DNA of 64,000 nucleotides. Origin: Microbacterium sp. Marseille-Q6648 (GTDB lineage: Bacteria > Actinomycetota > Actinomycetes > Actinomycetales > Microbacteriaceae). A program made the translations under genes and the position numbers. Each line of letters starts with the position of its first letter. Position 1 is the first letter of the stretch. Of the stretch, positions 1-64,000 are shown in pieces. The stretch covers positions 186,001-250,000 of the forward strand of contig NZ_CALPBZ010000002.1 of the NCBI RefSeq assembly GCF_943181415.1, given 5' to 3'. The notes beneath the pieces are model-generated. The model was given only the letters and a program-made list of their open reading frames with translations. It was not told the DNA's origin and made no database searches.

Positions 1-19
1 TCGGGGCTGGTCAGGATGC

Positions 20-946
20 TCACGATTGGGCCTTCCGTCGGGTGATCCGCAGGAATGTGAAGGACAGCACGAACGTCGCCAGCGCGAGGACCACCGACAT
101 CGCCGCCGCCAGCGGCACGTTCGGGATCGAGCTGGTGGCGTAGATGGTCATGTTCGGCGTGTAGGTGCTCGTGACCGCGCCGCTGAAGGCGCGGAAGGTC
201 TGCGGCTCGGCCAGCAGCTGCAGGGTTCCGATGATCGACAGCACCGCCGTCAGCACGAGCGACGGACGGACGAGGGGGATCTTGATCGACCAGGCGATGC
301 GCAACTGCCCCGCCCCGTCCAGCCGGGCCGCCTCGTACAGCTCACCCGGGATGGCCAGCAGGGTGGAGTAGATGATGAGCATGTTGTAGCCGACGAACAC
401 CCACGTGACGACGTTGGCGATCGACCACAGCACGAAGTCCGCCGACAGGAGGTCGACCTGCTGGGTGACCGCGGTGAAGGGCGACAGCCGCGGGCTGTAG
501 AGGAACCCCCACATGATCGCGGCGATCACGCCCGGGACGGCGTACGGGACGAAGAAGGCCAGGCGGAAGAACTTCTTGCCGCGCAGGAGGGGCGAGTCCA
601 GCAGCAGGGCGAACAACAGCGCCAGGGCCAGCATCACCGGGACCTGCACGACGCCGAACAGCAGCACGCGGCCGACGGACTCCCAGAAGACGTCGTTCTC
701 GAAGACGCGGATGTACTGCGTCAGACCGCCGAAGACCTCACGGGCCTCACCGAAGGTGCCCTCGCGCTCGACGACGAGCATCGACTTCCAGATGGCGTAG
801 CCGATGGGCACCAGGTAGAACGCCACGAAGAGGGCGGCGAAGGGGGCGACGAACACCGCGATCGCCCCGGCGTGGGGCGTGGGTCTGCGCCGCGGCTTCT
901 CGCGGGTGCCGCGGGGTCCCGCGGTCACGATGGCCTCAGTTGCCAT
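20..946 (-). CDS. ABC sugar transporter permease, MalF/UgpA type
   Basis: Inner-membrane subunit of a carbohydrate ABC importer, 308 residues. About six hydrophobic segments are visible, and the cytoplasmic EAA loop that contacts the ATPase reads EAARLDGAGQLRIAWSIKIP near residue 210. The ATG at 946 is chosen because a GAGAGGAG ribosome site lies 6 bases upstream; an in-frame GTG at 970 has no such site. The start overlaps the end of the GH42 gene by 11 bases, so the two are probably translationally coupled. A partner permease and binding protein are expected to the left of the window but are not visible. The substrate is inferred from the GH42 neighbour to be a galactoside or galacto-oligosaccharide. 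The family call is firm; the substrate is a guess. Confidence 0.9.
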   Translation of the reverse strand: MATEAIVTAGPRGTREKPRRRPTPHAGAIAVFVAPFAALFVAFYLVPIGYAIWKSMLVVEREGTFGEAREVFGGLTQYIRVFENDVFWESVGRVLLFGVVQVPVMLALALLFALLLDSPLLRGKKFFRLAFFVPYAVPGVIAAIMWGFLYSPRLSPFTAVTQQVDLLSADFVLWSIANVVTWVFVGYNMLIIYSTLLAIPGELYEAARLDGAGQLRIAWSIKIPLVRPSLVLTAVLSIIGTLQLLAEPQTFRAFSGAVTSTYTPNMTIYATSSIPNVPLAAAMSVVLALATFVLSFTFLRITRRKAQS

Positions 947-3005
947 GGGTGGACTCCTCTCTGAGCACACGGACCGCTCCGGCGGGCACGGTGAGCGATC
1001 GCTCGACCACCGCTCCCGTCACGAGCTCCCGACCGTCGCCGGAGATGACGACCGGCTCGGCCGCGTGGTTGATGACGAAACGCCAGGTGGTGCGGGCGTC
1101 GGCGCTGCGACGTCGCACGATCTCCACCTGGGGCCCGGCGCCGGGCTCCGGCGTCACCCCGGCGGCGGTGGCGATCCGATCGATGAGCGCGCGGTAGCCG
1201 GCACGGTCGGGAAGGGTGGCCAGGTACCACGCGTCGCCGGATCCGTCGTCACCGCGACGCCGCGTGAGCGCGGGGCCGGTCCCGACGACGCCGCCGGCGA
1301 ACCGGTCGAGGACGTCGGCGTCGTGGGCCGTCACCCGCTCGGTCCACAGGGACGCCCCCGTGCCCGACTGCAGCGTGACGACCTCGTCCGCCGCGAGCGG
1401 GGCGAACTCCTCGACGCGGATCCCGAGCAGCTCGCGCCAGGCACCGGGATATCCGCCGGGCCGCACCCGGTCGTGCTCGTCGACGATGCCGCTGTAGAAG
1501 GTGACGAGCGTGTGTGCGCCGGTGCGGACGGCGTCGTCGAGGGCGCTCGCGGCGGTGTCGTCGACGAGGTGGAGCCCCGGCACCACCACGAGGCGGTAGC
1601 CCGACAGATCCGCCCCCGGTCGCACCACGTCCGCGGTGATGCCGGCATCGCGGAGCGCACCGTGGGCCGCGTGCACCTGGGTGAGATAGTCCACCGCGGT
1701 GGACGGGCGGTTCTCCGCGTCGAAGGCCCACCACGCCTCCCAGCTGAACAGCACGGCGACCTCGGCGGTGACGGTGCTGCCCTGGACGCCGTCGAGGGCG
1801 TGGACGATCCGGCCGAGCTCCTGCACCTCGCGCCAGGCACCGCTGTCGGTGCCGGCGTGGGGAACGAGCGCGGAGTGGAACTTCTCCGCCCCCTGCAGCG
1901 ACGCACGCCATTGGAAGAACGACACCCCGTCCGCTCCGCGCGCGACGTGCGTGAGGGTGTTGCGCAGCATCTCGCCCGGAGCCTTCGCGAGATTGACCGG
2001 CTGCCAGTTCACCGCGCCGGTGGAATGCTCCATCAGCAGCCACGGCGAGCCGCCGGCGAGTCCGCGGGTGAGATCCGCGGCGAACGACAGCTCGGCCGTG
2101 GGATCCGCCAGCCGCGCATCGAGGTAGTGGTCGTTGGCGACGACGTCCATCGCCGGTGCCCACGACCAGTAGTCGAGGTCGCGGATGTGGGCGGTCACCA
2201 TGAAGTTGGTCGTGATCGGGACGGCGCTGTGGCGGCGGATCACCGCCGCCTCGGCGCGGTAGTGGTCCAGGAGCGCATCCGAGGAGAACCGGCGGTAGTC
2301 GAGCGTCTGCCCCGGGTTGACGGTCGAGAGCGTCGCGCGCGGGGTGAGGATCTCGGACCAGTCCGTGTAACGCTGACTCCAGAAGCTCGTACCCCACGCG
2401 GCGTTGAGCGCATCGATGTCGCCATAGCGCTCGGCGAGCCACACGCGGAAGGCCTGCGTCGAGACCCCGCAGTGGCAGTGGGCGTTGTGGCAGCCCAGCT
2501 CGTTCGACACGTGCCACAGCGCCACGGCCGGGTGATGCCCGTAGCGCTCGGCGACCGCCGCGACGAGGTCGAGTGCGGCCTCGCGGAAGACCGGAGAACT
2601 CGGGCACCAGGCCTGCCTGCCGCCGGGGTACCGGGTCGTGCCGTCGGCGACGACCGGCAGGATCTCGGGGTGCCGCGTGGTGAGCCACGGAGGGGGCGAG
2701 GACGTGCCGGTGCCGAGGTTGATGCGGATCCCCGCGTCGTGCAGCAGGCCGATGACCTCATCGAGCGCGTCGAAGCGGAATCCGCCGTCGGGACGCTGCA
2801 CATCGGCCCAGCCGAAGATGTTGATCGCGACGAGGTCCACGCCGATCTCGCGCATGAGCGCGACGTCTTCGCGCCAGGTCTCAGGCGACCACTGCTCGGG
2901 GTTGTAGTCGCATCCGAAGGCCAGGCCGCGATGCACGAAGCGGGCGGAGGCGGTGTCGCGGGCAACGGCCGGGGCCGCGAACGCCTGCGTCATCGGTCGG
3001 CTCAC
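936..3005 (-). CDS. GH42 beta-galactosidase with intact zinc-cysteine cluster
   Basis: Cytoplasmic retaining beta-galactosidase, 689 residues, no signal peptide. The N-terminal TIM barrel starts at FGCDYNPEQW (about residue 30). The expected acid/base is Glu169 in HVSNELGCH and the nucleophile Glu326 in WLLMEHSTG. Cys133, Cys172, Cys177 and Cys179 form the cysteine set that binds structural zinc in many GH42 enzymes. The trimerisation domain and small C-terminal domain follow. The GTG at 3005 has GGAG 4 bases upstream; an ATG at 2993 lacks a well-placed site. It is the first gene of an operon with the 20-946 permease. It is divergent from the LacI gene at 3151, with two copies of one palindrome between them. 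Likely substrate: beta-1,4-galacto-oligosaccharides from RG-I side chains. Confidence 0.93.
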   Translation of the reverse strand: MSRPMTQAFAAPAVARDTASARFVHRGLAFGCDYNPEQWSPETWREDVALMREIGVDLVAINIFGWADVQRPDGGFRFDALDEVIGLLHDAGIRINLGTGTSSPPPWLTTRHPEILPVVADGTTRYPGGRQAWCPSSPVFREAALDLVAAVAERYGHHPAVALWHVSNELGCHNAHCHCGVSTQAFRVWLAERYGDIDALNAAWGTSFWSQRYTDWSEILTPRATLSTVNPGQTLDYRRFSSDALLDHYRAEAAVIRRHSAVPITTNFMVTAHIRDLDYWSWAPAMDVVANDHYLDARLADPTAELSFAADLTRGLAGGSPWLLMEHSTGAVNWQPVNLAKAPGEMLRNTLTHVARGADGVSFFQWRASLQGAEKFHSALVPHAGTDSGAWREVQELGRIVHALDGVQGSTVTAEVAVLFSWEAWWAFDAENRPSTAVDYLTQVHAAHGALRDAGITADVVRPGADLSGYRLVVVPGLHLVDDTAASALDDAVRTGAHTLVTFYSGIVDEHDRVRPGGYPGAWRELLGIRVEEFAPLAADEVVTLQSGTGASLWTERVTAHDADVLDRFAGGVVGTGPALTRRRGDDGSGDAWYLATLPDRAGYRALIDRIATAAGVTPEPGAGPQVEIVRRRSADARTTWRFVINHAAEPVVISGDGRELVTGAVVERSLTVPAGAVRVLREESTHGN

Positions 3006-3038
3006 GATTCTCCTTCGATCGGCGGTGATCAGTTGCTG

Positions 3039-3052
3039 TGTGCACGTGCACA
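3039..3052. promoter_or_regulatory. Probable LacI operator, copy 1 (TGTGCACGTGCACA)
   Basis: Perfect 14-base palindrome, 33 bases upstream of the GH42 start. With the copy at 3085 it gives the consensus TGTGNACGTNCACA. It has the central CG typical of LacI-family operators. The divergent LacI gene at 3151 is the natural candidate repressor; this is inference from position. Confidence 0.7.
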
Positions 3053-3084
3053 GTTCTGAGCCCACGAGATGGGCTCGAACTTTC

Positions 3085-3098
3085 TGTGAACGTACACA
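3085..3098. promoter_or_regulatory. Probable LacI operator, copy 2 (TGTGAACGTACACA)
   Basis: Near-perfect repeat of the 3039 palindrome, with its centre 46 bases away, in the gap between the GH42 and LacI genes. The paired arrangement suggests control of both divergent promoters by the 3151 product, possibly by looping. Confidence 0.7.
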
Positions 3099-3150
3099 GA
3101 GTGGCACGTCCATGCCGATCTGTCAACGACTCGGCCGATATGGTGGGTGC

Positions 3151-4173
3151 GTGCACACACCGCCCAAGCGGAAGAAGCGCGCGACCGTCCACGATGTCGC
3201 GAGCGTCGCAGGGGTGTCCCGCGGCACGGTGAGCCGCTACATCAACGGCGAGCGCTATGTCTCCTCCGCCGCGCGGGAGGCGATCGAGCAGGCCATCCGC
3301 GAGGTCGGCTACGTGCCGAACACGGCCGCCCGGAACCTGGTCATGCAGCGCAGCCAATCGGTCGGCCTCATCGTCCACGAGCCGAGCTCGCTGTTCATCG
3401 AGGATCCGAACATCGGCGAGATCCTCCTCGGTGCGAACGAGACCCTCTCCGCCGCAGATCATCAGATGGCCGTCCTCATCGTCGACTCCGAGCGCGACAC
3501 CGACCGCGTCGCCCGCTATCTCTCCGGCGGGTTCGTCGAGGGGGTCGTGGTGGTGTCGGCCCGCGCCGCCGACCCGATCTCGCGCGTCATCGACCGGCTC
3601 GAGCTGCCCGCCGCGTACGTCGGGCATCCTGCAGGAGCGCCGGCCTCGGCATCCTTCGTCGTCATCGACAACCGCAGCGCCGCCCAGGCGATCACCGAGC
3701 GGCTCGTCGCCGTCGGGCGCCGCCGAATCGGCATGATCGCCGCAGCGCTGGACCGCGACTCCGGGGCCGACCGGCTCGCGGGTTTCCGCGACGCGGCCGG
3801 CGCCCTGTTCGACCCCGACCTCATCGAGCCCATCCCGCTGTACTCCTACTCGGCGGGTCGCGACGCCACGCGGCTTCTTCTCGAGCGCGCGCCGGACCTC
3901 GACGGGCTCTTCGCCGCCTCGGATGCCGTCGCCGCCGGCGCGCTGGAATCGCTGCGTGCGGCCGGGCGCCGTGTGCCCGAGGACGTGTCGGTCGTGGGGT
4001 TCGACGACAGCACGTGGGCACGGCGCACGGTGCCGGAGCTGTCCACAGTGCGCCAGCCCGCGCGCCTGCTGGGAGCGCGGGCGGCGCAGCTCGTCCTCGA
4101 CCGGGTGCAGGCGGACGCCGCGCCCGAGACGGTCGAGCTCGCATGCGAGATCGTCTGGCGCGACTCCGCCTGA
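3151..4173 (+). CDS. LacI-family transcriptional regulator
   Basis: Repressor-type regulator, 340 residues. The N-terminal helix-turn-helix is ATVHDVASVAGVSRGTVSRY (about residues 11-30), followed by the hinge helix and a periplasmic-binding-protein-like effector domain ending in the usual SVVGFDDSTWARR and LSTVRQPARLLG motifs. The GTG at 3151 puts the helix-turn-helix at the usual distance from the start. Longer upstream reading would run through the operator region. It is divergent from the GH42 gene, and its stop is 7 bases from the convergent stop of the 4181 permease gene. It probably binds the TGTGNACGTNCACA pair at 3039 and 3085. The effector is unknown, perhaps a galactoside. Confidence 0.9.
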   Translation: MHTPPKRKKRATVHDVASVAGVSRGTVSRYINGERYVSSAAREAIEQAIREVGYVPNTAARNLVMQRSQSVGLIVHEPSSLFIEDPNIGEILLGANETLSAADHQMAVLIVDSERDTDRVARYLSGGFVEGVVVVSARAADPISRVIDRLELPAAYVGHPAGAPASASFVVIDNRSAAQAITERLVAVGRRRIGMIAAALDRDSGADRLAGFRDAAGALFDPDLIEPIPLYSYSAGRDATRLLLERAPDLDGLFAASDAVAAGALESLRAAGRRVPEDVSVVGFDDSTWARRTVPELSTVRQPARLLGARAAQLVLDRVQADAAPETVELACEIVWRDSA

Positions 4174-4180
4174 CCGGCCG

Positions 4181-5080
4181 TCAGCCCTTCTCCGCTCCGG
4201 CCGTGGTGTTCATGATCCTCCGCTGGAAGATGAAGAACAGCACGGCGACGGGGATCGTCATGAGCACGGCGGCCGCCAGCTGCAACGGGAACTGGTTGCC
4301 CGAGCCCAGCTGACCCGACACGAGCGATGCCACACCCGTCGTCAGCGTGTTGAGCTCGGGGCTCTGCCGCGACACGATGAAGTGGCCGAGCTCGTTCCAC
4401 GACCCCTGGAAGCTCAGGATGAAGATCGTCACGAGCGCCGGCCGGGCCATCGGGAGCACGACGCTCCAGAAGGTCCGGAACGTGCCCGCGCCGTCGATCC
4501 GCGCCGCCTCCTCGACGCTGCCGGGCAGCGAATCGAAGAACTGCTTCATGATGAACACCCCTGCCGCCGTCGACAGCAGCGGCACGATCATGCCCGCGTA
4601 CGAGTCGTACATCCCGAGCTGCTGCAGGATGAGGAACCGCGGGATGAGGAGCACGACACCGGGGACGGCCAGCACGCCGATGAACGCCACGAAGACGACG
4701 GTGCGCCCGCGGAACTGGAGGCGGGACAGCGCGTAGCCGGCCATCGAGTCGAACAGCACGCGGCCGATCGTCACGCACACCGTGATGAGCAGGGTGTTGC
4801 CCGCCCACATCGTGAACGGCACGTCGGTGAACAGGCGTTCGTATGCGGCGAACGTGACCGTCTCGGGGACGAGCCCGAGGGGGTTCCGTGTCGCTTCGGC
4901 GTCGGTCTTCAACGATGCCGAGATCGAGACGATGAACGGGTAGATGTAGATCAGGGCGAGGCCGATGAGGATGAGGTAGCTCAGCCACAGCCCGCTCCTG
5001 ACCTTCAGCGGCGCACGGCGGCGTCGCCGCGGGATCGCGGCCTGCGCCTCGGCTCGGGGAGCCCTGACGTCGACGCTCAT
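4181..5080 (-). CDS. ABC sugar transporter permease, MalG type
   Basis: Second membrane subunit of the 4181-7444 importer, 299 residues with about six membrane segments. The EAA loop reads EEAARIDGAGTFRTFWSVVLPM near residue 190. It is the last gene of the LacI, binding protein, permease, permease operon. The start overlaps the stop of the 5077 permease gene by an ATGA junction, indicating translational coupling. No ATPase gene is present; actinobacterial importers of this class commonly share a distant MsiK-type ATPase, so its absence is expected. The substrate is not known; see the 6203 gene. Confidence 0.92.
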   Translation of the reverse strand: MSVDVRAPRAEAQAAIPRRRRRAPLKVRSGLWLSYLILIGLALIYIYPFIVSISASLKTDAEATRNPLGLVPETVTFAAYERLFTDVPFTMWAGNTLLITVCVTIGRVLFDSMAGYALSRLQFRGRTVVFVAFIGVLAVPGVVLLIPRFLILQQLGMYDSYAGMIVPLLSTAAGVFIMKQFFDSLPGSVEEAARIDGAGTFRTFWSVVLPMARPALVTIFILSFQGSWNELGHFIVSRQSPELNTLTTGVASLVSGQLGSGNQFPLQLAAAVLMTIPVAVLFFIFQRRIMNTTAGAEKG

Positions 5081-6198
5081 GACGCGCCTCCCTTCGTCGT
5101 GGCCGAGGCCGCGACGAAGGGCTTCTCAGCGTCACCCTTGGTGGAGGGTGCCTTGAAAGCGCGCGGCTCGCGCTCCTTGAGAGCCCAGCGCTGCAACAGG
5201 GTCAGCAGGATGATGAACGCGAACAGGATGAAGGCGATCGCCGCGCCCTGTCCCCACTGCAGCTCGTTGAACGACGTCGAGTACGCCAGGAAGGCCGGGG
5301 TCGCGATCGTGCCGCCCGCGCTCGAGCCGCCGAGGACGTAGATCTGGTCGAACACCTGCCACGATCCGATGAGTCCGAGGGTCAGGACCGTGAACAGCGT
5401 CGGGCGGAGCATCGGCAGGGTGATCGAGAAGAACTTGCGCGTCGCACCCGCCCCGTCCATGAGCGCGGCTTCGTCGATCTCGGCGCCGATGTTCTGCAGG
5501 GCCGCGAGGAAGAGCAGCATGAACGTGCCCGACGTGGTGAACACGGCCAGCGTGATCAGCGACGTCATCGCCACCGACGGCCCGGCGAGCCAGTCCCACC
5601 AGCTGACGCCGAGGAGCGCCGGATCGGTCATCCCCGCCGGGGCGCCGATCCCGAGCGCGCCCGCCGCGATATGGAAGACGCCGCGCGGATCGTTGAACCA
5701 GTTGGGCCCGTTGATGCCGAAGAAGCCCAGCACCGCGTTGACCGCGCCGGACGCGGTGAACAGGAACTGGAAGACGATCACGATCGCCACCGTCGAGGTC
5801 ACCGACGGGAAGTAGAACGCCGTGCGGAAGAACCCGCGTCCGCGCAGCACCGCGCGGTTGACCTGCACGGCCAGCAGCAGCGCGATCGCCGTCTGCAGCG
5901 GCACCACGAAGATCACGTAGTAGAGGTTGTTGCGCACGGCCGTGCCGAACGAGCTCTGGTCGAGCCCCGGCTCGGTCGTGATCGCGGCGTAGTTGTCGAG
6001 CCCGACGAAGTTCACGCGCGGGTTCAGGGGCGACTGGAATCCGTTCCAATCGCTCACGCTCACCCACAGCGCCAGCCCGATCGGGACGACCAGGAAGACG
6101 CTGGTGATGAGGACGGCGGGCAGGACGAAGAGCCAGCCCGCCCGGGCCTCGCCGCGACGGATGCCGCCACGGCGAGGCCTGGACAGTGCCGTACTCAT
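5077..6198 (-). CDS. ABC sugar transporter permease, MalF type
   Basis: First membrane subunit of the importer, 373 residues. This is longer than the 290-320 usual for the family because of an extended periplasmic loop between the second and third core segments (around residues 170-230). The first membrane segment follows the RAGWLFVLPAVLITSVFLVV stretch. The EAA loop is EIDEAALMDGAGATRKFFSI. The ATG at 6198 lies 4 bases after the stop of the binding-protein gene. The C-terminal tail of about 30 charged residues has no recognised function. It pairs with the 4181 MalG-type subunit. Confidence 0.92.
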   Translation of the reverse strand: MSTALSRPRRGGIRRGEARAGWLFVLPAVLITSVFLVVPIGLALWVSVSDWNGFQSPLNPRVNFVGLDNYAAITTEPGLDQSSFGTAVRNNLYYVIFVVPLQTAIALLLAVQVNRAVLRGRGFFRTAFYFPSVTSTVAIVIVFQFLFTASGAVNAVLGFFGINGPNWFNDPRGVFHIAAGALGIGAPAGMTDPALLGVSWWDWLAGPSVAMTSLITLAVFTTSGTFMLLFLAALQNIGAEIDEAALMDGAGATRKFFSITLPMLRPTLFTVLTLGLIGSWQVFDQIYVLGGSSAGGTIATPAFLAYSTSFNELQWGQGAAIAFILFAFIILLTLLQRWALKEREPRAFKAPSTKGDAEKPFVAASATTKGGAS

Positions 6199-6202
6199 CG
6201 GC

Positions 6203-7444
6203 TCAATCGCCCGCCTCGTCGAGCGCGGCCTGCAGGTTCTGCTGCAGCGGGCCGAGCACGGCGGAGGGGTCGGACAGTCCCGAGGTCTCGAGCGATGCGT
6301 TGAAGTCGGTGATCGCGGGCGCGCCGCCCTCGATGGCCACCGGGCTCTGCGCGTACTCCACACCCGCGACGAACGCGGCGTTGTCGGGGAACTGCTCGGC
6401 GTAGGCGGCCGATCCCGACTCGGTGGACGGGATGACCCCGAACGCCTCGGCGAACGCGATCTGCTGCTCGTCCGAGGTGAGGAACTCGATCAGGTCGATC
6501 GTGGCGTCCCGCGTCTCGGATCCGACCGGCATCCCCCAGCAGTTGCTGAAGGCGAAGGTCGCCTCGCCCGCGGGGCCCGCCGGCAGCTCGACCGTGATGT
6601 ACTCGCGGTCGGGGTAGTCGTTCTCGAGCGCGCCGTTGATCCACGGTCCCTCGATGACCATCGCCGCCTTGCCGAGGCCGAAGGCCTCGCCCGCCCAGCC
6701 GGCCTCGAGGTCCTGCGGGAACTTCAGGGTGCCCGCGTCGATCATGCCCTGCACGAACTCCAGGGCCTCGGCGTTCTCGGGCGAATCGGCCACGGCCTGG
6801 TCGCCGTCCACGAGCGAGCCGCCGGCCTGCGCCATGAAGACGCCGAGCCGGGCGTACTCCCGCCCGAAGGACAGCCCGACGGTGTCGTCGTCGGTGAGCG
6901 CCTCTGCTGCCGCCGCGAGCGAGTCCCAATCGGTGGGGACGTCGGCGTCGGTGAGCCCGGCGGCCTCCCACGCCTGCGTGTCGATCTGCAGACCGAGGGT
7001 CGAGAAGTCCTTCGGCGCGCAGTAGAAGGAGCCGTCGTAGCTGAACTGCTCCTGCAGCGCGGGGAGGAACTCGCCGGTGTTGGCGAGGTCCCCGGCGTAC
7101 GGCTCGATGAAGCCCTGGGCGGCATAGGTCTGGAACTGATCCCACGGCATGTAGAAGATGTCGGGCGGGTTGTTGCCCGAGAATCCCTGTCCCAGCTGCT
7201 GCACCAGGTCATTGGCGGCGATGACCTCGACGGTGTTCCCCGTCTCTTCACCCCACGCGTCCACCGCGGTCTGCACGGCCGTCGTCTCAGCGTCGCCGGA
7301 CGACCCGATGAGCATGGTCAGCTCCTGACCGGACGTCTCGCCGCCGCCGCCGTCTCCTCCGCCGCCGGAGCAAGCCGATAGAGTGACCGCGAGACCGGTC
7401 GCTGCAACGACCGCGATCCATTGTGATGTCCTCACGATGTTCAT
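6203..7444 (-). CDS. Carbohydrate ABC transporter substrate-binding lipoprotein
   Basis: Extracytoplasmic solute-binding protein (family 1), 413 residues. A lipoprotein signal peptide ends in the lipobox LSAC near residue 29, followed by a Gly-rich linker. The rest is the two-lobe periplasmic-binding fold. The start overlaps the stop of the upstream LacI gene (ATGA). It lies in one operon with that LacI gene and two permease genes, divergent from the debranching-type glycosidase at 8666. That neighbour suggests an alpha-glucan or other oligosaccharide, but the protein itself does not reveal its ligand. Confidence 0.92.
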   Translation of the reverse strand: MNIVRTSQWIAVVAATGLAVTLSACSGGGGDGGGGETSGQELTMLIGSSGDAETTAVQTAVDAWGEETGNTVEVIAANDLVQQLGQGFSGNNPPDIFYMPWDQFQTYAAQGFIEPYAGDLANTGEFLPALQEQFSYDGSFYCAPKDFSTLGLQIDTQAWEAAGLTDADVPTDWDSLAAAAEALTDDDTVGLSFGREYARLGVFMAQAGGSLVDGDQAVADSPENAEALEFVQGMIDAGTLKFPQDLEAGWAGEAFGLGKAAMVIEGPWINGALENDYPDREYITVELPAGPAGEATFAFSNCWGMPVGSETRDATIDLIEFLTSDEQQIAFAEAFGVIPSTESGSAAYAEQFPDNAAFVAGVEYAQSPVAIEGGAPAITDFNASLETSGLSDPSAVLGPLQQNLQAALDEAGD

Positions 7445-8520
7445 CCCTTCATGTGATTGCCGGCGTCCACCGCCGGTGTCGCGTCGAACGTCAGCTGTCC
7501 CGGCGTCCGTTCGACGAGTTGGGGCACGAGGAGCCGATGCGTCGGCTCCTCGTTGCTGTCCGGGTTCGGGAGCACGTCGTCTCCCTCGGGCCCGAACAGA
7601 AGTTCCAGTGCCGCGGCGACCACGCCGTCCAGCGGCTGCTCGATGCTCGACAGGCCCACTGCGGCGGCGACGGGCGTGTCGTCGAAACCGACCACGCAGG
7701 TCTCGGGCCGTGCGGTGCCCTGCACCGCGATCAGCGCCCCGAGGGCGAGCGAGTCGCTGGCGCACACGATCGCGTCGGGCGGATCCGCCAGGCGGAGCAG
7801 CTCGGCGGCGCAGCGCGTGCCCGCGGCGACCCCGTCCTCGGCGGAGCGCGAGAGCAGCTGCGCCTCGCGATCATCCAGTCCGCTGGCGGAGCGCCAGCCG
7901 GCCGCGCGCTCGTCGCCCGTCCCTGATCCCTGCGGCCAGCCGATCCACGCGATGCGCCGCGCACCCCCCTCGCGCAGCCGCCGCACCGCCTCGGCGACTC
8001 CGCTGCGCCCGTCGACGTCGATCCAGCGATGCGGCGTGCGCCCGGCCGCGGCGCCCCATGGACGCCCGAACGCCACGAACGGCACTCCCATCTGCGACAG
8101 GGCGCCGATGCGGGGATCGTCGTGCGTGGTGGCGGTGAGCATGAAGGCGTCGACATCGGAGCCTTCGCGCAGGCGCCGGATCACCTCGACCTCGTGAGCG
8201 TGATCCTCGGCGGAGAAGACCATCACGCGCATCCCGCGGCTCTCGGCACGCTCGGTGAGCTTGTGGAGCAGGCGGTCGAGCACCGCGCCCGAGATGCCGT
8301 CGCGCCACGGGTCGATGCGCATGCCGATCGTGCCCGCCTTGCGCGTACGCAGCCGCCGCGCCGAGGCGTGGGGCCGGTAGCCCAGGTCGCGGATCGCGAC
8401 CTCGACGCGGTGCCTCGTGGCCTCGCGCACGATGGCCGGCGTGTTGAGCACGTTCGAGACAGTCTGACGCGAGACGCCGGCGAGACGCGCCACGTCTTCG
8501 ACCGTCGGCATCCGGCTCAT
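7441..8520 (-). CDS. LacI-family transcriptional regulator, first gene of importer operon
   Basis: Regulator of 359 residues. The N-terminal helix-turn-helix is PTVEDVARLAGVSRQTVSNV, followed by the hinge and effector-binding domain (CVVGFDDTPVAAAVGLSSIE near residue 275). The ATG at 8520 is preceded by GAGGAG at good spacing. An in-frame methionine 31 codons upstream would add a non-homologous tail and run into the operator. The gene starts the operon for its own importer and overlaps the binding-protein gene. The 18-base palindrome at 8578 lies between it and the divergent glycosidase, so it probably autoregulates and also controls that gene. Confidence 0.92.
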   Translation of the reverse strand: MSRMPTVEDVARLAGVSRQTVSNVLNTPAIVREATRHRVEVAIRDLGYRPHASARRLRTRKAGTIGMRIDPWRDGISGAVLDRLLHKLTERAESRGMRVMVFSAEDHAHEVEVIRRLREGSDVDAFMLTATTHDDPRIGALSQMGVPFVAFGRPWGAAAGRTPHRWIDVDGRSGVAEAVRRLREGGARRIAWIGWPQGSGTGDERAAGWRSASGLDDREAQLLSRSAEDGVAAGTRCAAELLRLADPPDAIVCASDSLALGALIAVQGTARPETCVVGFDDTPVAAAVGLSSIEQPLDGVVAAALELLFGPEGDDVLPNPDSNEEPTHRLLVPQLVERTPGQLTFDATPAVDAGNHMKG

Positions 8521-8577
8521 CGTCGACTCCTCGTTGCCCGTCTGCGGCGACGGGTTCGGCTGATCCAGGAAGATCTT

Positions 8578-8595
8578 GATTTGATCGATCAAATC
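8578..8595. promoter_or_regulatory. Operator palindrome GATTTGATCGATCAAATC
   Basis: Perfect 18-base inverted repeat with a central CG. It lies 57 bases upstream of the LacI start at 8520 and 70 bases upstream of the divergent GTG at 8666. It is unusually AT-rich for this DNA. Most likely the site of the 7441 regulator, acting on both directions. Confidence 0.75.
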
Positions 8596-8665
8596 TGAGG
8601 TAATAGTGCCCACACATCCTCGTGGCTGTCAAGACCGCAGCCGTGGAATCCGGAAGGCGAGAACC

Positions 8666-10633
8666 GTGACCACCCCGCTCCAACCCCTGCTGCACGACGC
8701 GGTCGTCGTGCTGCGCGCCCCTGTCCAGGTCTGGTCGGATCGCACCGGCACCCTCGGCGACGGCGCCATCGACGGCGTCTACGCCGGTGACTGCCGCCTG
8801 GTCCGCGCGGCCCGCATCGAGGTCGGCGGACGCACCCCCGAGCACATCGCCACCGGTCTGCCCGGCAGCGATCGCGCGCGCTTCGACCACCTGCTGCGAG
8901 AGCTCGACGACGCCACCCCCGACCCCGGCGTGCGCCTGGTGGTGCATCGCGAGGTCGACGGCACGGGATGGAGCGAGAGCCTCGTCCTCGACAACCGCCG
9001 CCCCATCACCCTCACCACGACGGTGGCGGTGCGGATCACCCCCGAGCAGACACCCATGGACGTGGTCAAGCTCGGCCGGCGCGGGGTTGCGGCATCCGCT
9101 CGCATGGACGGCGACGCAGCGACGTGGTCGTCCCCCGACCTCGACGCCGCGCTGTCGGCGACGGGGCTCGAGATCGCGCTCGACGGCGGCGACATCGTCC
9201 TGCGCGCCGACGTCGCCGTCCCCGCGGACGCGTCGATCACGCTGGGCTGGCGGCTCGACGTGGTCGATCGCGCTCCCGTCGTCGGTCCCGCGACGGGAGT
9301 CGCCCCCTGGGCTCTCCCGGTCGTCGACGGTCCCGACGACCGACTCGCCCGCTGGGTCTCGCGCGCGCTCGACGACCTCGATGCACTGCGCATGACGGCG
9401 CAGGGGGGCGCCGAGCAGTTCATCGCCGCGGGCGCACCCTGGTTCTTCACGCTGTTCGGTCGCGATTCGCTCTGGACGGCCCGCTTCCTGCTGCCGCTGG
9501 GCACCGATCTCGCGCGCGACACGCTGCGGGTTCTCGCGGGCCTGCAGGGCACACGCATGGACGACCTGACCGCGCAGGAGCCGGGCAAGATCATGCACGA
9601 ACTGCGCCGCGCGGGCGTCTCGCTCGACGAGGACGGGGCCGAGCTGCCCCCGCTGTACTACGGGACCGTCGACGCGACGCCGCTGTGGATCCTGCTGCTG
9701 CACGACGCGTGGGAGTGGGGCCTGGCCGACGACGACGTGCGCGCGCTGGTGCCGACCCTCCGCGGCACCCTGGCGTGGATGCGCGACCACGGCGACGCCG
9801 ACGGCGACGGCCTGCTCGAGTACATCGACCGCGCCGGCACGGGCCTGGCCAACCAGGGGTGGAAGGATTCCGGCGACTCCATCCAGTGGAAGGACGGCAC
9901 CCTCGCCGAGGGACCGGTCGCCCTCGCCGAGGTGCAGGGGTACGCGTACGAGGCGGCGATGGCCGGCGCGCGGCTGCTCGACGCGTTCGGTGACGACCCC
10001 GCCGAGGCCGAGACCTGGCGCGCGTGGGCGGAGGCTCTGCGCGGACGCTTCCACGAGGCCTTCTGGGTGCAGGACGAGCGCGGGGCATACCCGGCCATCG
10101 CCCTCGACGGCGGCAAGCGTCCCGTCGACACCGTCACGTCCAACATCGGGCACCTGCTGGGCACGGGACTGCTCGACGACGCACAGGTGGACGAGGTCGT
10201 CGCGCGACTCACCGACCCGACGATGGACAGCGGCTACGGTCTGCGCACCATGTCGACCGCCTCCGCGCGCTACTGGCCGCTGAGCTACCACGGCGGATCG
10301 GTGTGGACCCACGACACGGCGATCGTGATCCGCGGCATGGTGCGCGCGGGGCGCGCGGCGGCGGCCGCACCGCTCGTGCAGGGCCTGCTGCGGGCGGCGA
10401 CAGCCTTCGAGTTCCGGATGCCGGAGCTGCACTCCGGGGACGGCGTGGACGACACCGCGACACCTGTCCCCTATCCCGCCGCGTGCCGCCCGCAGGCCTG
10501 GTCGGCGGCGGCCGCCGTCGAGGTGCTCGCCGCGGTCACCGGGCTGCGGCCCGGGGCCGACGGCGTGCGCACCGCCCCCATGCCCGGCTTCGAGGGCATC
10601 CGGGTGACGGGGCTGCCGCGCGCGGAGCGCTGA
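8666..10633 (+). CDS. Glycogen-debranching-enzyme-like (amylo-alpha-1,6-glucosidase family) glycosidase
   Basis: Cytoplasmic protein, 655 residues. An N-terminal beta-sandwich of the GDE N-terminal type (about residues 1-230) precedes an (alpha/alpha)6-toroid catalytic domain. Toroid motifs seen are FFTLFGRDSLWTAR (about residue 265), GDGLLEY and NQGWKDSGDSI (about residue 405-420). In this fold the acids sit in such Asp/Glu-rich loops. The GTG at 8666 has GGAAGG upstream. The family contains enzymes acting on glycogen branches and others of unproven specificity, so the RG-I context leaves the true substrate open. It is divergent from the 7441 LacI operon and shares its palindrome. Confidence 0.82.
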   Translation: MTTPLQPLLHDAVVVLRAPVQVWSDRTGTLGDGAIDGVYAGDCRLVRAARIEVGGRTPEHIATGLPGSDRARFDHLLRELDDATPDPGVRLVVHREVDGTGWSESLVLDNRRPITLTTTVAVRITPEQTPMDVVKLGRRGVAASARMDGDAATWSSPDLDAALSATGLEIALDGGDIVLRADVAVPADASITLGWRLDVVDRAPVVGPATGVAPWALPVVDGPDDRLARWVSRALDDLDALRMTAQGGAEQFIAAGAPWFFTLFGRDSLWTARFLLPLGTDLARDTLRVLAGLQGTRMDDLTAQEPGKIMHELRRAGVSLDEDGAELPPLYYGTVDATPLWILLLHDAWEWGLADDDVRALVPTLRGTLAWMRDHGDADGDGLLEYIDRAGTGLANQGWKDSGDSIQWKDGTLAEGPVALAEVQGYAYEAAMAGARLLDAFGDDPAEAETWRAWAEALRGRFHEAFWVQDERGAYPAIALDGGKRPVDTVTSNIGHLLGTGLLDDAQVDEVVARLTDPTMDSGYGLRTMSTASARYWPLSYHGGSVWTHDTAIVIRGMVRAGRAAAAAPLVQGLLRAATAFEFRMPELHSGDGVDDTATPVPYPAACRPQAWSAAAAVEVLAAVTGLRPGADGVRTAPMPGFEGIRVTGLPRAER

Positions 10634-10656
10634 CGCCGCAGTCCCACACGGAGTGC

Positions 10657-10693
10657 GTGAGGCCCGGCATCCGATGGGGATGCCGGGCCTCAC
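10657..10693. terminator. Bidirectional hairpin terminator
   Basis: A perfect 16-base stem (10657-10672 with 10678-10693) encloses a 5-base loop between the convergent glycosidase and RG-lyase genes. No long T run follows, as is common in high-GC actinobacteria. The stem carries the GGCATCC/GGATGCC word noted in the findings. Confidence 0.85.
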
Positions 10694-10726
10694 GGTCTCA
10701 CGGGACGTCCTATGTCACGGGACCCC

Positions 10727-13700
10727 TCACTTCACCTTGACCTTCACCTGGGCGGTGGTCGTCGCGGAGGTTCCCGCGGCGTTGACCAGTTCGCCCGTGT
10801 AGACGTAGGTGCCGTTGTCGCGTCCGGCGATCTCGACGGTCGCGACCTGCGCGTTCGGCGAGTCCGGCGAGAGCAGCTGCGTCGAGATGAGCTCGCCGTT
10901 CTCGTACAGACGGAACACCGACGCGTTGGTGCCGCGGTGCACGTCCATCGAGACGGTGTAGAACCCGTCCTTCCGGCCGTCGTGGATGGTGAGGACGCCG
11001 CGCGCCGGGGCCTGGTCGGCACCCTCGTCCTCGTACACCAGCAACTGCACCGTCTTGACGGCGACGAGACCGTCGTGGTTGACCGCCCGCACCGTGTAGG
11101 TGTGGGTGCCGGCGAGTCCGGCCAGGTCGATCATGTCACCGGGCGCGACGGGTTCGCCGTCGAACGCGATGTCGAGGTTGCGGATGCCGGACTCCGGGTC
11201 CTCGGCGACGGCCGCCACGGTGAGCGACCCGCTGTCGGCCAGCAGGGTCCCGTCGGCGGGCATCCCCGAGATCACCGGAGCGGTGTCGTCCGAGCCGCCG
11301 GCCGGAGCGCCGGTGACGGCGATGGACGGCAGCGGGGCCGCATCCATCCCCTCCCCGATGAAGAAGCTCGGGTGCGGCGGCTGGTTGTACCCGGTGTTCT
11401 GCCACGCCACGGCGACCCGGTACTGCAGGTCGTGCATGAGCGTGGGGATCCGGATGCCGGTTTCGGCGGTGGTGGAGTAGATCCGCAGCTCCGACGAATC
11501 CGCCGAGCGCCACGCGATCTCTTCGCGCCAGTCGCCGAAGAGGTCGCCCTGGACGTTCGGAGTGCCCTTCGTGCCGTTGTTGGAGCGCGCTCCCTCGTCG
11601 GCAAGGATCACCTCTTCCGTCCCGGTCTCCCAGTTCCACTTCGAGATCGTGGGATACCCCTGGTAGGCGGCCTCGTCGAAGCTGTGATCGACGATCTCGC
11701 GGAGCGGGTCGCCGTCGAACCAGGCGAGGAAGTTGGCGGCAGGGATGCTGCTGCCGATCCGCTCGCCCGAGGCCGACATCAGGTAGCCCTCCCGGGTGTT
11801 CCAGGCGGCGTCGCCGCCGACGGCCCATCCCTCGGCGCCGTCGTGACGCGGGTCGATGTCGCCTGCGGCTGCGCGGCCCGTGTCGCGGTCGGCGGGGATG
11901 TCCCACAGGATCTCACCGGTGCGCGCGTCGCGCATGGTGGCGCCGCGGTTGCCGGACGCGGTCATGTTCTCGTGCGCGGAGAAGATCTCCAGGCCCGGGC
12001 GGGACGGATCGAGATCCGAGACGTGCTGCGCGTCGCCGTGGCCGAGGCCGGTGGCGTAGAGCAGTTCGCCGTCGTCGTCGATCGTGGCGGATCCGAAGAC
12101 CACCTCGTCCTTGCTGTCGCCGTCGACGTCCGCGACCGACAGCGAGTGGTACCCCTCGCCGTACAGCCCCTCCATTCCCTCGTCGTTCGAGTCGGCGACC
12201 CAGCGCTCGCTGAGCTGCCGGCCGTCGAAGTCGTACGCGGCCACCACCGCGCGGGTGTAGTACCCGCGGCTGAAGATCGCGCTCGGCTTCTCGCCGTCGA
12301 GGTAGGCCACGCCCGCCAGGAACCGGTCAACCCGGTTGCCGTAGGTGTCGCCCCACGAGCCGACGTCGCCCCGCGCGGGGGTGTAGTCGATCGTGTCGAG
12401 GGCCGCTCCGGTCTCGCCGTCGAAGACGGTGAGGTACTCCGGGCCGGTGAGGACGTATCCCGAGCTGTTGCGGTGGTCGGCGCTGGCGTTGCCGATCGGC
12501 TGACCGACGCCGTCGATCGTGCCGTCGCCGGTCTTCACGATCATCTCGCTGGACCCGTCGCCGTCGAAGTCGTACACCATGTGGTGCGTGTAGTGCGCTC
12601 CGGCGCGGATGTTCACGCCCAGATCGACCCGCCACAGCCGCGTGCCGTCGAGGCGGTACGCGTCGAGGTACACGTTGCCGGTGTAGCCCGCCTGCGAGTT
12701 GTCCTTCGCGTTGGACGGGTACCACTTCACGATGTACTCGTACGTCCCGTCGCCGTCCACGTCGCCGACGCTGACGTCGTTCGCCGAGTACGAGTAGGGC
12801 TGGCCGTCCTTCGTGTACGCGTCCGCGGGCTTCTGCAGCGGAAGCGACAGGTAGGCCGAGGACTGCACGCCGAACGCGTCGGTCTCGGTGGTCTCGACGT
12901 CGTTCAGCACCTTCGTGATGAAGTAGGTCGAGTCCGCATCGCCGTCGGCGTCCCGCAGGTTCGTCGAGTCCGTGACGGGCTCGTCGGTGATCCGGTCGCC
13001 GTCGCGGTAGACGTGGAAGGCCACGGATGCCGGGTCGGTGCCCAGCAGTCGCCAGGTGACGAGGTTGCCCTCATCGGTGGCCATCGCGTGACCCGCGCGG
13101 TCGAGGTACTCCGCCTGCCGCTGCAGGACGGTGACCGCCTCGGTGGCCAGCTGATCGGATGCCGGTCCTGTGCCGCCCGCGTTCACCGCGATCACCGTGT
13201 AGTAGTACGGGATCGTGGTGAGCACATCGGCGGCGTCGACGAACCGGTTGGTCTCGGCGATGCCGACCAGGTCGCCCTGCTCGCCTTCCACCTCGGAGCG
13301 GAACACCAGGTAGGACAGGGCCGAGACCGGCTCCGCCCACGAGATCTCGATCTCGCGCTCCTCGATGCGCTCCACGCCCAGGTTGGTCGGTGCGGTGGGG
13401 GCTTCGACGTCGGGGTCGACGAACGACACCTCCACCTCGGGCGACGGCACCGACTCGAGGTCGGTCTGGTCGACCGCGGTGACGTAGTAGGTGTAGTCGA
13501 GTCCGACGCGTGCCGTGGTGTCGGCGTACTCCGGCTCGGTCGTCGATGCGACCTTCACCGGGTCGGCGTCGAACGGCGACTGGCGGTAGACGTTCCACGA
13601 CAGGTCGGGTTCGGCATCCCACGCCAGCGACACGCTCGGCGCCGCCGGGTCGGTGTCCACCGACACCGCCTCGAGCCCGGTCGGGCCGAGGAGGATCGGC

Positions 13701-16700
13701 GTGACCTCGAGGCCGTTGAAACGTGTGCCCGACGCGGCGCCGTACGCCTCGACGTTGAGCTGCCCGTCGGTGACGAGGAACGGTCCGCGGAGGGTCTCGT
13801 TGACGCTGCCGCGGCCGGCGTTGCCGGAGCCCGCCTCCTTGCCCTCGATCCGGAAGCTGGTGCGGCTGCTGCCGATCCAGTCTCCGGAGTACGTCTTCAC
13901 CGAGTACGTGCCGTTGGGCACATCCAGGCTGAACGTGCCGCCGTCGCCCGGCAGCAGGAAGTCGCGCACGAGGTCGTTGGCCGCTCCCCCGGCATCCCCG
14001 CGGTCACGACCGCCCCATCCGGCGCGGTCGACGCCGTAGCCGCGCTCGGCCGAGTACACCATCTGGTCGGTGACCTCGGTATAGCCGGGCATCAGCGGGT
14101 TGCCGGTCAGCTGGAGGTCGAACTTGTACAGCGCCTGCTTCGTGGTGAAGGTGACCACGTTGCTGGGCTCGGAGTCGCCCCGGCCGTTGACGGCCACCAC
14201 CTGATACCGGTAACCGGTGCCCTCGGCCAGTCCCTGCACGATGGAGCTCGTCTGGGTGACCATGCCCACGAGCGCCCAGGCGGGGTCGGGGTCGGCGACG
14301 GCCTGACGGTAGATCTTGTAGATGTCCGCCGTGGGCGCGGCTTCCCACCGCAGGGTGGCGCCGCCGTTGCTGATCGCGCCGGCGACGAGGTTCTCGGGTG
14401 CCGGGGGCACCTCGGCGGGCGGTTCGATGTCGACGACGTCCTCGGCGAGCGGGTCGGCCAGGTCGGCGACGTCCTGCGCGATGAGGCGGGCCATCTGGAT
14501 GGCGCCGTACTCCTGGAAGTGCGTGTCGTCGACGGTGCCCGCGGGACGGTTCGGGAACACGCCCGGATCCACGTGCAGGAAGACCGCCTTGGCCGCCTCG
14601 GGACCGATCTCGTTCAGGTACGCACGGGACGAGGCCGACAGGTCGACCAGGAGGACGTCCTCCTCGACGGCGAGCTCGGTCATCTTCGCCACGTACTCCG
14701 GGAAGCTGACGTTGAACTGGCCCGTCTCGGGGTCGAAGCTGCGACGTGAGACCGGGGTGACCAACACAGGGGTGCCGCCGCGCTGGCGGGTGCCCTCGAC
14801 GTAGACCCGCAGGTACTCCTTGTAGTCCTCCGGGCTGGCGTAGCGATCGTCGACCCCCTGAGTGGCGTCGTTGTGGCCGAACTGGATGAACTGGTAGTCG
14901 CCCGGGCGGATCGCGCGCAGGATCTCGTCGAGCCGGCCCTGCGTGATGAAGTTCTTCGACGACCGCCCGCCGATCGCGTGGTTGGCGAAGGCGATGTCGT
15001 CGGCGAAGAACCGGTCGATCATCTGACCCCAGCCCGCCTGCGGGGCGTACGCGATCGGGTCGTAGGTCTGCACCGTCGAATCGCCCGAGATGTACACCGT
15101 CGGGATCGCTCCGGCCAGCCGCTGCGGCATCCGGGTGATCGTCAGCGCGTTGAGGGATGCCGCGTCTCCGCCGAACTGCAGCGTGAGACGGCCGTCCACC
15201 AGCGCGATCGGGAACGACATCTCGAGGTACGAGCCCGCAGCCTGCGGGTTGGCCTGCACCTTGGCGATCGACTCGGCCGTGACCGTGGTCGTGGTGGGGC
15301 TGATCTCGTCACCCGCGACGAGCTGGACCGAGTAGTCGCCCGCTCCCAGGTCGACCTCGAAGGTGGATCCCGCCACGGCGACGAAGTCGCTGCGGAGCGC
15401 GTCGTCGGTGCCGCGGTCGACGTCGGCGCCCTCGGCGGGCGCGGTCGTGAACCCGTAGCCCCATTCCTCGAGGTAGCCGGTCGCGGCGGTCACCGGCAGC
15501 GCGCCGTCGGTGACCGCGCCCGGACCGAAGTCGAACGTGACCGTATCGCCCTCGGGCAGCGGGTCGGGTGCGACGTAGACGGCCGAGTCGACGGTCGCCG
15601 CAGCCGAACCGGCGGCGTTGCTCGCCGTCACCCGGTAGGTCCACGCCTGGTCGGTGTCGACACCGCTGTCGGTGTAGCCGGGCACGTCGAGCGTCGCCAG
15701 GGGGACGAAGTCCTCGGTGCCGACGGCGGCGCGCGCGACGGCGTACGACTCGGCGTTCGCGACCGCCGACCACGTCAGCGACACGGAGTCGGTCGTGACG
15801 GCGGCCACGGCGAGGTCGGAGGGAGCCTCGGGACGCGCGAGTTCGGGGATCTCGCCGCTCAGCACGCTCGCGCTCTGAGCCGACGCGCGGTCGTATGCCG
15901 AGACGGCGACGACGGCGTAGGCGTACGAGCCGCCGACCGTCACGGTGGTGTCGGTGAACGCGGCGTCCGCGACGTCCGCGGCGATCGGGGCGAACTCGCC
16001 CACCGAATCGCCGGCGACGTCGGCGCGGAGCACGGTGTAGGTCGCGGCATCCGCCACCTGGTCCCACGTCAGCGCGACGCCGTTCCAGGCGACGCTCGTG
16101 ATGGTGGTTCCGGTGGGCGCGTCGGGAACGACGGGCTCGACCTCGATGCCGTTGATGTAGGTGCCCAGACCCGTTCCGGTCAGGGTGATGTCGAGACGCC
16201 CGTCGGTCACCTCGGCGCGGAAGGTGCGCTCGGCGTTGCCGCCTCCGGGGCTGGTGAAGCGCGTGCCGTCGCCGTCCTCGAGGGCGACCGTGGCGTTGGT
16301 GGTCGACGTGCCGGGCAGGGCATCGCCGATCGAGACGGTGACGTCGTAGACGTCTGCGGGGACGTCGACGGCGAACTTCCATGCCGTCGAGGCGAGGAAG
16401 TCGCCGAGCATGGGATCGGGGTTGCTGCCGGTGCGGTCGCGCGAGAACAGCGCGCTGCCGGTCACCTCCACGATGCCGTATCCCGCCTCCTCGGTGTAGA
16501 GCGTGGTCGCGTCGACCTCGTTCCAGCCGTCGGCGACCGGGCTCGTTCCCGTGCCGAAGTCGAACAGGTACGCCCCGTTCTCGTCGGGCTCGAGAGCGGC
16601 GGCCGCACCGGCGGGCACGGCGGCCAGCAGTGCGCCGACGACAGCGGCGGCGGTGGCGGCGGCGGTGATCCGCCGGCCCTGGACGGTCGTGCGGCGGGGC

Positions 16701-16759
16701 GGCGCGAACGCCACGTGCTCGTGTCTGACGGCTTGCGGCCGCTCGGACGGATAGGGCAC
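10727..16759 (-). CDS. Secreted bifunctional rhamnogalacturonan acetylesterase (CE12) and rhamnogalacturonan lyase (PL11)
   Basis: Multidomain extracellular enzyme of 2010 residues. A long N-region signal peptide ends near AGAAAALEPDENG (about residue 55). Then come a malectin-like domain, two fibronectin-III domains and a second malectin-like domain that leads into an SGNH esterase at about 550-770. The esterase has GDSTVQ for the catalytic serine, FGHND for block III and DDTHF for the Asp/His pair. After it come a fibronectin-III domain, a third malectin-like domain, two more fibronectin-III domains and a PL11 eight-bladed propeller at about 1213-1811. The propeller has the many DVDGDGTYEY-type calcium loops typical of YesW/YesX. 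Ig-like domains end the protein. GTG 16759 is chosen for the AAGGAGG site 4 bases upstream. It would deacetylate and cut the RG-I backbone outside the cell. No sortase signal or C-terminal anchor is visible. Confidence 0.93.
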   Translation of the reverse strand: MPYPSERPQAVRHEHVAFAPPRRTTVQGRRITAAATAAAVVGALLAAVPAGAAAALEPDENGAYLFDFGTGTSPVADGWNEVDATTLYTEEAGYGIVEVTGSALFSRDRTGSNPDPMLGDFLASTAWKFAVDVPADVYDVTVSIGDALPGTSTTNATVALEDGDGTRFTSPGGGNAERTFRAEVTDGRLDITLTGTGLGTYINGIEVEPVVPDAPTGTTITSVAWNGVALTWDQVADAATYTVLRADVAGDSVGEFAPIAADVADAAFTDTTVTVGGSYAYAVVAVSAYDRASAQSASVLSGEIPELARPEAPSDLAVAAVTTDSVSLTWSAVANAESYAVARAAVGTEDFVPLATLDVPGYTDSGVDTDQAWTYRVTASNAAGSAAATVDSAVYVAPDPLPEGDTVTFDFGPGAVTDGALPVTAATGYLEEWGYGFTTAPAEGADVDRGTDDALRSDFVAVAGSTFEVDLGAGDYSVQLVAGDEISPTTTTVTAESIAKVQANPQAAGSYLEMSFPIALVDGRLTLQFGGDAASLNALTITRMPQRLAGAIPTVYISGDSTVQTYDPIAYAPQAGWGQMIDRFFADDIAFANHAIGGRSSKNFITQGRLDEILRAIRPGDYQFIQFGHNDATQGVDDRYASPEDYKEYLRVYVEGTRQRGGTPVLVTPVSRRSFDPETGQFNVSFPEYVAKMTELAVEEDVLLVDLSASSRAYLNEIGPEAAKAVFLHVDPGVFPNRPAGTVDDTHFQEYGAIQMARLIAQDVADLADPLAEDVVDIEPPAEVPPAPENLVAGAISNGGATLRWEAAPTADIYKIYRQAVADPDPAWALVGMVTQTSSIVQGLAEGTGYRYQVVAVNGRGDSEPSNVVTFTTKQALYKFDLQLTGNPLMPGYTEVTDQMVYSAERGYGVDRAGWGGRDRGDAGGAANDLVRDFLLPGDGGTFSLDVPNGTYSVKTYSGDWIGSSRTSFRIEGKEAGSGNAGRGSVNETLRGPFLVTDGQLNVEAYGAASGTRFNGLEVTPILLGPTGLEAVSVDTDPAAPSVSLAWDAEPDLSWNVYRQSPFDADPVKVASTTEPEYADTTARVGLDYTYYVTAVDQTDLESVPSPEVEVSFVDPDVEAPTAPTNLGVERIEEREIEISWAEPVSALSYLVFRSEVEGEQGDLVGIAETNRFVDAADVLTTIPYYYTVIAVNAGGTGPASDQLATEAVTVLQRQAEYLDRAGHAMATDEGNLVTWRLLGTDPASVAFHVYRDGDRITDEPVTDSTNLRDADGDADSTYFITKVLNDVETTETDAFGVQSSAYLSLPLQKPADAYTKDGQPYSYSANDVSVGDVDGDGTYEYIVKWYPSNAKDNSQAGYTGNVYLDAYRLDGTRLWRVDLGVNIRAGAHYTHHMVYDFDGDGSSEMIVKTGDGTIDGVGQPIGNASADHRNSSGYVLTGPEYLTVFDGETGAALDTIDYTPARGDVGSWGDTYGNRVDRFLAGVAYLDGEKPSAIFSRGYYTRAVVAAYDFDGRQLSERWVADSNDEGMEGLYGEGYHSLSVADVDGDSKDEVVFGSATIDDDGELLYATGLGHGDAQHVSDLDPSRPGLEIFSAHENMTASGNRGATMRDARTGEILWDIPADRDTGRAAAGDIDPRHDGAEGWAVGGDAAWNTREGYLMSASGERIGSSIPAANFLAWFDGDPLREIVDHSFDEAAYQGYPTISKWNWETGTEEVILADEGARSNNGTKGTPNVQGDLFGDWREEIAWRSADSSELRIYSTTAETGIRIPTLMHDLQYRVAVAWQNTGYNQPPHPSFFIGEGMDAAPLPSIAVTGAPAGGSDDTAPVISGMPADGTLLADSGSLTVAAVAEDPESGIRNLDIAFDGEPVAPGDMIDLAGLAGTHTYTVRAVNHDGLVAVKTVQLLVYEDEGADQAPARGVLTIHDGRKDGFYTVSMDVHRGTNASVFRLYENGELISTQLLSPDSPNAQVATVEIAGRDNGTYVYTGELVNAAGTSATTTAQVKVKVK

Positions 16760-16896
16760 GGTTCCTCCTTGTGTCTGCATCGGCAAAGGAGCGACGACGT
16801 CGCTGCGGTGCGGCGTCTCTCGCGGTGAACCGGGCGCGTACGGACTCGAGCCCTGAGGTGTCGTTCCCGCCGGCGGCCCGGTGGGAGCAACTCGCC

Positions 16897-16910
16897 GGAA
16901 AACGCATTCC
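16897..16910. promoter_or_regulatory. LacI-type operator (GGAAAACGCATTCC)
   Basis: Inverted repeat of the GGAAANCGNTTNCC family, 137 bases upstream of the RG-lyase start. One half-site base departs from symmetry, so it is weaker than the others. Confidence 0.5.
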
Positions 16911-16965
16911 CAGCGAACGCTCAGAAGTCTCGCATGGACGGGTCGGGATTGGCAAGGGCTTTCCC

Positions 16966-16976
16966 GAAACGTTTTC
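16966..16976. promoter_or_regulatory. LacI-type operator core (GAAACGTTTTC)
   Basis: Near-symmetric AAACGTTT core in the RG-lyase/LacI divergent region. The arms resemble the sites at 30536 and 30400. Confidence 0.6.
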
Positions 16977-17031
16977 CCCGCGGCGGCCGCCGGGTTGCGC
17001 AGGCGTGGACGCGTGGCCTAACCTCAGCCGC

Positions 17032-17041
17032 GAAACGTTTC
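17032..17041. promoter_or_regulatory. LacI-type operator core (GAAACGTTTC)
   Basis: Perfect 10-base palindrome with its centre about 66 bases from the 16966 site. Two sites this close to the regulator gene at 17209 suggest autoregulation. Confidence 0.6.
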
Positions 17042-17208
17042 TGTGTCCACGCCGGCGTGATTACGGACCTCGCCGGCAGGGGACGACCCGCGTCCGCGCG
17101 GGCGGCGGCCCGGGCCGCCGGCACCGGCCGTTCCGCGGTGCGCCGCGGGCGGCCACCGTACGATGAAGGCACCCGCAGCGGGTGAAGCGACGAAGCGAGG
17201 GCGAGGCG

Positions 17209-18222
17209 ATGAAGCGAGTCGGCATCCGTGACGTCGCCGAGCACGCGGGGGTCTCGATCAGCACCGTCTCGAACGCGCTCAACCGCCCCGGCACCGTCAG
17301 CGAGCAGCTCGTGACCCGCGTGCGGTCGGCTGCGGACCAGCTCGGCTACGTCCCGCTCCAGGCGGCGCAGCAGCTGCGGGCCGGGCGCAGCGGCCTCCTC
17401 GGCATGACCGTCATCAACATCGCAAACCCGTTCTTCGCCGAGATGGTCGCCGGCGCCGAAGACGCCGCCTCGGCTGCCGGCATGCGGGTGCTCGTCGGCA
17501 ACAGCAGCGACGACGCCGGCAAGGAGCGGGACCACCTCGAGCTGTTCGAGCGCGTGCAGGTCGAAGGCGCGCTGGTCAGCCCGTTCGGGCAGACCCGGCC
17601 GTGGCTGGACAGACTCCGCCGCCGCGGCATCCCCGTCGTCCTCGTCGACGCCGTCGACGACACCGGGCAATCGCCGTCGGTGTCGTTCGACGATGTCGCC
17701 GGCGGCCGGCTCGCCGCCGAGCATCTGCTGTCGACCGGACGTCGGCGCCTCGCGTTCGTCGGCGCCCGGGAAGAGGTGCGGCAGGTGCGGGAGCGGCTCG
17801 CCGGCGCCCGCGCGGCGGTCGCCGCCCATCCCGGCGCGACGATCGAGCCGATCTGGACCCGCCGGACCACGTCGGAGCTCGGCCGCGCCTTCGGCGAGCA
17901 GATCGCCGACCGCTCCCCCGGCGACCGACCCGACGGCATCGTGACCTCCAACGACCATCTCGCGATCGGCCTGCTGCACGGTCTGGTCACGCGCGGCGTG
18001 CGCGTGCCCGAGGACATCGCGGTCGTGGGATACGACGACATCGAGTTCGCAGCGATCGCCGCCGTCCCGCTCACCTCGGTCCGTCAGCCCGCGCGAGAGA
18101 TGGGCCGCACCGCGGCGGAGATGCTCCTGGCCCGCGTGAACGGCGACGACCACCAACAGCTCGGAAGCGTCGTCTACCAGCCCGAGCTCATCGTGCGCGC
18201 CTCGACCGGCGGGCACGCCTGA
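17209..18222 (+). CDS. LacI-family transcriptional regulator
   Basis: Regulator of 337 residues. The helix-turn-helix is VGIRDVAEHAGVSISTVSNA near the start. A hinge helix (LQAAQQLRAGRSGLLG) and a ligand domain ending in AVVGYDDIEFAAIAAVPLTS follow. The ATG at 17209 was preferred to a GTG at 17182, because the helix-turn-helix then begins at the usual position and a GAGGGCGAGG stretch lies upstream. It is divergent from the RG-lyase gene and abuts, stop to stop, the CE12 esterase gene. It is a prime candidate for binding the GGAAANCGNTTNCC operators spread over the window. The effector is probably an RG-I-derived oligosaccharide or unsaturated sugar (inference). Confidence 0.92.
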   Translation: MKRVGIRDVAEHAGVSISTVSNALNRPGTVSEQLVTRVRSAADQLGYVPLQAAQQLRAGRSGLLGMTVINIANPFFAEMVAGAEDAASAAGMRVLVGNSSDDAGKERDHLELFERVQVEGALVSPFGQTRPWLDRLRRRGIPVVLVDAVDDTGQSPSVSFDDVAGGRLAAEHLLSTGRRRLAFVGAREEVRQVRERLAGARAAVAAHPGATIEPIWTRRTTSELGRAFGEQIADRSPGDRPDGIVTSNDHLAIGLLHGLVTRGVRVPEDIAVVGYDDIEFAAIAAVPLTSVRQPAREMGRTAAEMLLARVNGDDHQQLGSVVYQPELIVRASTGGHA

Positions 18223-18906
18223 TCAGCTGACCAGCTGCGAGCCCTTCGCCGGGCGGTCGCCGTCGCGGCGTTCGATGGCCCGCAGCGAGCGGGCGACGAA
18301 CGCGGCGATGCGTCGCGCGCCCCGCTCATGGAAGTGGGTGTCGTCGGCGACGCCGTCGGGCCAGGCCGGGTGCTCACCGGGCGCGAAGTGCGTGAGCAGA
18401 TCCCGGGATGCCGCGGGTCCGAGATCCTCGTACAGCCACGTCGTGAATACGGTGAGATCGATGAGGGGCACGTCGAGCTCGTGCGCGAGGTCCCGCACCG
18501 CGTTGGGGTAGTCGCCATGAGTGGGCACGACCCGCTCCGGGTCGCCGTCGTGATCGAACCATCGCCGCTCGCACGACGTGCACAGCACCGGCAGGGCGCC
18601 GCGCTCGCGGACGTCCGCGACGAACCCGGCGAGCCGCTCGCGGTACCCGCCGCGCGCGTCGAGCGCAGGATCCTTCTGGTCGTTGTGGCCGAACTGGATG
18701 ACGACGGTGTCTCCGGCGACGACCTCGGACAGCAGTGACGGCCACGACCCCGCCTCGACGAACGACGCCGTCGTCGCCCCGCCGAAGGCGAGGTTGCGCA
18801 CCGGCGCGTCCACGTGATCCGCGAGGTACGAGCCCCAGCCGGTGAGCGGCAGCTCCGCCGGCTGGGGCGGTGCCACCGTCGAGTCGCCCGCCAGGTGATA
18901 GGTCAT
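18223..18906 (-). CDS. Intracellular rhamnogalacturonan acetylesterase, CE12/SGNH family
   Basis: Single-domain SGNH hydrolase, 227 residues, no signal peptide. It has the catalytic-serine block YHLAGDSTVA at the N-terminus, the block II glycine in NLAFGGATT, block III FGHNDQKD and the C-terminal ADDTHFHERG with catalytic Asp and His. This is the RhgT/YesT layout. It would remove acetyl groups left on imported RG-I oligosaccharides, complementing the secreted CE12 domain of the 10727 gene. The GGGAACGGGAAG region upstream of the ATG offers a modest ribosome site. The gene is divergent from the exporter gene at 18964, and an AAAGCGTTTACC operator lies about 70 bases upstream of its start. Confidence 0.9.
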   Translation of the reverse strand: MTYHLAGDSTVAPPQPAELPLTGWGSYLADHVDAPVRNLAFGGATTASFVEAGSWPSLLSEVVAGDTVVIQFGHNDQKDPALDARGGYRERLAGFVADVRERGALPVLCTSCERRWFDHDGDPERVVPTHGDYPNAVRDLAHELDVPLIDLTVFTTWLYEDLGPAASRDLLTHFAPGEHPAWPDGVADDTHFHERGARRIAAFVARSLRAIERRDGDRPAKGSQLVS

Positions 18907-18963
18907 CGTGGTCTTCCCGTTCCTTCTCGGGGGATGGCGCGGGGTGCGGCATCCCGTCGTAGC

Positions 18964-20748
18964 ATGTCAGCCATGCAGAAAGCGTTTACCGGCACGATAC
19001 GCGTGATCGAGGGCCCGCGTCCCGCACGCTCCGTGCTGCGCCTTCTCGCACGACGTCCCGGCCGCATGACGGTGGCGATCCTGGCGTTCGCGATGAAGGA
19101 GGTGCCGCTGTGGTTCCTGCCGGTCGTGACCGCCGAGATCATCGACATCGTCGCCACCGGCGGGTCGGTGACGACCGTGCTCATCTGGTTCGGGATCGCG
19201 GCGATCCTGCTGCTGCAGAACTACCCGAACCACATCGTCTACACGCGCAACTTCATGACGGTGGTGCGCGACACCGGCGCCGATCTGCGCAACGCCCTCG
19301 CGGCGCGCCTGCAGAGCCTGTCGATCGGGTACCACACGCGGGTGAGCGCCTCGATCGTGCAGACCAAGGTCGTCCGCGACGTCGAGAACATCGAGCTCAT
19401 GCTGCAGCAGGTGACCCACCCGCTGCTGTCGTCGATCATGGTGCTCATCGGCGCGATCGCGATGACGGCGATCGCCGTGCCGCAGTTCCTTCCGGTGTAC
19501 GCCCTCGCCGTGCCGATCGCGCTCGTGCTGCGCTGGGCGCTCAGCCGCCGGTCGCGGGCGCGCAACGAGACCTTCCGGCGCGAGGTCGAGGGGTTCGCCG
19601 CGCGAGTGGGCGAGATGGCCTCGCTGATCCCGGTCACCCGCGCCCACGGGCTCGAGAGCACCGCGGTCTCGCGTGTGGCCACCGGCGCCGACGGGGTGCG
19701 CCGCGCGGGTCTTCACCTCGACATGCTGAACGGGCACGTGGCCTCGATCTCGTGGGTCACGATGCAGCTGCTCGGCGTCACGTGCCTCATGCTCGCCGCC
19801 GTGTTCTCGCTCACCGGCATCCTTCCGATCACCCCCGGCGAGGTCGTGCTGCTGTCGACGTACTTCGCGCTGCTGACGCAGGGGCTGACGTCGCTGCTCA
19901 TGCTGATCCCGGTCGGCGCCCGCGGTCTGGAATCCATGCGCTCGATCTCTGAGGTGCTGCAGGAGCCCGACCTCGAGCAGAACGCCGGCAAGCGCGAGGT
20001 GGCCGCCGTGGGCGGTCATCTGCAGCTCGAGGCGGTCACGCACCGCTACGACGGCGCCGACCGCGACGCCGTCCGCGACGTCACCCTCGACATCCCGCCC
20101 GGCCGCACCGTCGCCTTCGTGGGGTCGTCCGGCTCGGGAAAGTCGACGATGCTCAATCTCGTGCTGGGGTTCGTGCGACCGACATCCGGCCGCATCCTGC
20201 TCGACGGCGACGACATGCAGGAACTCGACCTGCGCACCGTCCGTCGCTCCGTCTCGGTCGTGCCGCAGGAATCGGTGCTGTTCGAGGGGACGATCCGCGA
20301 GAACATCGCCTACGGCCTCGACGACCCCTCGGACGAGCGGCTGCGCGCCGCGCTCCAGGACGCCAACGCCCTGGAGTTCGTCGACAGCCTGCCCGACGGG
20401 TGGAACACCGTCGTGGGCGAGCGCGGAGCGCGACTGTCGGGCGGCCAGCGTCAGCGGCTGGCGATCGCCCGCGCTCTCGTGCGGGATCCCCGCATCCTGC
20501 TGCTGGACGAGGCGACGTCCGCCCTCGACCCGGAGTCCGAAGAGCTCGTGAAGGACGCCCTGACGCGGCTCATGCGCGGGCGCACGACGCTGGTGGTCGC
20601 CCACCGCCTGTCCACGATCCGCCAGGCCGACACGATCGTGGTGCTCGAGCACGGCTCGATCGTCGAGCAGGGCGGCCATGAGGAGCTTCTCGCCCGGCGC
20701 GGCCGCTACGCGCAGCTGCACGCGACGCAGGCGGGGCTGCCCCGGTAG
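18964..20748 (+). CDS. ABC transporter, exporter-type half-transporter (membrane domain fused to ATPase)
   Basis: Protein of 594 residues. A six-helix type-1 exporter membrane domain (about residues 30-330) is fused to a nucleotide-binding domain. Walker A is GSSGSGKST near residue 387, the signature is LSGGQRQR near residue 491 and Walker B is ILLLDEAT near residue 512, followed by the H-loop VVAHRLST. Exporters of this fold move lipids, peptides, drugs or glycans out of the cell. Its presence inside an RG-I locus is unexpected. The start is uncertain: ATG 18964 and ATG 18973 are both possible and neither has a strong ribosome site, suggesting a near-leaderless message. A LacI-type operator overlaps the first codons. 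Substrate unknown. Confidence 0.88.
   Translation: MSAMQKAFTGTIRVIEGPRPARSVLRLLARRPGRMTVAILAFAMKEVPLWFLPVVTAEIIDIVATGGSVTTVLIWFGIAAILLLQNYPNHIVYTRNFMTVVRDTGADLRNALAARLQSLSIGYHTRVSASIVQTKVVRDVENIELMLQQVTHPLLSSIMVLIGAIAMTAIAVPQFLPVYALAVPIALVLRWALSRRSRARNETFRREVEGFAARVGEMASLIPVTRAHGLESTAVSRVATGADGVRRAGLHLDMLNGHVASISWVTMQLLGVTCLMLAAVFSLTGILPITPGEVVLLSTYFALLTQGLTSLLMLIPVGARGLESMRSISEVLQEPDLEQNAGKREVAAVGGHLQLEAVTHRYDGADRDAVRDVTLDIPPGRTVAFVGSSGSGKSTMLNLVLGFVRPTSGRILLDGDDMQELDLRTVRRSVSVVPQESVLFEGTIRENIAYGLDDPSDERLRAALQDANALEFVDSLPDGWNTVVGERGARLSGGQRQRLAIARALVRDPRILLLDEATSALDPESEELVKDALTRLMRGRTTLVVAHRLSTIRQADTIVVLEHGSIVEQGGHEELLARRGRYAQLHATQAGLPR
18977..18990. promoter_or_regulatory. LacI-type operator (AGAAAGCGTTTACC) overlapping a gene start
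   Basis: Thirteen of 14 bases match the site at 56930 upstream of the oxidoreductase operon. It lies within the first codons of the exporter gene and about 70 bases upstream of the divergent CE12 gene. Codons alone could produce it, but the match is too long to dismiss. Confidence 0.6.
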
Positions 20749-20788
20749 ACGCGGGCGCTACACGCAGCACGGCACGAGCCCGCAGGCG

Positions 20789-20802
20789 GGATAGCGCTTT
20801 CC
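20789..20802. promoter_or_regulatory. LacI-type operator (GGATAGCGCTTTCC)
   Basis: Member of the GGAAAGCGCTTTCC family with one mismatch in the left arm, 62 bases upstream of the 20864 oxidoreductase. A short 7-base-stem hairpin (20801-20807 with 20816-20822) directly follows. Confidence 0.65.
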
Positions 20803-20863
20803 AGCCTGAGCCCGTAGGCTGGATGCCGGCACCCTCCGGCCGCCTCGAAGGAGACACGACCGC

Positions 20864-21949
20864 ATGATCCAGACCCTCCGCTGCGCCCTCGTCGGCACCG
20901 GGGCGGTGGCCAATCTGCATGCCCAGGCCGTCGCGGCCCATCCCCGCGCCGAACTCGTCGCCGTGACCGACATCTCGCCGGACGCCGCCCGCGACTTCGC
21001 CGCGCGCCACGGGATCGCCGCCGTGCACGACGACCTCGCGTCGCTGCTGGCCGCCGAGCGTCCCGACGTCGTGCTGATCTGCACACCCCCGGGGGTCCAC
21101 CGCGAGCAGACGGTGGCCGCCTTCGCCGCCGGCGCCCACGTCGTCGTTGAGAAACCCCCCGCACCGAGCCTGGACGAGCTCGACAAGATGCGCGCGGCCG
21201 CCGACGCCGCGGGGAAGCAGCTCGCCGTGGTGTTCCAGCAGCGCACCGGCACCGCCGCGGCGCACGTCAAGCGCCTCCTCGACTCGGGCGCGCTCGGCCG
21301 CCCGCTCCTGGCCCAGTGCCAGACCCTATGGTTCCGCGACGCCGGCTACTTCGCCGTGCCGTGGCGCGGGAAGTGGGAGACCGAGGGCGGCGGGACGACG
21401 CTCGGTCACGGCATCCACCAGCTCGACCTGCTCGCATTCCTGCTCGGAGACTGGGCGCGCGTCGAGGCGCGCCTGTGGCGCCTCGACCGCGAGACCGAGA
21501 CCGAGGACGCCTCGACCGCGACGGTCCTGTTCGAGCGGGGCGTGGTCGCCCAGGTGGTCGCCAGCGCGGTCTCGCCGCGTGAGACGAGCTCGCTCCGCAT
21601 CGACACGCAGCGGGCGACGGTGACCGTCGACCATCTGTACGGCCACGGCCACGAGAACTGGTCGCTCACCCCCGCGCCGGGGTTCGAGACCGACGCCGCG
21701 GCGTGGGCCTTCCCCGAGGCCGAGGAGCGCAGCGATCACGGCCCGCTCCTGCGCGACGTGTTCGACGCGATCCTGGACGAGCAGCCGCTGCCGCCCACGG
21801 CCGACGCCCCCGCCCGTTCGCTCGAACTCGTCGCGGCGATCTACGCCTCGGCGGACGCCGATGGACGCCCCGTCACCCCCGCCGACCTCGCGACCCACCC
21901 CACGCACCGGCGCGGCTTCGCCAGCCCGGTCACCGACCTTCGTCCCTGA
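20864..21949 (+). CDS. Gfo/Idh/MocA-family NAD(P)-dependent oxidoreductase
   Basis: Sugar dehydrogenase-type enzyme, 361 residues. The N-terminal Rossmann fold has LVGTGAVANLHAQAV at about residues 6-20. The family lysine sits in VVEKPPAPS (about residue 95). A C-terminal alpha/beta catalytic domain carries GHGIHQLDLL, which holds the usual catalytic histidine. AAGGAG lies 10 bases before the ATG. It is followed, after one base, by the frameshifted beta-propeller glycosidase gene. The family oxidises or isomerises sugars, sugar acids or glycosides. In this locus a galacturonate- or rhamnose-derived sugar is plausible but not proven. Confidence 0.88.
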   Translation: MIQTLRCALVGTGAVANLHAQAVAAHPRAELVAVTDISPDAARDFAARHGIAAVHDDLASLLAAERPDVVLICTPPGVHREQTVAAFAAGAHVVVEKPPAPSLDELDKMRAAADAAGKQLAVVFQQRTGTAAAHVKRLLDSGALGRPLLAQCQTLWFRDAGYFAVPWRGKWETEGGGTTLGHGIHQLDLLAFLLGDWARVEARLWRLDRETETEDASTATVLFERGVVAQVVASAVSPRETSSLRIDTQRATVTVDHLYGHGHENWSLTPAPGFETDAAAWAFPEAEERSDHGPLLRDVFDAILDEQPLPPTADAPARSLELVAAIYASADADGRPVTPADLATHPTHRRGFASPVTDLRP

Positions 21950-21950
21950 C

Positions 21951-22920
21951 GTGATCGATCCGAGCCCCATCGCTCCTGCCGGCCCCGCTCCGGGCGAGAT
22001 CTACCGCGACCCGATCTACGACGGCGCCACCGACCCGACGGTCGTCCACGACCCGGCGACCGGGTGGTGGATGTTCTACACCCAGCGCCGGGCCGATCAT
22101 CCCGATCCCGGCCCCGGTGTGGCGTGGGTTCACGGCAGCCGTGTCGGAGTGGCCCAGAGTCCAGACGGCCTGCGCTGGGACTATGCGGGCACCCTCGAGC
22201 CCGACGCCGCCGGTCTGCGTCTCGACCCCGACGGCCCGCCGGTCACCGTCGCCGAGACCCACTGGGCGCCGGAGGTCGTGCACGACGGCAGCCGCTGGCG
22301 GATGTACCTGACCGAGATCGACGGCATCCCCTGGCAGTGGGCCGGGCATCCGCGCCGCATCGTCGAGTACTCCTCCGGCGACCTCATGTCCTGGACGCGG
22401 GGGGCGCCACTGACGCTCGACAGCGACCGCGTCATCGACGCCGCCGTCACCCGCTGCCCCGACGGGCTGGCGGCTCTGGTACAAGGACGAGGCCGCCGGT
22501 TCGGTGATGAAGGTCGCGGCATCCGATGATCTGGGCTCGTGGCGCGGCGAAGGCACCGCGATAGCGGGCAGACCCCACGAGGGCCCGCACGTGTTCTCGC
22601 TCGGCGGGGTGTGGTGGATGCTCACCGACGAGTGGCGCGGCATGGCCGTGTACCGCTCGACGGACACCGTCTCGTGGGAGCGTCAGGGCGGGCCCGATGC
22701 GGTGATCCTCGGTGAGAGCGGCCCCGCCGCCGAGGGGGTGCAGGTCGGACGCCACGGCATGGCGGTCGTGCGGGCCGACGCCGCACTGCTGTACTACTTC
22801 ACCCACCCCTGGTGGGACGGCAGCGAGATCGAGGACGCCGATGCCGGCCTCGCCCGCCGCAGCGCCGTGCACGTGGCGAGGCTGCGCATCGTCGACGGCA
22901 CGCTCGTCTGCGACCGCTGA
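21951..22920 (+). pseudogene. Five-bladed beta-propeller glycosidase (GH43/GH117-like), frameshifted
   Basis: Two reading frames together encode one protein of about 320 residues. The N-terminal part has IYDGATDPTVVHDPATGWWM and AETHWAPEVVHDGSRWRMYL, typical of GH43-like propellers with an Asp/Glu catalytic set. The C-terminal part has RPHEGPHVFSLGGVWWML. The frame changes near 22466: in the second frame the sequence continues as WRLWYKDEAAGSVMKVAA, which completes the first. One extra base, or two missing, in GACGGGCTGG would explain it. It is either a recent mutation or a sequencing error; no other damage is seen. The GTG at 21951 starts one base after the oxidoreductase stop, so the pair forms an operon. 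It is likely intracellular, as no signal peptide is seen. Confidence 0.8.
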
Positions 22921-22931
22921 CCCCGCTCGGG

Positions 22932-25577
22932 CTACTCCTCGGGGAGGTGCGCGCCGATCAGGGCCAGGTTCTGGATCGCGGCGAGCCCGTACTGCGCGGC
23001 GTCGTTCGTCGACACACTCGGGGCCTCGTCGACGGGACGCAGCACCTCGGGGCCCTCGATCCGACGGATGACGAGGTCGCGCCGGTGCACCAGCCACTCG
23101 CCGATCCCCTCGAACGCCTCCCACGCGCGGGCGGCGAGCGCGTCGTCGCCCGTCGCGGCGGCGGCGTAGGCGGTCAGGCGGCTGTGCGCCTGCTCGAGAT
23201 GGATGCCGGTGAGCGCAGCCCCGACGACGGCGGCCTGTTGCTCGGGGGTCGACAGATAGAGCCGGCAGTAGTGGACCCACGCGTCCCGGAACCCCGGGAC
23301 GTCGACGAGCGAGATCAGCTCGCTGCACACCTCGACGAGCCCGAACACGGCGCTCAGGTGCGAGACGGAGATCTGGTCGCGCGCGGTGTCGAAGCGGCCG
23401 GCGTCGATGTCGTAGAGGGCCTCGCCGGTGAGGAAGCCGTGCGGGAGGGCCGCGATGTCGGCCATCGTCCCCAGCAGCCGGTCCCGGGACCGCTCGTTGC
23501 CGGTGCGCTCCCAGTCCGCGAGCCACGTCGCGGCCAGCGCGCCCCAGTCCGTTCCGAGCCCCACGGCCAGCGCGCCCCGGTCGGGGCGGTAGGTCGCGGC
23601 ATCCGGCCGGACCTTGCGCGTGGGATCGGTGTCGAGGAACCGCTCGTCGCTGTCGCGGAGCTCGGTGAGGAGGTCGCCGATGCGCTCGTCTGCGGTGAGG
23701 TAGTGCAGGAACCGGCGGTAGATCGGGCTCGAGATCCGCAGCTGCTTCGCACTGCATCCCCAGTGCTGCACGTTGTGCCGTGACCCCAGCCCCTTCCACC
23801 GCCCGAGGTGGTAGACGTCGACCTCGCCGGTGTGGCGGGTCATCGCCTCGGCGAGACGGAAGACGTCCGCGCGACCGGTGCGCAGATAGGAGTACCACAG
23901 CCACAGGTCCGGCGAGAGCTCGCTGTTGTCCCAGGCGTAGCCGCCCACGTCGTAGCGCCATACGTGCCGGTCGGGATCGTAGGCGTGCATGACGTCGCCG
24001 TAGTTCCAGAATCCATACCACCGCCGCTGGTCGACCTGACCGAGATAGAAGCCCAGCAGCACGTCGATGCTGTCCTCGATCTCGGCGCGCACGGGAGTCG
24101 AGCGGTCGGCGGGTGCCCAGTCGCCGAACACACCCACGGCGTGCAGGTGCTCGGGGGTCGGCTGCAGCAGCGGGGGTCGCTGCAGCTGGGCGACCTCGTC
24201 GGCCGCCCGCTCGATCGACGGCGTCGCGTCGTACGCGAACAGGGTGAGCTCGTGCGTGCGGGCGATCCCGTGGGCGTCGCCGAACCCGGGCTCGTAGTCC
24301 TCGTACGTGATCTCGAGACCTTCGAGCTGGGTCGCGAAATCGTCCTGTCCGAGACCGTCGTGGTAGAACCGCACGTCCATCGGCTGGGCCTCGGGCGCGT
24401 ACAGCCACGCGGTCACCTCGGCCGAGGTCCCCGCCATCCCCCTGACATCGAGCTGGCCGGGGTGCGACTGCCAGAACGATCGGATGCCGATGCCCAGGCC
24501 TCCCTCGGGGTCGGTGATCGCCGCATATCCTTCGGCTCGGGTGCCGGCGGCGGCGTCGATCCACGCGTGGCCGGGCGCGGTGCGCTTGCGGATGCCGAAG
24601 CCGTCGGCGCTGAGCTGGGTGAGCGTGACGTCGCCCCACGCGGGGATGAGGTCGAGCCGGCCGGACACCTCGGGGTTCCACCGGTCGAGCGGCGGGGTCC
24701 GCTCGCCGCGGATCTGCGCCGCCCGCACCTCGGGCCCCGGGTCGCGGCGGAGCCCCGTCAGGCCGCGCACCGCCTCGGCGAAGAACCCGCCGTCGGCGCC
24801 GGCGAGGCGCACGTGCCGGTCGTGCAGCGGGGCGCGCAGCGGGACGTCGGCCCGCAGGCCGTAGCCCGCGAGGAAGTCCGTGTCGGCATCGCCGTCCCAG
24901 ACCATCGTGTGGACGAGCCGCACCGCGTGGGAACCGGCCATCGCGACCGCACGCACGGTGAAGGGCAGCCACTGCCGGTCGCCGGCCTCGGCACGGTGCA
25001 CGCCGTCGATGCGGACGACCGCACGCACCGGTCCGCGCTGCTCCACCTCGACTGCGGTGACACGCGAGCGGAACGCGGCGCGCGTCAGTGTGCCGTCGCC
25101 CTCGGGCATCCCGTCCTGCAGCAGGCTCACCAAACGCACGTTCTCGGCGACGACACGCGCGCCGCGCGACAGCCGGCGGAGCAGCACGTCGACGTCGCGT
25201 CCGGCGCCGGGCAGCTCGAACTCCAGCCGCGCGGCACCGGTGTCGACGACCACCCCGTCGTCCGTCTCGTCGACGCGGACGCCCGGCTCGGGGACGGGAG
25301 CGTGGGATGCGGCATCCGCGACGATCTCGTAGTCACCGGGCGACGCGGTGGCGCCCAGGGCGGCTCCCGCCCATTTCAGCGTCCCGTCCGGCCAGGTGGC
25401 CAGCGGCCAGAACTGTCCCGCGGCCGCCGCGCCTCCGACCGGGCGCAGCCGCAGATCGGCGGCCGAGGTCACGGCGCCGCGCGGCAGGGGCACGCCCCAC
25501 GTGGCACCGGCCGGCAGGTCGGCGGGCGGTGCGTCGTCGAGCCACCGGAGCGGAACGGTGACGGCGGGATCGGTCAT
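22932..25577 (-). CDS. Exo-rhamnogalacturonan lyase, PL26/YetA-like
   Basis: Cytoplasmic protein of 881 residues. The three-part PcRGLX/YetA architecture can be followed: an N-terminal beta-rich domain (about 1-130), a central beta-sandwich (about 130-440) and a C-terminal alpha/alpha toroid (about 440-880). Toroid landmarks are RRWYGFWNYGDVMHAYD, YDVGGYAWDNSELSPDLWLW and RHNVQHWGCSAKQLRISSP. Family members cut RG-I exolytically by beta-elimination, leaving an unsaturated galacturonosyl end. The start overlaps the stop of the DUF1961 gene (ATGA). It is the last gene of the RG-I import operon running from 30355. The family call rests on recalled motifs and context, not on a search. Confidence 0.85.
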   Translation of the reverse strand: MTDPAVTVPLRWLDDAPPADLPAGATWGVPLPRGAVTSAADLRLRPVGGAAAAGQFWPLATWPDGTLKWAGAALGATASPGDYEIVADAASHAPVPEPGVRVDETDDGVVVDTGAARLEFELPGAGRDVDVLLRRLSRGARVVAENVRLVSLLQDGMPEGDGTLTRAAFRSRVTAVEVEQRGPVRAVVRIDGVHRAEAGDRQWLPFTVRAVAMAGSHAVRLVHTMVWDGDADTDFLAGYGLRADVPLRAPLHDRHVRLAGADGGFFAEAVRGLTGLRRDPGPEVRAAQIRGERTPPLDRWNPEVSGRLDLIPAWGDVTLTQLSADGFGIRKRTAPGHAWIDAAAGTRAEGYAAITDPEGGLGIGIRSFWQSHPGQLDVRGMAGTSAEVTAWLYAPEAQPMDVRFYHDGLGQDDFATQLEGLEITYEDYEPGFGDAHGIARTHELTLFAYDATPSIERAADEVAQLQRPPLLQPTPEHLHAVGVFGDWAPADRSTPVRAEIEDSIDVLLGFYLGQVDQRRWYGFWNYGDVMHAYDPDRHVWRYDVGGYAWDNSELSPDLWLWYSYLRTGRADVFRLAEAMTRHTGEVDVYHLGRWKGLGSRHNVQHWGCSAKQLRISSPIYRRFLHYLTADERIGDLLTELRDSDERFLDTDPTRKVRPDAATYRPDRGALAVGLGTDWGALAATWLADWERTGNERSRDRLLGTMADIAALPHGFLTGEALYDIDAGRFDTARDQISVSHLSAVFGLVEVCSELISLVDVPGFRDAWVHYCRLYLSTPEQQAAVVGAALTGIHLEQAHSRLTAYAAAATGDDALAARAWEAFEGIGEWLVHRRDLVIRRIEGPEVLRPVDEAPSVSTNDAAQYGLAAIQNLALIGAHLPEE

Positions 25578-26221
25578 AGCGAATGCACCTCGAGATTGCG
25601 GTAGGCGGCGGTCAGCGGAGACATCTGGCGGAACCCGAGGCGGCCGCCGCGGACGTGCGGGCCGGTCGACTCGTCGTCGGTCCAGGCGAACAGGGGCAGC
25701 CCGTCGATCGAGAAGGCGACGCGGGCGCCGTCCTTCACGACGTCGACGCGGTAGAACGCCTCGCGGGCATCGACGACCGGAGGCAGCGGGTCGGCGCCCT
25801 GGGCCACCAGGTGGAAGCCGGGCGACTTGCGCAGGTTGCAGGTGTGGAAGGCGCGTTCATCCTCCCAGCGACGGCGGAAGTACGACACGTGGAGCGTGCG
25901 GATGTCGCCCGAGTGGTACTGCGGGTACGCGCCCGTCCGCGGAGCCAGCCCGGGGTCGAAGATCCCCCCGCCGGAGGCCGCGGACGCCGCGAAGAAGAGC
26001 ATCGCCAGGCCGGGCTCCTGCCGAGGTGAGAACTCCCACGAGATGCGGATGCCGTCGCCGAACTCCTCGGGACACCACAGCGTCCAATGGTCGTCGAACC
26101 CGCCCGCGCTCGAGAGCAGCAGCGCGTCCCCGGCGGCGCGGGCGGCCACCGGGCCCTCGGCGATCCAGTCGGAGATGTCGGCCGGGTCGCGCAGCAGGTT
26201 GCGGTACAGCAGGCTCGTCAT
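25574..26221 (-). CDS. DUF1961 family protein, YesU-like
   Basis: Protein of 215 residues with a concanavalin-like beta-sandwich feel. Visible stretches are FDDHWTLWCPEEFGDGIRIS, SGDIRTLHVSYFRRRWEDER, FHTCNLRKSPGFHLVAQGAD and VAFSIDGLPLFAW. In Bacillus subtilis a DUF1961 gene, yesU, lies in the yes operon for RG-I use. A role in binding or processing unsaturated RG oligosaccharides is likely but unproven. The start and stop overlap both neighbours by ATGA junctions, so it is tightly coupled with the permease and PL26 genes. No signal peptide is seen. Confidence 0.82.
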   Translation of the reverse strand: MTSLLYRNLLRDPADISDWIAEGPVAARAAGDALLLSSAGGFDDHWTLWCPEEFGDGIRISWEFSPRQEPGLAMLFFAASAASGGGIFDPGLAPRTGAYPQYHSGDIRTLHVSYFRRRWEDERAFHTCNLRKSPGFHLVAQGADPLPPVVDAREAFYRVDVVKDGARVAFSIDGLPLFAWTDDESTGPHVRGGRLGFRQMSPLTAAYRNLEVHSL

Positions 26222-27099
26222 CCCTTCACCGAGCCGATCAGCATCCCCTTCGCGAAGTGCTTCTGCAGGAAGGGGTAGAACAGCACGATCGGCAGGGTCG
26301 CGACGATGATCACGGCGAACTTGATGCCCTGCGCGGGCGGCAGCTGGGTCGGGTCCTGCTCGACCACCGACAGGTCGGTCGCGACCGTCACCTGGCGCAG
26401 GAACATCTGCAGCGTCCACATCGAGCTGTCGTTGAGATACAGCAGCGGCGACATGAAGTCGTTCCAGATGCCGACGGCGTAGAAGAGGGCGAACGTCGCC
26501 AGCACGGGCTTGGACAGCGGCAGGATGATGCTCCACAGCGTCTGCAGCTCGTTGGCGCCGTCGATCTTCGCGGACTCCTCCAGCTCGCCGGGCAGCTGCT
26601 GGAAGAAGTTCTTGATGATGATCAGGCTGAACGGGTTGATCGCCATCGGGAGGATGAGCGCCCAGTAGTTGTTCAGCAGGCCCAGGTCCTTCACGACCAG
26701 GAACGTCGGGATCATGCCACCGGAGAACACCATGGTGAACACGATGAGCGAGAGGATGATCCGTCCTCCCGGCAGGTTCGCCTTGCTCAGCGGGTAGGCC
26801 ATCGTGGCCGTCAGCATGAGCTGCACCAGGGTCCCGACCGCCGTGACGGCGATCGTGGTGATCATGGCGCGGACGAACGCGGGGCTGGTGAAGATCGACT
26901 CGTACGCGCGCAGCGAGAACGTCTCGGGCCACAGGAAGAACGATCGCGTCGCCAGCTCCGCCTCGGTGGCGAACGAGCCCGCGAGGACGTAGACGAAGGG
27001 CACCAGCGCGACGACGGCGACCGCGATCATGAGCGCGACGTTGAAGACGTCGAAGACGCGTCCCGCCGGGGTGTTGAAGCGGTACTTCTCGCGAGCCAT
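26218..27099 (-). CDS. ABC oligosaccharide transporter permease, LplC/YesQ-like
   Basis: Membrane subunit of 293 residues with six predicted segments. The EAA loop is ELEESAKIDGANELQTLWSI near residue 180. The C-terminus FYPFLQKHFAKGMLIGSVKG is the classic end of the LplC/YtcP subgroup, which imports pectin-derived and other complex oligosaccharides. The start overlaps the LplB-like gene (ATGA). It works with the 27099 permease and the 28132 binding protein. Confidence 0.93.
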   Translation of the reverse strand: MAREKYRFNTPAGRVFDVFNVALMIAVAVVALVPFVYVLAGSFATEAELATRSFFLWPETFSLRAYESIFTSPAFVRAMITTIAVTAVGTLVQLMLTATMAYPLSKANLPGGRIILSLIVFTMVFSGGMIPTFLVVKDLGLLNNYWALILPMAINPFSLIIIKNFFQQLPGELEESAKIDGANELQTLWSIILPLSKPVLATFALFYAVGIWNDFMSPLLYLNDSSMWTLQMFLRQVTVATDLSVVEQDPTQLPPAQGIKFAVIIVATLPIVLFYPFLQKHFAKGMLIGSVKG

Positions 27100-28073
27100 C
27101 AGAAGATTCCCGTCTGGTTGAACCGCCGCGCCAGCCAGTTGGCGCCGAAGATGAGCACGACGCCCACGACGGCCTTGAAGAGGCCGACGGCGGTGCTGTA
27201 GCTGTAGGAGCCCTGGGTGATGCCCATGAAGTAGACGTACGTGTCGAACACGTCGGCCACCGAGCGGTTGAGCGAGTTGGTCATGAGGTAGATCTGCTCG
27301 AAGCCGGTGTTGAGCACCTGCCCCATCTGCAGCACGAGCATGACGACGACGGTCGGCATGATCGAGGGAAGGGTGATGTGCCACACGCGCTGGAACCGGC
27401 CCGCCCCGTCGATGATGGCCGCCTCGTACTGGGCCTGGTCGACGCCGGCCAGGGCTGCGAGGAAGATGATCGTTCCCCAGCCGGTGTTCTTCCAGATGTC
27501 CTGCAGCACGATGATGGGCCGGAACCACGCGGGGTCGGCGAGGAAGTTCACGTCTGTGCCCAGCATCCCGTTGATCAGCTGGAACAGGGGCCCGACGTCG
27601 AGGGCGAACAGCAGGTAGGTGAGCGAGGCCACCACCGTCCACGACAGGAAGTGCGGGATGTAGATGAGCGTCTGGACGGTGCGCTTGAGCACCATGAGGC
27701 GCATCTCGTTCAGCAGCAGAGCCACGATGATCGTCAGCGGGAACGCGATGAGCAGGCTCAGCAGCGCGAGGATCAGCGTATTGGCCAGCAGCCGCGGGAA
27801 GTCGGGGCTGGCGAAGAAGTCCTCGAAGTGGCGGAAGCCCACCCACGGGCTCTCGGCGATGCCGAGGAAGGGGACGTAGTCCTTGAACGCGATCACTGCG
27901 CCGAACATCGGCCAGTAGCGGAACAGGACGAAGTAGATGATCCCCGGGATCAGCAGCAGGTACAGCCACTTGAACTGCGTGAAGTGCACGCGCACACCGC
28001 GTCGGCGGCGCGTCCGCTTCTCGACGGTGATCGTCTCGGTCGCCGTCACGGCGTTGTCGAGCGTGGTGGTCAT
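27099..28073 (-). CDS. ABC oligosaccharide transporter permease, LplB/YesP-like
   Basis: Membrane subunit of 324 residues. LplB-type landmarks are KWLYLLLIPGIIYFVLFRYW after the N-terminal tail, FKDYVPFLGI, PHFLSWTVVASLTY and the EAA loop QYEAAIIDGAGRFQRVWHIT. GAGAGG lies just upstream of the ATG. Homologous LplB/YteP/YesP proteins belong to the RG-I importers of Bacillus. A hairpin at 28091-28126 separates this gene from the upstream binding-protein gene. Confidence 0.93.
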   Translation of the reverse strand: MTTTLDNAVTATETITVEKRTRRRRGVRVHFTQFKWLYLLLIPGIIYFVLFRYWPMFGAVIAFKDYVPFLGIAESPWVGFRHFEDFFASPDFPRLLANTLILALLSLLIAFPLTIIVALLLNEMRLMVLKRTVQTLIYIPHFLSWTVVASLTYLLFALDVGPLFQLINGMLGTDVNFLADPAWFRPIIVLQDIWKNTGWGTIIFLAALAGVDQAQYEAAIIDGAGRFQRVWHITLPSIMPTVVVMLVLQMGQVLNTGFEQIYLMTNSLNRSVADVFDTYVYFMGITQGSYSYSTAVGLFKAVVGVVLIFGANWLARRFNQTGIF

Positions 28074-28090
28074 GGGATGCCTCTCGATGA

Positions 28091-28126
28091 GACCGGGGCG
28101 ACGATGACGTCACCGTCGCCCCGGTC
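28091..28126 (-). terminator. Intercistronic hairpin after binding-protein gene
   Basis: A perfect 13-base stem (28091-28103 with 28114-28126) and 10-base loop fill most of the gap between the binding-protein and LplB-like genes. It could be a partial terminator or an mRNA-stabilising structure that keeps binding-protein levels above permease levels. Confidence 0.75.
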
Positions 28127-28131
28127 GTCGA

Positions 28132-29658
28132 TCAGGAGTCGGCGCCGGCCAGCTCGTTGATCTCGGTGATCACCTGGTCGCCGCCGCTGGAGCGCCACAG
28201 CTCCACGGCGTCCTGAAGCCCGGCGAGGTCGAGCTGTCCCGCGATGTACTGGATGCGGGCATCCGAGACGATCGTGTCGAGCTGCGCGCCCTTCGACACG
28301 TACGTGGGAGACACGTACGGGGCCGACGGGTCGAACTCGGCCGACTCCAGGTCGGACGCCTCGATCGCCTTGCGCTTGTCGTACATCTCCTGCTCGTACT
28401 CGGACGGCTGCTTGGGCAGGTAGCCCTGGAACCCGGTGACGTTCATCCCGAGCTGGGCGAAGCTCATGACCGTGTCCTTGAGGGTCTGCGGCGCGTCGTC
28501 GACGGCGACCGCGAGGTCGCCCTCGAGCGTGTAGGTCTCACCCTCGATGCCGTTGTTGAGCAGGGGCCCGACCTCTTCGGAGTTGAGGTCGTTGAGCACC
28601 TCGAGCACGGCCCGAAGCTCGGCCTCGGTGCGCACCTTGGCCTTGGGCACGGCGAGGAAGCCGCTGTAGCCGGTGGTGGGAAGCGCGTGGAGCTCACCGT
28701 CGGGGCCGATGAGGTTGCCGGTGACGTCGACGTAGTCCTGGAAGTTCTCGGGGTCGGACTCCTTGAACAGGCTCATCAGCACACCGGCGCGCGAGTGCAC
28801 GTCGAGGATGATGCCGCCCTTGCCGTTGAGGAAGGGCTCGTTCCAGTTGGCCGAGTCGAACGTGGCGAAGTCGGCGTTCACGACGCCGTCCTCGACGAGC
28901 TGACGCTCGAACTGGACCGCCTCGAGCCACTCGTCGGTGGTGAAGTTCGGCACGAGCTCGCCGTCCCGCTCGGTCCAGCGGTTGCCGGCGCCGTACCAGG
29001 TCTCGATCGCGTCCCAGGGGCTGTTCGTCCCGATGGTGCCCGGCCACTTCGGCACGATGATGCCGTACGTGTCGTCCTGGCCGTTGCCGTCGGGGTCGTC
29101 CTCGGTGAAGGCGGTCGCGACCTCGCGCAGCTCTTCGGTCGTGGTCGGCATCTCGAGGCCGAGGTTCTGCAGCCAGTCCTTGCGGATGATGACCGCCTCG
29201 CGCATCACGTCGCGGGCGCGGAAGATCCCGTACACCTTGCCGTTGACGCTGGATGCCTGCTGCACCTCGGGGAAGGTGGTGTCGAGGTTCGGGTAGTCGC
29301 CGAGGTAGTCGGTGAGATCCCAGAACGCACCCGCTTCGGCGTTGCGCACGAAGCCCGGGTCCTTGCCCTGGATCACCATGACGTGGGGCAGGTCGTCGCC
29401 GGCCAGGGTGATGTTGACCTTGTCGCCGTAGGACGAGTTGGGCACCCACGTGATGTCGAGGTCGACCCCGATCTCCTCTTCGATGGCGACCTCGAGCTCG
29501 TTGCCTTCCTCGGGGGCGTTGGTCACGAGGTAGGGGGCCATGATCTCGACGCTGTCGAGTTCGGCGGCTTCCTCGCCGCCGCCCGCCGAACACCCCGCGA
29601 GGGCGAGGGCGGCGACGGTGGCCACGCCGATTCCGGTGATCTTCCTGCTGTGCTTCAT
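28132..29658 (-). CDS. LplA/YtcQ-type oligosaccharide-binding lipoprotein
   Basis: Large extracellular solute-binding protein, 508 residues. The lipobox LAGC lies near residue 23 and an acidic linker follows. The length above 500 and stretches such as DDTYGIIVPKWPGTIG and VHSRAGVLMSLFKE fit the LplA class that partners LplB/LplC permeases and binds long oligosaccharides. The ATG at 29658 is preceded by AAGGAGCTCCTC. It lies between the DUF624 gene and the two permease genes. The ligand is probably an RG-I oligosaccharide, from the PL26 and DUF1961 genes of the same operon. Confidence 0.92.
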   Translation of the reverse strand: MKHSRKITGIGVATVAALALAGCSAGGGEEAAELDSVEIMAPYLVTNAPEEGNELEVAIEEEIGVDLDITWVPNSSYGDKVNITLAGDDLPHVMVIQGKDPGFVRNAEAGAFWDLTDYLGDYPNLDTTFPEVQQASSVNGKVYGIFRARDVMREAVIIRKDWLQNLGLEMPTTTEELREVATAFTEDDPDGNGQDDTYGIIVPKWPGTIGTNSPWDAIETWYGAGNRWTERDGELVPNFTTDEWLEAVQFERQLVEDGVVNADFATFDSANWNEPFLNGKGGIILDVHSRAGVLMSLFKESDPENFQDYVDVTGNLIGPDGELHALPTTGYSGFLAVPKAKVRTEAELRAVLEVLNDLNSEEVGPLLNNGIEGETYTLEGDLAVAVDDAPQTLKDTVMSFAQLGMNVTGFQGYLPKQPSEYEQEMYDKRKAIEASDLESAEFDPSAPYVSPTYVSKGAQLDTIVSDARIQYIAGQLDLAGLQDAVELWRSSGGDQVITEINELAGADS

Positions 29659-29689
29659 GAGGAGCTCCTTCGTTCCGTGTGTCGTTCGA

Positions 29690-30355
29690 TCAGGTGGTGG
29701 GTACGGGGGCGGCCGCCTCGGCGAGCCGTCGGTCGTTGGCGGCGAAGAACGCCACGCAGAGAGTCGTGCTCGCGGTGATCCAGGCACCGAGCGAGACGAA
29801 CGGGATGAGGCCGGGCAGCAGCAGGCTCGCGGTGACGACCACGACGGCCGCGAGCACCAGCAGCGAGATGTGAGGGAGGTTGCCGAGGGTGAATCGACTG
29901 GCCGTCACGAGGTAGGCCGTCCGGGGCAGGTCGTAGTGGGCGAACATCGACACGGCGACGGTCGTGATCGCCGCGGCGAGACACGAGGCCCCGATCACCA
30001 CCACGGCGATGGGCGTGCCGAGTGCGCCGGCCTGCGCCACGGAGAGGATGCCGAACCCCAGCATCCCGGTGATGGCGAAAGCGGGCCCCAGCGCGACATT
30101 GGCCGCGACGAACTCGCGGCGCCACGCACGCGCGAAGGTCCGCAGCGCCGGGAACGCCTCGCCGCGCAGGCGACGCCGGGTGAGCTCGGCCGCGGCGGCG
30201 GAGGCCGGTGCGACACCGAGGACGACGCCACCGAGAAGGGCGAACCCGTACCAGAGGGCGTTGACCGTGATGATCCACGTCACCCACTCGAAGGCGCCGT
30301 GAAGCCGAACGGCCCAGCCGGTGCCGGGCGCGCCCGCCGTCGTGCTCGTGCTCAT
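29690..30355 (-). CDS. DUF624 membrane protein, YesL/YteU-like
   Basis: Membrane protein of 221 residues with about five hydrophobic segments. The family feature of a first helix pair followed by a basic cytoplasmic stretch is visible as ELTRRRLRGEAFPALRTF. DUF624 genes (yesL, yteU) accompany LplABC-type importers in Bacillus RG-I operons; their biochemical role is unknown, perhaps transporter assembly or control. First gene of the operon down to 22932, with an operator-like site at 30400 in front. Confidence 0.85.
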   Translation of the reverse strand: MSTSTTAGAPGTGWAVRLHGAFEWVTWIITVNALWYGFALLGGVVLGVAPASAAAAELTRRRLRGEAFPALRTFARAWRREFVAANVALGPAFAITGMLGFGILSVAQAGALGTPIAVVVIGASCLAAAITTVAVSMFAHYDLPRTAYLVTASRFTLGNLPHISLLVLAAVVVVTASLLLPGLIPFVSLGAWITASTTLCVAFFAANDRRLAEAAAPVPTT

Positions 30356-30399
30356 TCGATCTCCGTCGATGGAACGTGTGGCACCGCCGTCGGTACCCA

Positions 30400-30413
30400 G
30401 GAATACGTTTTCC
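30400..30413. promoter_or_regulatory. LacI-type operator (GGAATACGTTTTCC)
   Basis: Member of the GGAAANCGNTTTCC family, 45 bases upstream of the DUF624 start. The arms GGAA and TTCC are intact and the core is slightly asymmetric. Confidence 0.65.
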
Positions 30414-30531
30414 GGAGAACCGTAGCCCGAGTATTGAAACGAGTCAACCCGGGCCGTGCGGATCTCACCGGACCTTCACACGCCCCATCGGTGCCGTTAT
30501 CGGATCGTGTCCGGGCAGGCCGAAGAAGTGG

Positions 30532-30560
30532 TTGCGAAACGTTTTTTCACCCGGTACGGT
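30532..30560 (+). promoter_or_regulatory. Sigma-70-type promoter of the 30693 operon
   Basis: TTGCGA at 30532-30537 and TACGGT at 30555-30560 are separated by 17 bases. Operators overlap the -35/spacer (30536-30548) and the expected start of transcription (30565-30578), a standard repression geometry. Confidence 0.55.
30536..30548. promoter_or_regulatory. LacI-type operator (GAAACGTTTTTTC)
   Basis: AAACGTTT core overlapping the predicted -35 region of the 30693 operon; resembles the 16966 site. Confidence 0.6.
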
Positions 30561-30564
30561 AGCG

Positions 30565-30578
30565 GGCAAGCGCTTTCC
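30565..30578. promoter_or_regulatory. LacI-type operator (GGCAAGCGCTTTCC)
   Basis: Exact reverse complement of the 14-base site at 52720 before the second GH51 gene. It sits where transcription of the 30693 operon should begin. Confidence 0.75.
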
Positions 30579-30692
30579 AGCACCCGGAGACTCATGCAGT
30601 CCCCTGTACACAGGACGCGCCTGCACCGCACCAACGGACAACGAACGTCGCGAGCGGAAGAATCGAACGCAGACGTTCAGGAGAGGACAAGG

Positions 30693-31985
30693 ATGTTCAG
30701 CAAGAAGCGGACTTTCGCCGCCGTCGCACTCGCGACGGGCGCAGCCGTCGCTTTGGCCGGATGCGCCGGAGGCGGCGCTGAGCCGGCCGGCACGCTCGAC
30801 CCCGAAGAGGAAGTCAGCCTGGATCTGGCGTTCTGGGGCAACGACGTGCGCGCCGAGCTCTACAACGAAGCCGTCGCGGCGTTCGAGGAGGAATACCCGA
30901 ACATCTCGGTGAGCACCACCTTCCTGGGCTTCCCCGAGTTCTGGGAGAAGCGTCAGACCGAGGCGGCGGGCGGCAACCTGCCCGACGTCATGCAGTTCGA
31001 CTACTCGTACCTGCGCCAGTACTCCGAGAACGGCCTGCTGCTCGAGCTCGACCCGTTCCTGGGCGGCATCATCGAGACCGACCCGCTGCCGCAGAACATC
31101 CTCGACATCGGCGTGGTCGCCGACGCCACCTATGGCATCGCGACCTCGACCAACGCATGGGGCCTGTTCACCAACCCCGTCCTGCTCGAAGAAGCAGGCG
31201 TCGAAGAGTTCGCCGGCGGGTCGTGGGAGGACTACACCGACTGGATGAGCGAGATCACCGACGCCGCGGGCGGCGAGTTCTGGGGCGGCGGCGACTACAC
31301 CGGCCGCATCCAGAACTTCGAGCTCCAGCTGCGCTCCGAGGGCTCGTACCTCTTCAGCGAGGACGGCGAGCCCGGCTTCGACGAGGCGCGCCTCACCGAG
31401 TTCTGGGAGTCGGGCCAGCCCATCCGCGACGGCATCGGCATCCCGCAGCAGACCGCTGAGGAGCTCGCCCCGCTGGGCGCCTTCGACACGGCCAACACCG
31501 CCAGCGAGCTGACCTGGGACAACTTCGGCGCCGGCTACCTCGGCAACCTCGGCGAGGGCTACACCGAGCTCGGCCTGGTCGCCCCGCCCGTCACCGTCGA
31601 GGGCGCCCAGGACCTGTACCTGAAGCCGTCGATGCTGCACGCGATCGCCGCGAACACCGAGCACCCCGAGGCCGCCGCCACCCTGGTGAACTTCCTGGTG
31701 AACTCGCCCCAGTCCGGTGAGATCTTCGGCACGAACCGCGGCCTCCCGGCCTCGGAGACCGCGCTCGAGGCCGCCGAGCTCGACCCGCTCAGCCAGCAGG
31801 TGCGCGACTACGAGGCGTCGATCGCCGACCGTCTGGGCGACGCCCCGCCGGTGCCGATCGTCGGCTACGGCACGCTCGAGGAGAAGTTCCGTCAGCTCGG
31901 CGTCGAGCTGAACTTCGGGACGATCACGGTGGAAGAGGCTGTCTCGCAGTTCTTCACCGAGATGGACGTCGTCCTCAACTCGTAA
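30693..31985 (+). CDS. Carbohydrate ABC transporter substrate-binding lipoprotein
   Basis: Family-1 extracellular binding protein, 430 residues. The lipobox LAGC lies near residue 24 of a typical lipoprotein signal. The mature part begins VSLDLAFWGNDVRAELYNEA. The ATG at 30693 has GGAGAGGACAAGG in front; a longer upstream frame is rejected because it runs through the promoter and operators. It begins the operon with two permease genes, a DUF624-like gene, GH42 and GH106. The ligand is probably a rhamnose- or galactose-containing RG-I oligosaccharide. Confidence 0.92.
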   Translation: MFSKKRTFAAVALATGAAVALAGCAGGGAEPAGTLDPEEEVSLDLAFWGNDVRAELYNEAVAAFEEEYPNISVSTTFLGFPEFWEKRQTEAAGGNLPDVMQFDYSYLRQYSENGLLLELDPFLGGIIETDPLPQNILDIGVVADATYGIATSTNAWGLFTNPVLLEEAGVEEFAGGSWEDYTDWMSEITDAAGGEFWGGGDYTGRIQNFELQLRSEGSYLFSEDGEPGFDEARLTEFWESGQPIRDGIGIPQQTAEELAPLGAFDTANTASELTWDNFGAGYLGNLGEGYTELGLVAPPVTVEGAQDLYLKPSMLHAIAANTEHPEAAATLVNFLVNSPQSGEIFGTNRGLPASETALEAAELDPLSQQVRDYEASIADRLGDAPPVPIVGYGTLEEKFRQLGVELNFGTITVEEAVSQFFTEMDVVLNS

Positions 31986-31990
31986 TCCCT

Positions 31991-32048
31991 TCCGGGGGCG
32001 CGGATGCTGCGGCTGCGCGCCCCCGGACCCCACGCCCCTCCGGGGTCG
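31991..32048 (+). terminator. Intercistronic hairpins after binding-protein gene
   Basis: A perfect 12-base stem (31991-32002 with 32016-32027) is followed at once by a smaller GACCCC/GGGGTC hairpin (to 32048). It lies between the binding-protein stop and the permease start, as in the other importer operons. Probably reduces permease expression relative to the binding protein. Confidence 0.7.
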
Positions 32049-32078
32049 ACCCGAGAACCTTCCGATCTGGAGAACAAC

Positions 32079-33077
32079 GTGAGCACGACAGCCACGAGAG
32101 TGATCGTCACCGGCGAGAAGTCCTCGCGCGGAGGCCTGCTGCGCAAGTCCCGACCCGAGGCCGGCGGCGAGCGTCCGGGCCTCAAGCGGCGGGCGCGTCG
32201 GGAGACCCTCGCGGGGTACGGGTTCCTGGTGCCGTGGCTGGTGGGGTTCTTCGGGTTGACGATCATCCCGATGGTGTACTCGCTGTATCTGTCGTTCACC
32301 CGGTACAACATCTTCCAGCCGCCGCGGTGGGTGGGGTTGGACAACTATGTGCGGTTGTTCACGAACGACCCGAACTTCATCCAGTCCGCCCAGATCACCC
32401 TGGTGTACGTGCTGGTGGGTACCCCGATCACCCTGGCCGCTGCCCTCGGTGTGGCGATGCTGCTGAACTACCGCGACAAGGGTGCGGGGTTCTTCCGGTC
32501 GGCGTTCTACGCCCCGTCGCTGATCGGCGGGTCGGTGAGTGTGGCGATCGTGTGGCGGGCGATGTTCGCCGGCGACGGCCCCGTCGACACCTCGCTGTCC
32601 TTCTTCGGCATCGACTTGGGCGGGTGGATCGGCAACCCCGACCTGGTGCTGCCGGCGATGATCATCCTCGCGGTGTGGCAGTTCGGGGCGACCATGGTCA
32701 TCTTCCTCGCCGGCCTGAAGCAGATCCCCAAGGAACTCTACGAAGCAGCCGAGATGGACGGCGCGAACGCGTTCCACCGGTTCCGTGCGGTGACCTTGCC
32801 GATGCTGTCCCCGGTGATCTTCTTCAACCTGCTGCTGGGCCTGATCGGCGCGTTCCAGGTCTTCGCGTCGGCATACATCATCAGCAACGGCTCGGGCGGC
32901 CCGGCCGGGATGACCAACTTCATCACCCTCTACCTCTACAAGCGCGGCTTCGCCGACGGTCAGATGGGCTACGCCGCCGCGATCGCGTGGGTGCTGCTGG
33001 TCGTGGTGGCCATCATCGCCTTCTTCCTCTTCCGCACCCAGCGCAACTGGGTGCACTACTCCGGAGACAACCGATGA
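32079..33077 (+). CDS. ABC sugar transporter permease, MalF/LacF type
   Basis: Membrane subunit of 332 residues with six core segments after a basic 40-residue tail. The EAA loop is ELYEAAEMDGANAFHRFRAV near residue 225. The GTG at 32079 has TGGAG upstream, and no better in-frame start was found. The stop overlaps the start of the next permease gene (ATGA). It pairs with the 33074 subunit and the 30693 binding protein. Confidence 0.92.
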   Translation: MSTTATRVIVTGEKSSRGGLLRKSRPEAGGERPGLKRRARRETLAGYGFLVPWLVGFFGLTIIPMVYSLYLSFTRYNIFQPPRWVGLDNYVRLFTNDPNFIQSAQITLVYVLVGTPITLAAALGVAMLLNYRDKGAGFFRSAFYAPSLIGGSVSVAIVWRAMFAGDGPVDTSLSFFGIDLGGWIGNPDLVLPAMIILAVWQFGATMVIFLAGLKQIPKELYEAAEMDGANAFHRFRAVTLPMLSPVIFFNLLLGLIGAFQVFASAYIISNGSGGPAGMTNFITLYLYKRGFADGQMGYAAAIAWVLLVVVAIIAFFLFRTQRNWVHYSGDNR

Positions 33078-34009
33078 GCACTTCCAACGCCGCGACGACC
33101 TCGGCCGCCGCATCGACCCCCGTGTTCGCCGCCCAGCAGACCACCCCGGTCCCGCCCACCAAGCGCAAGGTCAAGCGCAAGACCTGGCAGACCGCGATCT
33201 GGCTGGTCGCGCTGATGGCGATCACCGCGATCGTGCTCTACCCCCTGGTATGGCTGCTGTTCTCGACCTTCAAGCCCAACGCCGAGTTCGGGCAGAACCC
33301 CGGCATCCTCCCGGACAACCCCACCATCGACAACTACCTCAAAGTCGCCGAAGGCATCGCCGGGGTGCCGATGTGGAAGTTCTTCTGGAACAGCTTCGCC
33401 CTGGCCGCCCTCGCCGTCATCGGCACCGTGCTCTCCTCAGCCCTGGCCGCGTACGCCTTCGCCCGCATCCAGTTCAAGGGCCTGGCGATCTTCTTCGCCG
33501 CGATGATCGGCACCCTGCTGCTGCCCTTCCACGTCGTGATCATCCCCCAGTACATCCTGTTCAACAACCTCGGCCTCGTCGACACCTTCTGGCCCCTCGT
33601 CCTGCCGAAATTCCTCGCCACCGAAGCGTTCTTCGTGTTCCTCCTCGTCCAATTCATGCGGCAGATGCCCCGCGACATGGACGAAGCCGCCCGCATCGAC
33701 GGCGCCGGACACATCCGCATCTTCTGGGCCATCATCCTGCCCCTGATCAAACCCGCCCTCATCACCTGCGCGATCTTCGCGTTCATCTGGTCCTGGAACG
33801 ACTTCCTCGGCCCCCTCCTTTACCTCACCAGCCCCGAGAACTACCCCCTCCCCATCGCCCTCCGCCTCTACAACGACCAGACCTCCACCAGCGACTACGG
33901 CGCCACCGTCACCGCGTCCTTCGTCGCGCTCATCCCCGTCCTGCTCTTCTTCATCGTCTTCCAGCGCTTCCTGGTCGACGGTGTCGCCACCCAGGGCCTC
34001 AAGGGCTGA
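33074..34009 (+). CDS. ABC sugar transporter permease, MalG/LacG type
   Basis: Membrane subunit of 311 residues. A cytoplasmic tail of about 40 residues, rich in Ala/Thr and then Lys/Arg, precedes the first segment IWLVALMAITAIVLYPLVWL. The EAA loop is DMDEAARIDGAGHIRIFWAI. The C-terminus FLVDGVATQGLKG is typical of MalG-type partners. The ATGA overlap with 32079 implies coupled translation. In its second half serine, alanine and isoleucine codons are almost uniformly C-ending. Confidence 0.93.
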   Translation: MSTSNAATTSAAASTPVFAAQQTTPVPPTKRKVKRKTWQTAIWLVALMAITAIVLYPLVWLLFSTFKPNAEFGQNPGILPDNPTIDNYLKVAEGIAGVPMWKFFWNSFALAALAVIGTVLSSALAAYAFARIQFKGLAIFFAAMIGTLLLPFHVVIIPQYILFNNLGLVDTFWPLVLPKFLATEAFFVFLLVQFMRQMPRDMDEAARIDGAGHIRIFWAIILPLIKPALITCAIFAFIWSWNDFLGPLLYLTSPENYPLPIALRLYNDQTSTSDYGATVTASFVALIPVLLFFIVFQRFLVDGVATQGLKG

Positions 34010-34033
34010 CCCCGCCGAGAGCGAGGAACCACG

Positions 34034-34687
34034 ATGGACCGCAAGGAGCACCGCGCCGCGAAGCGCGCCGACCGCGACGGGTCGGGACCGACACTGCAGG
34101 AGCGCCCTGCGGAGCGGTTCCCCGGCGCGACGGCGAAGTTCGCCCTCTTCGGCGAGGTGCTCCAGGTCGGTCTGCTGGTGACGCTGGTGTCACTGCCCCT
34201 GGTCACCCTGCCCGCGGCGCTGGTGGCCGGCATCCGTCACCTGCGCCGGTACGTGCACGCCGAGGGCTCGCCGCTCTCGGCGTTCTGGGCCGACCTCCGC
34301 CGTGCATTGCTCGGCGGCTCGCTGGTCGGTCTCGTGGCGGTCGTCCTCGCCGGCATCCTCGTCCTCGACATCGACCTCGCCCGATCCGGAGCCCTCCCCG
34401 GCGGCCCCGCGGTCGAGGTCGTCGGCTGGGTGGGGCTGACAGTCGTCGCCGTGGCGGTGCTCGCCGCGGCCGGCCGATGGGAGCCCGCCACCGGGTGGCG
34501 CGTCGCCGTACGGTCCGTCCCCCGCGCCGTCGCGGCAGATGTCCCCGGCGCGCTCTACCTCGCCGCCACAGCGGGCTTCGTCGTCGTGGTGACGTGGGTG
34601 CTGGTGCCCCTCGTGGTGCCGGCCCTGGGCTGCGCCGCCCTCGCGGTCGTGGCCATCCCGGAGCGTCCGCGTCGCGGCATCCGCTGA
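34034..34687 (+). CDS. DUF624-like membrane protein
   Basis: Membrane protein of 217 residues. A charged N-terminal tail (about residues 1-35) leads to five or six hydrophobic segments. The layout LPLVTLPAALVAGIRHLRRY followed by SPLSAFWADLRRALLGG resembles the YesL/DUF624 pattern seen in the 29690 protein, although direct similarity is low. It sits between the importer genes and GH42, as DUF624 genes do elsewhere. The operon therefore has its own DUF624-type accessory. Function unknown. Confidence 0.65.
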   Translation: MDRKEHRAAKRADRDGSGPTLQERPAERFPGATAKFALFGEVLQVGLLVTLVSLPLVTLPAALVAGIRHLRRYVHAEGSPLSAFWADLRRALLGGSLVGLVAVVLAGILVLDIDLARSGALPGGPAVEVVGWVGLTVVAVAVLAAAGRWEPATGWRVAVRSVPRAVAADVPGALYLAATAGFVVVVTWVLVPLVVPALGCAALAVVAIPERPRRGIR

Positions 34688-34744
34688 CCGAGGCCCCTCC
34701 CCTTCGACCATCCGATCCTTCGCGACCCCTCAGGAGAAGACTCC

Positions 34745-36832
34745 GTGCTGTACGGCGCCGACTACAACCCCGACCAGTGGCCGGAGGAGGTGTGGGACGA
34801 GGACGTCCGCCTCATGCGCGAAGCCCGCGTCAACATCGTCAGCCTCGGCATCTTCGCGTGGTCGCGGATCCAGCCGCGCGAAGGCGTGTGGGACTTCGCC
34901 TGGCTCGACTCCGTGATCGACAAGCTGCACGCCGGCGGGATCGGCGTGAACCTCGCCACCGCGACGGCCTCGCCCCCGCCGTGGGTGAGCGCGAACTATC
35001 CCGAGACGCTGCCGGCCGACGAGAGCGGCGCGTCGTACTGGCCGGGAAGCCGCCAGCACTTCGCGCCGTCGTCGCCGACCTACCGACGCCTGGCGGGCGA
35101 GCTCGTGCGGCGTCTCGCCGAGCGGTACGTCGGCCACCCGGGCGTGGTGATGTGGCATGTCGGCAACGAGTACGGATGCCATCTGTGGATGGATTTCTCG
35201 GATGCCGCCCGCGACGCCTACCGGGACTGGCTGGCCCGCCGCTACGAGCGCATCGAGGTGCTCAACGACGCGTGGGGCACGAGCTTCTGGTCGCAGCGGT
35301 ACGGATCGTTCGACGAGATCTTCCCGCCACGGCTCGCCCCCTACAGCCACAACCCGTCGTCGATGCTGGACTGGCGCCGCTTCACCAGCGACATGCTGCT
35401 GGAGTGCTACCTCATGGAGCGCGAGATCCTCCTCGCGGCCGGTGCGACCCAGCCCATCACCACCAACTTCATGGGGCCGTTCAAACCCGCCGACTACCGC
35501 CGGTGGGCGCCCTTCATGGACGTCATCGCCGACGACTGCTATCCCGATCCGACCAACCCGCACCGCGTGCGTGACGCCGCCTTCCAACGCGACCTCATCC
35601 GCTCGCTGAAGCCGGGCACCCCGTGGATCCTCATGGAGCAGGCGACGGATGCCGTGAACTGGCGTCCATCCAACCCCGGCAAGGCCGCCGGCATGCTGGC
35701 CGCCGAGACCGCGCAGTCGATCGGTCGCGGCGCCGACGGCATCATGTTCTTCCAGTGGCGGCAGTCCCGTGCGGGCAGCGAGAAGTTCCACTCGGCGATG
35801 CTCCCCCACGCCGGCACCCGGACGAAGACGTGGCAGGCGGTGACCGACCTCGGCGCCCAGCTGGCGGCGCTCGGCGAGTTGCCCGCACCCGGCCGCGACG
35901 CGCGGGCCGCCCTCGTCTTCGACTGGGAGAACTGGTGGGCCGTCGAAGAGCGGGACCACCCGGTGCAGCTGGACTATCTCGCGATGTCGCTGGAGTGGTA
36001 CGGGGCACTGCACCGCCGCGGCATCATGGTCGACATCGTGGGCCCCGAAGAGGTGGACGACGGCTACGACCTCGTCCTCGCCCCCGCCCTGTATCTGCTG
36101 CCCGAGGCCGGCGCCGCCGCGCTCACCGCATTCGTCGAGGGCGGCGGAACGCTGCTCACCGGCCCCTTCACCGACATCGTCGACGAGCACGACCAGTTCC
36201 GGCCCGGAGGATTCGTCACCCAGCTGGGCGGCGCGCTCGGCATCCGCTTCGAGGACTTCGGCGCGCTCGGCGGCGCCTCGACCGGGGGCATGGGCGTCGG
36301 CGCGCAGTCCGCGGGCGTCACGTCCGGCACGGGCGAGACCATCGGCTTCACCGTGGACGGCATCGAGGTGCGGGGCACGCTCGTCGCCGAGGTCGTCGAG
36401 CCCGTGGGCGCCGAGGTTCTCGCCACGTTCGCCGAAGGCCGGTCGGCGGGGCACCCCGCCGTCACGCGCCATCGTCACGGCGCCGGCGAGGCCTGGTACG
36501 TCGCGACGATGCCCGATCCCGCCGGAGTGGATGCGCTCGTCGGGGCGGTGGTCGCAGCATCCGGAGTCGAGCCCGTCATCGCCGCGCTGCCCGCTCAGGT
36601 CGAGGTGGCTCGCCGGGGCGACCTGGTCACCGTCATCAACCACGGCGACCGCGCGGTCGACCTCGAGCTCGACGCCACCGACGTCGAATCCGGCGAGCGC
36701 GTGACGCGGCGGACCCTCGAGCCCCAGGGCGTGCTGTTCGCCCGTGTGGCGTCGCCGAGCGCGTCGGCGGGTGCGGACTCCGTCACCCGCCCGGGCGCTG
36801 CCGTTCCGGCTGACGCTCTCGCCGCGACGTGA
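34745..36832 (+). CDS. GH42 beta-galactosidase lacking the zinc-cysteine cluster
   Basis: Cytoplasmic retaining beta-galactosidase, 695 residues. The barrel begins at YGADYNPDQWPEEVWDED. The acid/base is Glu142 in HVGNEYGCH and the nucleophile Glu298 in WILMEQATD. Unlike the 936 gene it keeps only Cys145 of the zinc set: QHFAPSS replaces AWCPSS, and the second and third cysteines are missing. GTG 34745 is used, with CAGGAG upstream. Its stop overlaps the start of GH106 by GTGA. Together with GH106 it would strip galactose and rhamnose from imported RG-I fragments. Confidence 0.93.
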   Translation: MLYGADYNPDQWPEEVWDEDVRLMREARVNIVSLGIFAWSRIQPREGVWDFAWLDSVIDKLHAGGIGVNLATATASPPPWVSANYPETLPADESGASYWPGSRQHFAPSSPTYRRLAGELVRRLAERYVGHPGVVMWHVGNEYGCHLWMDFSDAARDAYRDWLARRYERIEVLNDAWGTSFWSQRYGSFDEIFPPRLAPYSHNPSSMLDWRRFTSDMLLECYLMEREILLAAGATQPITTNFMGPFKPADYRRWAPFMDVIADDCYPDPTNPHRVRDAAFQRDLIRSLKPGTPWILMEQATDAVNWRPSNPGKAAGMLAAETAQSIGRGADGIMFFQWRQSRAGSEKFHSAMLPHAGTRTKTWQAVTDLGAQLAALGELPAPGRDARAALVFDWENWWAVEERDHPVQLDYLAMSLEWYGALHRRGIMVDIVGPEEVDDGYDLVLAPALYLLPEAGAAALTAFVEGGGTLLTGPFTDIVDEHDQFRPGGFVTQLGGALGIRFEDFGALGGASTGGMGVGAQSAGVTSGTGETIGFTVDGIEVRGTLVAEVVEPVGAEVLATFAEGRSAGHPAVTRHRHGAGEAWYVATMPDPAGVDALVGAVVAASGVEPVIAALPAQVEVARRGDLVTVINHGDRAVDLELDATDVESGERVTRRTLEPQGVLFARVASPSASAGADSVTRPGAAVPADALAAT

Positions 36833-39396
36833 CGCGCGCCTCGGATCCGGGGGCGACCGCGGGTCGTTCCCTGATCGAGGCGATGGATGCCGCGGGCCGC
36901 AGCACGGCGCCGATGATGCGCTGGTGGTGGTTCGGGCCCGACGTCGTCGTGTCCGAGCTCGACCGGGAGTTGACCGCCATGGCGGATGCCGGGATCGGCG
37001 GCGTCGAGGTGGCGGCGGTGTACCCGCTCACGGCCACCTCGCCGCCCTTCCTGGGCGAGCAGCATCGCCGCGCGCTCCGTTTCGCCGCCGAGCGCGCGGG
37101 AGAACTGGGGCTGCGGTTCGATCTGACGCTCGGCAGCGGCTGGCCGTACGGCGGTCCGCACATCGACGCGACCGTCGCCGCCCGCCGGTTGGAGTGGGTC
37201 GAGCTGACGGTTCCGGCCGCGGGAGTCCGCACGGCGATCCCCGTCGAGCCGGGCGATGAGCCCGTCGCCGCCTTCGTCATGGACGAGGGCGGCACGCGCC
37301 AGCGCGTGCCGCTGGACGGCGGCGTGGTCGTGCTCGATCCGCACGGGTCCGCCCGGCGCGTCCGCGTCGCGGTCTCGAAGCTCACCGGCCAGCAGGTCAA
37401 GCGCGCCTCGGCCGGCGCCGAGGGTCCGGTGCTCGATCACTGCTCGCGCGACGCTCTCGAGCGGCACCTGCGGGCGGTGGGCGAACCTCTCGTCGAAGCC
37501 GCCGGTGCGGCCAGCATCCACTCGGTGTTCTGCGACAGCCTCGAGGCCTTCCACGCCGACTGGACGCCGGCCCTGCCGGAGGAGTTCCGCACCCGGCGGG
37601 GCTACGACCTGCTCGATGAGCTGTGGCTCCTCGACGAGGCGGGGCCGCGCGCCGAGCGGGTCCGCGCCGATCGCCTGCGGACCCTGACCGAACTGGTCGA
37701 GGAGAACTTCATCGCCCCGCTCGCGCAGTGGGCGGACGACCGCGGGCTCCGGCTGCGCATCCAGGCGTACGGCGAGCCTCCTGTCTCGGTGAGCAGCTAC
37801 CGGCATGCGCACGAGTTCGAGGGCGAGAGCTGGGGATGGAACCGGGTCACGCCCGGCCGCTGGGCGTCGTCCGCGGCGAGCCTGCACCGTCGCCCCGTCG
37901 TCTCGGCCGAGACCTGGACGTGGGTGCACTCGCCGTCGTTCCGCGCCACGCCGTTGGACCTCGTCGCGGAGGCGCATGATCACCTGCTGTCGGGCGTCAA
38001 CCAGTTCGTCGGTCACGGGTGGCCCTACTCGCCGCCGGACGCCGACGGCCTCGGGTGGTTCTTCTATGCCGCCGGATGCCTGGACGACCGCAACCCGTGG
38101 TGGCGCGCGATGCCCGAGCTCACCCGCTATCTGGCGAGGCTGTCGTGGCTGATGCGGCAGGGCCGCCCCTTCCGCCAGGTTGCGCTGTACCTCCCGACCG
38201 CCGATGCCGCCTTCGCCAGGACGCAGGACGCCGGCGGCATCGACCTGCTCCGCCGCTGCCGCGCGCACATCGGAGACGCGATCCCCGCGGCGATCCGCGC
38301 GGCCGGCGCCGACTTCGACCTGGTCGACGACACCGCGCTGAAGCGACTCGACCCATCGGCGTACCCCATCGTCGTCCTCCCGCATGTCGGCACTGTCGAC
38401 GACGACACGGCGGCGTGGCTGCGCGCGGCGATCGCGGCGGGCGCGGATGTGGTTCGCGTGGGCGGCGGGGTCGAGCTGGGACGCGCGCTCGACCCGACCG
38501 GTCTCGGCTCCGAACTCGCGCGCCGGGCTCCGCTCGGCGAGCCGCCCGCCGGCGTCGGCGTCGCAGTGCGCGAGATGGGCGGCGTCCGCGTTCACCTCAT
38601 CGTCAACACCACGCCCCAACGGCTCGACTGGACCCTCGGCGCGGGTCGCTCGCTGGAGGTGTGGCACGCGGCATCCGGAACGCTGCTGTCGCGGGCGGGA
38701 GCCGAGGGCACAACGCGGGTCGTGCTGGAGCCGTTCGACGCGGTGGTCGCGACGACGGTCAGCGGCGCATCCGGGTCGCCCGCCCCCGGGTCGCTCGAGC
38801 GCCGCGCGGCGGACGCCGGCGCCGACGCAGGCGGCCCCGCGGTGCCGACGACCACCGACCGGAAGCTCCTCGACGGCCACTGGACCGTCGCGGCCGGAAC
38901 CGGGCCGGCGCGTGCGATCCGCCTGCCGCACCGCTGGGAGGAGGACGCCGCCCTGCGGAACCACTCCGGTACGGCGGTCTATCAGCGCACGATCGTGCTC
39001 GAGCACTCCGCGCGCGCGGTGATCGACTTCGGCGACGGGGTCGATCTGGGCGGCATCCCATGGGAGGCGTCGGGCCCGTCCTTCCGGGCGGCCTACGCCC
39101 CGCCGATCGGCGAGATCGCCGTCGTGGTGGTCGACGGGAACGAAGCGGGCGTCGCGTGGCGCCCGCCGTACCGCGTCGACCTCGGCGTCCTCGGCGCCGG
39201 CGCGCACACCCTGCGGATCGCCGTGTCGAACACCGCGGCGAGCGCCCTGGCCGCCGACCCGCACGTCGAGGGGCGCGCCCGCGAGGCCGCCCGGTCGTGG
39301 GGCGAGCGATTCGTGTTCCAGGACCTCGACATCGCCACCGCCGACACCTCATCCGGCATGCTCACCGTCCCCGTCCTCACGCTGCACCCGGCCTGA
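36829..39396 (+). CDS. GH106 alpha-L-rhamnosidase
   Basis: Protein of 855 residues with no signal peptide, so intracellular. The N-terminal barrel opens with MMRWWWFGPDVVVSELDREL and MADAGIGGVEVAAVYPL, hallmark GH106 sequence. Further landmarks are HSVFCDSLEAFHADWT, RLRIQAYGEPPVSVSSYRHA, EFEGESWGWNR and VVSAETWTWVHSPSF; the glutamates here include the probable catalytic residues. A C-terminal beta-sandwich (about 670-855) ends the protein. It is the last gene of the 30693 operon, coupled to GH42 by GTGA. It would remove terminal rhamnose from RG-I oligosaccharides. An anchor to unsaturated ends is not evident. Confidence 0.88.
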   Translation: MTRASDPGATAGRSLIEAMDAAGRSTAPMMRWWWFGPDVVVSELDRELTAMADAGIGGVEVAAVYPLTATSPPFLGEQHRRALRFAAERAGELGLRFDLTLGSGWPYGGPHIDATVAARRLEWVELTVPAAGVRTAIPVEPGDEPVAAFVMDEGGTRQRVPLDGGVVVLDPHGSARRVRVAVSKLTGQQVKRASAGAEGPVLDHCSRDALERHLRAVGEPLVEAAGAASIHSVFCDSLEAFHADWTPALPEEFRTRRGYDLLDELWLLDEAGPRAERVRADRLRTLTELVEENFIAPLAQWADDRGLRLRIQAYGEPPVSVSSYRHAHEFEGESWGWNRVTPGRWASSAASLHRRPVVSAETWTWVHSPSFRATPLDLVAEAHDHLLSGVNQFVGHGWPYSPPDADGLGWFFYAAGCLDDRNPWWRAMPELTRYLARLSWLMRQGRPFRQVALYLPTADAAFARTQDAGGIDLLRRCRAHIGDAIPAAIRAAGADFDLVDDTALKRLDPSAYPIVVLPHVGTVDDDTAAWLRAAIAAGADVVRVGGGVELGRALDPTGLGSELARRAPLGEPPAGVGVAVREMGGVRVHLIVNTTPQRLDWTLGAGRSLEVWHAASGTLLSRAGAEGTTRVVLEPFDAVVATTVSGASGSPAPGSLERRAADAGADAGGPAVPTTTDRKLLDGHWTVAAGTGPARAIRLPHRWEEDAALRNHSGTAVYQRTIVLEHSARAVIDFGDGVDLGGIPWEASGPSFRAAYAPPIGEIAVVVVDGNEAGVAWRPPYRVDLGVLGAGAHTLRIAVSNTAASALAADPHVEGRAREAARSWGERFVFQDLDIATADTSSGMLTVPVLTLHPA

Positions 39397-39445
39397 CCGA
39401 CGCACGGAGGCGGACGGTCACCCTCGTCCTCGAGATGCGGGCCTC

Positions 39446-40438
39446 TCACCCGCTCCGCACGACCAGCTCGGGCGCCACCGCCACAGCCGTCGTCGCCCGC
39501 GCTCCCTCCGTAAAAGGGGCGAGCGCCAGCCGCACGGCCTCGGCGCCGACCCGGCGGGCGGGCATCGCGACGGTCGTGACCCGGCCGAGCGACCGGGCCG
39601 CAACCGCATCGTCGAAGCCGATCACGGAGACTGCCCCGGTCACCCCCGGCGGTCGCTCCCGCAGCGCCCGGAGCACATCGAGCACGGCCGCGTCGGTCAG
39701 GCTGACGATCGCGGTCGGCGGGGAGCCGTCACGCAGCAGCCGCGCCGCCTGCTCGTGCGGGTCGGGCGCGGCGGCCGCCCCCGCCCACCCCTCGATGAGC
39801 TCGACCGGCGTCGCGGACCGCTGATCGGCCGCCACCGTGCACCCGGCCAGGCGGAGGCCGACGCGCACCGACTGCGCGAGGTCTGCGACGAGGCCGATGC
39901 GGACATGCCCGAGCGTGCGCAGGTGGTCGATCGCGAGGAAGCCGCCCGCAGCCTCGGCGGCACCCACCCGCGCGACCGCGTCGGCCGTGGGGCCACGGCC
40001 GACGCCCGCGTTCAGGGTGACGATGACCAGGCGGATGCCGCGCGCTCGCAGCACGGCCTGCGCGCGCGTGCCGGGATCCCCGAACACGATGACCGCCACC
40101 GGGGCGCGGCGGAGGCAGCCGCGCAGCCAGCGGACATCGCCGTCGGCGCCGGGCCCGCTGACGAGGATGGTCGTGCACGCGGCTGCGGACAGCGCCCGCT
40201 GGATCCCGTCGATCACCTCGACCGCCGAGGCGTCCCGGACCGCGCCACGGACGACCTCGACCACGTCGGCGCCGCGCGTCCGGGGCCCGCGAACGTATCC
40301 GCTCGTCTGCAGCGCGCGCTCCACACGCGCCCGCGTGCCCGGAGCGACGTCAGCGGCGCCGTTGAGGACCTTCGACGCCGTCGTGATCGACACCCCGACA
40401 TCCTCCGCGATGCCGGCGAGCGTCACCCGGCGCGCCAC
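39446..40438 (-). CDS. LacI-family transcriptional regulator of the arabinan operon
   Basis: Regulator of 330 residues. The helix-turn-helix is VTLAGIAEDVGVSITTASKV and the hinge VRGPRTRGADVVE is weaker than in the other LacI proteins of the window. The ligand domain ends in SVIGFDDAVAARSLGRVTTV. GTG 40438 has GGTGAGG upstream. It is the last gene of the operon starting at 46734, three bases after GH5. It is the best positional candidate for the TACAACGTTGTA operators at 46819 and 56760; this is untested. Confidence 0.88.
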   Translation of the reverse strand: MARRVTLAGIAEDVGVSITTASKVLNGAADVAPGTRARVERALQTSGYVRGPRTRGADVVEVVRGAVRDASAVEVIDGIQRALSAAACTTILVSGPGADGDVRWLRGCLRRAPVAVIVFGDPGTRAQAVLRARGIRLVIVTLNAGVGRGPTADAVARVGAAEAAGGFLAIDHLRTLGHVRIGLVADLAQSVRVGLRLAGCTVAADQRSATPVELIEGWAGAAAAPDPHEQAARLLRDGSPPTAIVSLTDAAVLDVLRALRERPPGVTGAVSVIGFDDAVAARSLGRVTTVAMPARRVGAEAVRLALAPFTEGARATTAVAVAPELVVRSG

Positions 40439-40441
40439 ACC

Positions 40442-41848
40442 TCACCGTCCGGCGCCGTCGACTCCGGTGGCACTGCGCAGCACCGCGGCGAGGGGTTCGC
40501 GAACGCGGCATCGCTCGAAGGCGAAGGCGTCCGGCAGCTCGCCGGCCCGTGCGGCATCGACCCCCTCGAAGGCCCGCGCGAAATCGCCGACCATCGCCTC
40601 GGCCAGCATGACGTGGCGGACGTGCCCGTGGATCCACCGCCGCGCGCCCCACGGGTAGGGCTGGAAGTCGGGGAACTCGGCTTCGAACAGCCGCTCGATC
40701 GGCTCCAGGATCGTGCGGACCCCGGCATCCGTCGAGCCCCAGGAATCCACCCCGAGTCGCGCCTTCTTCTCGAGCACCGGGGCCAGGCGGCGCAGGTACT
40801 CGGACTCGGGGTCCGCGGTGAGCACGCCCTGCAGCCCGATGTCCTTGAAGGTCCACAGCGCCCAGCTGGCCTCGTGCCGCGCGTAGATCTCCAGCTGGTC
40901 CGCCAGCAGCCTCGACCGCTCCTCGTCCCGCGCCGGGTCGCCGGTGTAGACCGGCCCGAACTCCCCGACCCAGATCGGCGTCCCCGTCTCGCGCATGTAG
41001 CGGGTGCGCTCGAGGAAGGTCTCCTCCACACGATCGCGGTCCACGTACTGGCCTCGGCTGATGCCGGGATAGGGGCCGCCGTCGGCGAATCCGGGCAGCG
41101 CGTAGTCGTGCGCGGTGTAGACGCAGTTGGGCATGGGGTCGCCCAGCTGATCGAACTGCGTGGAGTAGCGATTGCCGTCGAGGAACAGGATGTGGTCGGG
41201 GTCCACGGCCCGGATGGCAGCCTCGAGACGCTCGTAGAACGGGCGGATCGTGGCACCGACGGCATCCGCAGGCTCGTTCACCGGGTTGTAGCCGGCCACC
41301 CAGGGGTTGTCCCGGTAGTGGGCGGCCACATGCTCCCACAGGTTCACCACGCGATCCTGGAACTGGCGCTGACTCCAGAAGCTCGCCCACTGGGTGGGGT
41401 TGTCGCTGTGCCAATGCTGGTTCTGCGCCCCGGGCAGGGCGTGCAGGTCGAGGATCGTGTAGATGCCGTGCCGCGCGCATGCGTCGACGACGGAATCCAG
41501 CAGGCGGAAGCCCTCCTCCTTGATGACGAACGGGGCGTCGTCGTCCTCGAAGTGGCGGTAGTTGAACGGGATGCGCAGCGAGTTGAGGCCGAGTCCGCGC
41601 AGGAATGCCGCATCGGCGTCGGTGAAGAACGCCGACAGGAACCGATCGAAGAAGCGTGCGTAGCCGTCCTCGCCCAGCACCGCCTGCAGCGCCCGGCGCT
41701 GCTGGGACTCCGTTCCCGGGTAGCCGGTGATGAAGTTCTCCATGTTCATCCAGCCGCCGAGGCCGAAGCCGCGCAGCGTCACCGGCGTCGAGCCGTCGAC
41801 GATCCGCGTCCCGTCCACCCGCAGCATCCCCGTGGCCGAGCCCGTCAC
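40442..41848 (-). CDS. GH5-family glycoside hydrolase
   Basis: Intracellular (beta/alpha)8 enzyme, 468 residues. Landmarks are LRGFGLGGWMNMENFITGYP, LRIPFNYRHFEDD, HALPGAQNQHWHSDN, the acid/base Glu192 in YNPVNEPAD and the nucleophile Glu296 in WVGEFGPVYTG. It lacks a signal peptide, unlike secreted cellulases. GTG 41848 is chosen because it forms a GTGA overlap with the GH51 stop and has GGAG 5 bases upstream; an ATG at 41869 has neither. The C-terminal 100 residues hold no known domain. In this operon it may act on arabinan- or galactan-derived oligosaccharides or glycosides. The specific subfamily is unknown. Confidence 0.85.
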   Translation of the reverse strand: MTGSATGMLRVDGTRIVDGSTPVTLRGFGLGGWMNMENFITGYPGTESQQRRALQAVLGEDGYARFFDRFLSAFFTDADAAFLRGLGLNSLRIPFNYRHFEDDDAPFVIKEEGFRLLDSVVDACARHGIYTILDLHALPGAQNQHWHSDNPTQWASFWSQRQFQDRVVNLWEHVAAHYRDNPWVAGYNPVNEPADAVGATIRPFYERLEAAIRAVDPDHILFLDGNRYSTQFDQLGDPMPNCVYTAHDYALPGFADGGPYPGISRGQYVDRDRVEETFLERTRYMRETGTPIWVGEFGPVYTGDPARDEERSRLLADQLEIYARHEASWALWTFKDIGLQGVLTADPESEYLRRLAPVLEKKARLGVDSWGSTDAGVRTILEPIERLFEAEFPDFQPYPWGARRWIHGHVRHVMLAEAMVGDFARAFEGVDAARAGELPDAFAFERCRVREPLAAVLRSATGVDGAGR

Positions 41849-43356
41849 GACAGCTCCAGCGCCGTCCATGACACGGGCGGCAGGGTGATGGTGACGGTGC
41901 CGTCGACGAGGCGGGCCGAGGTGTTGTCGCGGAGCCCGACCCGCTCCGGCTCCGCGAGCGTGTTGGCCGCGTGCATGTCGTCGTCGTACAGCGATCGGGC
42001 CGAGTCGATGGATGCCGCCGCAAGCAGTCCCGCGTCGATGTCGACGGTGATCTCGTCGGTCAGACTGCGGTTGACCAGGAACACCGCGGAGCGCGCGGAC
42101 TCGGCGTCGTGCGTGGCGACCGCGTCCACCAGGGGCACTTCGCCGTACGCGGCGGTGTCGTAGGTCGGACTGTCGAGCTTGAGCTCGAGGCTCACGCCGC
42201 GGGCGAGCGCCGAGGTGACGGCGAACGGGAAGAAGGTCGTCTGCCGCCACGCCTGGCCACCGGGCTCGGTCATGATCGGCGCGATGACGTTGACCAGCTG
42301 CGCGAGCGAAGCTGCCGTCACGCGGTCGGCGTGGCGGACGAGCGAGATCAGGAGGTTGCCCAGGACGACGGCGTCGACGACGGTGTAGACGTCCTCGAGC
42401 AGACGAGGAGCCACGGGCCAGTGCTCGGCGTCGGTGATCTTGTCGACCTCGTTGAAGCGCGACTGGTACCAGACGTTCCACTCGTCGAACGAGATGTTCA
42501 TCGTCTTGCTGCTGCCGCGCACCGCCTTCACGTGGTCGGCGGTCGCGATCACCGATTCGATGAACCGGTCCATGTTCACCGCCGAGGCGAGGAAGCTCCC
42601 GTAGTCCCCGTCCTTGGGTTCGTAGTAGGCGTGGCACGAGATGTAGTCGACGTCGTCGTAGGTCTCGTTCAGGACCACGCGCTCCCACGTCCCGAACGTC
42701 GGCATCTGCGCGCTCGAGCTGCCGCACACGACGAGCTCGAGATCGGGGTCGATCTGGCGCATCGCCCGCGCGGTCTTGCCCGCGAGCTGGGCGTAGTCCT
42801 CGGCTGTGCCGTGACCGAGCTGCCACGGACCGTCCATCTCGTTGCCGAGACACCACATCCGGATGCCGTGGGGCTCGGTCGTCCCGTTGCCGACGCGCTG
42901 ATCCGACAGCGCCGTACCCGAACGCAGGTTGGCGTACTCGAGGACATCGAGGGCGTCCTGCACTCCACGGGTACCGAGGTTCACGGCGTACATCAGCTCG
43001 CCGCCGACCTTGTCCATCCACCGCGCGAACTCGTCCAGGCCGACCTCGTTGGTCTCGGTCGAGTGCCAGGCCAGGTCCAGGCGACGAGGGCGCTGCTCAC
43101 GCGGACCCACCCCGTCCTCCCAGCGATACCCCGAGACGAAGTTGCCGCCGGGATAGCGGACGGTCGTCACGCCGAGTTCGCGGACGAGCTCGATGACGTC
43201 CGCGCGGAAGCCGTCCTCATCGGCGCGAGGATGCCCGGGTTCGTAGATGCCGTCGTAGACGCAGCGGCCGAGGTGTTCGACGAAGGAGCCGAACACCCGG
43301 CGGTCGACGCGTCCGACGACGAACGACGGATCGATGGTGAGGTGGGCGCGGGTCAT
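41845..43356 (-). CDS. GH51 alpha-L-arabinofuranosidase
   Basis: Cytoplasmic retaining enzyme, 503 residues, the usual length. The acid/base is Glu173 in WCLGNEMDGPWQLGH and the nucleophile Glu292 in SFDEWNVWY. The C-terminal beta-sandwich ends in LPPVSWTALELS. It is a close paralogue of the 52777 gene, with the same residue numbering at the active site. The ribosome site before ATG 43356 is weak, and the 86-base gap after the permease gene may hold its own signals. It would release L-arabinose from imported arabino-oligosaccharides. Confidence 0.95.
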   Translation of the reverse strand: MTRAHLTIDPSFVVGRVDRRVFGSFVEHLGRCVYDGIYEPGHPRADEDGFRADVIELVRELGVTTVRYPGGNFVSGYRWEDGVGPREQRPRRLDLAWHSTETNEVGLDEFARWMDKVGGELMYAVNLGTRGVQDALDVLEYANLRSGTALSDQRVGNGTTEPHGIRMWCLGNEMDGPWQLGHGTAEDYAQLAGKTARAMRQIDPDLELVVCGSSSAQMPTFGTWERVVLNETYDDVDYISCHAYYEPKDGDYGSFLASAVNMDRFIESVIATADHVKAVRGSSKTMNISFDEWNVWYQSRFNEVDKITDAEHWPVAPRLLEDVYTVVDAVVLGNLLISLVRHADRVTAASLAQLVNVIAPIMTEPGGQAWRQTTFFPFAVTSALARGVSLELKLDSPTYDTAAYGEVPLVDAVATHDAESARSAVFLVNRSLTDEITVDIDAGLLAAASIDSARSLYDDDMHAANTLAEPERVGLRDNTSARLVDGTVTITLPPVSWTALELS

Positions 43357-43442
43357 GGATGTCTCTGATCTGGTAGGTGGGAAGGTCGGGGGCGGAGTCA
43401 CCGAAGGCGCGGCCTGCGGAGTCGCATCGTCGGAAGCGGCCG

Positions 43443-44327
43443 TCACTTGAGGCTGCCGATGGACAGACCGCCCTGCCAGTACTTCTGGAGGGTGAGGAAC
43501 GCGATCACCAGCGGGATCACCGAGACCAGCGAGCCGAGGATGATGATGCTCCACAGCGACGTGCCGCCGGCGTTGTTGGCCGAGGCGATCCCCTGCCACA
43601 GCCCGATGCCGACGGTGACCGGGTACAGCCGGTTGTCCGACAGCATCGCCAGCGGCAGGAAGTAGTTGTTCCACGACGCCACCGTCGACAGCAGCAGGAC
43701 CGTGACGATGGCCGGGCGGAGCATGGGCAGAGCCACCTGCAGGAAGATCCGCAGCTCGCCCGCACCGTCGACGCGGCCGGCGTCCAGCAGCTCGTCGGGC
43801 ACCGCCTCGCGCGCATAGACGTGCATGAGGTACACGCCGAAGGGGTTGAGCAGCGACGGCAGGATGACGGCCCAGATCGTGTTGGTGATGCCCAGCTGCG
43901 AGAACATGATGAAGGTCGGGATGACCAGCGCCGTGGTCGGGACCATGACCGATCCCAGCAGCACCGAGAAGGCCAGCCGGCGTCCGCCGAAGCGGTATTT
44001 GGCGAAGCCGTAGCCTGCGGCCACCGCCAGGACCGTCGCCCCGATGCCGCCGGTGACGGCGTAGAGGGCGGAGTTGAGCAGCCAGCGGGCGTAGATGCCG
44101 TCCTGGAAGCTGAAGAGCTGGGCCAGATTGCCCCAGTAGTCGATCTCTTCGGCGAACCAGAGGGCGCTCCCCCCGCCGAACAGCCCGGCGGCGTTCTTGG
44201 AGCCGTTGACGATGACCCACCAGAACGGGATCAGGAAGTAGACGAGCAGGAAGCCGAGGAGCACCTGCAGGGGAAGGTGGCGGTTGCGCCTGCGCGTGGC
44301 CGGGCGGATCGCGGTGGTGGTGGTCAT
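43443..44327 (-). CDS. ABC sugar transporter permease, MalG type (arabinan operon)
   Basis: Membrane subunit of 294 residues. The EAA loop is ELLDAGRVDGAGELRIFLQV, with a slightly atypical DAGRV in place of EAARI. The C-terminus TLQKYWQGGLSIGSLK is characteristic of this group. ATG 44327 overlaps the stop of the 44324 permease gene. It works with the 45382 binding protein to import arabino-oligosaccharides (inferred from GH51). Confidence 0.92.
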   Translation of the reverse strand: MTTTTAIRPATRRRNRHLPLQVLLGFLLVYFLIPFWWVIVNGSKNAAGLFGGGSALWFAEEIDYWGNLAQLFSFQDGIYARWLLNSALYAVTGGIGATVLAVAAGYGFAKYRFGGRRLAFSVLLGSVMVPTTALVIPTFIMFSQLGITNTIWAVILPSLLNPFGVYLMHVYAREAVPDELLDAGRVDGAGELRIFLQVALPMLRPAIVTVLLLSTVASWNNYFLPLAMLSDNRLYPVTVGIGLWQGIASANNAGGTSLWSIIILGSLVSVIPLVIAFLTLQKYWQGGLSIGSLK

Positions 44328-45274
44328 GAGAGGAAGCCCCCGCGCTTTCGGGTGAGGAACATGAACAGGTACACGCACACGAACACGACCGCGCCGAGGG
44401 CGAACGAGATGGCCGAGCCGTAGTTGTAGTTGGCCAGCGCGAACGCCTGCTGGAACGCGTACATGTTGGGCGTGAAGTCGGCGCTGATGGCGCCCGCCGC
44501 CAGATACCGGAGGATCTGCGGCTCATTGAAGAACTGCAGCGTGCCGATGAGGGCGAAGACCAGGATCAGCACGAGCGCCGGCGCGATCAGCGGGATCTTG
44601 ATGCGCAGCACCATCTGCCACTGGCTCGCGCCGTCGATGCGCGCCGCCTCGTAGAGGGTCGGGTCGATCCCCTGAAGTGCCGCGTAGAGGATGATCATGT
44701 AGTACCCGGCCCACTGCCACGTGACGATGTTGAGCAGGCCGAAGAAGATGAGATCGCGGCTGAGGAAGTCGGGGCCCACGGCGCCGAACATCCCGAACAG
44801 CTCGGCGAGCGGACCGAAGCTCTTGCTGTACAGGAATCCCCACATCAGTGCGCCGATGACGGCCGGGATCGCGTAGGGCAGGAAGATCATCAGCCTCGAG
44901 AAGCGCGCGAAACGGGTGGTGACGACGTCGAGGATGAGGGCGACCGCCAGCGAGACGGCCATCTGCAGCGGGATGAGGACGATCGAGAAGCGGACGACGA
45001 ACCACACGCCGTCGAGGAAGTTCTGATCGGTGAACGCTTTGACGTAGTTGTCGAAGAGGACGAAGCGCGTACCTCCGATCAGCTGGTTCTGGAAGAGGCT
45101 GAGGTACAGCGCGTACAGCAGCGGCGCGACGAGGAACGCCAGGAACACCAGCGCGAAGGGCGAGACGAACGCCCATCCCACGGCGCTCTGCCGCGAGGGG
45201 CGTCGAGTGCGCCGGGAGGTGCGGGTCGGGCGGTCGATATCCGAGGGCGCGCCCTCGGCGAGGTCAACGGTCAT
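44324..45274 (-). CDS. ABC sugar transporter permease, MalF type (arabinan operon)
   Basis: Membrane subunit of 316 residues. The first segment is AFVSPFALVFLAFLVAPLLY after a basic tail, and the EAA loop is TLYEAARIDGASQWQMVLRI. It resembles the 20-946 permease in the NMYAFQQAF region and overall plan, so the two importers may be of common origin. Its start follows a 107-base gap with tandem repeats and a strong hairpin. The ribosome site is weak, which fits lower expression than the binding protein. Confidence 0.92.
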   Translation of the reverse strand: MTVDLAEGAPSDIDRPTRTSRRTRRPSRQSAVGWAFVSPFALVFLAFLVAPLLYALYLSLFQNQLIGGTRFVLFDNYVKAFTDQNFLDGVWFVVRFSIVLIPLQMAVSLAVALILDVVTTRFARFSRLMIFLPYAIPAVIGALMWGFLYSKSFGPLAELFGMFGAVGPDFLSRDLIFFGLLNIVTWQWAGYYMIILYAALQGIDPTLYEAARIDGASQWQMVLRIKIPLIAPALVLILVFALIGTLQFFNEPQILRYLAAGAISADFTPNMYAFQQAFALANYNYGSAISFALGAVVFVCVYLFMFLTRKRGGFLS

Positions 45275-45296
45275 GGGGGGATCTTTCGTTTCGGTG

Positions 45297-45350
45297 CCGA
45301 ACGAGGCTCACGGGCCGAACGAGGCTCCTGAGCCGATCGAGGCTCGTGGG
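45297..45350. repeat. Three tandem 18-base repeats
   Basis: Units at 45297, 45315 and 45333 share CCGANCGAGGCTC followed by five variable bases (ACGGG, CTGAG, GTGGG). They lie in the untranslated gap between binding-protein and permease genes. The third unit runs into the left arm of the hairpin at 45343. No coding explanation on the transcribed strand. Confidence 0.85.
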
Positions 45351-45377
45351 CCGGCCCGCCGGGGGCCGGCCCACGAG
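45343..45377 (-). terminator. Intercistronic hairpin after binding-protein gene
   Basis: A perfect 15-base GC-rich stem (45343-45357 with 45363-45377) and 5-base loop, starting 4 bases after the binding-protein stop. Same position as the hairpins at 28091 and 31991. Confidence 0.8.
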
Positions 45378-45381
45378 AGGG

Positions 45382-46734
45382 TCACTCGACGGTGAAGCCC
45401 TGCTCCTCGGCGTAGGCCACGACGTCCTCCTGCAGGCGGTCGGCCGCCTCGGAACCCGACACCGAGCCCTCGTTGATCGCCGCGAGCTGCTCGGTGAACG
45501 CGTCGTAGTAGTACTGCCCGAACGGGGTGTACGTCATACCGGTGTAGGCGTTGGCGGCCGGGACGTAGACCTCCTTGTTGGCCTGCTGCCCGTTGAAGAA
45601 CGGCACTTCGTAGTCCACGAACTCCGGCGAGTTCAGCGCCTTCAGGTTCAGCGGGAAGATGACCTGGTTCTGCCAGCCGTCCAGCAGCGACTCGTCGTCG
45701 GCGTAGACGCCGAACGCGACCTTGGCGGCCAGCTCGGGGTCCGAGGCCTGGCTGGTGACCGAGAAGGCGGAGCCTCCCCAGTTGACCGACACCGGGTTGT
45801 CGGCGTCCCACTGCGGCAGCGGCGCGACAGCCCACACCCCGGCATCCTCACCCTCGCCGACGCCGGCGCCGGTGAGGTATCCGGGTGCCCACGCCGCCGA
45901 GATGTAGGTGGCGTAGTCCCCGCCGATCACACCGGAGATGTACTCCGGGGTGAACTGGTCCTGCGTGCCGACCAGCCCCTTCTCGACGAGCCCGGCCCAG
46001 TAGTCGAGGACCTCCTTCGAGGCGTCGTCCGCGAGATCGATGCCGATGGTCTCGGGCGAGGCGGGGTCGTACGTGAACGGCTGCGCGCCGTTCTGGTACT
46101 GCAGCGCCATCATGACCGCCGGCACGTTCGCGCCGAGGTCGCCGAAGAGCGGCCCGCCGGCGTCCTTCACCTTCTGGGCGGCCTCTTCGTACTCCGCCCA
46201 CGTCGTCGGCGGCGTGATGTCGTACTCCTCGAAGACGTCGGCGCGGTAGATCATGCCCATGGGGCCGCCGTCGACCGGAGCGCCGTAGACGCCGTCGCCG
46301 ACCGAGACGTCCTTCCAGGCACCCTCGCTGTAGTCGTCCTTGACGTCTTCGTAGCCCATGTCGCTGATGTCGACCAAGGCCTCCTGGATCTGGAACGTCG
46401 GGATGCGGTCGGCCTCGACCATGATCACGTCGGGAGCGCCCGTGCCGGCGGTGATCGCCGTCTGGAACTTGTCGTACTCGTCGCCGCCCTGGCCGACGTT
46501 GGTCCAGCACACCTGGACCTCGTCGTTCTGCTCGTTGAAGTTGTCGACGACGAGCTCCATGTTCGGGTACCACGCCCACATGGTCACGACGGGCAGGTCG
46601 GACTTGGGGATGGTGTTCGTGCAGTTCGTGGCGTCATTGCCGCCGTTGCCGCCACCGCCGCCTGCGGAGCACGAGGCGAGCGCGGCTGCGAGAACGAGCA
46701 CGGCGGATGCGGCGAGGACTGGTTTCGTCTTCAC
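45382..46734 (-). CDS. Carbohydrate ABC transporter substrate-binding lipoprotein (arabinan operon)
   Basis: Family-1 binding protein, 450 residues. The lipobox LASC lies near residue 22 and a Gly/Asn linker follows. The mature protein begins PVVTMWAWYPNMELVVDNFN. GTG 46734 has GAAAGGGAAG upstream. It is the first gene of the arabinan operon, with two TACAACG-type operators 85-113 bases upstream. The ligand is inferred to be an arabino-oligosaccharide from the GH51 gene downstream. Confidence 0.92.
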   Translation of the reverse strand: MKTKPVLAASAVLVLAAALASCSAGGGGGNGGNDATNCTNTIPKSDLPVVTMWAWYPNMELVVDNFNEQNDEVQVCWTNVGQGGDEYDKFQTAITAGTGAPDVIMVEADRIPTFQIQEALVDISDMGYEDVKDDYSEGAWKDVSVGDGVYGAPVDGGPMGMIYRADVFEEYDITPPTTWAEYEEAAQKVKDAGGPLFGDLGANVPAVMMALQYQNGAQPFTYDPASPETIGIDLADDASKEVLDYWAGLVEKGLVGTQDQFTPEYISGVIGGDYATYISAAWAPGYLTGAGVGEGEDAGVWAVAPLPQWDADNPVSVNWGGSAFSVTSQASDPELAAKVAFGVYADDESLLDGWQNQVIFPLNLKALNSPEFVDYEVPFFNGQQANKEVYVPAANAYTGMTYTPFGQYYYDAFTEQLAAINEGSVSGSEAADRLQEDVVAYAEEQGFTVE

Positions 46735-46818
46735 GGGATCTTCCCTTTCGGAATGTCGGACATCTTTGTCGGTGCATCCAGCTCACCGGTGATCTCGGGA
46801 TGCCGGTGAGGCTGCTGT

Positions 46819-46832
46819 GTACAACGTTGTAC
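46819..46832. promoter_or_regulatory. Operator palindrome GTACAACGTTGTAC
   Basis: Perfect 14-base inverted repeat upstream of the arabinan operon. Shares TACAACGTTGTA with sites before the secreted esterase gene (56760, 56826). Confidence 0.75.
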
Positions 46833-46845
46833 TTCAACGTTGTAC
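46832..46845. promoter_or_regulatory. Second TACAACG-type operator (CTTCAACGTTGTAC)
   Basis: Adjacent copy with an intact CAACGTTG core and right arm, with its centre 13 bases from the first. Tandem sites suggest cooperative binding. Confidence 0.65.
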
Positions 46846-46934
46846 AACTAAATCGCGCACTCTCGGACGCTGTCAAGAGGAAGGCTCGAAAATTTCCCGG
46901 ACTGTTGCGGGAACTCGCCCGCGCAAGAACGAGG

Positions 46935-47888
46935 TCAGTAGTCGATGGGCGCGGGGCCCACGTCGCGCACCAGGTCGGCCATGGCGCGATACGCGGCGTC
47001 GCGGTACGCCACGAGCGCTGCCGCGCGCTCGGGCGGCGTCGCGGTGAACCCGCGTCCGCTCTTGACCCCGAGCTCCCCGCGCGAGACGCGCTCGGTGAGG
47101 GCGGCGGGCGCGGCGAACCGGTCGGGATAGGCCTCGGACAGCGAGGTGTAGCAGAAGTCGTAGACGTCCAGGCCCGCCATGTCGGCGATGGCGAACGGCC
47201 CGAAGAAGGGCAGCCGGAATCCGAAGGTGGTGCGGGCGATGAGATCGATCGACTGCGCATCCGCGACGCCCTCTTCGACCAGGCGCGAGGCCTCGGTGAA
47301 CAGGGCGTACTGCAGGCGGTTGAGCACGAAGCCGGTCACGTCTGCGATCTCGACACCGGTCTTGCCGCACTCCGCGAGCAGAGCGATGACGTCGCCGGCC
47401 ACGTCGGGCGCGGTGGCGGCGTGCGGGATCACCTCGACCCCGGGGATGAAGGGAGCCGGGTTGCTGAAGTGCACGCCGATGAAGCGGGAGGGCTCGGCGA
47501 CCGCCTCGGCCAGACGCGAGATCGCGATCGTCGACGTGTTCGAGCCGATGATCGCGGCCGGCGGCGCCGCCGCGCTGATGCGTCGCAGGATGTCGTGCTT
47601 GATCGTGAGGATCTCGGGCACGGCCTCTTCGACGAAGTCCGCGCCCGAGACGGCATCCTCGATCGTGTCGGCGGCGGTGACGGCGGCGGCGACGATGTCG
47701 CCCGCGTCGGCGGGGAACAGCCCGCGCCCGGCGAAGTCGTGCGCTTCGGCGATGATGCGATCGCGGCTGCGCGCGGCGTGCTCGGCGGAGACATCCGCGA
47801 GACGCACCGCCCTGCCCGACAGCGCGAGGACCTGCGCGATCCCGCCTCCCATGTACCCCGATCCGACGACGGCGACGGTGGCGATCAT
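46935..47888 (-). CDS. 3-hydroxyacyl-CoA dehydrogenase-family (L-gulonate 3-dehydrogenase-like) oxidoreductase
   Basis: NAD-dependent enzyme of 317 residues. The Rossmann motif VAVVGSGYMGGGIAQVLA lies at the N-terminus, SNTSTIAISRLAE near residue 120 and the catalytic-histidine motif GVHFSNPAPFIPGVEV near residue 140; VLNRLQYALFTEA begins the helical C-domain. No fatty-acid genes are nearby. It is coupled by ATGA overlap to a sugar-kinase gene, so an aldonate substrate, as for L-gulonate 3-dehydrogenase of the same family, is more likely than an acyl-CoA. It would give a 3-keto acid for the 49690 enzyme to decarboxylate. The family is firm; the role is inferred. Confidence 0.8.
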   Translation of the reverse strand: MIATVAVVGSGYMGGGIAQVLALSGRAVRLADVSAEHAARSRDRIIAEAHDFAGRGLFPADAGDIVAAAVTAADTIEDAVSGADFVEEAVPEILTIKHDILRRISAAAPPAAIIGSNTSTIAISRLAEAVAEPSRFIGVHFSNPAPFIPGVEVIPHAATAPDVAGDVIALLAECGKTGVEIADVTGFVLNRLQYALFTEASRLVEEGVADAQSIDLIARTTFGFRLPFFGPFAIADMAGLDVYDFCYTSLSEAYPDRFAAPAALTERVSRGELGVKSGRGFTATPPERAAALVAYRDAAYRAMADLVRDVGPAPIDY

Positions 47889-49693
47889 GTTCTTTCCTCT
47901 TCCTCGTGCGTGACGGTGAGTGCGATCTTCGGAGCGGACGCGGACGACGTGCCCTCGGTTGCCGCGCCTGCGGGTCCTGTCGCGGCGGCGTCCGCCACGG
48001 CGCGTGCGATGATCGCGAACGAGACCGCACCGGGATCGGGGTGGCCGACGCTCCGCTCGGCGAGCGGTCGGGAGCGGCCGCGCCGCGGACGCAGCGCCGC
48101 CGTCGCCGATGCGGCGTGCTCGGCCGCGGCGGCCGCCTCGTCGAGCGCGCGGTCGAGCGCGGTGGCGCGGTCGACCGCCTGCCGCAGGGTCTCGGCGAAG
48201 GGGAGCATGGCATCGAGCATCGTCTTGTCGCCCGGCTCGGCGCCACCCAGCGCGGCGAGTCGCCCCACGGCCAGATCGACGATGTGCGCGAGATGCGGCG
48301 GCGATGCCTCATCGGCGTCGCCGAGCCCTTCGCCCAGCGCCACCAGCGCCGCCCCCCACAGCGCGCCGGAGGTGCCGCCCGCCTCGTCGGACCAGGCGTC
48401 GCCGGCGCGCACGAGCAGCGCGGCGGCTCCGGCGGCGGTGTCGGCGGAGGCCTCGAGCGCCGCGTGCAGGCCCCGGACCATCCCCGTGCCGTGGTCGCCG
48501 TCCCCGGCGACGGCGTCGAGGTCGCCCAGTTCGCCCGAGCGCTCCGCGACGGCGTCGTGGGCGACACGGATCAGCCGCGCGGCCTCGCGTGCATGGCGCT
48601 GCGACCGTTCGGACGCCGGCACCGCGCTCGCGGCATCCGCGACGGCGGCCGTTTCCTCATCCCGGGGTTCGGGAGCCGCGCCGGCGGATTCGCGCAGCGG
48701 TCCGCGACGGACGAAGGCAGGGGCATCGGCGGGCGCCGTCCACAGCTGCTCGAGCTCGTCATCGAGCCAGAGGAGGGTGAGCGAGACCCCTGCCATGTCG
48801 AGGCTCGTGACGAGTTCGCCGCACACCGGCGCGACGATCTCGAGCCCCGCCGCCGACAGCTCGCCGGCGATGTCCCGGAACAGCACGAAGAGCTCCTCGT
48901 ACTTCACCGCGCCGAGCCCGTTCACGATCGCGCACACCCGCTCGCCCGCACCCGCGGGTCGCTCCGCGAGCAGCGGCTCGACCAGTGTGCGGGCCAGCCG
49001 GCTCGCGGACTGCAGGGGCACGTCCCGGATTCCCGGCTCACCGTGGATCCCCAGCCCGACCGACATCATGCCGTCGGGCACCGTGAACAGCTCGCTGTCC
49101 GCACCGGGCAGGGTGCAGCCGGCGAACCCGACGCCGAGCGACCGCGTGCGGTCGTTCGCCTTGCGGGCCAGGCGCTCGACCTCGTCGAGGTCGTCGCCGC
49201 GTTCGGCCGCCGCGCCCGCGATGCGGAACACGCAGAGGTCGCCGGCGATCCCCCGGCGCTTCTGCGCCTGGTCGGCGGGGGCGCTCGCGACGTCGTCGGT
49301 GACGAGGACGGTGCGCACGTCCATGCCCTCCGCCCGCAGTCGCCGCTCGGCCTCGCCGAAGTGGAGCACGTCGCCGGCGTAGTTGCCGTACGAGAAGAGG
49401 ACGCCGCCACCGGTCTCGGCGGCGCGCGCCACCCGCATCGCCGCCGCGCTGGAGGGCGAGGTGAAGATGTTGCCGCACACGGCGGCGGTCGCGACACCCG
49501 GCCCGACCAGGCCGGCGAAGGCGGGGTAGTGCCCGGAGCCGCCGCCGATGACGACCGCTGCGTGTCCTCGGGCCGCCGCCGGATCGCGCACGACGCCCCC
49601 GTCTACGCGTCGCAGGCGACCGGGGTGGGCCAGGACGAGCCCCTCGAGCGCCTCGTCGACGAACCGGTCGGGGTCGTTGTGGATGCGGGTCAT
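47885..49693 (-). CDS. DhaK-DhaL fused ketose kinase (dihydroxyacetone/erythrulose kinase family)
   Basis: Protein of 602 residues. A DhaK domain (about 1-330) has VVIGGGSGHYPAFAG and His217 in GIHGEPG, the residue that bonds to the ketose. A linker leads to a DhaL domain (about 370-575) with DAVAGDGDHGTGM, GGTSGALWG and SVGHPDPGAVS for ATP-metal binding. A low-complexity tail of about 30 residues follows. ATP-type kinases of this fusion phosphorylate dihydroxyacetone or tetruloses such as L-erythrulose. Overlaps both neighbours by ATGA, so it is the middle gene of a tightly coupled three-gene set. A tetrulose from sugar-acid decarboxylation is the favoured substrate (inference). Confidence 0.85.
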   Translation of the reverse strand: MTRIHNDPDRFVDEALEGLVLAHPGRLRRVDGGVVRDPAAARGHAAVVIGGGSGHYPAFAGLVGPGVATAAVCGNIFTSPSSAAAMRVARAAETGGGVLFSYGNYAGDVLHFGEAERRLRAEGMDVRTVLVTDDVASAPADQAQKRRGIAGDLCVFRIAGAAAERGDDLDEVERLARKANDRTRSLGVGFAGCTLPGADSELFTVPDGMMSVGLGIHGEPGIRDVPLQSASRLARTLVEPLLAERPAGAGERVCAIVNGLGAVKYEELFVLFRDIAGELSAAGLEIVAPVCGELVTSLDMAGVSLTLLWLDDELEQLWTAPADAPAFVRRGPLRESAGAAPEPRDEETAAVADAASAVPASERSQRHAREAARLIRVAHDAVAERSGELGDLDAVAGDGDHGTGMVRGLHAALEASADTAAGAAALLVRAGDAWSDEAGGTSGALWGAALVALGEGLGDADEASPPHLAHIVDLAVGRLAALGGAEPGDKTMLDAMLPFAETLRQAVDRATALDRALDEAAAAAEHAASATAALRPRRGRSRPLAERSVGHPDPGAVSFAIIARAVADAAATGPAGAATEGTSSASAPKIALTVTHEEEERT

Positions 49694-50676
49694 GCCTCCG
49701 CCCCCGCGGCCAGCTGCTGGCGGACGCGACTTCGCCCTTCACCGGTCACCGGGTCACGCGGGAGGATGCGCTCACGCAGGTACTCTCGGTTGGCCGCGCT
49801 CATGCTGAGCCCGTCGCCACCGTAATGCTCGGTGCAGATGACGCCCCGGAACCCGCTGTCCAGCGCCATGCGCATCGCGGTCCGGTAATCGATCACGCCG
49901 CTCTCGAGGTAGGTGGGAACGGTGCTCACGAAGCCCGCATCGGGGTCCTCGTCGCGGGTGTAGTTCTTCACATGCCAGTAGTTGGCGTACGGCAGCGTCG
50001 CGCGCAGCAGCTCCCGCCAGTCCTCGACCGGTTCGTGGAGGCGGACGATGTTGCCGACATCGGGGTTGAGGCCCACCACGTCCGAGCCGATCTCCTCCAC
50101 CAGCCTCACCGCAGATTCTCCGGAGCCGAGGAACGTGTGCTCGTACATCTCGAGCGAGAGCAGGAGCCCCGCATCCTCGGCGTGGCGTCCGAGTTCGCTG
50201 AAGCGCCGAACGGCGAGGTCCCACGCGTCGGTGTCGTCGGATCGGTCACGATGCCCCTCCGCGGTCCAGAACCACAGCCGCCCGCGCTGGGCCGCGGTCA
50301 GGGGGCGGTGGAGCCCCACCGAGACGACTCCCACCCCCAGCTCGGCGGCCACGTCGATGCAGCGGTGGCTGTAGGCGAGGTGATCGTCGCCGTCTGCCTC
50401 GTCGATGACACTGCGACGGATGACCGACATCGACGGCGCGGACAGTCCTGCCTCCGACAGGGTGCTCGCCATCTCGGAGGTCTGCCGGCGGTCGAGATCT
50501 CCGAAGGGGAGCCATGTGTCGGTGAGATCGACGTGCTCGAAACCGGCCTCGGCGACCTCGCGGAAAGTACGGGCCCAACGGCCACGTTCCTCGTCCGGGC
50601 TCGATGCGCCGAGGCGCTCGGGCGCGAAGGGCAGCAGGGCTGCGGCGATGGGCCACGTGTGAGCGGTCAGCGGCAT
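49690..50676 (-). CDS. Xylose-isomerase-like TIM-barrel enzyme (sugar isomerase/epimerase or keto-acid decarboxylase)
   Basis: TIM-barrel protein of 328 residues, AP-endonuclease-2 type. Metal-site candidates lie in LLLSLEMYEHTFLGS (Glu), VVGLNPDVGNIVRLH (Asp), NYWHVKNYTRD (His) and GVICTEHYGGDG (Glu). ATG 50676 has AAGGGGG upstream. Some members of this fold are sugar isomerases; others, such as 3-oxo-isoapionate decarboxylase, act on keto acids. Grouping with a dehydrogenase and a ketose kinase favours the second role. First gene after the GntR operator at 50694. Specific activity unknown. Confidence 0.75.
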   Translation of the reverse strand: MPLTAHTWPIAAALLPFAPERLGASSPDEERGRWARTFREVAEAGFEHVDLTDTWLPFGDLDRRQTSEMASTLSEAGLSAPSMSVIRRSVIDEADGDDHLAYSHRCIDVAAELGVGVVSVGLHRPLTAAQRGRLWFWTAEGHRDRSDDTDAWDLAVRRFSELGRHAEDAGLLLSLEMYEHTFLGSGESAVRLVEEIGSDVVGLNPDVGNIVRLHEPVEDWRELLRATLPYANYWHVKNYTRDEDPDAGFVSTVPTYLESGVIDYRTAMRMALDSGFRGVICTEHYGGDGLSMSAANREYLRERILPRDPVTGEGRSRVRQQLAAGAEA

Positions 50677-50693
50677 GAGTCCCCCTTGATCAC

Positions 50694-50709
50694 GTATCGT
50701 GCACGATAC
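50694..50709. promoter_or_regulatory. GntR/FadR-type operator GTATCGTGCACGATAC
   Basis: Perfect 16-base palindrome 17 bases upstream of the 49690 TIM-barrel gene. ATCGTGCACGAT fits FCD-type GntR sites. The neighbouring GntR gene at 50815 is the likely binder. Confidence 0.8.
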
Positions 50710-50814
50710 ACGATCCCACCCGGTTCGCGGCAGCGGCCAGCCGTCCACCCGGTGGGCCGCGATGCCGGCCGACGACACGTCGCGGCATCCGGACACGCGG
50801 GCGACGAGCGGGAC

Positions 50815-51510
50815 TCAGCGGTCGGCGAGCTCGGCGAGAGCGCGCTCGCGCACGCCACGCAGGTGTGCGCGCATGGCCTCGGCCGCCCGGTCGGCGTCGC
50901 CGGCGGCGATCGCGTCGCGCACCGCGCCGTGCTCGGCCATGGTGGGCGCCGCGTCGGTGACCCCGGTGCCGGTGAAGAGCCGGAACCTCTGATACTGCCC
51001 GCCGAGCGCCTCGTACGCCTGTTCGATGAACGGATTCCCGCCCGCCGCGACGATCGTGCGATGGAAGCGCCGGTCCGCCTCGTAGTAGTCGCGGAAGGAC
51101 TCGTAGCGAGCACCCTTGGGAGCCGTTCCCAACTCGGACACGCTCTCGTCCAGCGACCGGACGAGAAGCGCGTCGGCGCGCCCCGCGGCGAGCGCCGCCG
51201 CGCCCGGCTCGATCAGGAGGCGCGCATCGACCAGATCGGCGAGCTCCTCCCGCGTCAGCGCCGGCGCGACCCGCCATCCCCGCAGCGCCATACGCCGGAT
51301 GAGTCCGGTGCCCTCCAGACGCGTGAGCGCTTCTCGCACCGGGCTGGTCGACACGCCGAGCTCGCGCGAGAGGGCATCGATGCTCAGCGCGCCCTCCGGG
51401 GGCACGTGCCCGTCCACGATGAGGCTCACGAGAGCGTCGTAGACGTCGTCCACCACGAGGCGCGGTGTGATCGCCCCCGGGCGGGAGCCTCGCCCCCCAC
51501 TGGTCGACAC
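50815..51510 (-). CDS. GntR-family regulator, FadR/FCD subfamily
   Basis: Regulator of 231 residues. The winged helix is at about residues 20-85 (VYDALVSLIVDGHVPPEGAL then LSRELGVSTSPVREALTRLE). The helical FCD effector domain (about 95-225) carries DYYEADRRFHRTIVAAGGNP and a C-terminal EHGAVRDAIAAGD; Asp and His residues here normally bind a metal and a sugar acid or other organic acid. GTG 51510 starts it. It lies directly upstream of, and on the same strand as, the sugar-acid module, with the operator between. FCD regulators often sense sugar acids, in line with the proposed module. Confidence 0.9.
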   Translation of the reverse strand: MSTSGGRGSRPGAITPRLVVDDVYDALVSLIVDGHVPPEGALSIDALSRELGVSTSPVREALTRLEGTGLIRRMALRGWRVAPALTREELADLVDARLLIEPGAAALAAGRADALLVRSLDESVSELGTAPKGARYESFRDYYEADRRFHRTIVAAGGNPFIEQAYEALGGQYQRFRLFTGTGVTDAAPTMAEHGAVRDAIAAGDADRAAEAMRAHLRGVRERALAELADR

Positions 51511-51619
51511 CCCGACAGCATAGCGACGCGGCCCGGGACGCCGCCGCCCTCACCGCCGGGTCCGCCCGGCTAGAGTACAGAGATCGCGCGGGCCCGACCC
51601 GCCTCGAATGGAGGCATCG

Positions 51620-52720
51620 ATGAGTCCCACGATGCATGACGTCGCGCGGGCGGCAGGTGTGTCGATCAAGACGGTGTCGAACGTGGTCAACGAGTATCCG
51701 CACGTGCGCGATTCCACGCGCCAGCGGGTGCTGCAGGCGATCGAGGAGCTCGGCTACCGGCCGAACCTCTCAGCGCGCGGCCTGCGGTCGGGCCGCACCG
51801 GCGTCATCGGACTCGCCGTGCCGGCGCTCCGGGAGAACTACTTCGCCGAGCTCGCCGACGCCGTCATCCGCGCCGCCGAGCACCGCGGACTCACCGTGGT
51901 CATCGAGCAGACCAACGGCGACCGCGAGAAAGAGCTTCAATCCCTCACCGGCGGTCGTCTGCGATTGACGGACGGGATGCTGTTCAGCCCGGTCAGTCTC
52001 GGACCGAGCGACGTGGGCGCACTGGACGTCGGGTTCCCGCTCGTCCTGCTCGGAGAGCGCATCTTCGACGGCCCGACCGATCACGTGACGATGCACAACA
52101 CCTCGTCCGCGCGGGCCGCCGTCGCCCACCTTCTCGAACTCGGTCGCCGCCGCGTCGCCGTGATCGGCGCCGCGGAGCACCCGAGTGACGACCCCAGCTC
52201 GGCGAACCTCCGGGTGCGGGGCTATCGCCAGGCGCTCGACGATGCAGGAGTGGCGTTCGACCCGCAGCTGGTGCGCGCCGCCGACCACTGGCACCGTGAG
52301 ACCGGCGCGCAGGCCACCCGTCGCCTCATCGAGGAGGGCGTGGAGTTCGACGCGATCTTCGCCCTCAACGACACCCTCGGCCTCGGCGCGCTGCGCGCTC
52401 TCGGAGAGGCCGGGATCGGGGTCCCCGATGACGTCGCCGTCATCGGCTTCGACAACATCGACGAGTCGCGCTTCTCGGTGCCCTCGATGTCGAGCATCGA
52501 TCCCGGGCGCGAGGAGATCGCGGCCACCGCCGTCGACCTGCTCCTGGATCGCATGAACGAGAAGGGCGACCGTCAGCCGCCGCGCCGCGTCGTGCCCGAC
52601 TTCCGCCTCGTCGCGAGGGAATCCACCGGCGAGACCTCCCCCGCCGACCCTCCCTGCCCCCGCTGTCCTGAGCCGCCGCCGCCCCGCTGTTGCGTCGGCC
52701 ACGACGAGCGGTCAAGCTAG
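51620..52720 (+). CDS. LacI-family transcriptional regulator with Cys/Pro-rich tail
   Basis: Regulator of 366 residues. The helix-turn-helix is PTMHDVARAAGVSIKTVSNV, and the ligand domain ends in AVIGFDNIDESRFSVPSMSS. ATG 51620 has GGAGG 5 bases upstream and is preferred to ATG 51608. After the normal end of the family (FRLVARESTG) the frame continues for about 29 residues with CPRCPEPPPPRCCVG, which is unusual and probably unstructured. It lies just upstream of the second GH51 gene, and the 52720 operator begins at its last codon. It probably controls arabinofuranosidase expression and may share operators with the 17209 protein. Confidence 0.9.
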   Translation: MSPTMHDVARAAGVSIKTVSNVVNEYPHVRDSTRQRVLQAIEELGYRPNLSARGLRSGRTGVIGLAVPALRENYFAELADAVIRAAEHRGLTVVIEQTNGDREKELQSLTGGRLRLTDGMLFSPVSLGPSDVGALDVGFPLVLLGERIFDGPTDHVTMHNTSSARAAVAHLLELGRRRVAVIGAAEHPSDDPSSANLRVRGYRQALDDAGVAFDPQLVRAADHWHRETGAQATRRLIEEGVEFDAIFALNDTLGLGALRALGEAGIGVPDDVAVIGFDNIDESRFSVPSMSSIDPGREEIAATAVDLLLDRMNEKGDRQPPRRVVPDFRLVARESTGETSPADPPCPRCPEPPPPRCCVGHDERSS

Positions 52721-52733
52721 GAAAGCGCTTGCC
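52720..52733. promoter_or_regulatory. LacI-type operator (GGAAAGCGCTTGCC)
   Basis: Exact reverse complement of the 30565 site, in the 56-base gap between the LacI stop and the second GH51 gene. Confidence 0.75.
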
Positions 52734-52776
52734 GACTCCGCGCCGGCACCGATCCCCCTCCCCGATTAGGAGCATC

Positions 52777-54303
52777 ATGACCGACGCCCGCGCCCGACTC
52801 GACCCCCACAACGCGATCGCCGCCATCGACCGCCGCATCTTCGGCGGCTTCGTCGAGCACCTCGGTCGCCACATCTACGACGGCATCTTCGAGCCCGGCC
52901 ACCCCGAGGCCGACGGCCACGGGTTCCGGCAGGACGTGGTGGCGCTCGTGAAAGAGCTCGGGGTCTCGACGATCCGCTATCCCGGCGGCAACTTCGTCTC
53001 GGGCTATCGGTGGGAGGACGGCGTGGGTCCGAAGGAGGAGCGCCCCCGGCGCCTCGATCTGGCGTGGCACTCGACCGAGACGAACGAGATCGGACTGCAC
53101 GAGTTCGCCGACTGGCTCGAGCTCGTCGGCAGCGACCTCATGCTCGCGGTCAATCTCGGCACCCGCGGCACGCAGGAGGCGCTGGACCTGCTCGAGTACG
53201 CCAATGCGTCGGCCGACACCGCCTTCACCCGCCAGCGCACGGCGAACGGACGCCCGGATCCGTTCGGGGTGTCGATGTGGTGCCTCGGCAACGAGATGGA
53301 CGGACCATGGCAGCTCGGACACCGCAACGCCGACGACTACGGCCGGATCGCCTCGCGCACGGCCAAGGCGATGCGGATGCTGGACCCCGGCGTCGAGCTG
53401 GTGGTGTGCGGCTCCTCGGCCAGCAGCATGCCCACGTTCGGCTCATGGGAGCGCACCGTGCTCGGCCACACCTTCGACGACGTCGACTTCATCTCGTGCC
53501 ACTCCTACTACCAGGAGAGGGGCGGCGACGCGCAGGAGTTCCTCGCCTCGGGCGTCGACATGGCCCGCTTCATCGAATCGGTCGTCGCGATCGCCGACAG
53601 CGTCGCCGCCGAGAAGAAGAGCGACAAGCGCATCATGATCTCGTTCGACGAATGGAACGTCTGGTACCTGCACAACGAGGACGGCAGCGAGTCCGGTCAC
53701 GAGTTCAAGGGCGGCGCGTGGCCGGTCGCCCCGCGCCTGCTCGAGGATCGCTACCACGCGCTCGACGCGGTCGTCTTCGGCGATCTGCTCATCACCCTGC
53801 TGCAGCACGCCGACCGGGTGCGCTCGGCATCCCTCGCTCAGCTCGTCAACGTGATCGCGCCGATCATGACCGAGCCGGGCGGACCCGCCTGGAAGCAGAC
53901 GACGTTCTTCCCGTTCTCGATCACCTCGCGCCTGGCAGGCGACCGTGCCGTCCGGGTCCCGGTGGATGCCGGCACCGTGACCAGCGAGCGCTTCGGCGAG
54001 GTCGCCGCCGTCAACGCGGTCGCCACGATCGATGACGAGGGCGTGTCGCTGTTCCTGGTGAACCGCTCGACCGAGGCTGCGGCATCCCTCACCGTCGATC
54101 TCGCACCCCTGGTGCGCGAGCTGGGGCGCGAGGTCTCGCTCGTCGAATCGCACCTGCTGCACGAGGACGACATCTACGCCGCCAACTCCCTCGACGACCG
54201 TGAGCGCGTGGGCGTGCGGCCCCTCGCCGACGCGGCGGTCGATCCCACGGGCCTGCGCCTCACGCTGCCTCCGGTGTCGTGGGCGGCGCTCCGGCTCGCG
54301 TGA
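52777..54303 (+). CDS. GH51 alpha-L-arabinofuranosidase (second copy)
   Basis: Cytoplasmic retaining enzyme, 508 residues. Acid/base Glu173 in WCLGNEMDGPWQLGH and nucleophile Glu292 in SFDEWNVWYL. Highly similar along its length to the 41845 enzyme but under a different operator class, so the two copies likely answer different inducers. TTAGGAGCATC precedes ATG 52777. It is a single-gene unit after LacI 51620, ended by the hairpin at 54324. Acts on alpha-1,2/1,3/1,5-arabinosyl linkages from arabinan or RG-I side chains. Confidence 0.95.
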   Translation: MTDARARLDPHNAIAAIDRRIFGGFVEHLGRHIYDGIFEPGHPEADGHGFRQDVVALVKELGVSTIRYPGGNFVSGYRWEDGVGPKEERPRRLDLAWHSTETNEIGLHEFADWLELVGSDLMLAVNLGTRGTQEALDLLEYANASADTAFTRQRTANGRPDPFGVSMWCLGNEMDGPWQLGHRNADDYGRIASRTAKAMRMLDPGVELVVCGSSASSMPTFGSWERTVLGHTFDDVDFISCHSYYQERGGDAQEFLASGVDMARFIESVVAIADSVAAEKKSDKRIMISFDEWNVWYLHNEDGSESGHEFKGGAWPVAPRLLEDRYHALDAVVFGDLLITLLQHADRVRSASLAQLVNVIAPIMTEPGGPAWKQTTFFPFSITSRLAGDRAVRVPVDAGTVTSERFGEVAAVNAVATIDDEGVSLFLVNRSTEAAASLTVDLAPLVRELGREVSLVESHLLHEDDIYAANSLDDRERVGVRPLADAAVDPTGLRLTLPPVSWAALRLA

Positions 54304-54323
54304 CCCTGGGGTGCACCCACGAA

Positions 54324-54371
54324 CAGCCGGCGTGAGTGACCGGGGGTCTCCCGGGTCACCCACGCCGGCTG
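54324..54371. terminator. Bidirectional hairpin terminator
   Basis: A long imperfect hairpin between the convergent GH51 and esterase genes: outer arms of 11 bases, then inner arms of about 6 bases after single-base bulges, around a short loop. Serves both strands. Confidence 0.8.
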
Positions 54372-54389
54372 CGGCGTCAGGCTGGCGTG

Positions 54390-56639
54390 TCAGCCCTGGA
54401 ACAGCCTCGGCAGGAAGTCGATCAGCGACTTCTGCCACACATCCCAGCTGTGCGGACCGGCGATGATCGGAGCGAACTCATGCTCCACCCCGCGGTTCGT
54501 CATGCTGTCGATCAGGCTCAGCGTCGCTCCGTAGGTGAAGTCCTGCGTGTCGCCCGAGTAGATCCGGATGAGCTCGGTGCCCTCGTTGATCGCGTCGACG
54601 TCCGCACCCGCGGGAACGCTGCCGAACGCCGACATCCCGCCGATGTACGCGAACTCGCCCGGGTGCGCCCAGAGCGTCGTCAGCGTGTGACCCGAACCCA
54701 TCGACAGGCCCGCGAGGGCCCGTTGCTCACCCTCGTCGCTGACGTTGTACTGCGCCTCGGCGGCCACGGTGATGCGCTGGGTGATCTCGTTGGGGAAGTT
54801 CACGCCGTTGCCGTTGGCCATCACGACCACCATCGGGACGATCTCGCCCTTGGCGTAGTGGTTGTCCAGGATCTGGGCGGCGAAGCCGACCTCGATCCAG
54901 TCCGTCCACGTCTGCCCTCCGCCGTGCTGGAGGTAGAACACCGGGTAGGGCTCTTCCCGCTCGGCGTCGTAGCCCGGGGGCGTCCACACGTAGGCGGAGC
55001 GCTCGGGGTTGCCGTTCGCACTGCTCGTGTAGTTCATGACCTCGACGTCGCCCCGCGCCTCGGGAGCGACCGGCGTCGTGTACTCGCCACGCAGCGTCTC
55101 GTCGCCGGGCACCTGGAACGTGCTCCAGTTGCGCTCGGAGAGCACCGTCGTGGGGTTGGCCTGGTCCTTGTGATCGACGCCCTCGACGACGAACTTGTAG
55201 TAGTACGAGCCCGACTCGACAGGCATCGTCAGACGCCAGCGCCCGTCGTCCTGCTTGGTCATCGGCGTGCGCGGCCAGCTGCCGGCGGGGCCGAAGTTGC
55301 CCCACACCGTCACGTTGTTGGCGTCGGCGAACTCGGTGCCGGTCTCGAAGGTGACGACGCCGTTCTCGTCGATCCACGGCGTGGGGGTCGTGCCGGGCGC
55401 CGGAAGCGCGTGCGGCTCGAGCGGGAGATGACCCTCACTCGGGCCCGTGTCGCCCGGGGCCTGGAACACGCGCTGCGCGAAGTCGTGCAGATTCTTCTGC
55501 CACGTGTCCCACGTGCCGCCGGTCTCGGGGTCGGAGCCGTCCGACTGGAACTCGACACCGGCGGCGTCGAGCTTGTCGGCGAGGTCGACCGTCGCGTTGT
55601 AGCTCGGGTCCGTGACATTGCCGACGTACAGACGGATGAGGTCAGTGGCGTCGTTGATCTGCTTCGCCTTGCCCTTGCTGATCTTCCCGCTGCCGTTGCC
55701 GAGATCGCCCTCGAGGTCGCCCGAGAACGAGCCGACGTTCGAGAACTCCTTCGTGGCGTCGACCAGAAGGCTGAGGGCCTGGTCGGCCCCGCGCCCGATA
55801 CCGGCGATGGCGCGATCCTCGGCGTCGTCGGAGATGTGGAACGCGTCCTCGGCGGCCGGAACCAGATTCTTGACCACCTCGTCGCGGACGTCATCGACCT
55901 CGCCGTCACCCATGACCACGACCATCGGCTCGGCGTCGCCGTCGACGGTCAGATTGTCGAGGATCTGCGAGAGACGGCCGAGCTCCACCCATTCGCGGTA
56001 GCTCTGCCCCTCGTCCTGCAGGAGATAGAGCACCGGGTACGGCTCGGCACGGTCCTGGTCGTATCCGGGGGGCGTCCACACGAGCGCCGAACGCTCCTCG
56101 TCCGACACCGTGCTGGCGTAGGAGATCTCCTCGAGAGCCCCGCCCTCCGGTACGTCGGCGAGCCACTCGGCGCCCGGGCCGGGGACGAACAGCGTGTTCA
56201 TCGCCGGGTTGGAGGTCACTTCCTGAGGGCTCGCGGGATTGCGGAACGGAACGGCGTCCTCACCCCATGAGGGGCGAGCGGAGTACTGGTAGTAGTAGAG
56301 GCCCGGCTCGAGAGGGCCGATCGTCGACGACCAGTTCCCCCCGCTGGAGCCCATGTTGAGGGTCGTCCAGGTCTTGCCCGGCGCGAAGTTGCCCTCCACC
56401 GCGACGACAGAGCCCGCCACACCCGTGGCCGGCTCGACCGCCGCGTTGGGCACGGTGAACCGGTACACATCGGCGATCGGATTGTTGAGCAGCTCGCCGA
56501 CCCAGGGGTCTTCGGCGGCCGCTGCCGACTGTGTCGCAAGCAGCGAGGTCGCGCCCACCGCCGCCACGGTGGCCATAGCCACCCAGCTGCGACGGGAGCG
56601 CCTCCGGCTCGGCCGCGCGTGATCGTTGATCATCACCAT
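54390..56639 (-). CDS. Secreted tandem CE1-type (feruloyl/acetyl) esterase with one inactive half
   Basis: Protein of 749 residues. The signal peptide ends near TQSAAAAEDPWVG (about residue 42). Each half has an N-terminal E-set/CBM48-like sandwich and an alpha/beta-hydrolase of the enterochelin-esterase/CE1 type. The second half has the nucleophile elbow AGLSMGSG (serine near residue 645) and catalytic histidine in PHSWDVWQ. In the first half these read AGIGRGAD (near residue 280) and GGTWDTWQ, so nucleophile and histidine are both gone. ATG 56639 has AGAGGA upstream. Feruloyl esters occur on arabinan and galactan side chains of some RG-I, so feruloyl esterase is the favoured role. Two TACAACG-type operators lie upstream, linking it to the arabinan operon. 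Confidence 0.85.
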   Translation of the reverse strand: MVMINDHARPSRRRSRRSWVAMATVAAVGATSLLATQSAAAAEDPWVGELLNNPIADVYRFTVPNAAVEPATGVAGSVVAVEGNFAPGKTWTTLNMGSSGGNWSSTIGPLEPGLYYYQYSARPSWGEDAVPFRNPASPQEVTSNPAMNTLFVPGPGAEWLADVPEGGALEEISYASTVSDEERSALVWTPPGYDQDRAEPYPVLYLLQDEGQSYREWVELGRLSQILDNLTVDGDAEPMVVVMGDGEVDDVRDEVVKNLVPAAEDAFHISDDAEDRAIAGIGRGADQALSLLVDATKEFSNVGSFSGDLEGDLGNGSGKISKGKAKQINDATDLIRLYVGNVTDPSYNATVDLADKLDAAGVEFQSDGSDPETGGTWDTWQKNLHDFAQRVFQAPGDTGPSEGHLPLEPHALPAPGTTPTPWIDENGVVTFETGTEFADANNVTVWGNFGPAGSWPRTPMTKQDDGRWRLTMPVESGSYYYKFVVEGVDHKDQANPTTVLSERNWSTFQVPGDETLRGEYTTPVAPEARGDVEVMNYTSSANGNPERSAYVWTPPGYDAEREEPYPVFYLQHGGGQTWTDWIEVGFAAQILDNHYAKGEIVPMVVVMANGNGVNFPNEITQRITVAAEAQYNVSDEGEQRALAGLSMGSGHTLTTLWAHPGEFAYIGGMSAFGSVPAGADVDAINEGTELIRIYSGDTQDFTYGATLSLIDSMTNRGVEHEFAPIIAGPHSWDVWQKSLIDFLPRLFQG

Positions 56640-56759
56640 CGATTCCTCTCATGATCGATCGCGCACATCGTCATGCGCGACTCCAGCACCCGGCACCGAA
56701 CCTCGCGCTCGCCGCCGGACAGGTGATGAGATCCCGACATCTCGGTCGTGAGAACCATA

Positions 56760-56775
56760 TTTACAACGTCGTAAA
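56760..56775. promoter_or_regulatory. TACAACG-type operator (TTTACAACGTCGTAAA)
   Basis: A 16-base inverted repeat, symmetric except near the centre, 120 bases upstream of the esterase start. Matches the arabinan-operon site at 46819. Confidence 0.7.
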
Positions 56776-56825
56776 TCCCCTCGACGCCCATCGTTGCGCA
56801 CGATGCGCGAGCTGGTCAAGACTTT

Positions 56826-56841
56826 TTTACAACGTTGCACA
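56826..56841. promoter_or_regulatory. TACAACG-type operator (TTTACAACGTTGCACA)
   Basis: Second copy, its centre 66 bases from the first, with an intact ACAACGTTG core. Confidence 0.65.
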
Positions 56842-56929
56842 TCTCCGACCCCACGAGGGAACTCGAGCCCCCACTCCCGCGACGCCGCTACTCGTGGTTG
56901 CGGACCCGCATGTTGCATGGCACACTATT

Positions 56930-56943
56930 GGAAAGCGTTTACC
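56930..56943. promoter_or_regulatory. LacI-type operator (GGAAAGCGTTTACC)
   Basis: Upstream of the oxidoreductase/DUF993/TIM-barrel operon, 68 bases before its first ATG. Thirteen of 14 bases match the 18977 site. Confidence 0.75.
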
Positions 56944-57011
56944 CGCACCTGCGTGCGAAACAGCATCCGAGACCGCGACGTCCGGACGCATCCGACAGAG
57001 AGAAGGACCCC

Positions 57012-58223
57012 ATGACCGACACGACGCTCGCACCGGTCGAGGCCCCCACCACCGACTCCGCCGCCACTCCGACGGTGCGCGAGGTCGGCATCATCATGAA
57101 CGGCGTCTCGGGACGCATGGGCTACCGCCAGCACCTCGTGCGCTCGATCCTCGCGATCCGCGATCAGGGCGGGGTCGAACTGCCCGACGGGTCGAAGATC
57201 ACCGTGAAGCCGCTCCTGGTCGGCCGCAGCGAGGCCAAGCTCGCCGACCTCGCCGCCAACCACGGCATCGAGGACTACACGACCGACCTCGACGCCGCCC
57301 TCGCCGACCCGCGCTGGGAGATCTACGCCGACTTCCTCGTCACGAAGGCCCGCGCCAGCGCCCTGCGCAAGGCGATCGCGGCCGGCAAGACGATCTACAC
57401 CGAGAAGCCCACCGCCGAGACCGTCGACGAGGCGCTCGAGCTGGCCAAGCTCGCCGCCGACGCGGGCGTCAAGACCGGCGTCGTGCACGACAAGCTCTAC
57501 CTCCCGGGCCTGCAGAAGCTCAAGCGCCTCATCGACTCCGGCTTCTTCGGTCGCATTCTCTCGGTGCGCGGCGAGTTCGGCTACTGGGTGTTCGAAGGCG
57601 ATTGGCAGCCGGCGCAGCGTCCCAGCTGGAACTACCGCGCCGAGGACGGCGGCGGCATCATCGTCGACATGTTCCCGCACTGGAACTACGTGCTCGAGAA
57701 CCTGTTCGGCGAGGTCAAGTCGGTCTACGCGAAGGCCGCCGTGCACATCGCCGACCGCTGGGACGAGAACGGCGAGCACTACACGGCCACCGCCGAGGAC
57801 GCCGCCTACGGCATCTTCGAGCTCGAGGGCGACATCGTCGCTCAGATCAACTCCTCGTGGACCGTGCGCGTCAACCGCGACGAGCTCGTCGAGTTCCACG
57901 TCGACGGCACGCACGGCTCGGCCGTCGTGGGTCTGTTCGGCGCGAAGATCCAGCATCGCAACGCCACCCCCAAGCCGGTGTGGAACCCCGACCTCGCCGA
58001 CAGCCACGACTACGACGCCGACTGGGCCGAAGTTCCGACGAACGACGTGTTCCAGAACGGCTTCAAGCAGCAGTGGGAGGAGTTCCTCGTCTCGTTCGCC
58101 GAGGGCACCGACTACGAGTTCGACCTGCTCTCGGGCGCGCGCGGCGTGCTGCTGGCCGAGGCGGGCCTGCAGTCCAGCCGCGAGGGCCGCCGGGTCGAGC
58201 TGCCCGCGCTGAGCCTGGACTGA
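57012..58223 (+). CDS. Gfo/Idh/MocA-family oxidoreductase
   Basis: NAD(P)-dependent enzyme of 403 residues. The nucleotide-binding loop is GIIMNGVSGRMGYRQHL (about residue 26-42), an unusual long version of the family motif. The family lysine is in IYTEKPTAET, and GGGIIVDMFPHWNYVLENLF carries the likely catalytic histidine. GAGAAGGACCCC precedes ATG 57012. It is the first gene of a three-gene operon with DUF993 and TIM-barrel genes. Such sets look built to oxidise, cleave and isomerise an unusual sugar, but no pathway is known to me. The AAAGCGTTT operator in front ties it to the RG-I regulon. Confidence 0.87.
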   Translation: MTDTTLAPVEAPTTDSAATPTVREVGIIMNGVSGRMGYRQHLVRSILAIRDQGGVELPDGSKITVKPLLVGRSEAKLADLAANHGIEDYTTDLDAALADPRWEIYADFLVTKARASALRKAIAAGKTIYTEKPTAETVDEALELAKLAADAGVKTGVVHDKLYLPGLQKLKRLIDSGFFGRILSVRGEFGYWVFEGDWQPAQRPSWNYRAEDGGGIIVDMFPHWNYVLENLFGEVKSVYAKAAVHIADRWDENGEHYTATAEDAAYGIFELEGDIVAQINSSWTVRVNRDELVEFHVDGTHGSAVVGLFGAKIQHRNATPKPVWNPDLADSHDYDADWAEVPTNDVFQNGFKQQWEEFLVSFAEGTDYEFDLLSGARGVLLAEAGLQSSREGRRVELPALSLD

Positions 58224-58228
58224 CCCCC

Positions 58229-59446
58229 ATGAGCCACCTCACCCTGCTCGCCGGCGACGGCGCCCTCTCGCGGGTCGCCCTCGCCGAAGCCCCGGGATAC
58301 ACCCGGCCCGACGGCCCGCTGCGCAGCCGTGCCGCGTACGCCGCCGCGCACGTGGTGCCGAAGATCCACGCCGACAACACGCCGGGCCGGCCTGCGGACG
58401 TCGACTGGGACGCCACGCTCGACTTCCGCCGTGCAGTGTACGCGTGGGGTCTCGGCGTCGCCGACGCCATGGACACCGCCCAGCGGAACATGGGGCTGGA
58501 TGCCGCGGCCACACGCGAGCTGATCTCCCGCTCGGCCGAAGTGGCCCGCGAAGAGGGCGGCTCGGTCGTGGTGGGCGTGAACACCGACCATCTCGAGGCC
58601 GAGCACGTCTCGGTGGACGAGGTCATCGACGCCTACAAGCAGCAGCTGCACTTCACCGAGGAGCAGGGTGCCGGGCCGGTGCTCATGGCCTCGCGCCACC
58701 TCGCCCGCGCTGCGGAGTCCGCCGACGACTACCGGCGCGTGTACCGCGAAGTGCTGAAGTCGGCGACGACCCCCGTCGTCCTGCACTGGCTGGGCACCGC
58801 GTTCGACCCGATCCTCGAGGGCTATTTCGGTTCGCCCGATTGGCGCGAGGCGTCGGCGGTGCTGCTCGAGATCATCGGCGAGCACGCCGACAAGATCGCC
58901 GGCGTCAAGATGAGCCTGCTGGATGCCGCGTCCGAAGTGTCGGTGCGCGAGCGCCTCCCCGAGGGCGTGCGCATGTTCACCGGCGACGACTTCAACTACG
59001 TCGGTCTCATCGGCGGCGCCGACGTACCCGACGCGGCACAGCCCGAGCGGGACCCGGCGGCATCCCGGCAGCACTCCGACGCACTGCTGGGCGCCTTCGC
59101 GGCGATCACGCCCGTCGCCTCGGCGGCGATCCAGGCGCTGGACGCCGGCGACCCCGCCCGCTACCTCGAGATCCTCGGTCCGACCGAGGAGCTCAGCCGC
59201 CAGGTGTTCGCCGCCCCCACGTTCTACTACAAGACGGGCGTGGCCTTCCTGTCGTGGCTCAACGGCCACCAGAGCGCGTTCCAGATGGTGGGCGGCCTGC
59301 ACTCCGCCCGGAGTCTTCCCCACCTGTCGCGCATCGTGGAGCTCGCCAACGCGTCCGGCGCGCTGGAGCGTCCCGAGCTCGCCGCGGTGCGCTGGCACGG
59401 GATGCTGCGCGTGAACGGCATCGACGTGCCGGGAGTCATCTCGTGA
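58229..59446 (+). CDS. DUF993 family protein, dihydrodipicolinate-synthase-like aldolase
   Basis: Protein of 405 residues with a TIM-barrel class-I aldolase look. DKIAGVKMSLLDAASE (about residue 225-240) matches the strand that holds the Schiff-base lysine in the DapA superfamily. VVVGVNTDHLEAEHVS, VVLHWLGTAFDPILEGYF and MFTGDDFNYVGLIGG are other conserved stretches. ATG 58229 begins five bases after the oxidoreductase stop. Its stop overlaps the next gene by GTGA. Predicted to cleave or dehydrate a keto-sugar or keto-acid made by the oxidoreductase. Reaction unknown. Confidence 0.8.
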   Translation: MSHLTLLAGDGALSRVALAEAPGYTRPDGPLRSRAAYAAAHVVPKIHADNTPGRPADVDWDATLDFRRAVYAWGLGVADAMDTAQRNMGLDAAATRELISRSAEVAREEGGSVVVGVNTDHLEAEHVSVDEVIDAYKQQLHFTEEQGAGPVLMASRHLARAAESADDYRRVYREVLKSATTPVVLHWLGTAFDPILEGYFGSPDWREASAVLLEIIGEHADKIAGVKMSLLDAASEVSVRERLPEGVRMFTGDDFNYVGLIGGADVPDAAQPERDPAASRQHSDALLGAFAAITPVASAAIQALDAGDPARYLEILGPTEELSRQVFAAPTFYYKTGVAFLSWLNGHQSAFQMVGGLHSARSLPHLSRIVELANASGALERPELAAVRWHGMLRVNGIDVPGVIS

Positions 59447-60336
59447 CCGGGGTCGGCGGCACCGTCGATCCTCGCCTGTCGATCAACCAGGGGACCGTCA
59501 AGCACGCGAGCCTGGCCGAGGCGCTGAGAGCCACGGTGGACGCGGGGATCCCCGCGATCGGCCTGTGGCGCGAGCCCGTCCAGGAGGTCGGACTCGCCAC
59601 CGCCGCGAAGATGCTGGCCGACTCGGGGCTGCGCTTCTCGACGCACTGCCGTTCCGGCTTCTTCACGATGCCCGAGGGCCCCGAGCGTCGCGCCGCCATC
59701 GACGACAACCGCCTCGCGATCGAAGAGGCGGCCACCCTGGCCGCAGCGGCCGCCCCGGGCTCGCAGCCGGTGCTGGTGCTGGTCGCCGGCGCCCTTCCCG
59801 AGGGCTCGCGCGACCTCGCCGGCGCGCGGGAGCGCGTCCGCGACGCGATCGGCGAGCTGGCACCCGTCGCGCAAGCGGCGGGAGTCGAGCTGGCCATCGA
59901 GCCGCTGCATCCGATGTACGCCTCGGACCGCTGCGTCGTGTCCACTCTGGGGCAGGCGCTCGACATCGCCGCCGACTTCCCCTCGGGCGTCGTGGGTGTG
60001 ACCGTCGACACCTTCCACATCTGGTGGGACCCCGACGTGCTGCCCCAGATCGAGCGCGCCGGCCGCGAAGGCCGGATCGCGACGTATCAGGTGTGCGACT
60101 GGAAGACGCCGCTGCCGGCGGACGTGCTGCTCAGCCGCCACTATCCGGGCGACGGGGTGATCGACTTCGGCACGCTCACCCGCGCCGTGGAGGCCACGGG
60201 CTACGACCGCGACATCGAGGTCGAGATCTTCAACGCCGACATCTGGTCGCGCGGCGCCGACACCATCGTCCGCGAGACCGCCGAGGCCTTCGGCCGGGCC
60301 GTCAGCCCGCACCTGCGCACGCGCGTCGCCGGCTGA
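59443..60336 (+). CDS. Xylose-isomerase-like TIM-barrel sugar isomerase/epimerase
   Basis: TIM-barrel protein of 297 residues. Metal-binding candidates are Glu in VELAIEPLHPMYASDR, Asp and His in GVTVDTFHIWWDPDV, Asp in YQVCDWKTPLP and Glu in IEVEIFNADIW, the standard set of the AP-endonuclease-2/IolE-like family. GTG 59443 overlaps the DUF993 stop (GTGA). It completes the oxidoreductase/DUF993/TIM operon, ended by the hairpin at 60351. The fold allows isomerase, epimerase or dehydratase activity; none can be assigned. Confidence 0.82.
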   Translation: MTGVGGTVDPRLSINQGTVKHASLAEALRATVDAGIPAIGLWREPVQEVGLATAAKMLADSGLRFSTHCRSGFFTMPEGPERRAAIDDNRLAIEEAATLAAAAAPGSQPVLVLVAGALPEGSRDLAGARERVRDAIGELAPVAQAAGVELAIEPLHPMYASDRCVVSTLGQALDIAADFPSGVVGVTVDTFHIWWDPDVLPQIERAGREGRIATYQVCDWKTPLPADVLLSRHYPGDGVIDFGTLTRAVEATGYDRDIEVEIFNADIWSRGADTIVRETAEAFGRAVSPHLRTRVAG

Positions 60337-60350
60337 GCACACGCACCACC

Positions 60351-60398
60351 CGAACCCGCCTGCACGTTGCCCCTCCGGCCGGCGTGCAGGCGGGTTCG
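60351..60398. terminator. Bidirectional hairpin terminator
   Basis: Perfect 16-base stem (60351-60366 with 60383-60398) and 16-base loop between the convergent TIM-barrel and aldo/keto-reductase genes. Confidence 0.85.
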
Positions 60399-60402
60399 CT
60401 CG

Positions 60403-61440
60403 TCACAGCGACGAGCCGGCGGGCGGTGCGAACTCCTCGAGCGCCTCGAGCACCGCGTCCTCGAGCGGCACCCGGCTGGCCGCGATGGCGTCGTCGATCT
60501 GGCCGGGGCGCGAGGCTCCGATGATCGCCGTCGTCACCGCCGGATGCCGCAGCACCCACGCGACGGCGAGGCCCGCCACCGGCAGGCCGACCTCGTCGGC
60601 GATGCGCTTGATGCCGCGGATGCGGGTCAGGTAGTCCTCGGTGATGGCCGACCCGTCGAGGTACCAGCTGTCGGCGGCGCGGGACCCCTCGGGCACCTCA
60701 CCCCCGAGGTACTTGTCGGTGAGCAGCCCCTGCGCCAGCGGCGAGAACACCGCGCTGCCGATGCCGCGCTCCAGGAGGGTGTCGAACAGCGCACCCTCGG
60801 GCTCGCGCGCGAACAGCGAGTAGCGCGGCTGATGCAGCAGCAGCCGCACGTTCTGAGCGGCCAGGTAGTCGGCGGCCGCCGCGGTGAGGTCGGCGGGGTA
60901 GTTCGAGATGCCCGCATAGAGCGCCTTGCCGCTGCGGACGATGTCGACGAGAGCCTGCAGCGTCTCTTCGAGGGGCGTCTCGGTGTCGAGGCGGTGGGAG
61001 TAGAAGACGTCGACGTAGTCGGTGCCGAGCCGGGTGAGACTCTGCTCGAGCGAGCGGAAGAGGTACTTGCGCGAGCCGCCGTCGCCGTACGGACCCGGCC
61101 ACATGTCGTAGCCGGCCTTGGTCGCCACGAACAGCTCATCACGATAGGGCGCCAGGTCGCGGGCGAGAATCCCGCCGAAGGTCCGCTCGGCCTCGCCGTA
61201 CGGGGGTCCGTAGTTGTTGGCAAGGTCGAACTGGGTGATCCCGCGGTCGAACGCGTGCGTCACGATCTCGCGCTGGCGATCGGCGGAGCGGTTCCGTCCG
61301 AAGTTCTGCCAGAGCCCCAGCGAGATGGCCGGAAGGGGGATGCCGCTGCGCCCGGCGCGACGGTAGGACACATCGGAATAGCGGCCGGGCGCGGCCGTGT
61401 AGGCGGCGTCGAGACGGTGATCATCGGCGGCGATGGGCAT
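60403..61440 (-). CDS. Aldo/keto reductase, YghZ-like
   Basis: NADPH-dependent TIM-barrel reductase, 345 residues. The catalytic tetrad is visible: Asp and Tyr in FDLANNYGPPYGEAE, Lys in LFVATKAGYDMWPG and His in YVDVFYSHRLD. The cofactor loop IIGASRPGQIDDAI is near the C-terminus. GPPYGEAE and KAGYDMWPGPYG are typical of the YghZ/L-glyceraldehyde-3-phosphate reductase group. AAGGAGC precedes ATG 61440. It lies 60 bases after GH127 on the same strand and probably shares its transcript. It may reduce L-arabinose- or rhamnose-derived aldehydes; substrate not provable here. Confidence 0.9.
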   Translation of the reverse strand: MPIAADDHRLDAAYTAAPGRYSDVSYRRAGRSGIPLPAISLGLWQNFGRNRSADRQREIVTHAFDRGITQFDLANNYGPPYGEAERTFGGILARDLAPYRDELFVATKAGYDMWPGPYGDGGSRKYLFRSLEQSLTRLGTDYVDVFYSHRLDTETPLEETLQALVDIVRSGKALYAGISNYPADLTAAAADYLAAQNVRLLLHQPRYSLFAREPEGALFDTLLERGIGSAVFSPLAQGLLTDKYLGGEVPEGSRAADSWYLDGSAITEDYLTRIRGIKRIADEVGLPVAGLAVAWVLRHPAVTTAIIGASRPGQIDDAIAASRVPLEDAVLEALEEFAPPAGSSL

Positions 61441-61500
61441 GGTGCTCCTTGCGGGTGGGGACGGCGGGCGGTAAGGGCGGGTGGGAAGAGACGGAACGGT

Positions 61501-63837
61501 TCAGCGGTCGGCGACCGACGTGAGCAGCCGGACCCCGCGGAGGCGCGGAGTGCGCACCGCCCGGTCGTTTCTCGAACCGGCCGGTTCGATGATCATGCTC
61601 CACTCGAGGGCGCCGGGGGTCGCCGGCAGGTCGACCTCGCAGACGGTCTCGGTCGATCCGGGGGTCAGCGTGCGGTCGAGGACGACGGCGCCGCCGGCAT
61701 GCACCCGGAGGCCCCCCGGCTCCTCGGCGGGGAACCATTCCACACGGAGCCGGTCGGCCGTGCCGGTCCAGTCGCGCAGAGTGAACCGGATCGCCCCGGC
61801 GGTCCGCCGCCATCGCACGTCGCCCACGATGCCCGTGTCCTCGTCGTCGGCGACGAGCGCGTGATCGGACTCCGGCTGCTGCTGCCCGAAGACGACGGCG
61901 TCGCACGTGCGCGCCTCGAGGTCTAGGGCCTCGGCGTCGATGCCGGCCAGCTCGACGCGACGGGCGGCCGCGGTCGCGGCATCCGCGAGCGGGAAGGCGA
62001 CGGTGTACCGCGCGTCATGGATGCCGGCGAACGGCTCGAGGTCGATCGCGGCGCCCTCGAGAGCGGCGACGCGGACGCGGCCGTCGGCGAGCCGCTCGGC
62101 GGCGGCCACATCGGCGGGGTCGAGGATCGGCGCCTCTGCCAGGGGGCGCAGCGCCCCCAGCGCGATGTGGCCCATCCGCGCTCCGGTGCCGCGGTACGAG
62201 AGGGCATCGTCGGGAATGCGCTGCGCGAGCACCTCCGACCCGTCGACCACCCACCCCCACGCCGACCCGTCGGGCGCCGTCTCGACGCGCAGTCGTCGCG
62301 GCAGCTCGATCCGGTACGTCGTGCGCCCGGACCACGTGGTCCCGGCGGTCCATCGCGTCCCCGCGGCGACGTCGGCGACGACGCCCGGTGCGGTCTCGAT
62401 GCGCGCGTGTTCGACACCGTCGGGGATGAGGATGCTGACCGCCCGCGCGAGGGGTCGATCCGCCGTCACCGTCACCCGCCACGCGTCGACGCCTGCCGCG
62501 GCTTCCGCCGGATCGATCTCGACGAGCAGGTCCCGCGTGCGCACCGACGAGGGGACCAGCGCGTTGATGCGCAACTCGCCGGGTGCCGCGTCGGTGCCGG
62601 CCGACTCGGCGTACACGAGCGCACCGTGGCGGGCCTGCGCCTCGAAACCGGACCCCATGCAGCACCAGAACCCCTCGGCCTCGGGCGAGTACACGCGGTA
62701 GTGCCCGGGGCGCTGCGAGGTGAAGTAGACCAGGCCGCCGTGAACCGGATGCTGCGCCGAACGCAGGTGGTTCAGACGTGCCCGCTCCGCCCAGCGCAGA
62801 TACGCGTCGTCGCCGGTGAGGGCGTGGAGCTCGGCCGCGAGCTTGACCATGTTGTGGGTGTTGCAGGTCTCGGGCCCTTCGCGCGCCACGAACATCCTCG
62901 AGAAGTCCTCGGCGGCGTGGAAGTGCTCTGCGACGCTGTCACCGCCGAGGGGGATGCTGCGACGCCCGGCCACCGTGTCGAAGAAGGTCCGCGCAGCGGC
63001 ACCCTCGCGCGCAGCGACGTCGGCGACGGCATCCGGGTCGACCTCGCGGGCGGCGCGTTCGATCGTGGCGAGACCGACGGCGACGGGGATGAGCGTGTTG
63101 GCGTGCAGCCCGTCGAGCTCGTCCCTGCCCGCGGCGAGCGGCTCGACGAGCGCGGGGCGGGCGAAGCGGCGCGCGAGCGCCAGCGGAGCGGGGTCGCGGC
63201 GGAGGATCGCCAGGCGGGCGAACGCCTCGGTGAACCCGCCGAACTCCGAGTCCAGCAGCGTGCCGAAGACGCTGCCGTCGAGGGCGGCAGCGGTGCGCAG
63301 CCACCAGTCCCCGAGGTCGGCGAGCGCCGCGTCGGCGACGGGGTGTCCGACGAGCTCGGTCGCATCGAGGAGGCCCGCGAGGGTCTTGTGCAGGTTGTAC
63401 AGCGGCACCCACCGGCCGTTGAGAGAGAAGGCGCCGGCCTCGACTCTTCCGGAGAGCACCTCGTCCCAGAGGGCCACACCGTCGGGCACTCCTCCGACAT
63501 AGCCGGTGCCGATCGCCTGCTGCGCGTCGCGCATGCCCCCGACGAGGTGCTCGACGAGCGCCGCGATCGGCGCGTCGTCGCCGCCCGCGGCGAGGGTGGA
63601 CGCGGCCGAGAGCACGTGACCGGCGGTGTGGCCGTCGAGCCCGTCCGACTCCCAGCCGGGGTACGGCTCGGCCCGCGCGCTCAGTCCTGCCTCGCGGAGG
63701 TAGGGAGCCAGCAGCCGGTCGGGATCGAGGCGCAGCAGGGTCTCGCGCACCGTCCGCTGCGCCGCGAGGTCCGCTCCCTCCCTCAGCTGCACGGCGGCGG
63801 GAGGGAGGAATCGAACGAGCGTGCTCGTGGCGGGCAT
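61501..63837 (-). CDS. GH127 (DUF1680) beta-L-arabinofuranosidase
   Basis: Intracellular (alpha/alpha)6-barrel enzyme of 778 residues. The zinc-thiolate site of the HypBA1 class is complete: Glu323 and Cys325 in GPETCNTHNMVKLAAEL, and Cys392/Cys393 in GFWCCMGSG, one of which is the nucleophile. Glu304 in SVAEHFHAAED is the probable acid/base. RPGHYRVYS is another family signature. The C-terminal 350 residues form beta-sandwich domains. CAGGAGC precedes ATG 63837. GH127 and the related GH146 remove beta-L-arabinofuranose from pectic side chains or hydroxyproline arabinans. The operator at 63853 lies at its start, and a LacI gene diverges from it. Confidence 0.9.
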   Translation of the reverse strand: MPATSTLVRFLPPAAVQLREGADLAAQRTVRETLLRLDPDRLLAPYLREAGLSARAEPYPGWESDGLDGHTAGHVLSAASTLAAGGDDAPIAALVEHLVGGMRDAQQAIGTGYVGGVPDGVALWDEVLSGRVEAGAFSLNGRWVPLYNLHKTLAGLLDATELVGHPVADAALADLGDWWLRTAAALDGSVFGTLLDSEFGGFTEAFARLAILRRDPAPLALARRFARPALVEPLAAGRDELDGLHANTLIPVAVGLATIERAAREVDPDAVADVAAREGAAARTFFDTVAGRRSIPLGGDSVAEHFHAAEDFSRMFVAREGPETCNTHNMVKLAAELHALTGDDAYLRWAERARLNHLRSAQHPVHGGLVYFTSQRPGHYRVYSPEAEGFWCCMGSGFEAQARHGALVYAESAGTDAAPGELRINALVPSSVRTRDLLVEIDPAEAAAGVDAWRVTVTADRPLARAVSILIPDGVEHARIETAPGVVADVAAGTRWTAGTTWSGRTTYRIELPRRLRVETAPDGSAWGWVVDGSEVLAQRIPDDALSYRGTGARMGHIALGALRPLAEAPILDPADVAAAERLADGRVRVAALEGAAIDLEPFAGIHDARYTVAFPLADAATAAARRVELAGIDAEALDLEARTCDAVVFGQQQPESDHALVADDEDTGIVGDVRWRRTAGAIRFTLRDWTGTADRLRVEWFPAEEPGGLRVHAGGAVVLDRTLTPGSTETVCEVDLPATPGALEWSMIIEPAGSRNDRAVRTPRLRGVRLLTSVADR

Positions 63838-63852
63838 GATGCTCCTGGAGAC

Positions 63853-63866
63853 GGAAAACGCTTCCC
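63853..63866. promoter_or_regulatory. LacI-type operator (GGAAAACGCTTCCC)
   Basis: Member of the GGAAANCGNTTNCC family, 15 bases upstream of the GH127 start, where it would block initiation. Confidence 0.7.
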
Positions 63867-63908
63867 ACCATAGTGTCGGATGCCGGGCCGGAGGCCTAGA
63901 CTCGGGCT

Positions 63909-64000
63909 GTGAGCGAGATCGCGACGCATACCCGTGGTTCGGCGACTCTGCACGACGTCGCCCGTGAGGCGGGTGTGTCGCTGGCGACCGCGTCGCGCGT
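63909..64000 (+). CDS. LacI-family regulator, cut by window end
   Basis: Only the first 30 codons are inside the window. They include the start of a LacI helix-turn-helix, ATLHDVAREAGVSLATASRV. GTG 63909 is the only start that places the helix-turn-helix near the N-terminus. It is divergent from GH127 with the 63853 operator between, so it is probably the local repressor. Confidence 0.85.
   Translation, partial: MSEIATHTRGSATLHDVAREAGVSLATASR

Follow-up and report, generated by a model that had tools for sequence, protein, structure and literature searches.

Regulators and operator-like sites at the RG-I locus

The 64,000-nucleotide stretch of DNA analysed here (the window) carries a 47-kb pectin gene cluster for rhamnogalacturonan-I (RG-I) use, with three LacI-family genes. 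LacI 17209 (17209..18222, plus strand; HTH ISTVSNALN) and LacI 51608 (51608..52720, plus strand; HTH IKTVSNVVN) each have a PF00356 HTH and a Peripla_BP sugar domain above the Pfam cut-off. The former is RhaR-like (it shares 50% identity with a protein of its own genome, named RhaR-like by inference) and falls below the NCBIfam equivalog cut-off for RbsR (238.5 of 382). LacI 63909 (63909..64000, plus strand; HTH LATASRVLNG), whose gene runs past the window, likewise combines a LacI HTH with a sugar-binding domain, its matches to 18 NCBIfam models (17 LacI-type regulators and RbsB) all lying below the curated cut-off.

Class A (GGAAAGCGCTTTCC) is a candidate operator motif, and a matrix trained on 105 such sites, all from other genomes, finds nine matches in the window with scores of 16.2-24.6; the next best scores 3.9, with none between. 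They lie in the CE12-PL11 promoter (16897..16910, score 21.3; 67 bp from a class B site, as in locus L233), in the PL11/17209 intergenic region (16951..16964, 16.7), between CE12 18223 and ABC exporter 19066 (18977..18990, 18.0), before Gfo/Idh 20864 (20789..20802, 23.3), before the DUF624 / SBP 28132 import operon (30400..30413, 16.2), over the likely start point of the SBP 30693 operon (30565..30578, 22.9), before the second GH51, 52777 (52720..52733, 22.7), before the Gfo/Idh 57012 - DUF993 - isomerase-like operon (56930..56943, 24.6) and between GH127 and LacI 63909 (63853..63866, 18.7). The class A-like site at 16951, GGCAAGGGCTTTCC, was absent from the initial annotation, which had listed the other eight among eleven sites of one family. 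Those eight (16897, 18977, 20789, 30400, 30565, 52720, 56930 and 63853) do hold its 14-mer within 0-1 mismatch, but 16966, 17032 and 30536 carry GAAACGTTTT or GAAACGTTTC; there AAA lies directly against the central CG, and the sequence is therefore not the same 14-mer. A single family for all eleven is disfavoured by the class A matrix, the remaining three falling in a narrower class B. For class A the annotation was otherwise accurate: 30565 is the exact reverse complement of 52720, 18977 and 56930 are identical at 13 of 14 bases, and all eight sites are intergenic, 52720 overlapping the preceding LacI gene by its last base only. The operator family said to link transcription units over 47 kb is thereby recovered as class A at eight places, before CE12-PL11, the pair of intracellular CE12 and ABC exporter, both Gfo/Idh units, both import operons, the second GH51 and GH127.

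The annotation had also asked that sites be denser in intergenic than in coding DNA, and class A is: all nine matrix matches fall in the 3,738 of 64,000 bases (5.8%) that are intergenic by our own gene list, and of 100 sequences simulated from the window with a first-order Markov model, 2 had any match of at least 16. With at most two mismatches the 14-mer occurs 26 times in the window, compared with 8.5 +/- 3.4 (largest 19) in 100 shuffles, palindromes being scored once per strand in these counts. With at most one mismatch the degenerate pattern occurs at 25 places in the whole genome, nine of them in the window, which makes up 1.8% of it; per strand there are 18 and 19 matches genome-wide versus 8 and 8 for a reversed-pattern control, so that many of those outside the window may be background. 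The motif is short and degenerate and the control matches are not few, yet we regard it as next to inconceivable that the 14-mers arose as palindromes by chance in GC-rich DNA, given the simulations, the intergenic placement and the register conserved across species.

The available part of PMC4052901 describes LacI-family operators as even palindromes with a central CG, 72% of the regulators being autoregulated and >75% of sites lying 140-30 bp before the start codon. From that description the window sites do not differ in principle. Classes A, B and C are all of this form, except that 16951 has GG at its centre and the class B palindrome is imperfect, and the class A sites stand in promoter regions; the motif-regulator pairs of the window were not found in that part of the source.

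The three LacI paralogues had further been suggested to share or compete for one common site. All three genes do lie beside class A sites in the window, but that all bind such a site is very improbable: class A goes with 63909, class B with 17209 and class C, TACAACGTTGTA, with 51608. At 20 of 29 foreign loci with a 51608 orthologue, palindromes centred on CAACGTTG lie beside that gene, as against 3 of 29 with a class A match at two mismatches. At most one mismatch from its consensus, class C is confined in the own genome to two promoters, both in the window, where two sites lie before the SBP 45382 operon (46820..46844) and two between the esterase 54390 and Gfo/Idh 57012 genes (56762..56839). 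Exact class C sites occur in 26 of 52 carriers of 51608 versus 3 of 48 other genomes (counted by hand) at the initial carrier cut of 1e-60, later replaced by E<=1e-105 after the lists had been seen. LacI 51608 is accordingly proposed as a reader of class C and, since it goes with that class, is probably no competitor for class A; as a class A reader it is disfavoured by the palindromes beside its orthologues. Classes A and B have promoters in common instead of sites: the PL11/17209 intergenic region contains both, as does the 30693 importer promoter.

Distribution of class A and LacI 63909

Among 59 genomes of the genus (our own and 58 others), class A is present in 31 of 35 with a 63909-type LacI versus 3 of 24 without (31/4/3/21, p=3.6e-9), and across 100 genomes of the family (our own and 99 others) the corresponding table is 18/4/17/61 (p=4e-7), these Fisher values overstating independence because of the genomes' common ancestry. 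Mean matches per same-genus genome are 2.54 with and 0.25 without the regulator, and 0.19 for the reversed-pattern control. Of the four exceptions, two (G120 and G135) have a site that narrowly misses the cut-off, upstream of the 63909-type operon. In other genera class A lies within 10 kb of a 63909 orthologue in 13 of the 21 genomes other than our own, and within 100 bp in four; single matches in the family set can be background, since the control matches in 27 of the 100 genomes. We propose from co-occurrence and footprints that class A is the putative operator of LacI 63909.

The 63909-type operon in relatives is often Gfo/Idh - DUF993 - isomerase-like - LacI - glycerate kinase. When upstream regions of orthologues were scored with the matrix, which was partly trained on the same loci, class A preceded all 25 tested orthologues of the Gfo/Idh 57012 gene and 5 of 16 63909-type LacI genes themselves; matches also stood before 42 of 254 other genes having 60 bp or more of upstream sequence, among them divergent neighbours that share a site. 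A-like sites do precede the orthologous 63909-type LacI in four genomes (G118, G127, G144 and G151). Most of the eight linked places are conserved in other species: in loci L106-L122, the first 17 of 80, exact copies of the 18977 site were found in 7 of 17 and of the 20789 site in 8 of 17, one of them reversed. Class A also precedes the orthologous DUF624 / SBP import operon in three loci (L119, L219 and L229). For the 52720 site no counterpart was found upstream of seven GH51 orthologues. Searches of a literature library returned no match for DUF993, for the 14-mer GGAAAGCGCTTTCC, or for Microbacterium, LacI, pectin and regulon combined.

In its xAxxxR recognition pattern and AAAGCGCTTT core 63909 resembles LacI regulators of the CcpA/GalR type, but the outer bases GG..CC differ. 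The NCBIfam equivalog models for CcpA (117.2 of 442.35) and GalR (126.2 of 557) score far below their cut-offs. A LacI gene just beyond 63909 (L021:2959-4029) has a site type of its own that resembles class A.

Class B, LacI 17209 and RhaR

Class B (GAAACGTTTY; best form GCGAAACGTTTTT) is represented in the window at 16964..16977 (plus strand; A matrix 1.8, B matrix 9.7; 16966 in the initial annotation), at 17030..17043 (plus strand; B matrix 11.1, also a pattern match; formerly 17032) before LacI 17209, and at the importer promoter. It occurs in 11 of 12 genomes with 17209 versus 6 of 47 without (11/1/6/41, p=4.7e-7, with the same caveat of common ancestry), carriers being defined at E<=1e-120, a cut set after the lists were seen. 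An orthologue of 17209 also lies in locus L110, from Microbacterium trichothecenolyticum DSM 8608. On this co-occurrence and on footprints we propose class B as the putative operator of LacI 17209.

RhaR is the alternative owner of these sites. The actinobacterial RhaR, in the available part of PMC3870299, is a LacI-type protein that controls genes for rhamnose and rhamnose oligosaccharides in Actinomycetales; 17209 is also LacI-type but a separate paralogue, and RhaR-like neighbours in relatives have an HTH VGTVSNVLN and a TTGAAWCGTTTCAA-type site, unlike 17209. The core of TTGAAWCGTTTCAA-like operators is the same as that of class B, and all 12 genomes carrying 17209 also have RhaR, which could therefore read class B there; so do all five genomes that lack 17209 but show a TTTCAA half. 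The right half differs in carriers of 17209: it reads TTTT in all 15 carrier promoters obtained without the B pattern (21 of 21 if the six fetched by the pattern itself are included), whereas TTTCAA, the RhaR-type half-site, takes its place in 5 of 9 non-carrier promoters. Moreover, exact GCGAAACGTTTTT is restricted to carriers (8 of 12 versus 0 of 47), and class B precedes the 17209 gene in the window, L120 and L233. That the B sites are RhaR operators instead of 17209 operators is unlikely, though a serious contender.

Somewhat less likely again is that one regulator, LacI 17209, which lies mid-cluster and beside most of the sites, reads both A and B. Class A scores before 14 of 20 17209 orthologues (11 of 17 in loci L106-L122), so that 17209 could read class A as well; in L113 and L117, where the preceding gene runs in the same direction, 17209 is the only likely target of the site, and all 12 carriers have at least two A sites. 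On the other hand, class A is kept in 19 of 23 genomes that have a 63909-type LacI but no 17209, preceding the same RG-I genes in the nine of these that were fetched, and the half-sites of A and B stand at different distances from the centre. Where a 63909-type LacI is present, having 17209 as well makes no significant difference to class A (p=0.28), and co-occurrence in these genomes disfavours it as the sole A reader.

The importer promoter and a proposed regulon

Upstream of SBP 30693 a likely promoter, TTGCGA-17-TACGGT (30532..30560, plus strand), has a class B site over its -35 (30534..30547, plus strand; 30536 in the initial annotation) and the class A site at 30565 over the likely start point. 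The promoter rests on cross-species alignment, since a consensus scan, run on both key intergenic regions, called no sigma-70 promoter. The class A site has exact copies in 10 of 12 loci, and the B-to-A spacing is 31 bp in 11 of 12 and 30 bp in one, though part of the class B conservation may be promoter conservation, because the left half of B overlaps the -35.

The sites, their spacing, conservation and co-occurrence with regulators are read directly from the genomes; from there we infer protein binding and repression by it. We consider it probable that the locus is governed by an overlapping LacI regulon for RG-I use, in which class A and class B are operators of 63909 and 17209, respectively, and both regulators repress the 30693 promoter. 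LacI 63909 would control its own gene or operon through class A, and this control would have widened to take in the genes for the RG-I lyase, importer, exporter, CE12, the second GH51 and GH127, while the RhaR-like 17209 would act through class B. Because B covers the -35 of the importer promoter and A its likely start point, one bound repressor should be enough to block it, and induction would need the release of both. The effector of 63909 may be an intermediate of its own operon's pathway; for 17209, an RG-I disaccharide or a sugar of the rhamnose type is the candidate. The two LacI repressors acting at this promoter thus most likely respond to different sugars.

Several LacI regulators on neighbouring glycoside genes are also found in Bifidobacterium, where the available part of PMC5928203 describes overlapping regulons of AbfR, AauR and AraQ for arabino-oligosaccharide use, with genes under different transcription factors in different genomes or under two together. 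The substrates and regulator groups differ, however, from the window's RG-I genes with their fixed B - 31 bp - A pair. More tentatively, the importer promoter may be a two-signal gate of two LacI repressors, held at 31-bp spacing, whose -35 site passed from RhaR to its paralogue 17209 by change in the non-overlapping half-site only. The promoter would then be a natural example of an operator that seems to pass from one paralogous repressor to another while one of its halves is kept fixed by a promoter element. For pectin use in the genus, the eleven-site pattern resolves into three testable repressor-operator pairs, with an orphan SBP, two further PL11 lyases, a glycerate kinase and galE as unlinked candidate members.

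Class A and class B sites in the window

The eleven positions that the initial annotation had listed as one LacI operator family linking the rhamnogalacturonan-I (RG-I) transcription units hold two types of palindrome: eight lie within one mismatch of the 14-mer (class A), while 16966, 17032 and 30536 hold GAAACGTTTT or GAAACGTTTC, of the narrower GAAACGTTTY type (class B). A symmetric class A matrix trained on 105 sites of other genomes scored two of these three at 1.8 and 0.1 and placed the third below the 26 best listed. Scanned along the window, it gave nine hits at 16.2-24.6 (56930, 20789, 30565, 52720, 16897, 63853, 18977, 16951 and 30400), the next best scoring 3.9, and 100 Markov simulations of the window averaged 0.02 hits of at least 16. 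All nine are intergenic, with intergenic DNA making up 3,738 of 64,000 bases, as expected of the proposed concentration outside coding DNA.

By Pfam the RG-I gene set is as expected, with a CE12-PL11 (10727-16759), an intracellular CE12 (18223-18906), an ABC exporter (19066-20748), Gfo/Idh genes at 20864 and 57012, a PcRGLX-type lyase (22932-25577), two import operons with solute-binding protein (SBP) genes 28132 and 30693, and GH42, GH106, GH127 and two genes with a GH51 C-terminal domain; LacI-type genes lie at 3151, 7441, 17209, 39446, 51608 and 63909. The exporter, best matched by the NCBIfam model MsbA at a score under the cut-off, has a class A site and is of a type that recurs in RG-I import clusters of relatives. 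A GH43-like gene after Gfo/Idh 20864 (21946-22920) looks frameshifted, matching an intact 322-aa relative in two frames (tblastn pieces 5-175 and 173-322); Pfam returned no family for the pieces, and the GH43 label is our own assignment.

Class A recurs in register among 17 loci around orthologues of LacI 17209 (Microbacterium, Arenivirga, an Agromyces MAG and others): seven have AGAAAGCGTTTACC at the exporter, and eight have GGATAGCGCTTTCC upstream of the Gfo/Idh gene or of the gene that precedes it. Of the 12 loci that extend to the SBP, 10 carry an exact GGCAAGCGCTTTCC ahead of it, and every one has a class B site as well, lying 31 bp before A at 11 loci and 30 bp at the remaining one. Among all fetched loci, by a matrix partly trained on the same loci, class A scoring at least 10 precedes 25/25 orthologues of Gfo/Idh 57012, 21/23 of the SBP, 14/20 of 17209, 13/19 of the exporter and 12/16 of Gfo/Idh 20864, compared with 0/22 orthologues of the permease gene internal to the SBP operon and 42/254 of all other genes. 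The site at 52720 had a counterpart in none of seven GH51 orthologues.

Genome-wide (3.49 Mb in 8 contigs), the noted 14-mer pattern occurs at up to one mismatch in 25 places, nine of them within the window (C2:186001-250000). With the pattern reversed as a control there are still 8 hits per strand, compared with 18 and 19 for the pattern itself, so some of those outside the window must be background. The 179 kb fetched for matrix scoring outside the window were picked for holding pattern hits, and we therefore claim no density there. The best-scoring sites there lie at C2:259932 (23.5, between a glycerate kinase and ThuA-galE), C1:822773 (20.7, at an orphan SBP), C1:190544 (17.4, second PL11 lyase), C7:37006 (16.3, before an uncharacterised gene), C5:224168 and 224111 (16.1 and 14.8, third PL11), C2:343736 (14.4, GH78 rhamnosidase and SBP operon), C6:62609 and C5:271284 (13.7 each) and C3:300183 (12.5). 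The orphan SBP (L024:6449-7681) has no recognised permease gene adjoining it and may feed the permeases of the window. The two further PL11-type lyases (L027:1930-4473 and L025:4563-6908) each have A-like sites upstream.

Candidate reader of class A

LacI 17209, whose closest named loci are all Microbacterium (82-87% identical in the first ten), which makes this genome probably a Microbacterium, was the first candidate. It is carried by 12 of 59 genomes, all with class A, but A also occurs in 22 of the 47 without it (12/0/22/25, p=6e-4), in nine fetched cases before the same RG-I genes. A 63909-type LacI fits better: A is present in 31 of its 35 carriers and 3 of 24 non-carriers (p=3.6e-9), and within 63909-bearing genomes 17209 adds nothing significant (p=0.28). 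Ten genomes hold just one A hit; of the eight examined, six carry it upstream of the operon Gfo/Idh 57012 - DUF993 - isomerase-like and two elsewhere. In many relatives this operon runs on into a 63909-type LacI and a glycerate kinase. LacI 63909 is thus our candidate reader of class A, from co-occurrence. The DUF993 protein (58229-59446) shares the operon with the Gfo/Idh and isomerase-like proteins, and in relatives with the LacI and glycerate kinase as well; for this conserved set we found no described function in the literature or NCBIfam.

As for the four carriers that lack A, in G120 and G135 a site narrowly missing the cut-off precedes the Gfo/Idh 57012 operon, and in G111 and G116 no such operon was seen within the stretch fetched. 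Conversely, among the three genomes with A and no such LacI, G122 has a completeness of 83%, three of the four hits of G126 fall together among unrelated genes, and the site of G136 lies upstream of a glycerate kinase. The association persists across 100 genomes of the family (18/4/17/61, p=4e-7), and in 13 of the 21 LacI-bearing genomes other than the own genome A lies no more than 10 kb from the LacI gene; the 17 A-bearing genomes among the 78 that lack the LacI may be background, as the reversed-pattern control matches a similar share (27/100). An A-like site directly precedes the LacI gene in the window and in G118, G127, G144 and G151. By the matrix this holds at only 5/16 foreign loci tested, because the gene otherwise lies inside the operon or apart from it.

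Candidate readers of classes B and C

Of the 12 genomes with 17209, 11 hold GCGAAACGTTTTT at up to one mismatch, versus 6 of the 47 others (p=4.7e-7); the exact form occurs in 8/12 versus 0/47. An own-genome LacI at C2:339866, which we label RhaR-like, is 50% identical to 17209, and 28 loci of its relatives hold 23 TTGAAWCGTTTCAA-like matches at up to three mismatches, compared with 0-3 when the letters of the half-sites are reordered. With lower probability, RhaR may itself be the present reader of B, the RhaR-like protein occurring in 38 of 59 genomes, among them all 12 carriers of 17209 and all five with the TTTCAA half-site described next. In carrier importer promoters, chosen because B lies 30-31 bp from A, the right half of B reads TTTT in 15/15 not fetched by the B pattern and in 21/21 once those so fetched are included; nine non-carrier promoters read TTTCAA (five) or a CGATTC type (three), one being unaligned. 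The simplest reading is that a RhaR-type site was taken over by 17209, its left half, we infer, held fixed by the -35.

Around 51608 orthologues, a palindrome centred on CAACGTTG (class C) lies in non-coding DNA in 20 of 29 foreign loci, mostly adjoining the LacI gene, versus an A match in three, at two mismatches; class C and 51608 co-occur in the 100 genomes (23/4/6/67, p=2.4e-13). It had been suggested that the three named LacI may share or compete for sites, which these distributions speak against: C, not A, accompanies 51608, while A tracks 63909 and B tracks 17209. At up to one mismatch TACAACGTTGTA occurs in the own genome only at window positions 46820, 46833, 56762 and 56828, the last two placing C on the esterase side and A on the Gfo/Idh side of 56639-57012. 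A fourth operator type, AGGAAACGTTTTCT or like, precedes a Gfo/Idh gene adjoining another LacI (HTH LSTVSRALN or LSTVSRVMN), both just outside the window (L021:4006) and in relatives (L216, L218, L224, L270-L274).

Known context and promoter arrangement

As a rule, LacI operators are palindromic around a central CG and LacI genes are autoregulated (PMC4052901). A LacI-type RhaR is known from Actinomycetales (PMC3870299), and in Bifidobacterium the LacI regulons for arabino-oligosaccharides have been reported to overlap or to have been replaced (PMC5928203); the LacI system of the window thus fits known kinds. Our literature search found no report in which a LacI protein controls pectin genes of Microbacterium.

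At importer 30693, TTGCGA - 17 bp - TACGGT aligns across species, with B over the -35 and A over the likely start point. Occupation of either site would block transcription, and full induction would therefore need release by both repressors. Class A before 17209 orthologues suggests that 63909 also controls 17209, in a cascade, and operon content points to an intermediate of the pathway of the 63909 operon as its candidate effector. At PL11 the distance from A to B is 67 bp, and a relative (L233) shows the same spacing.
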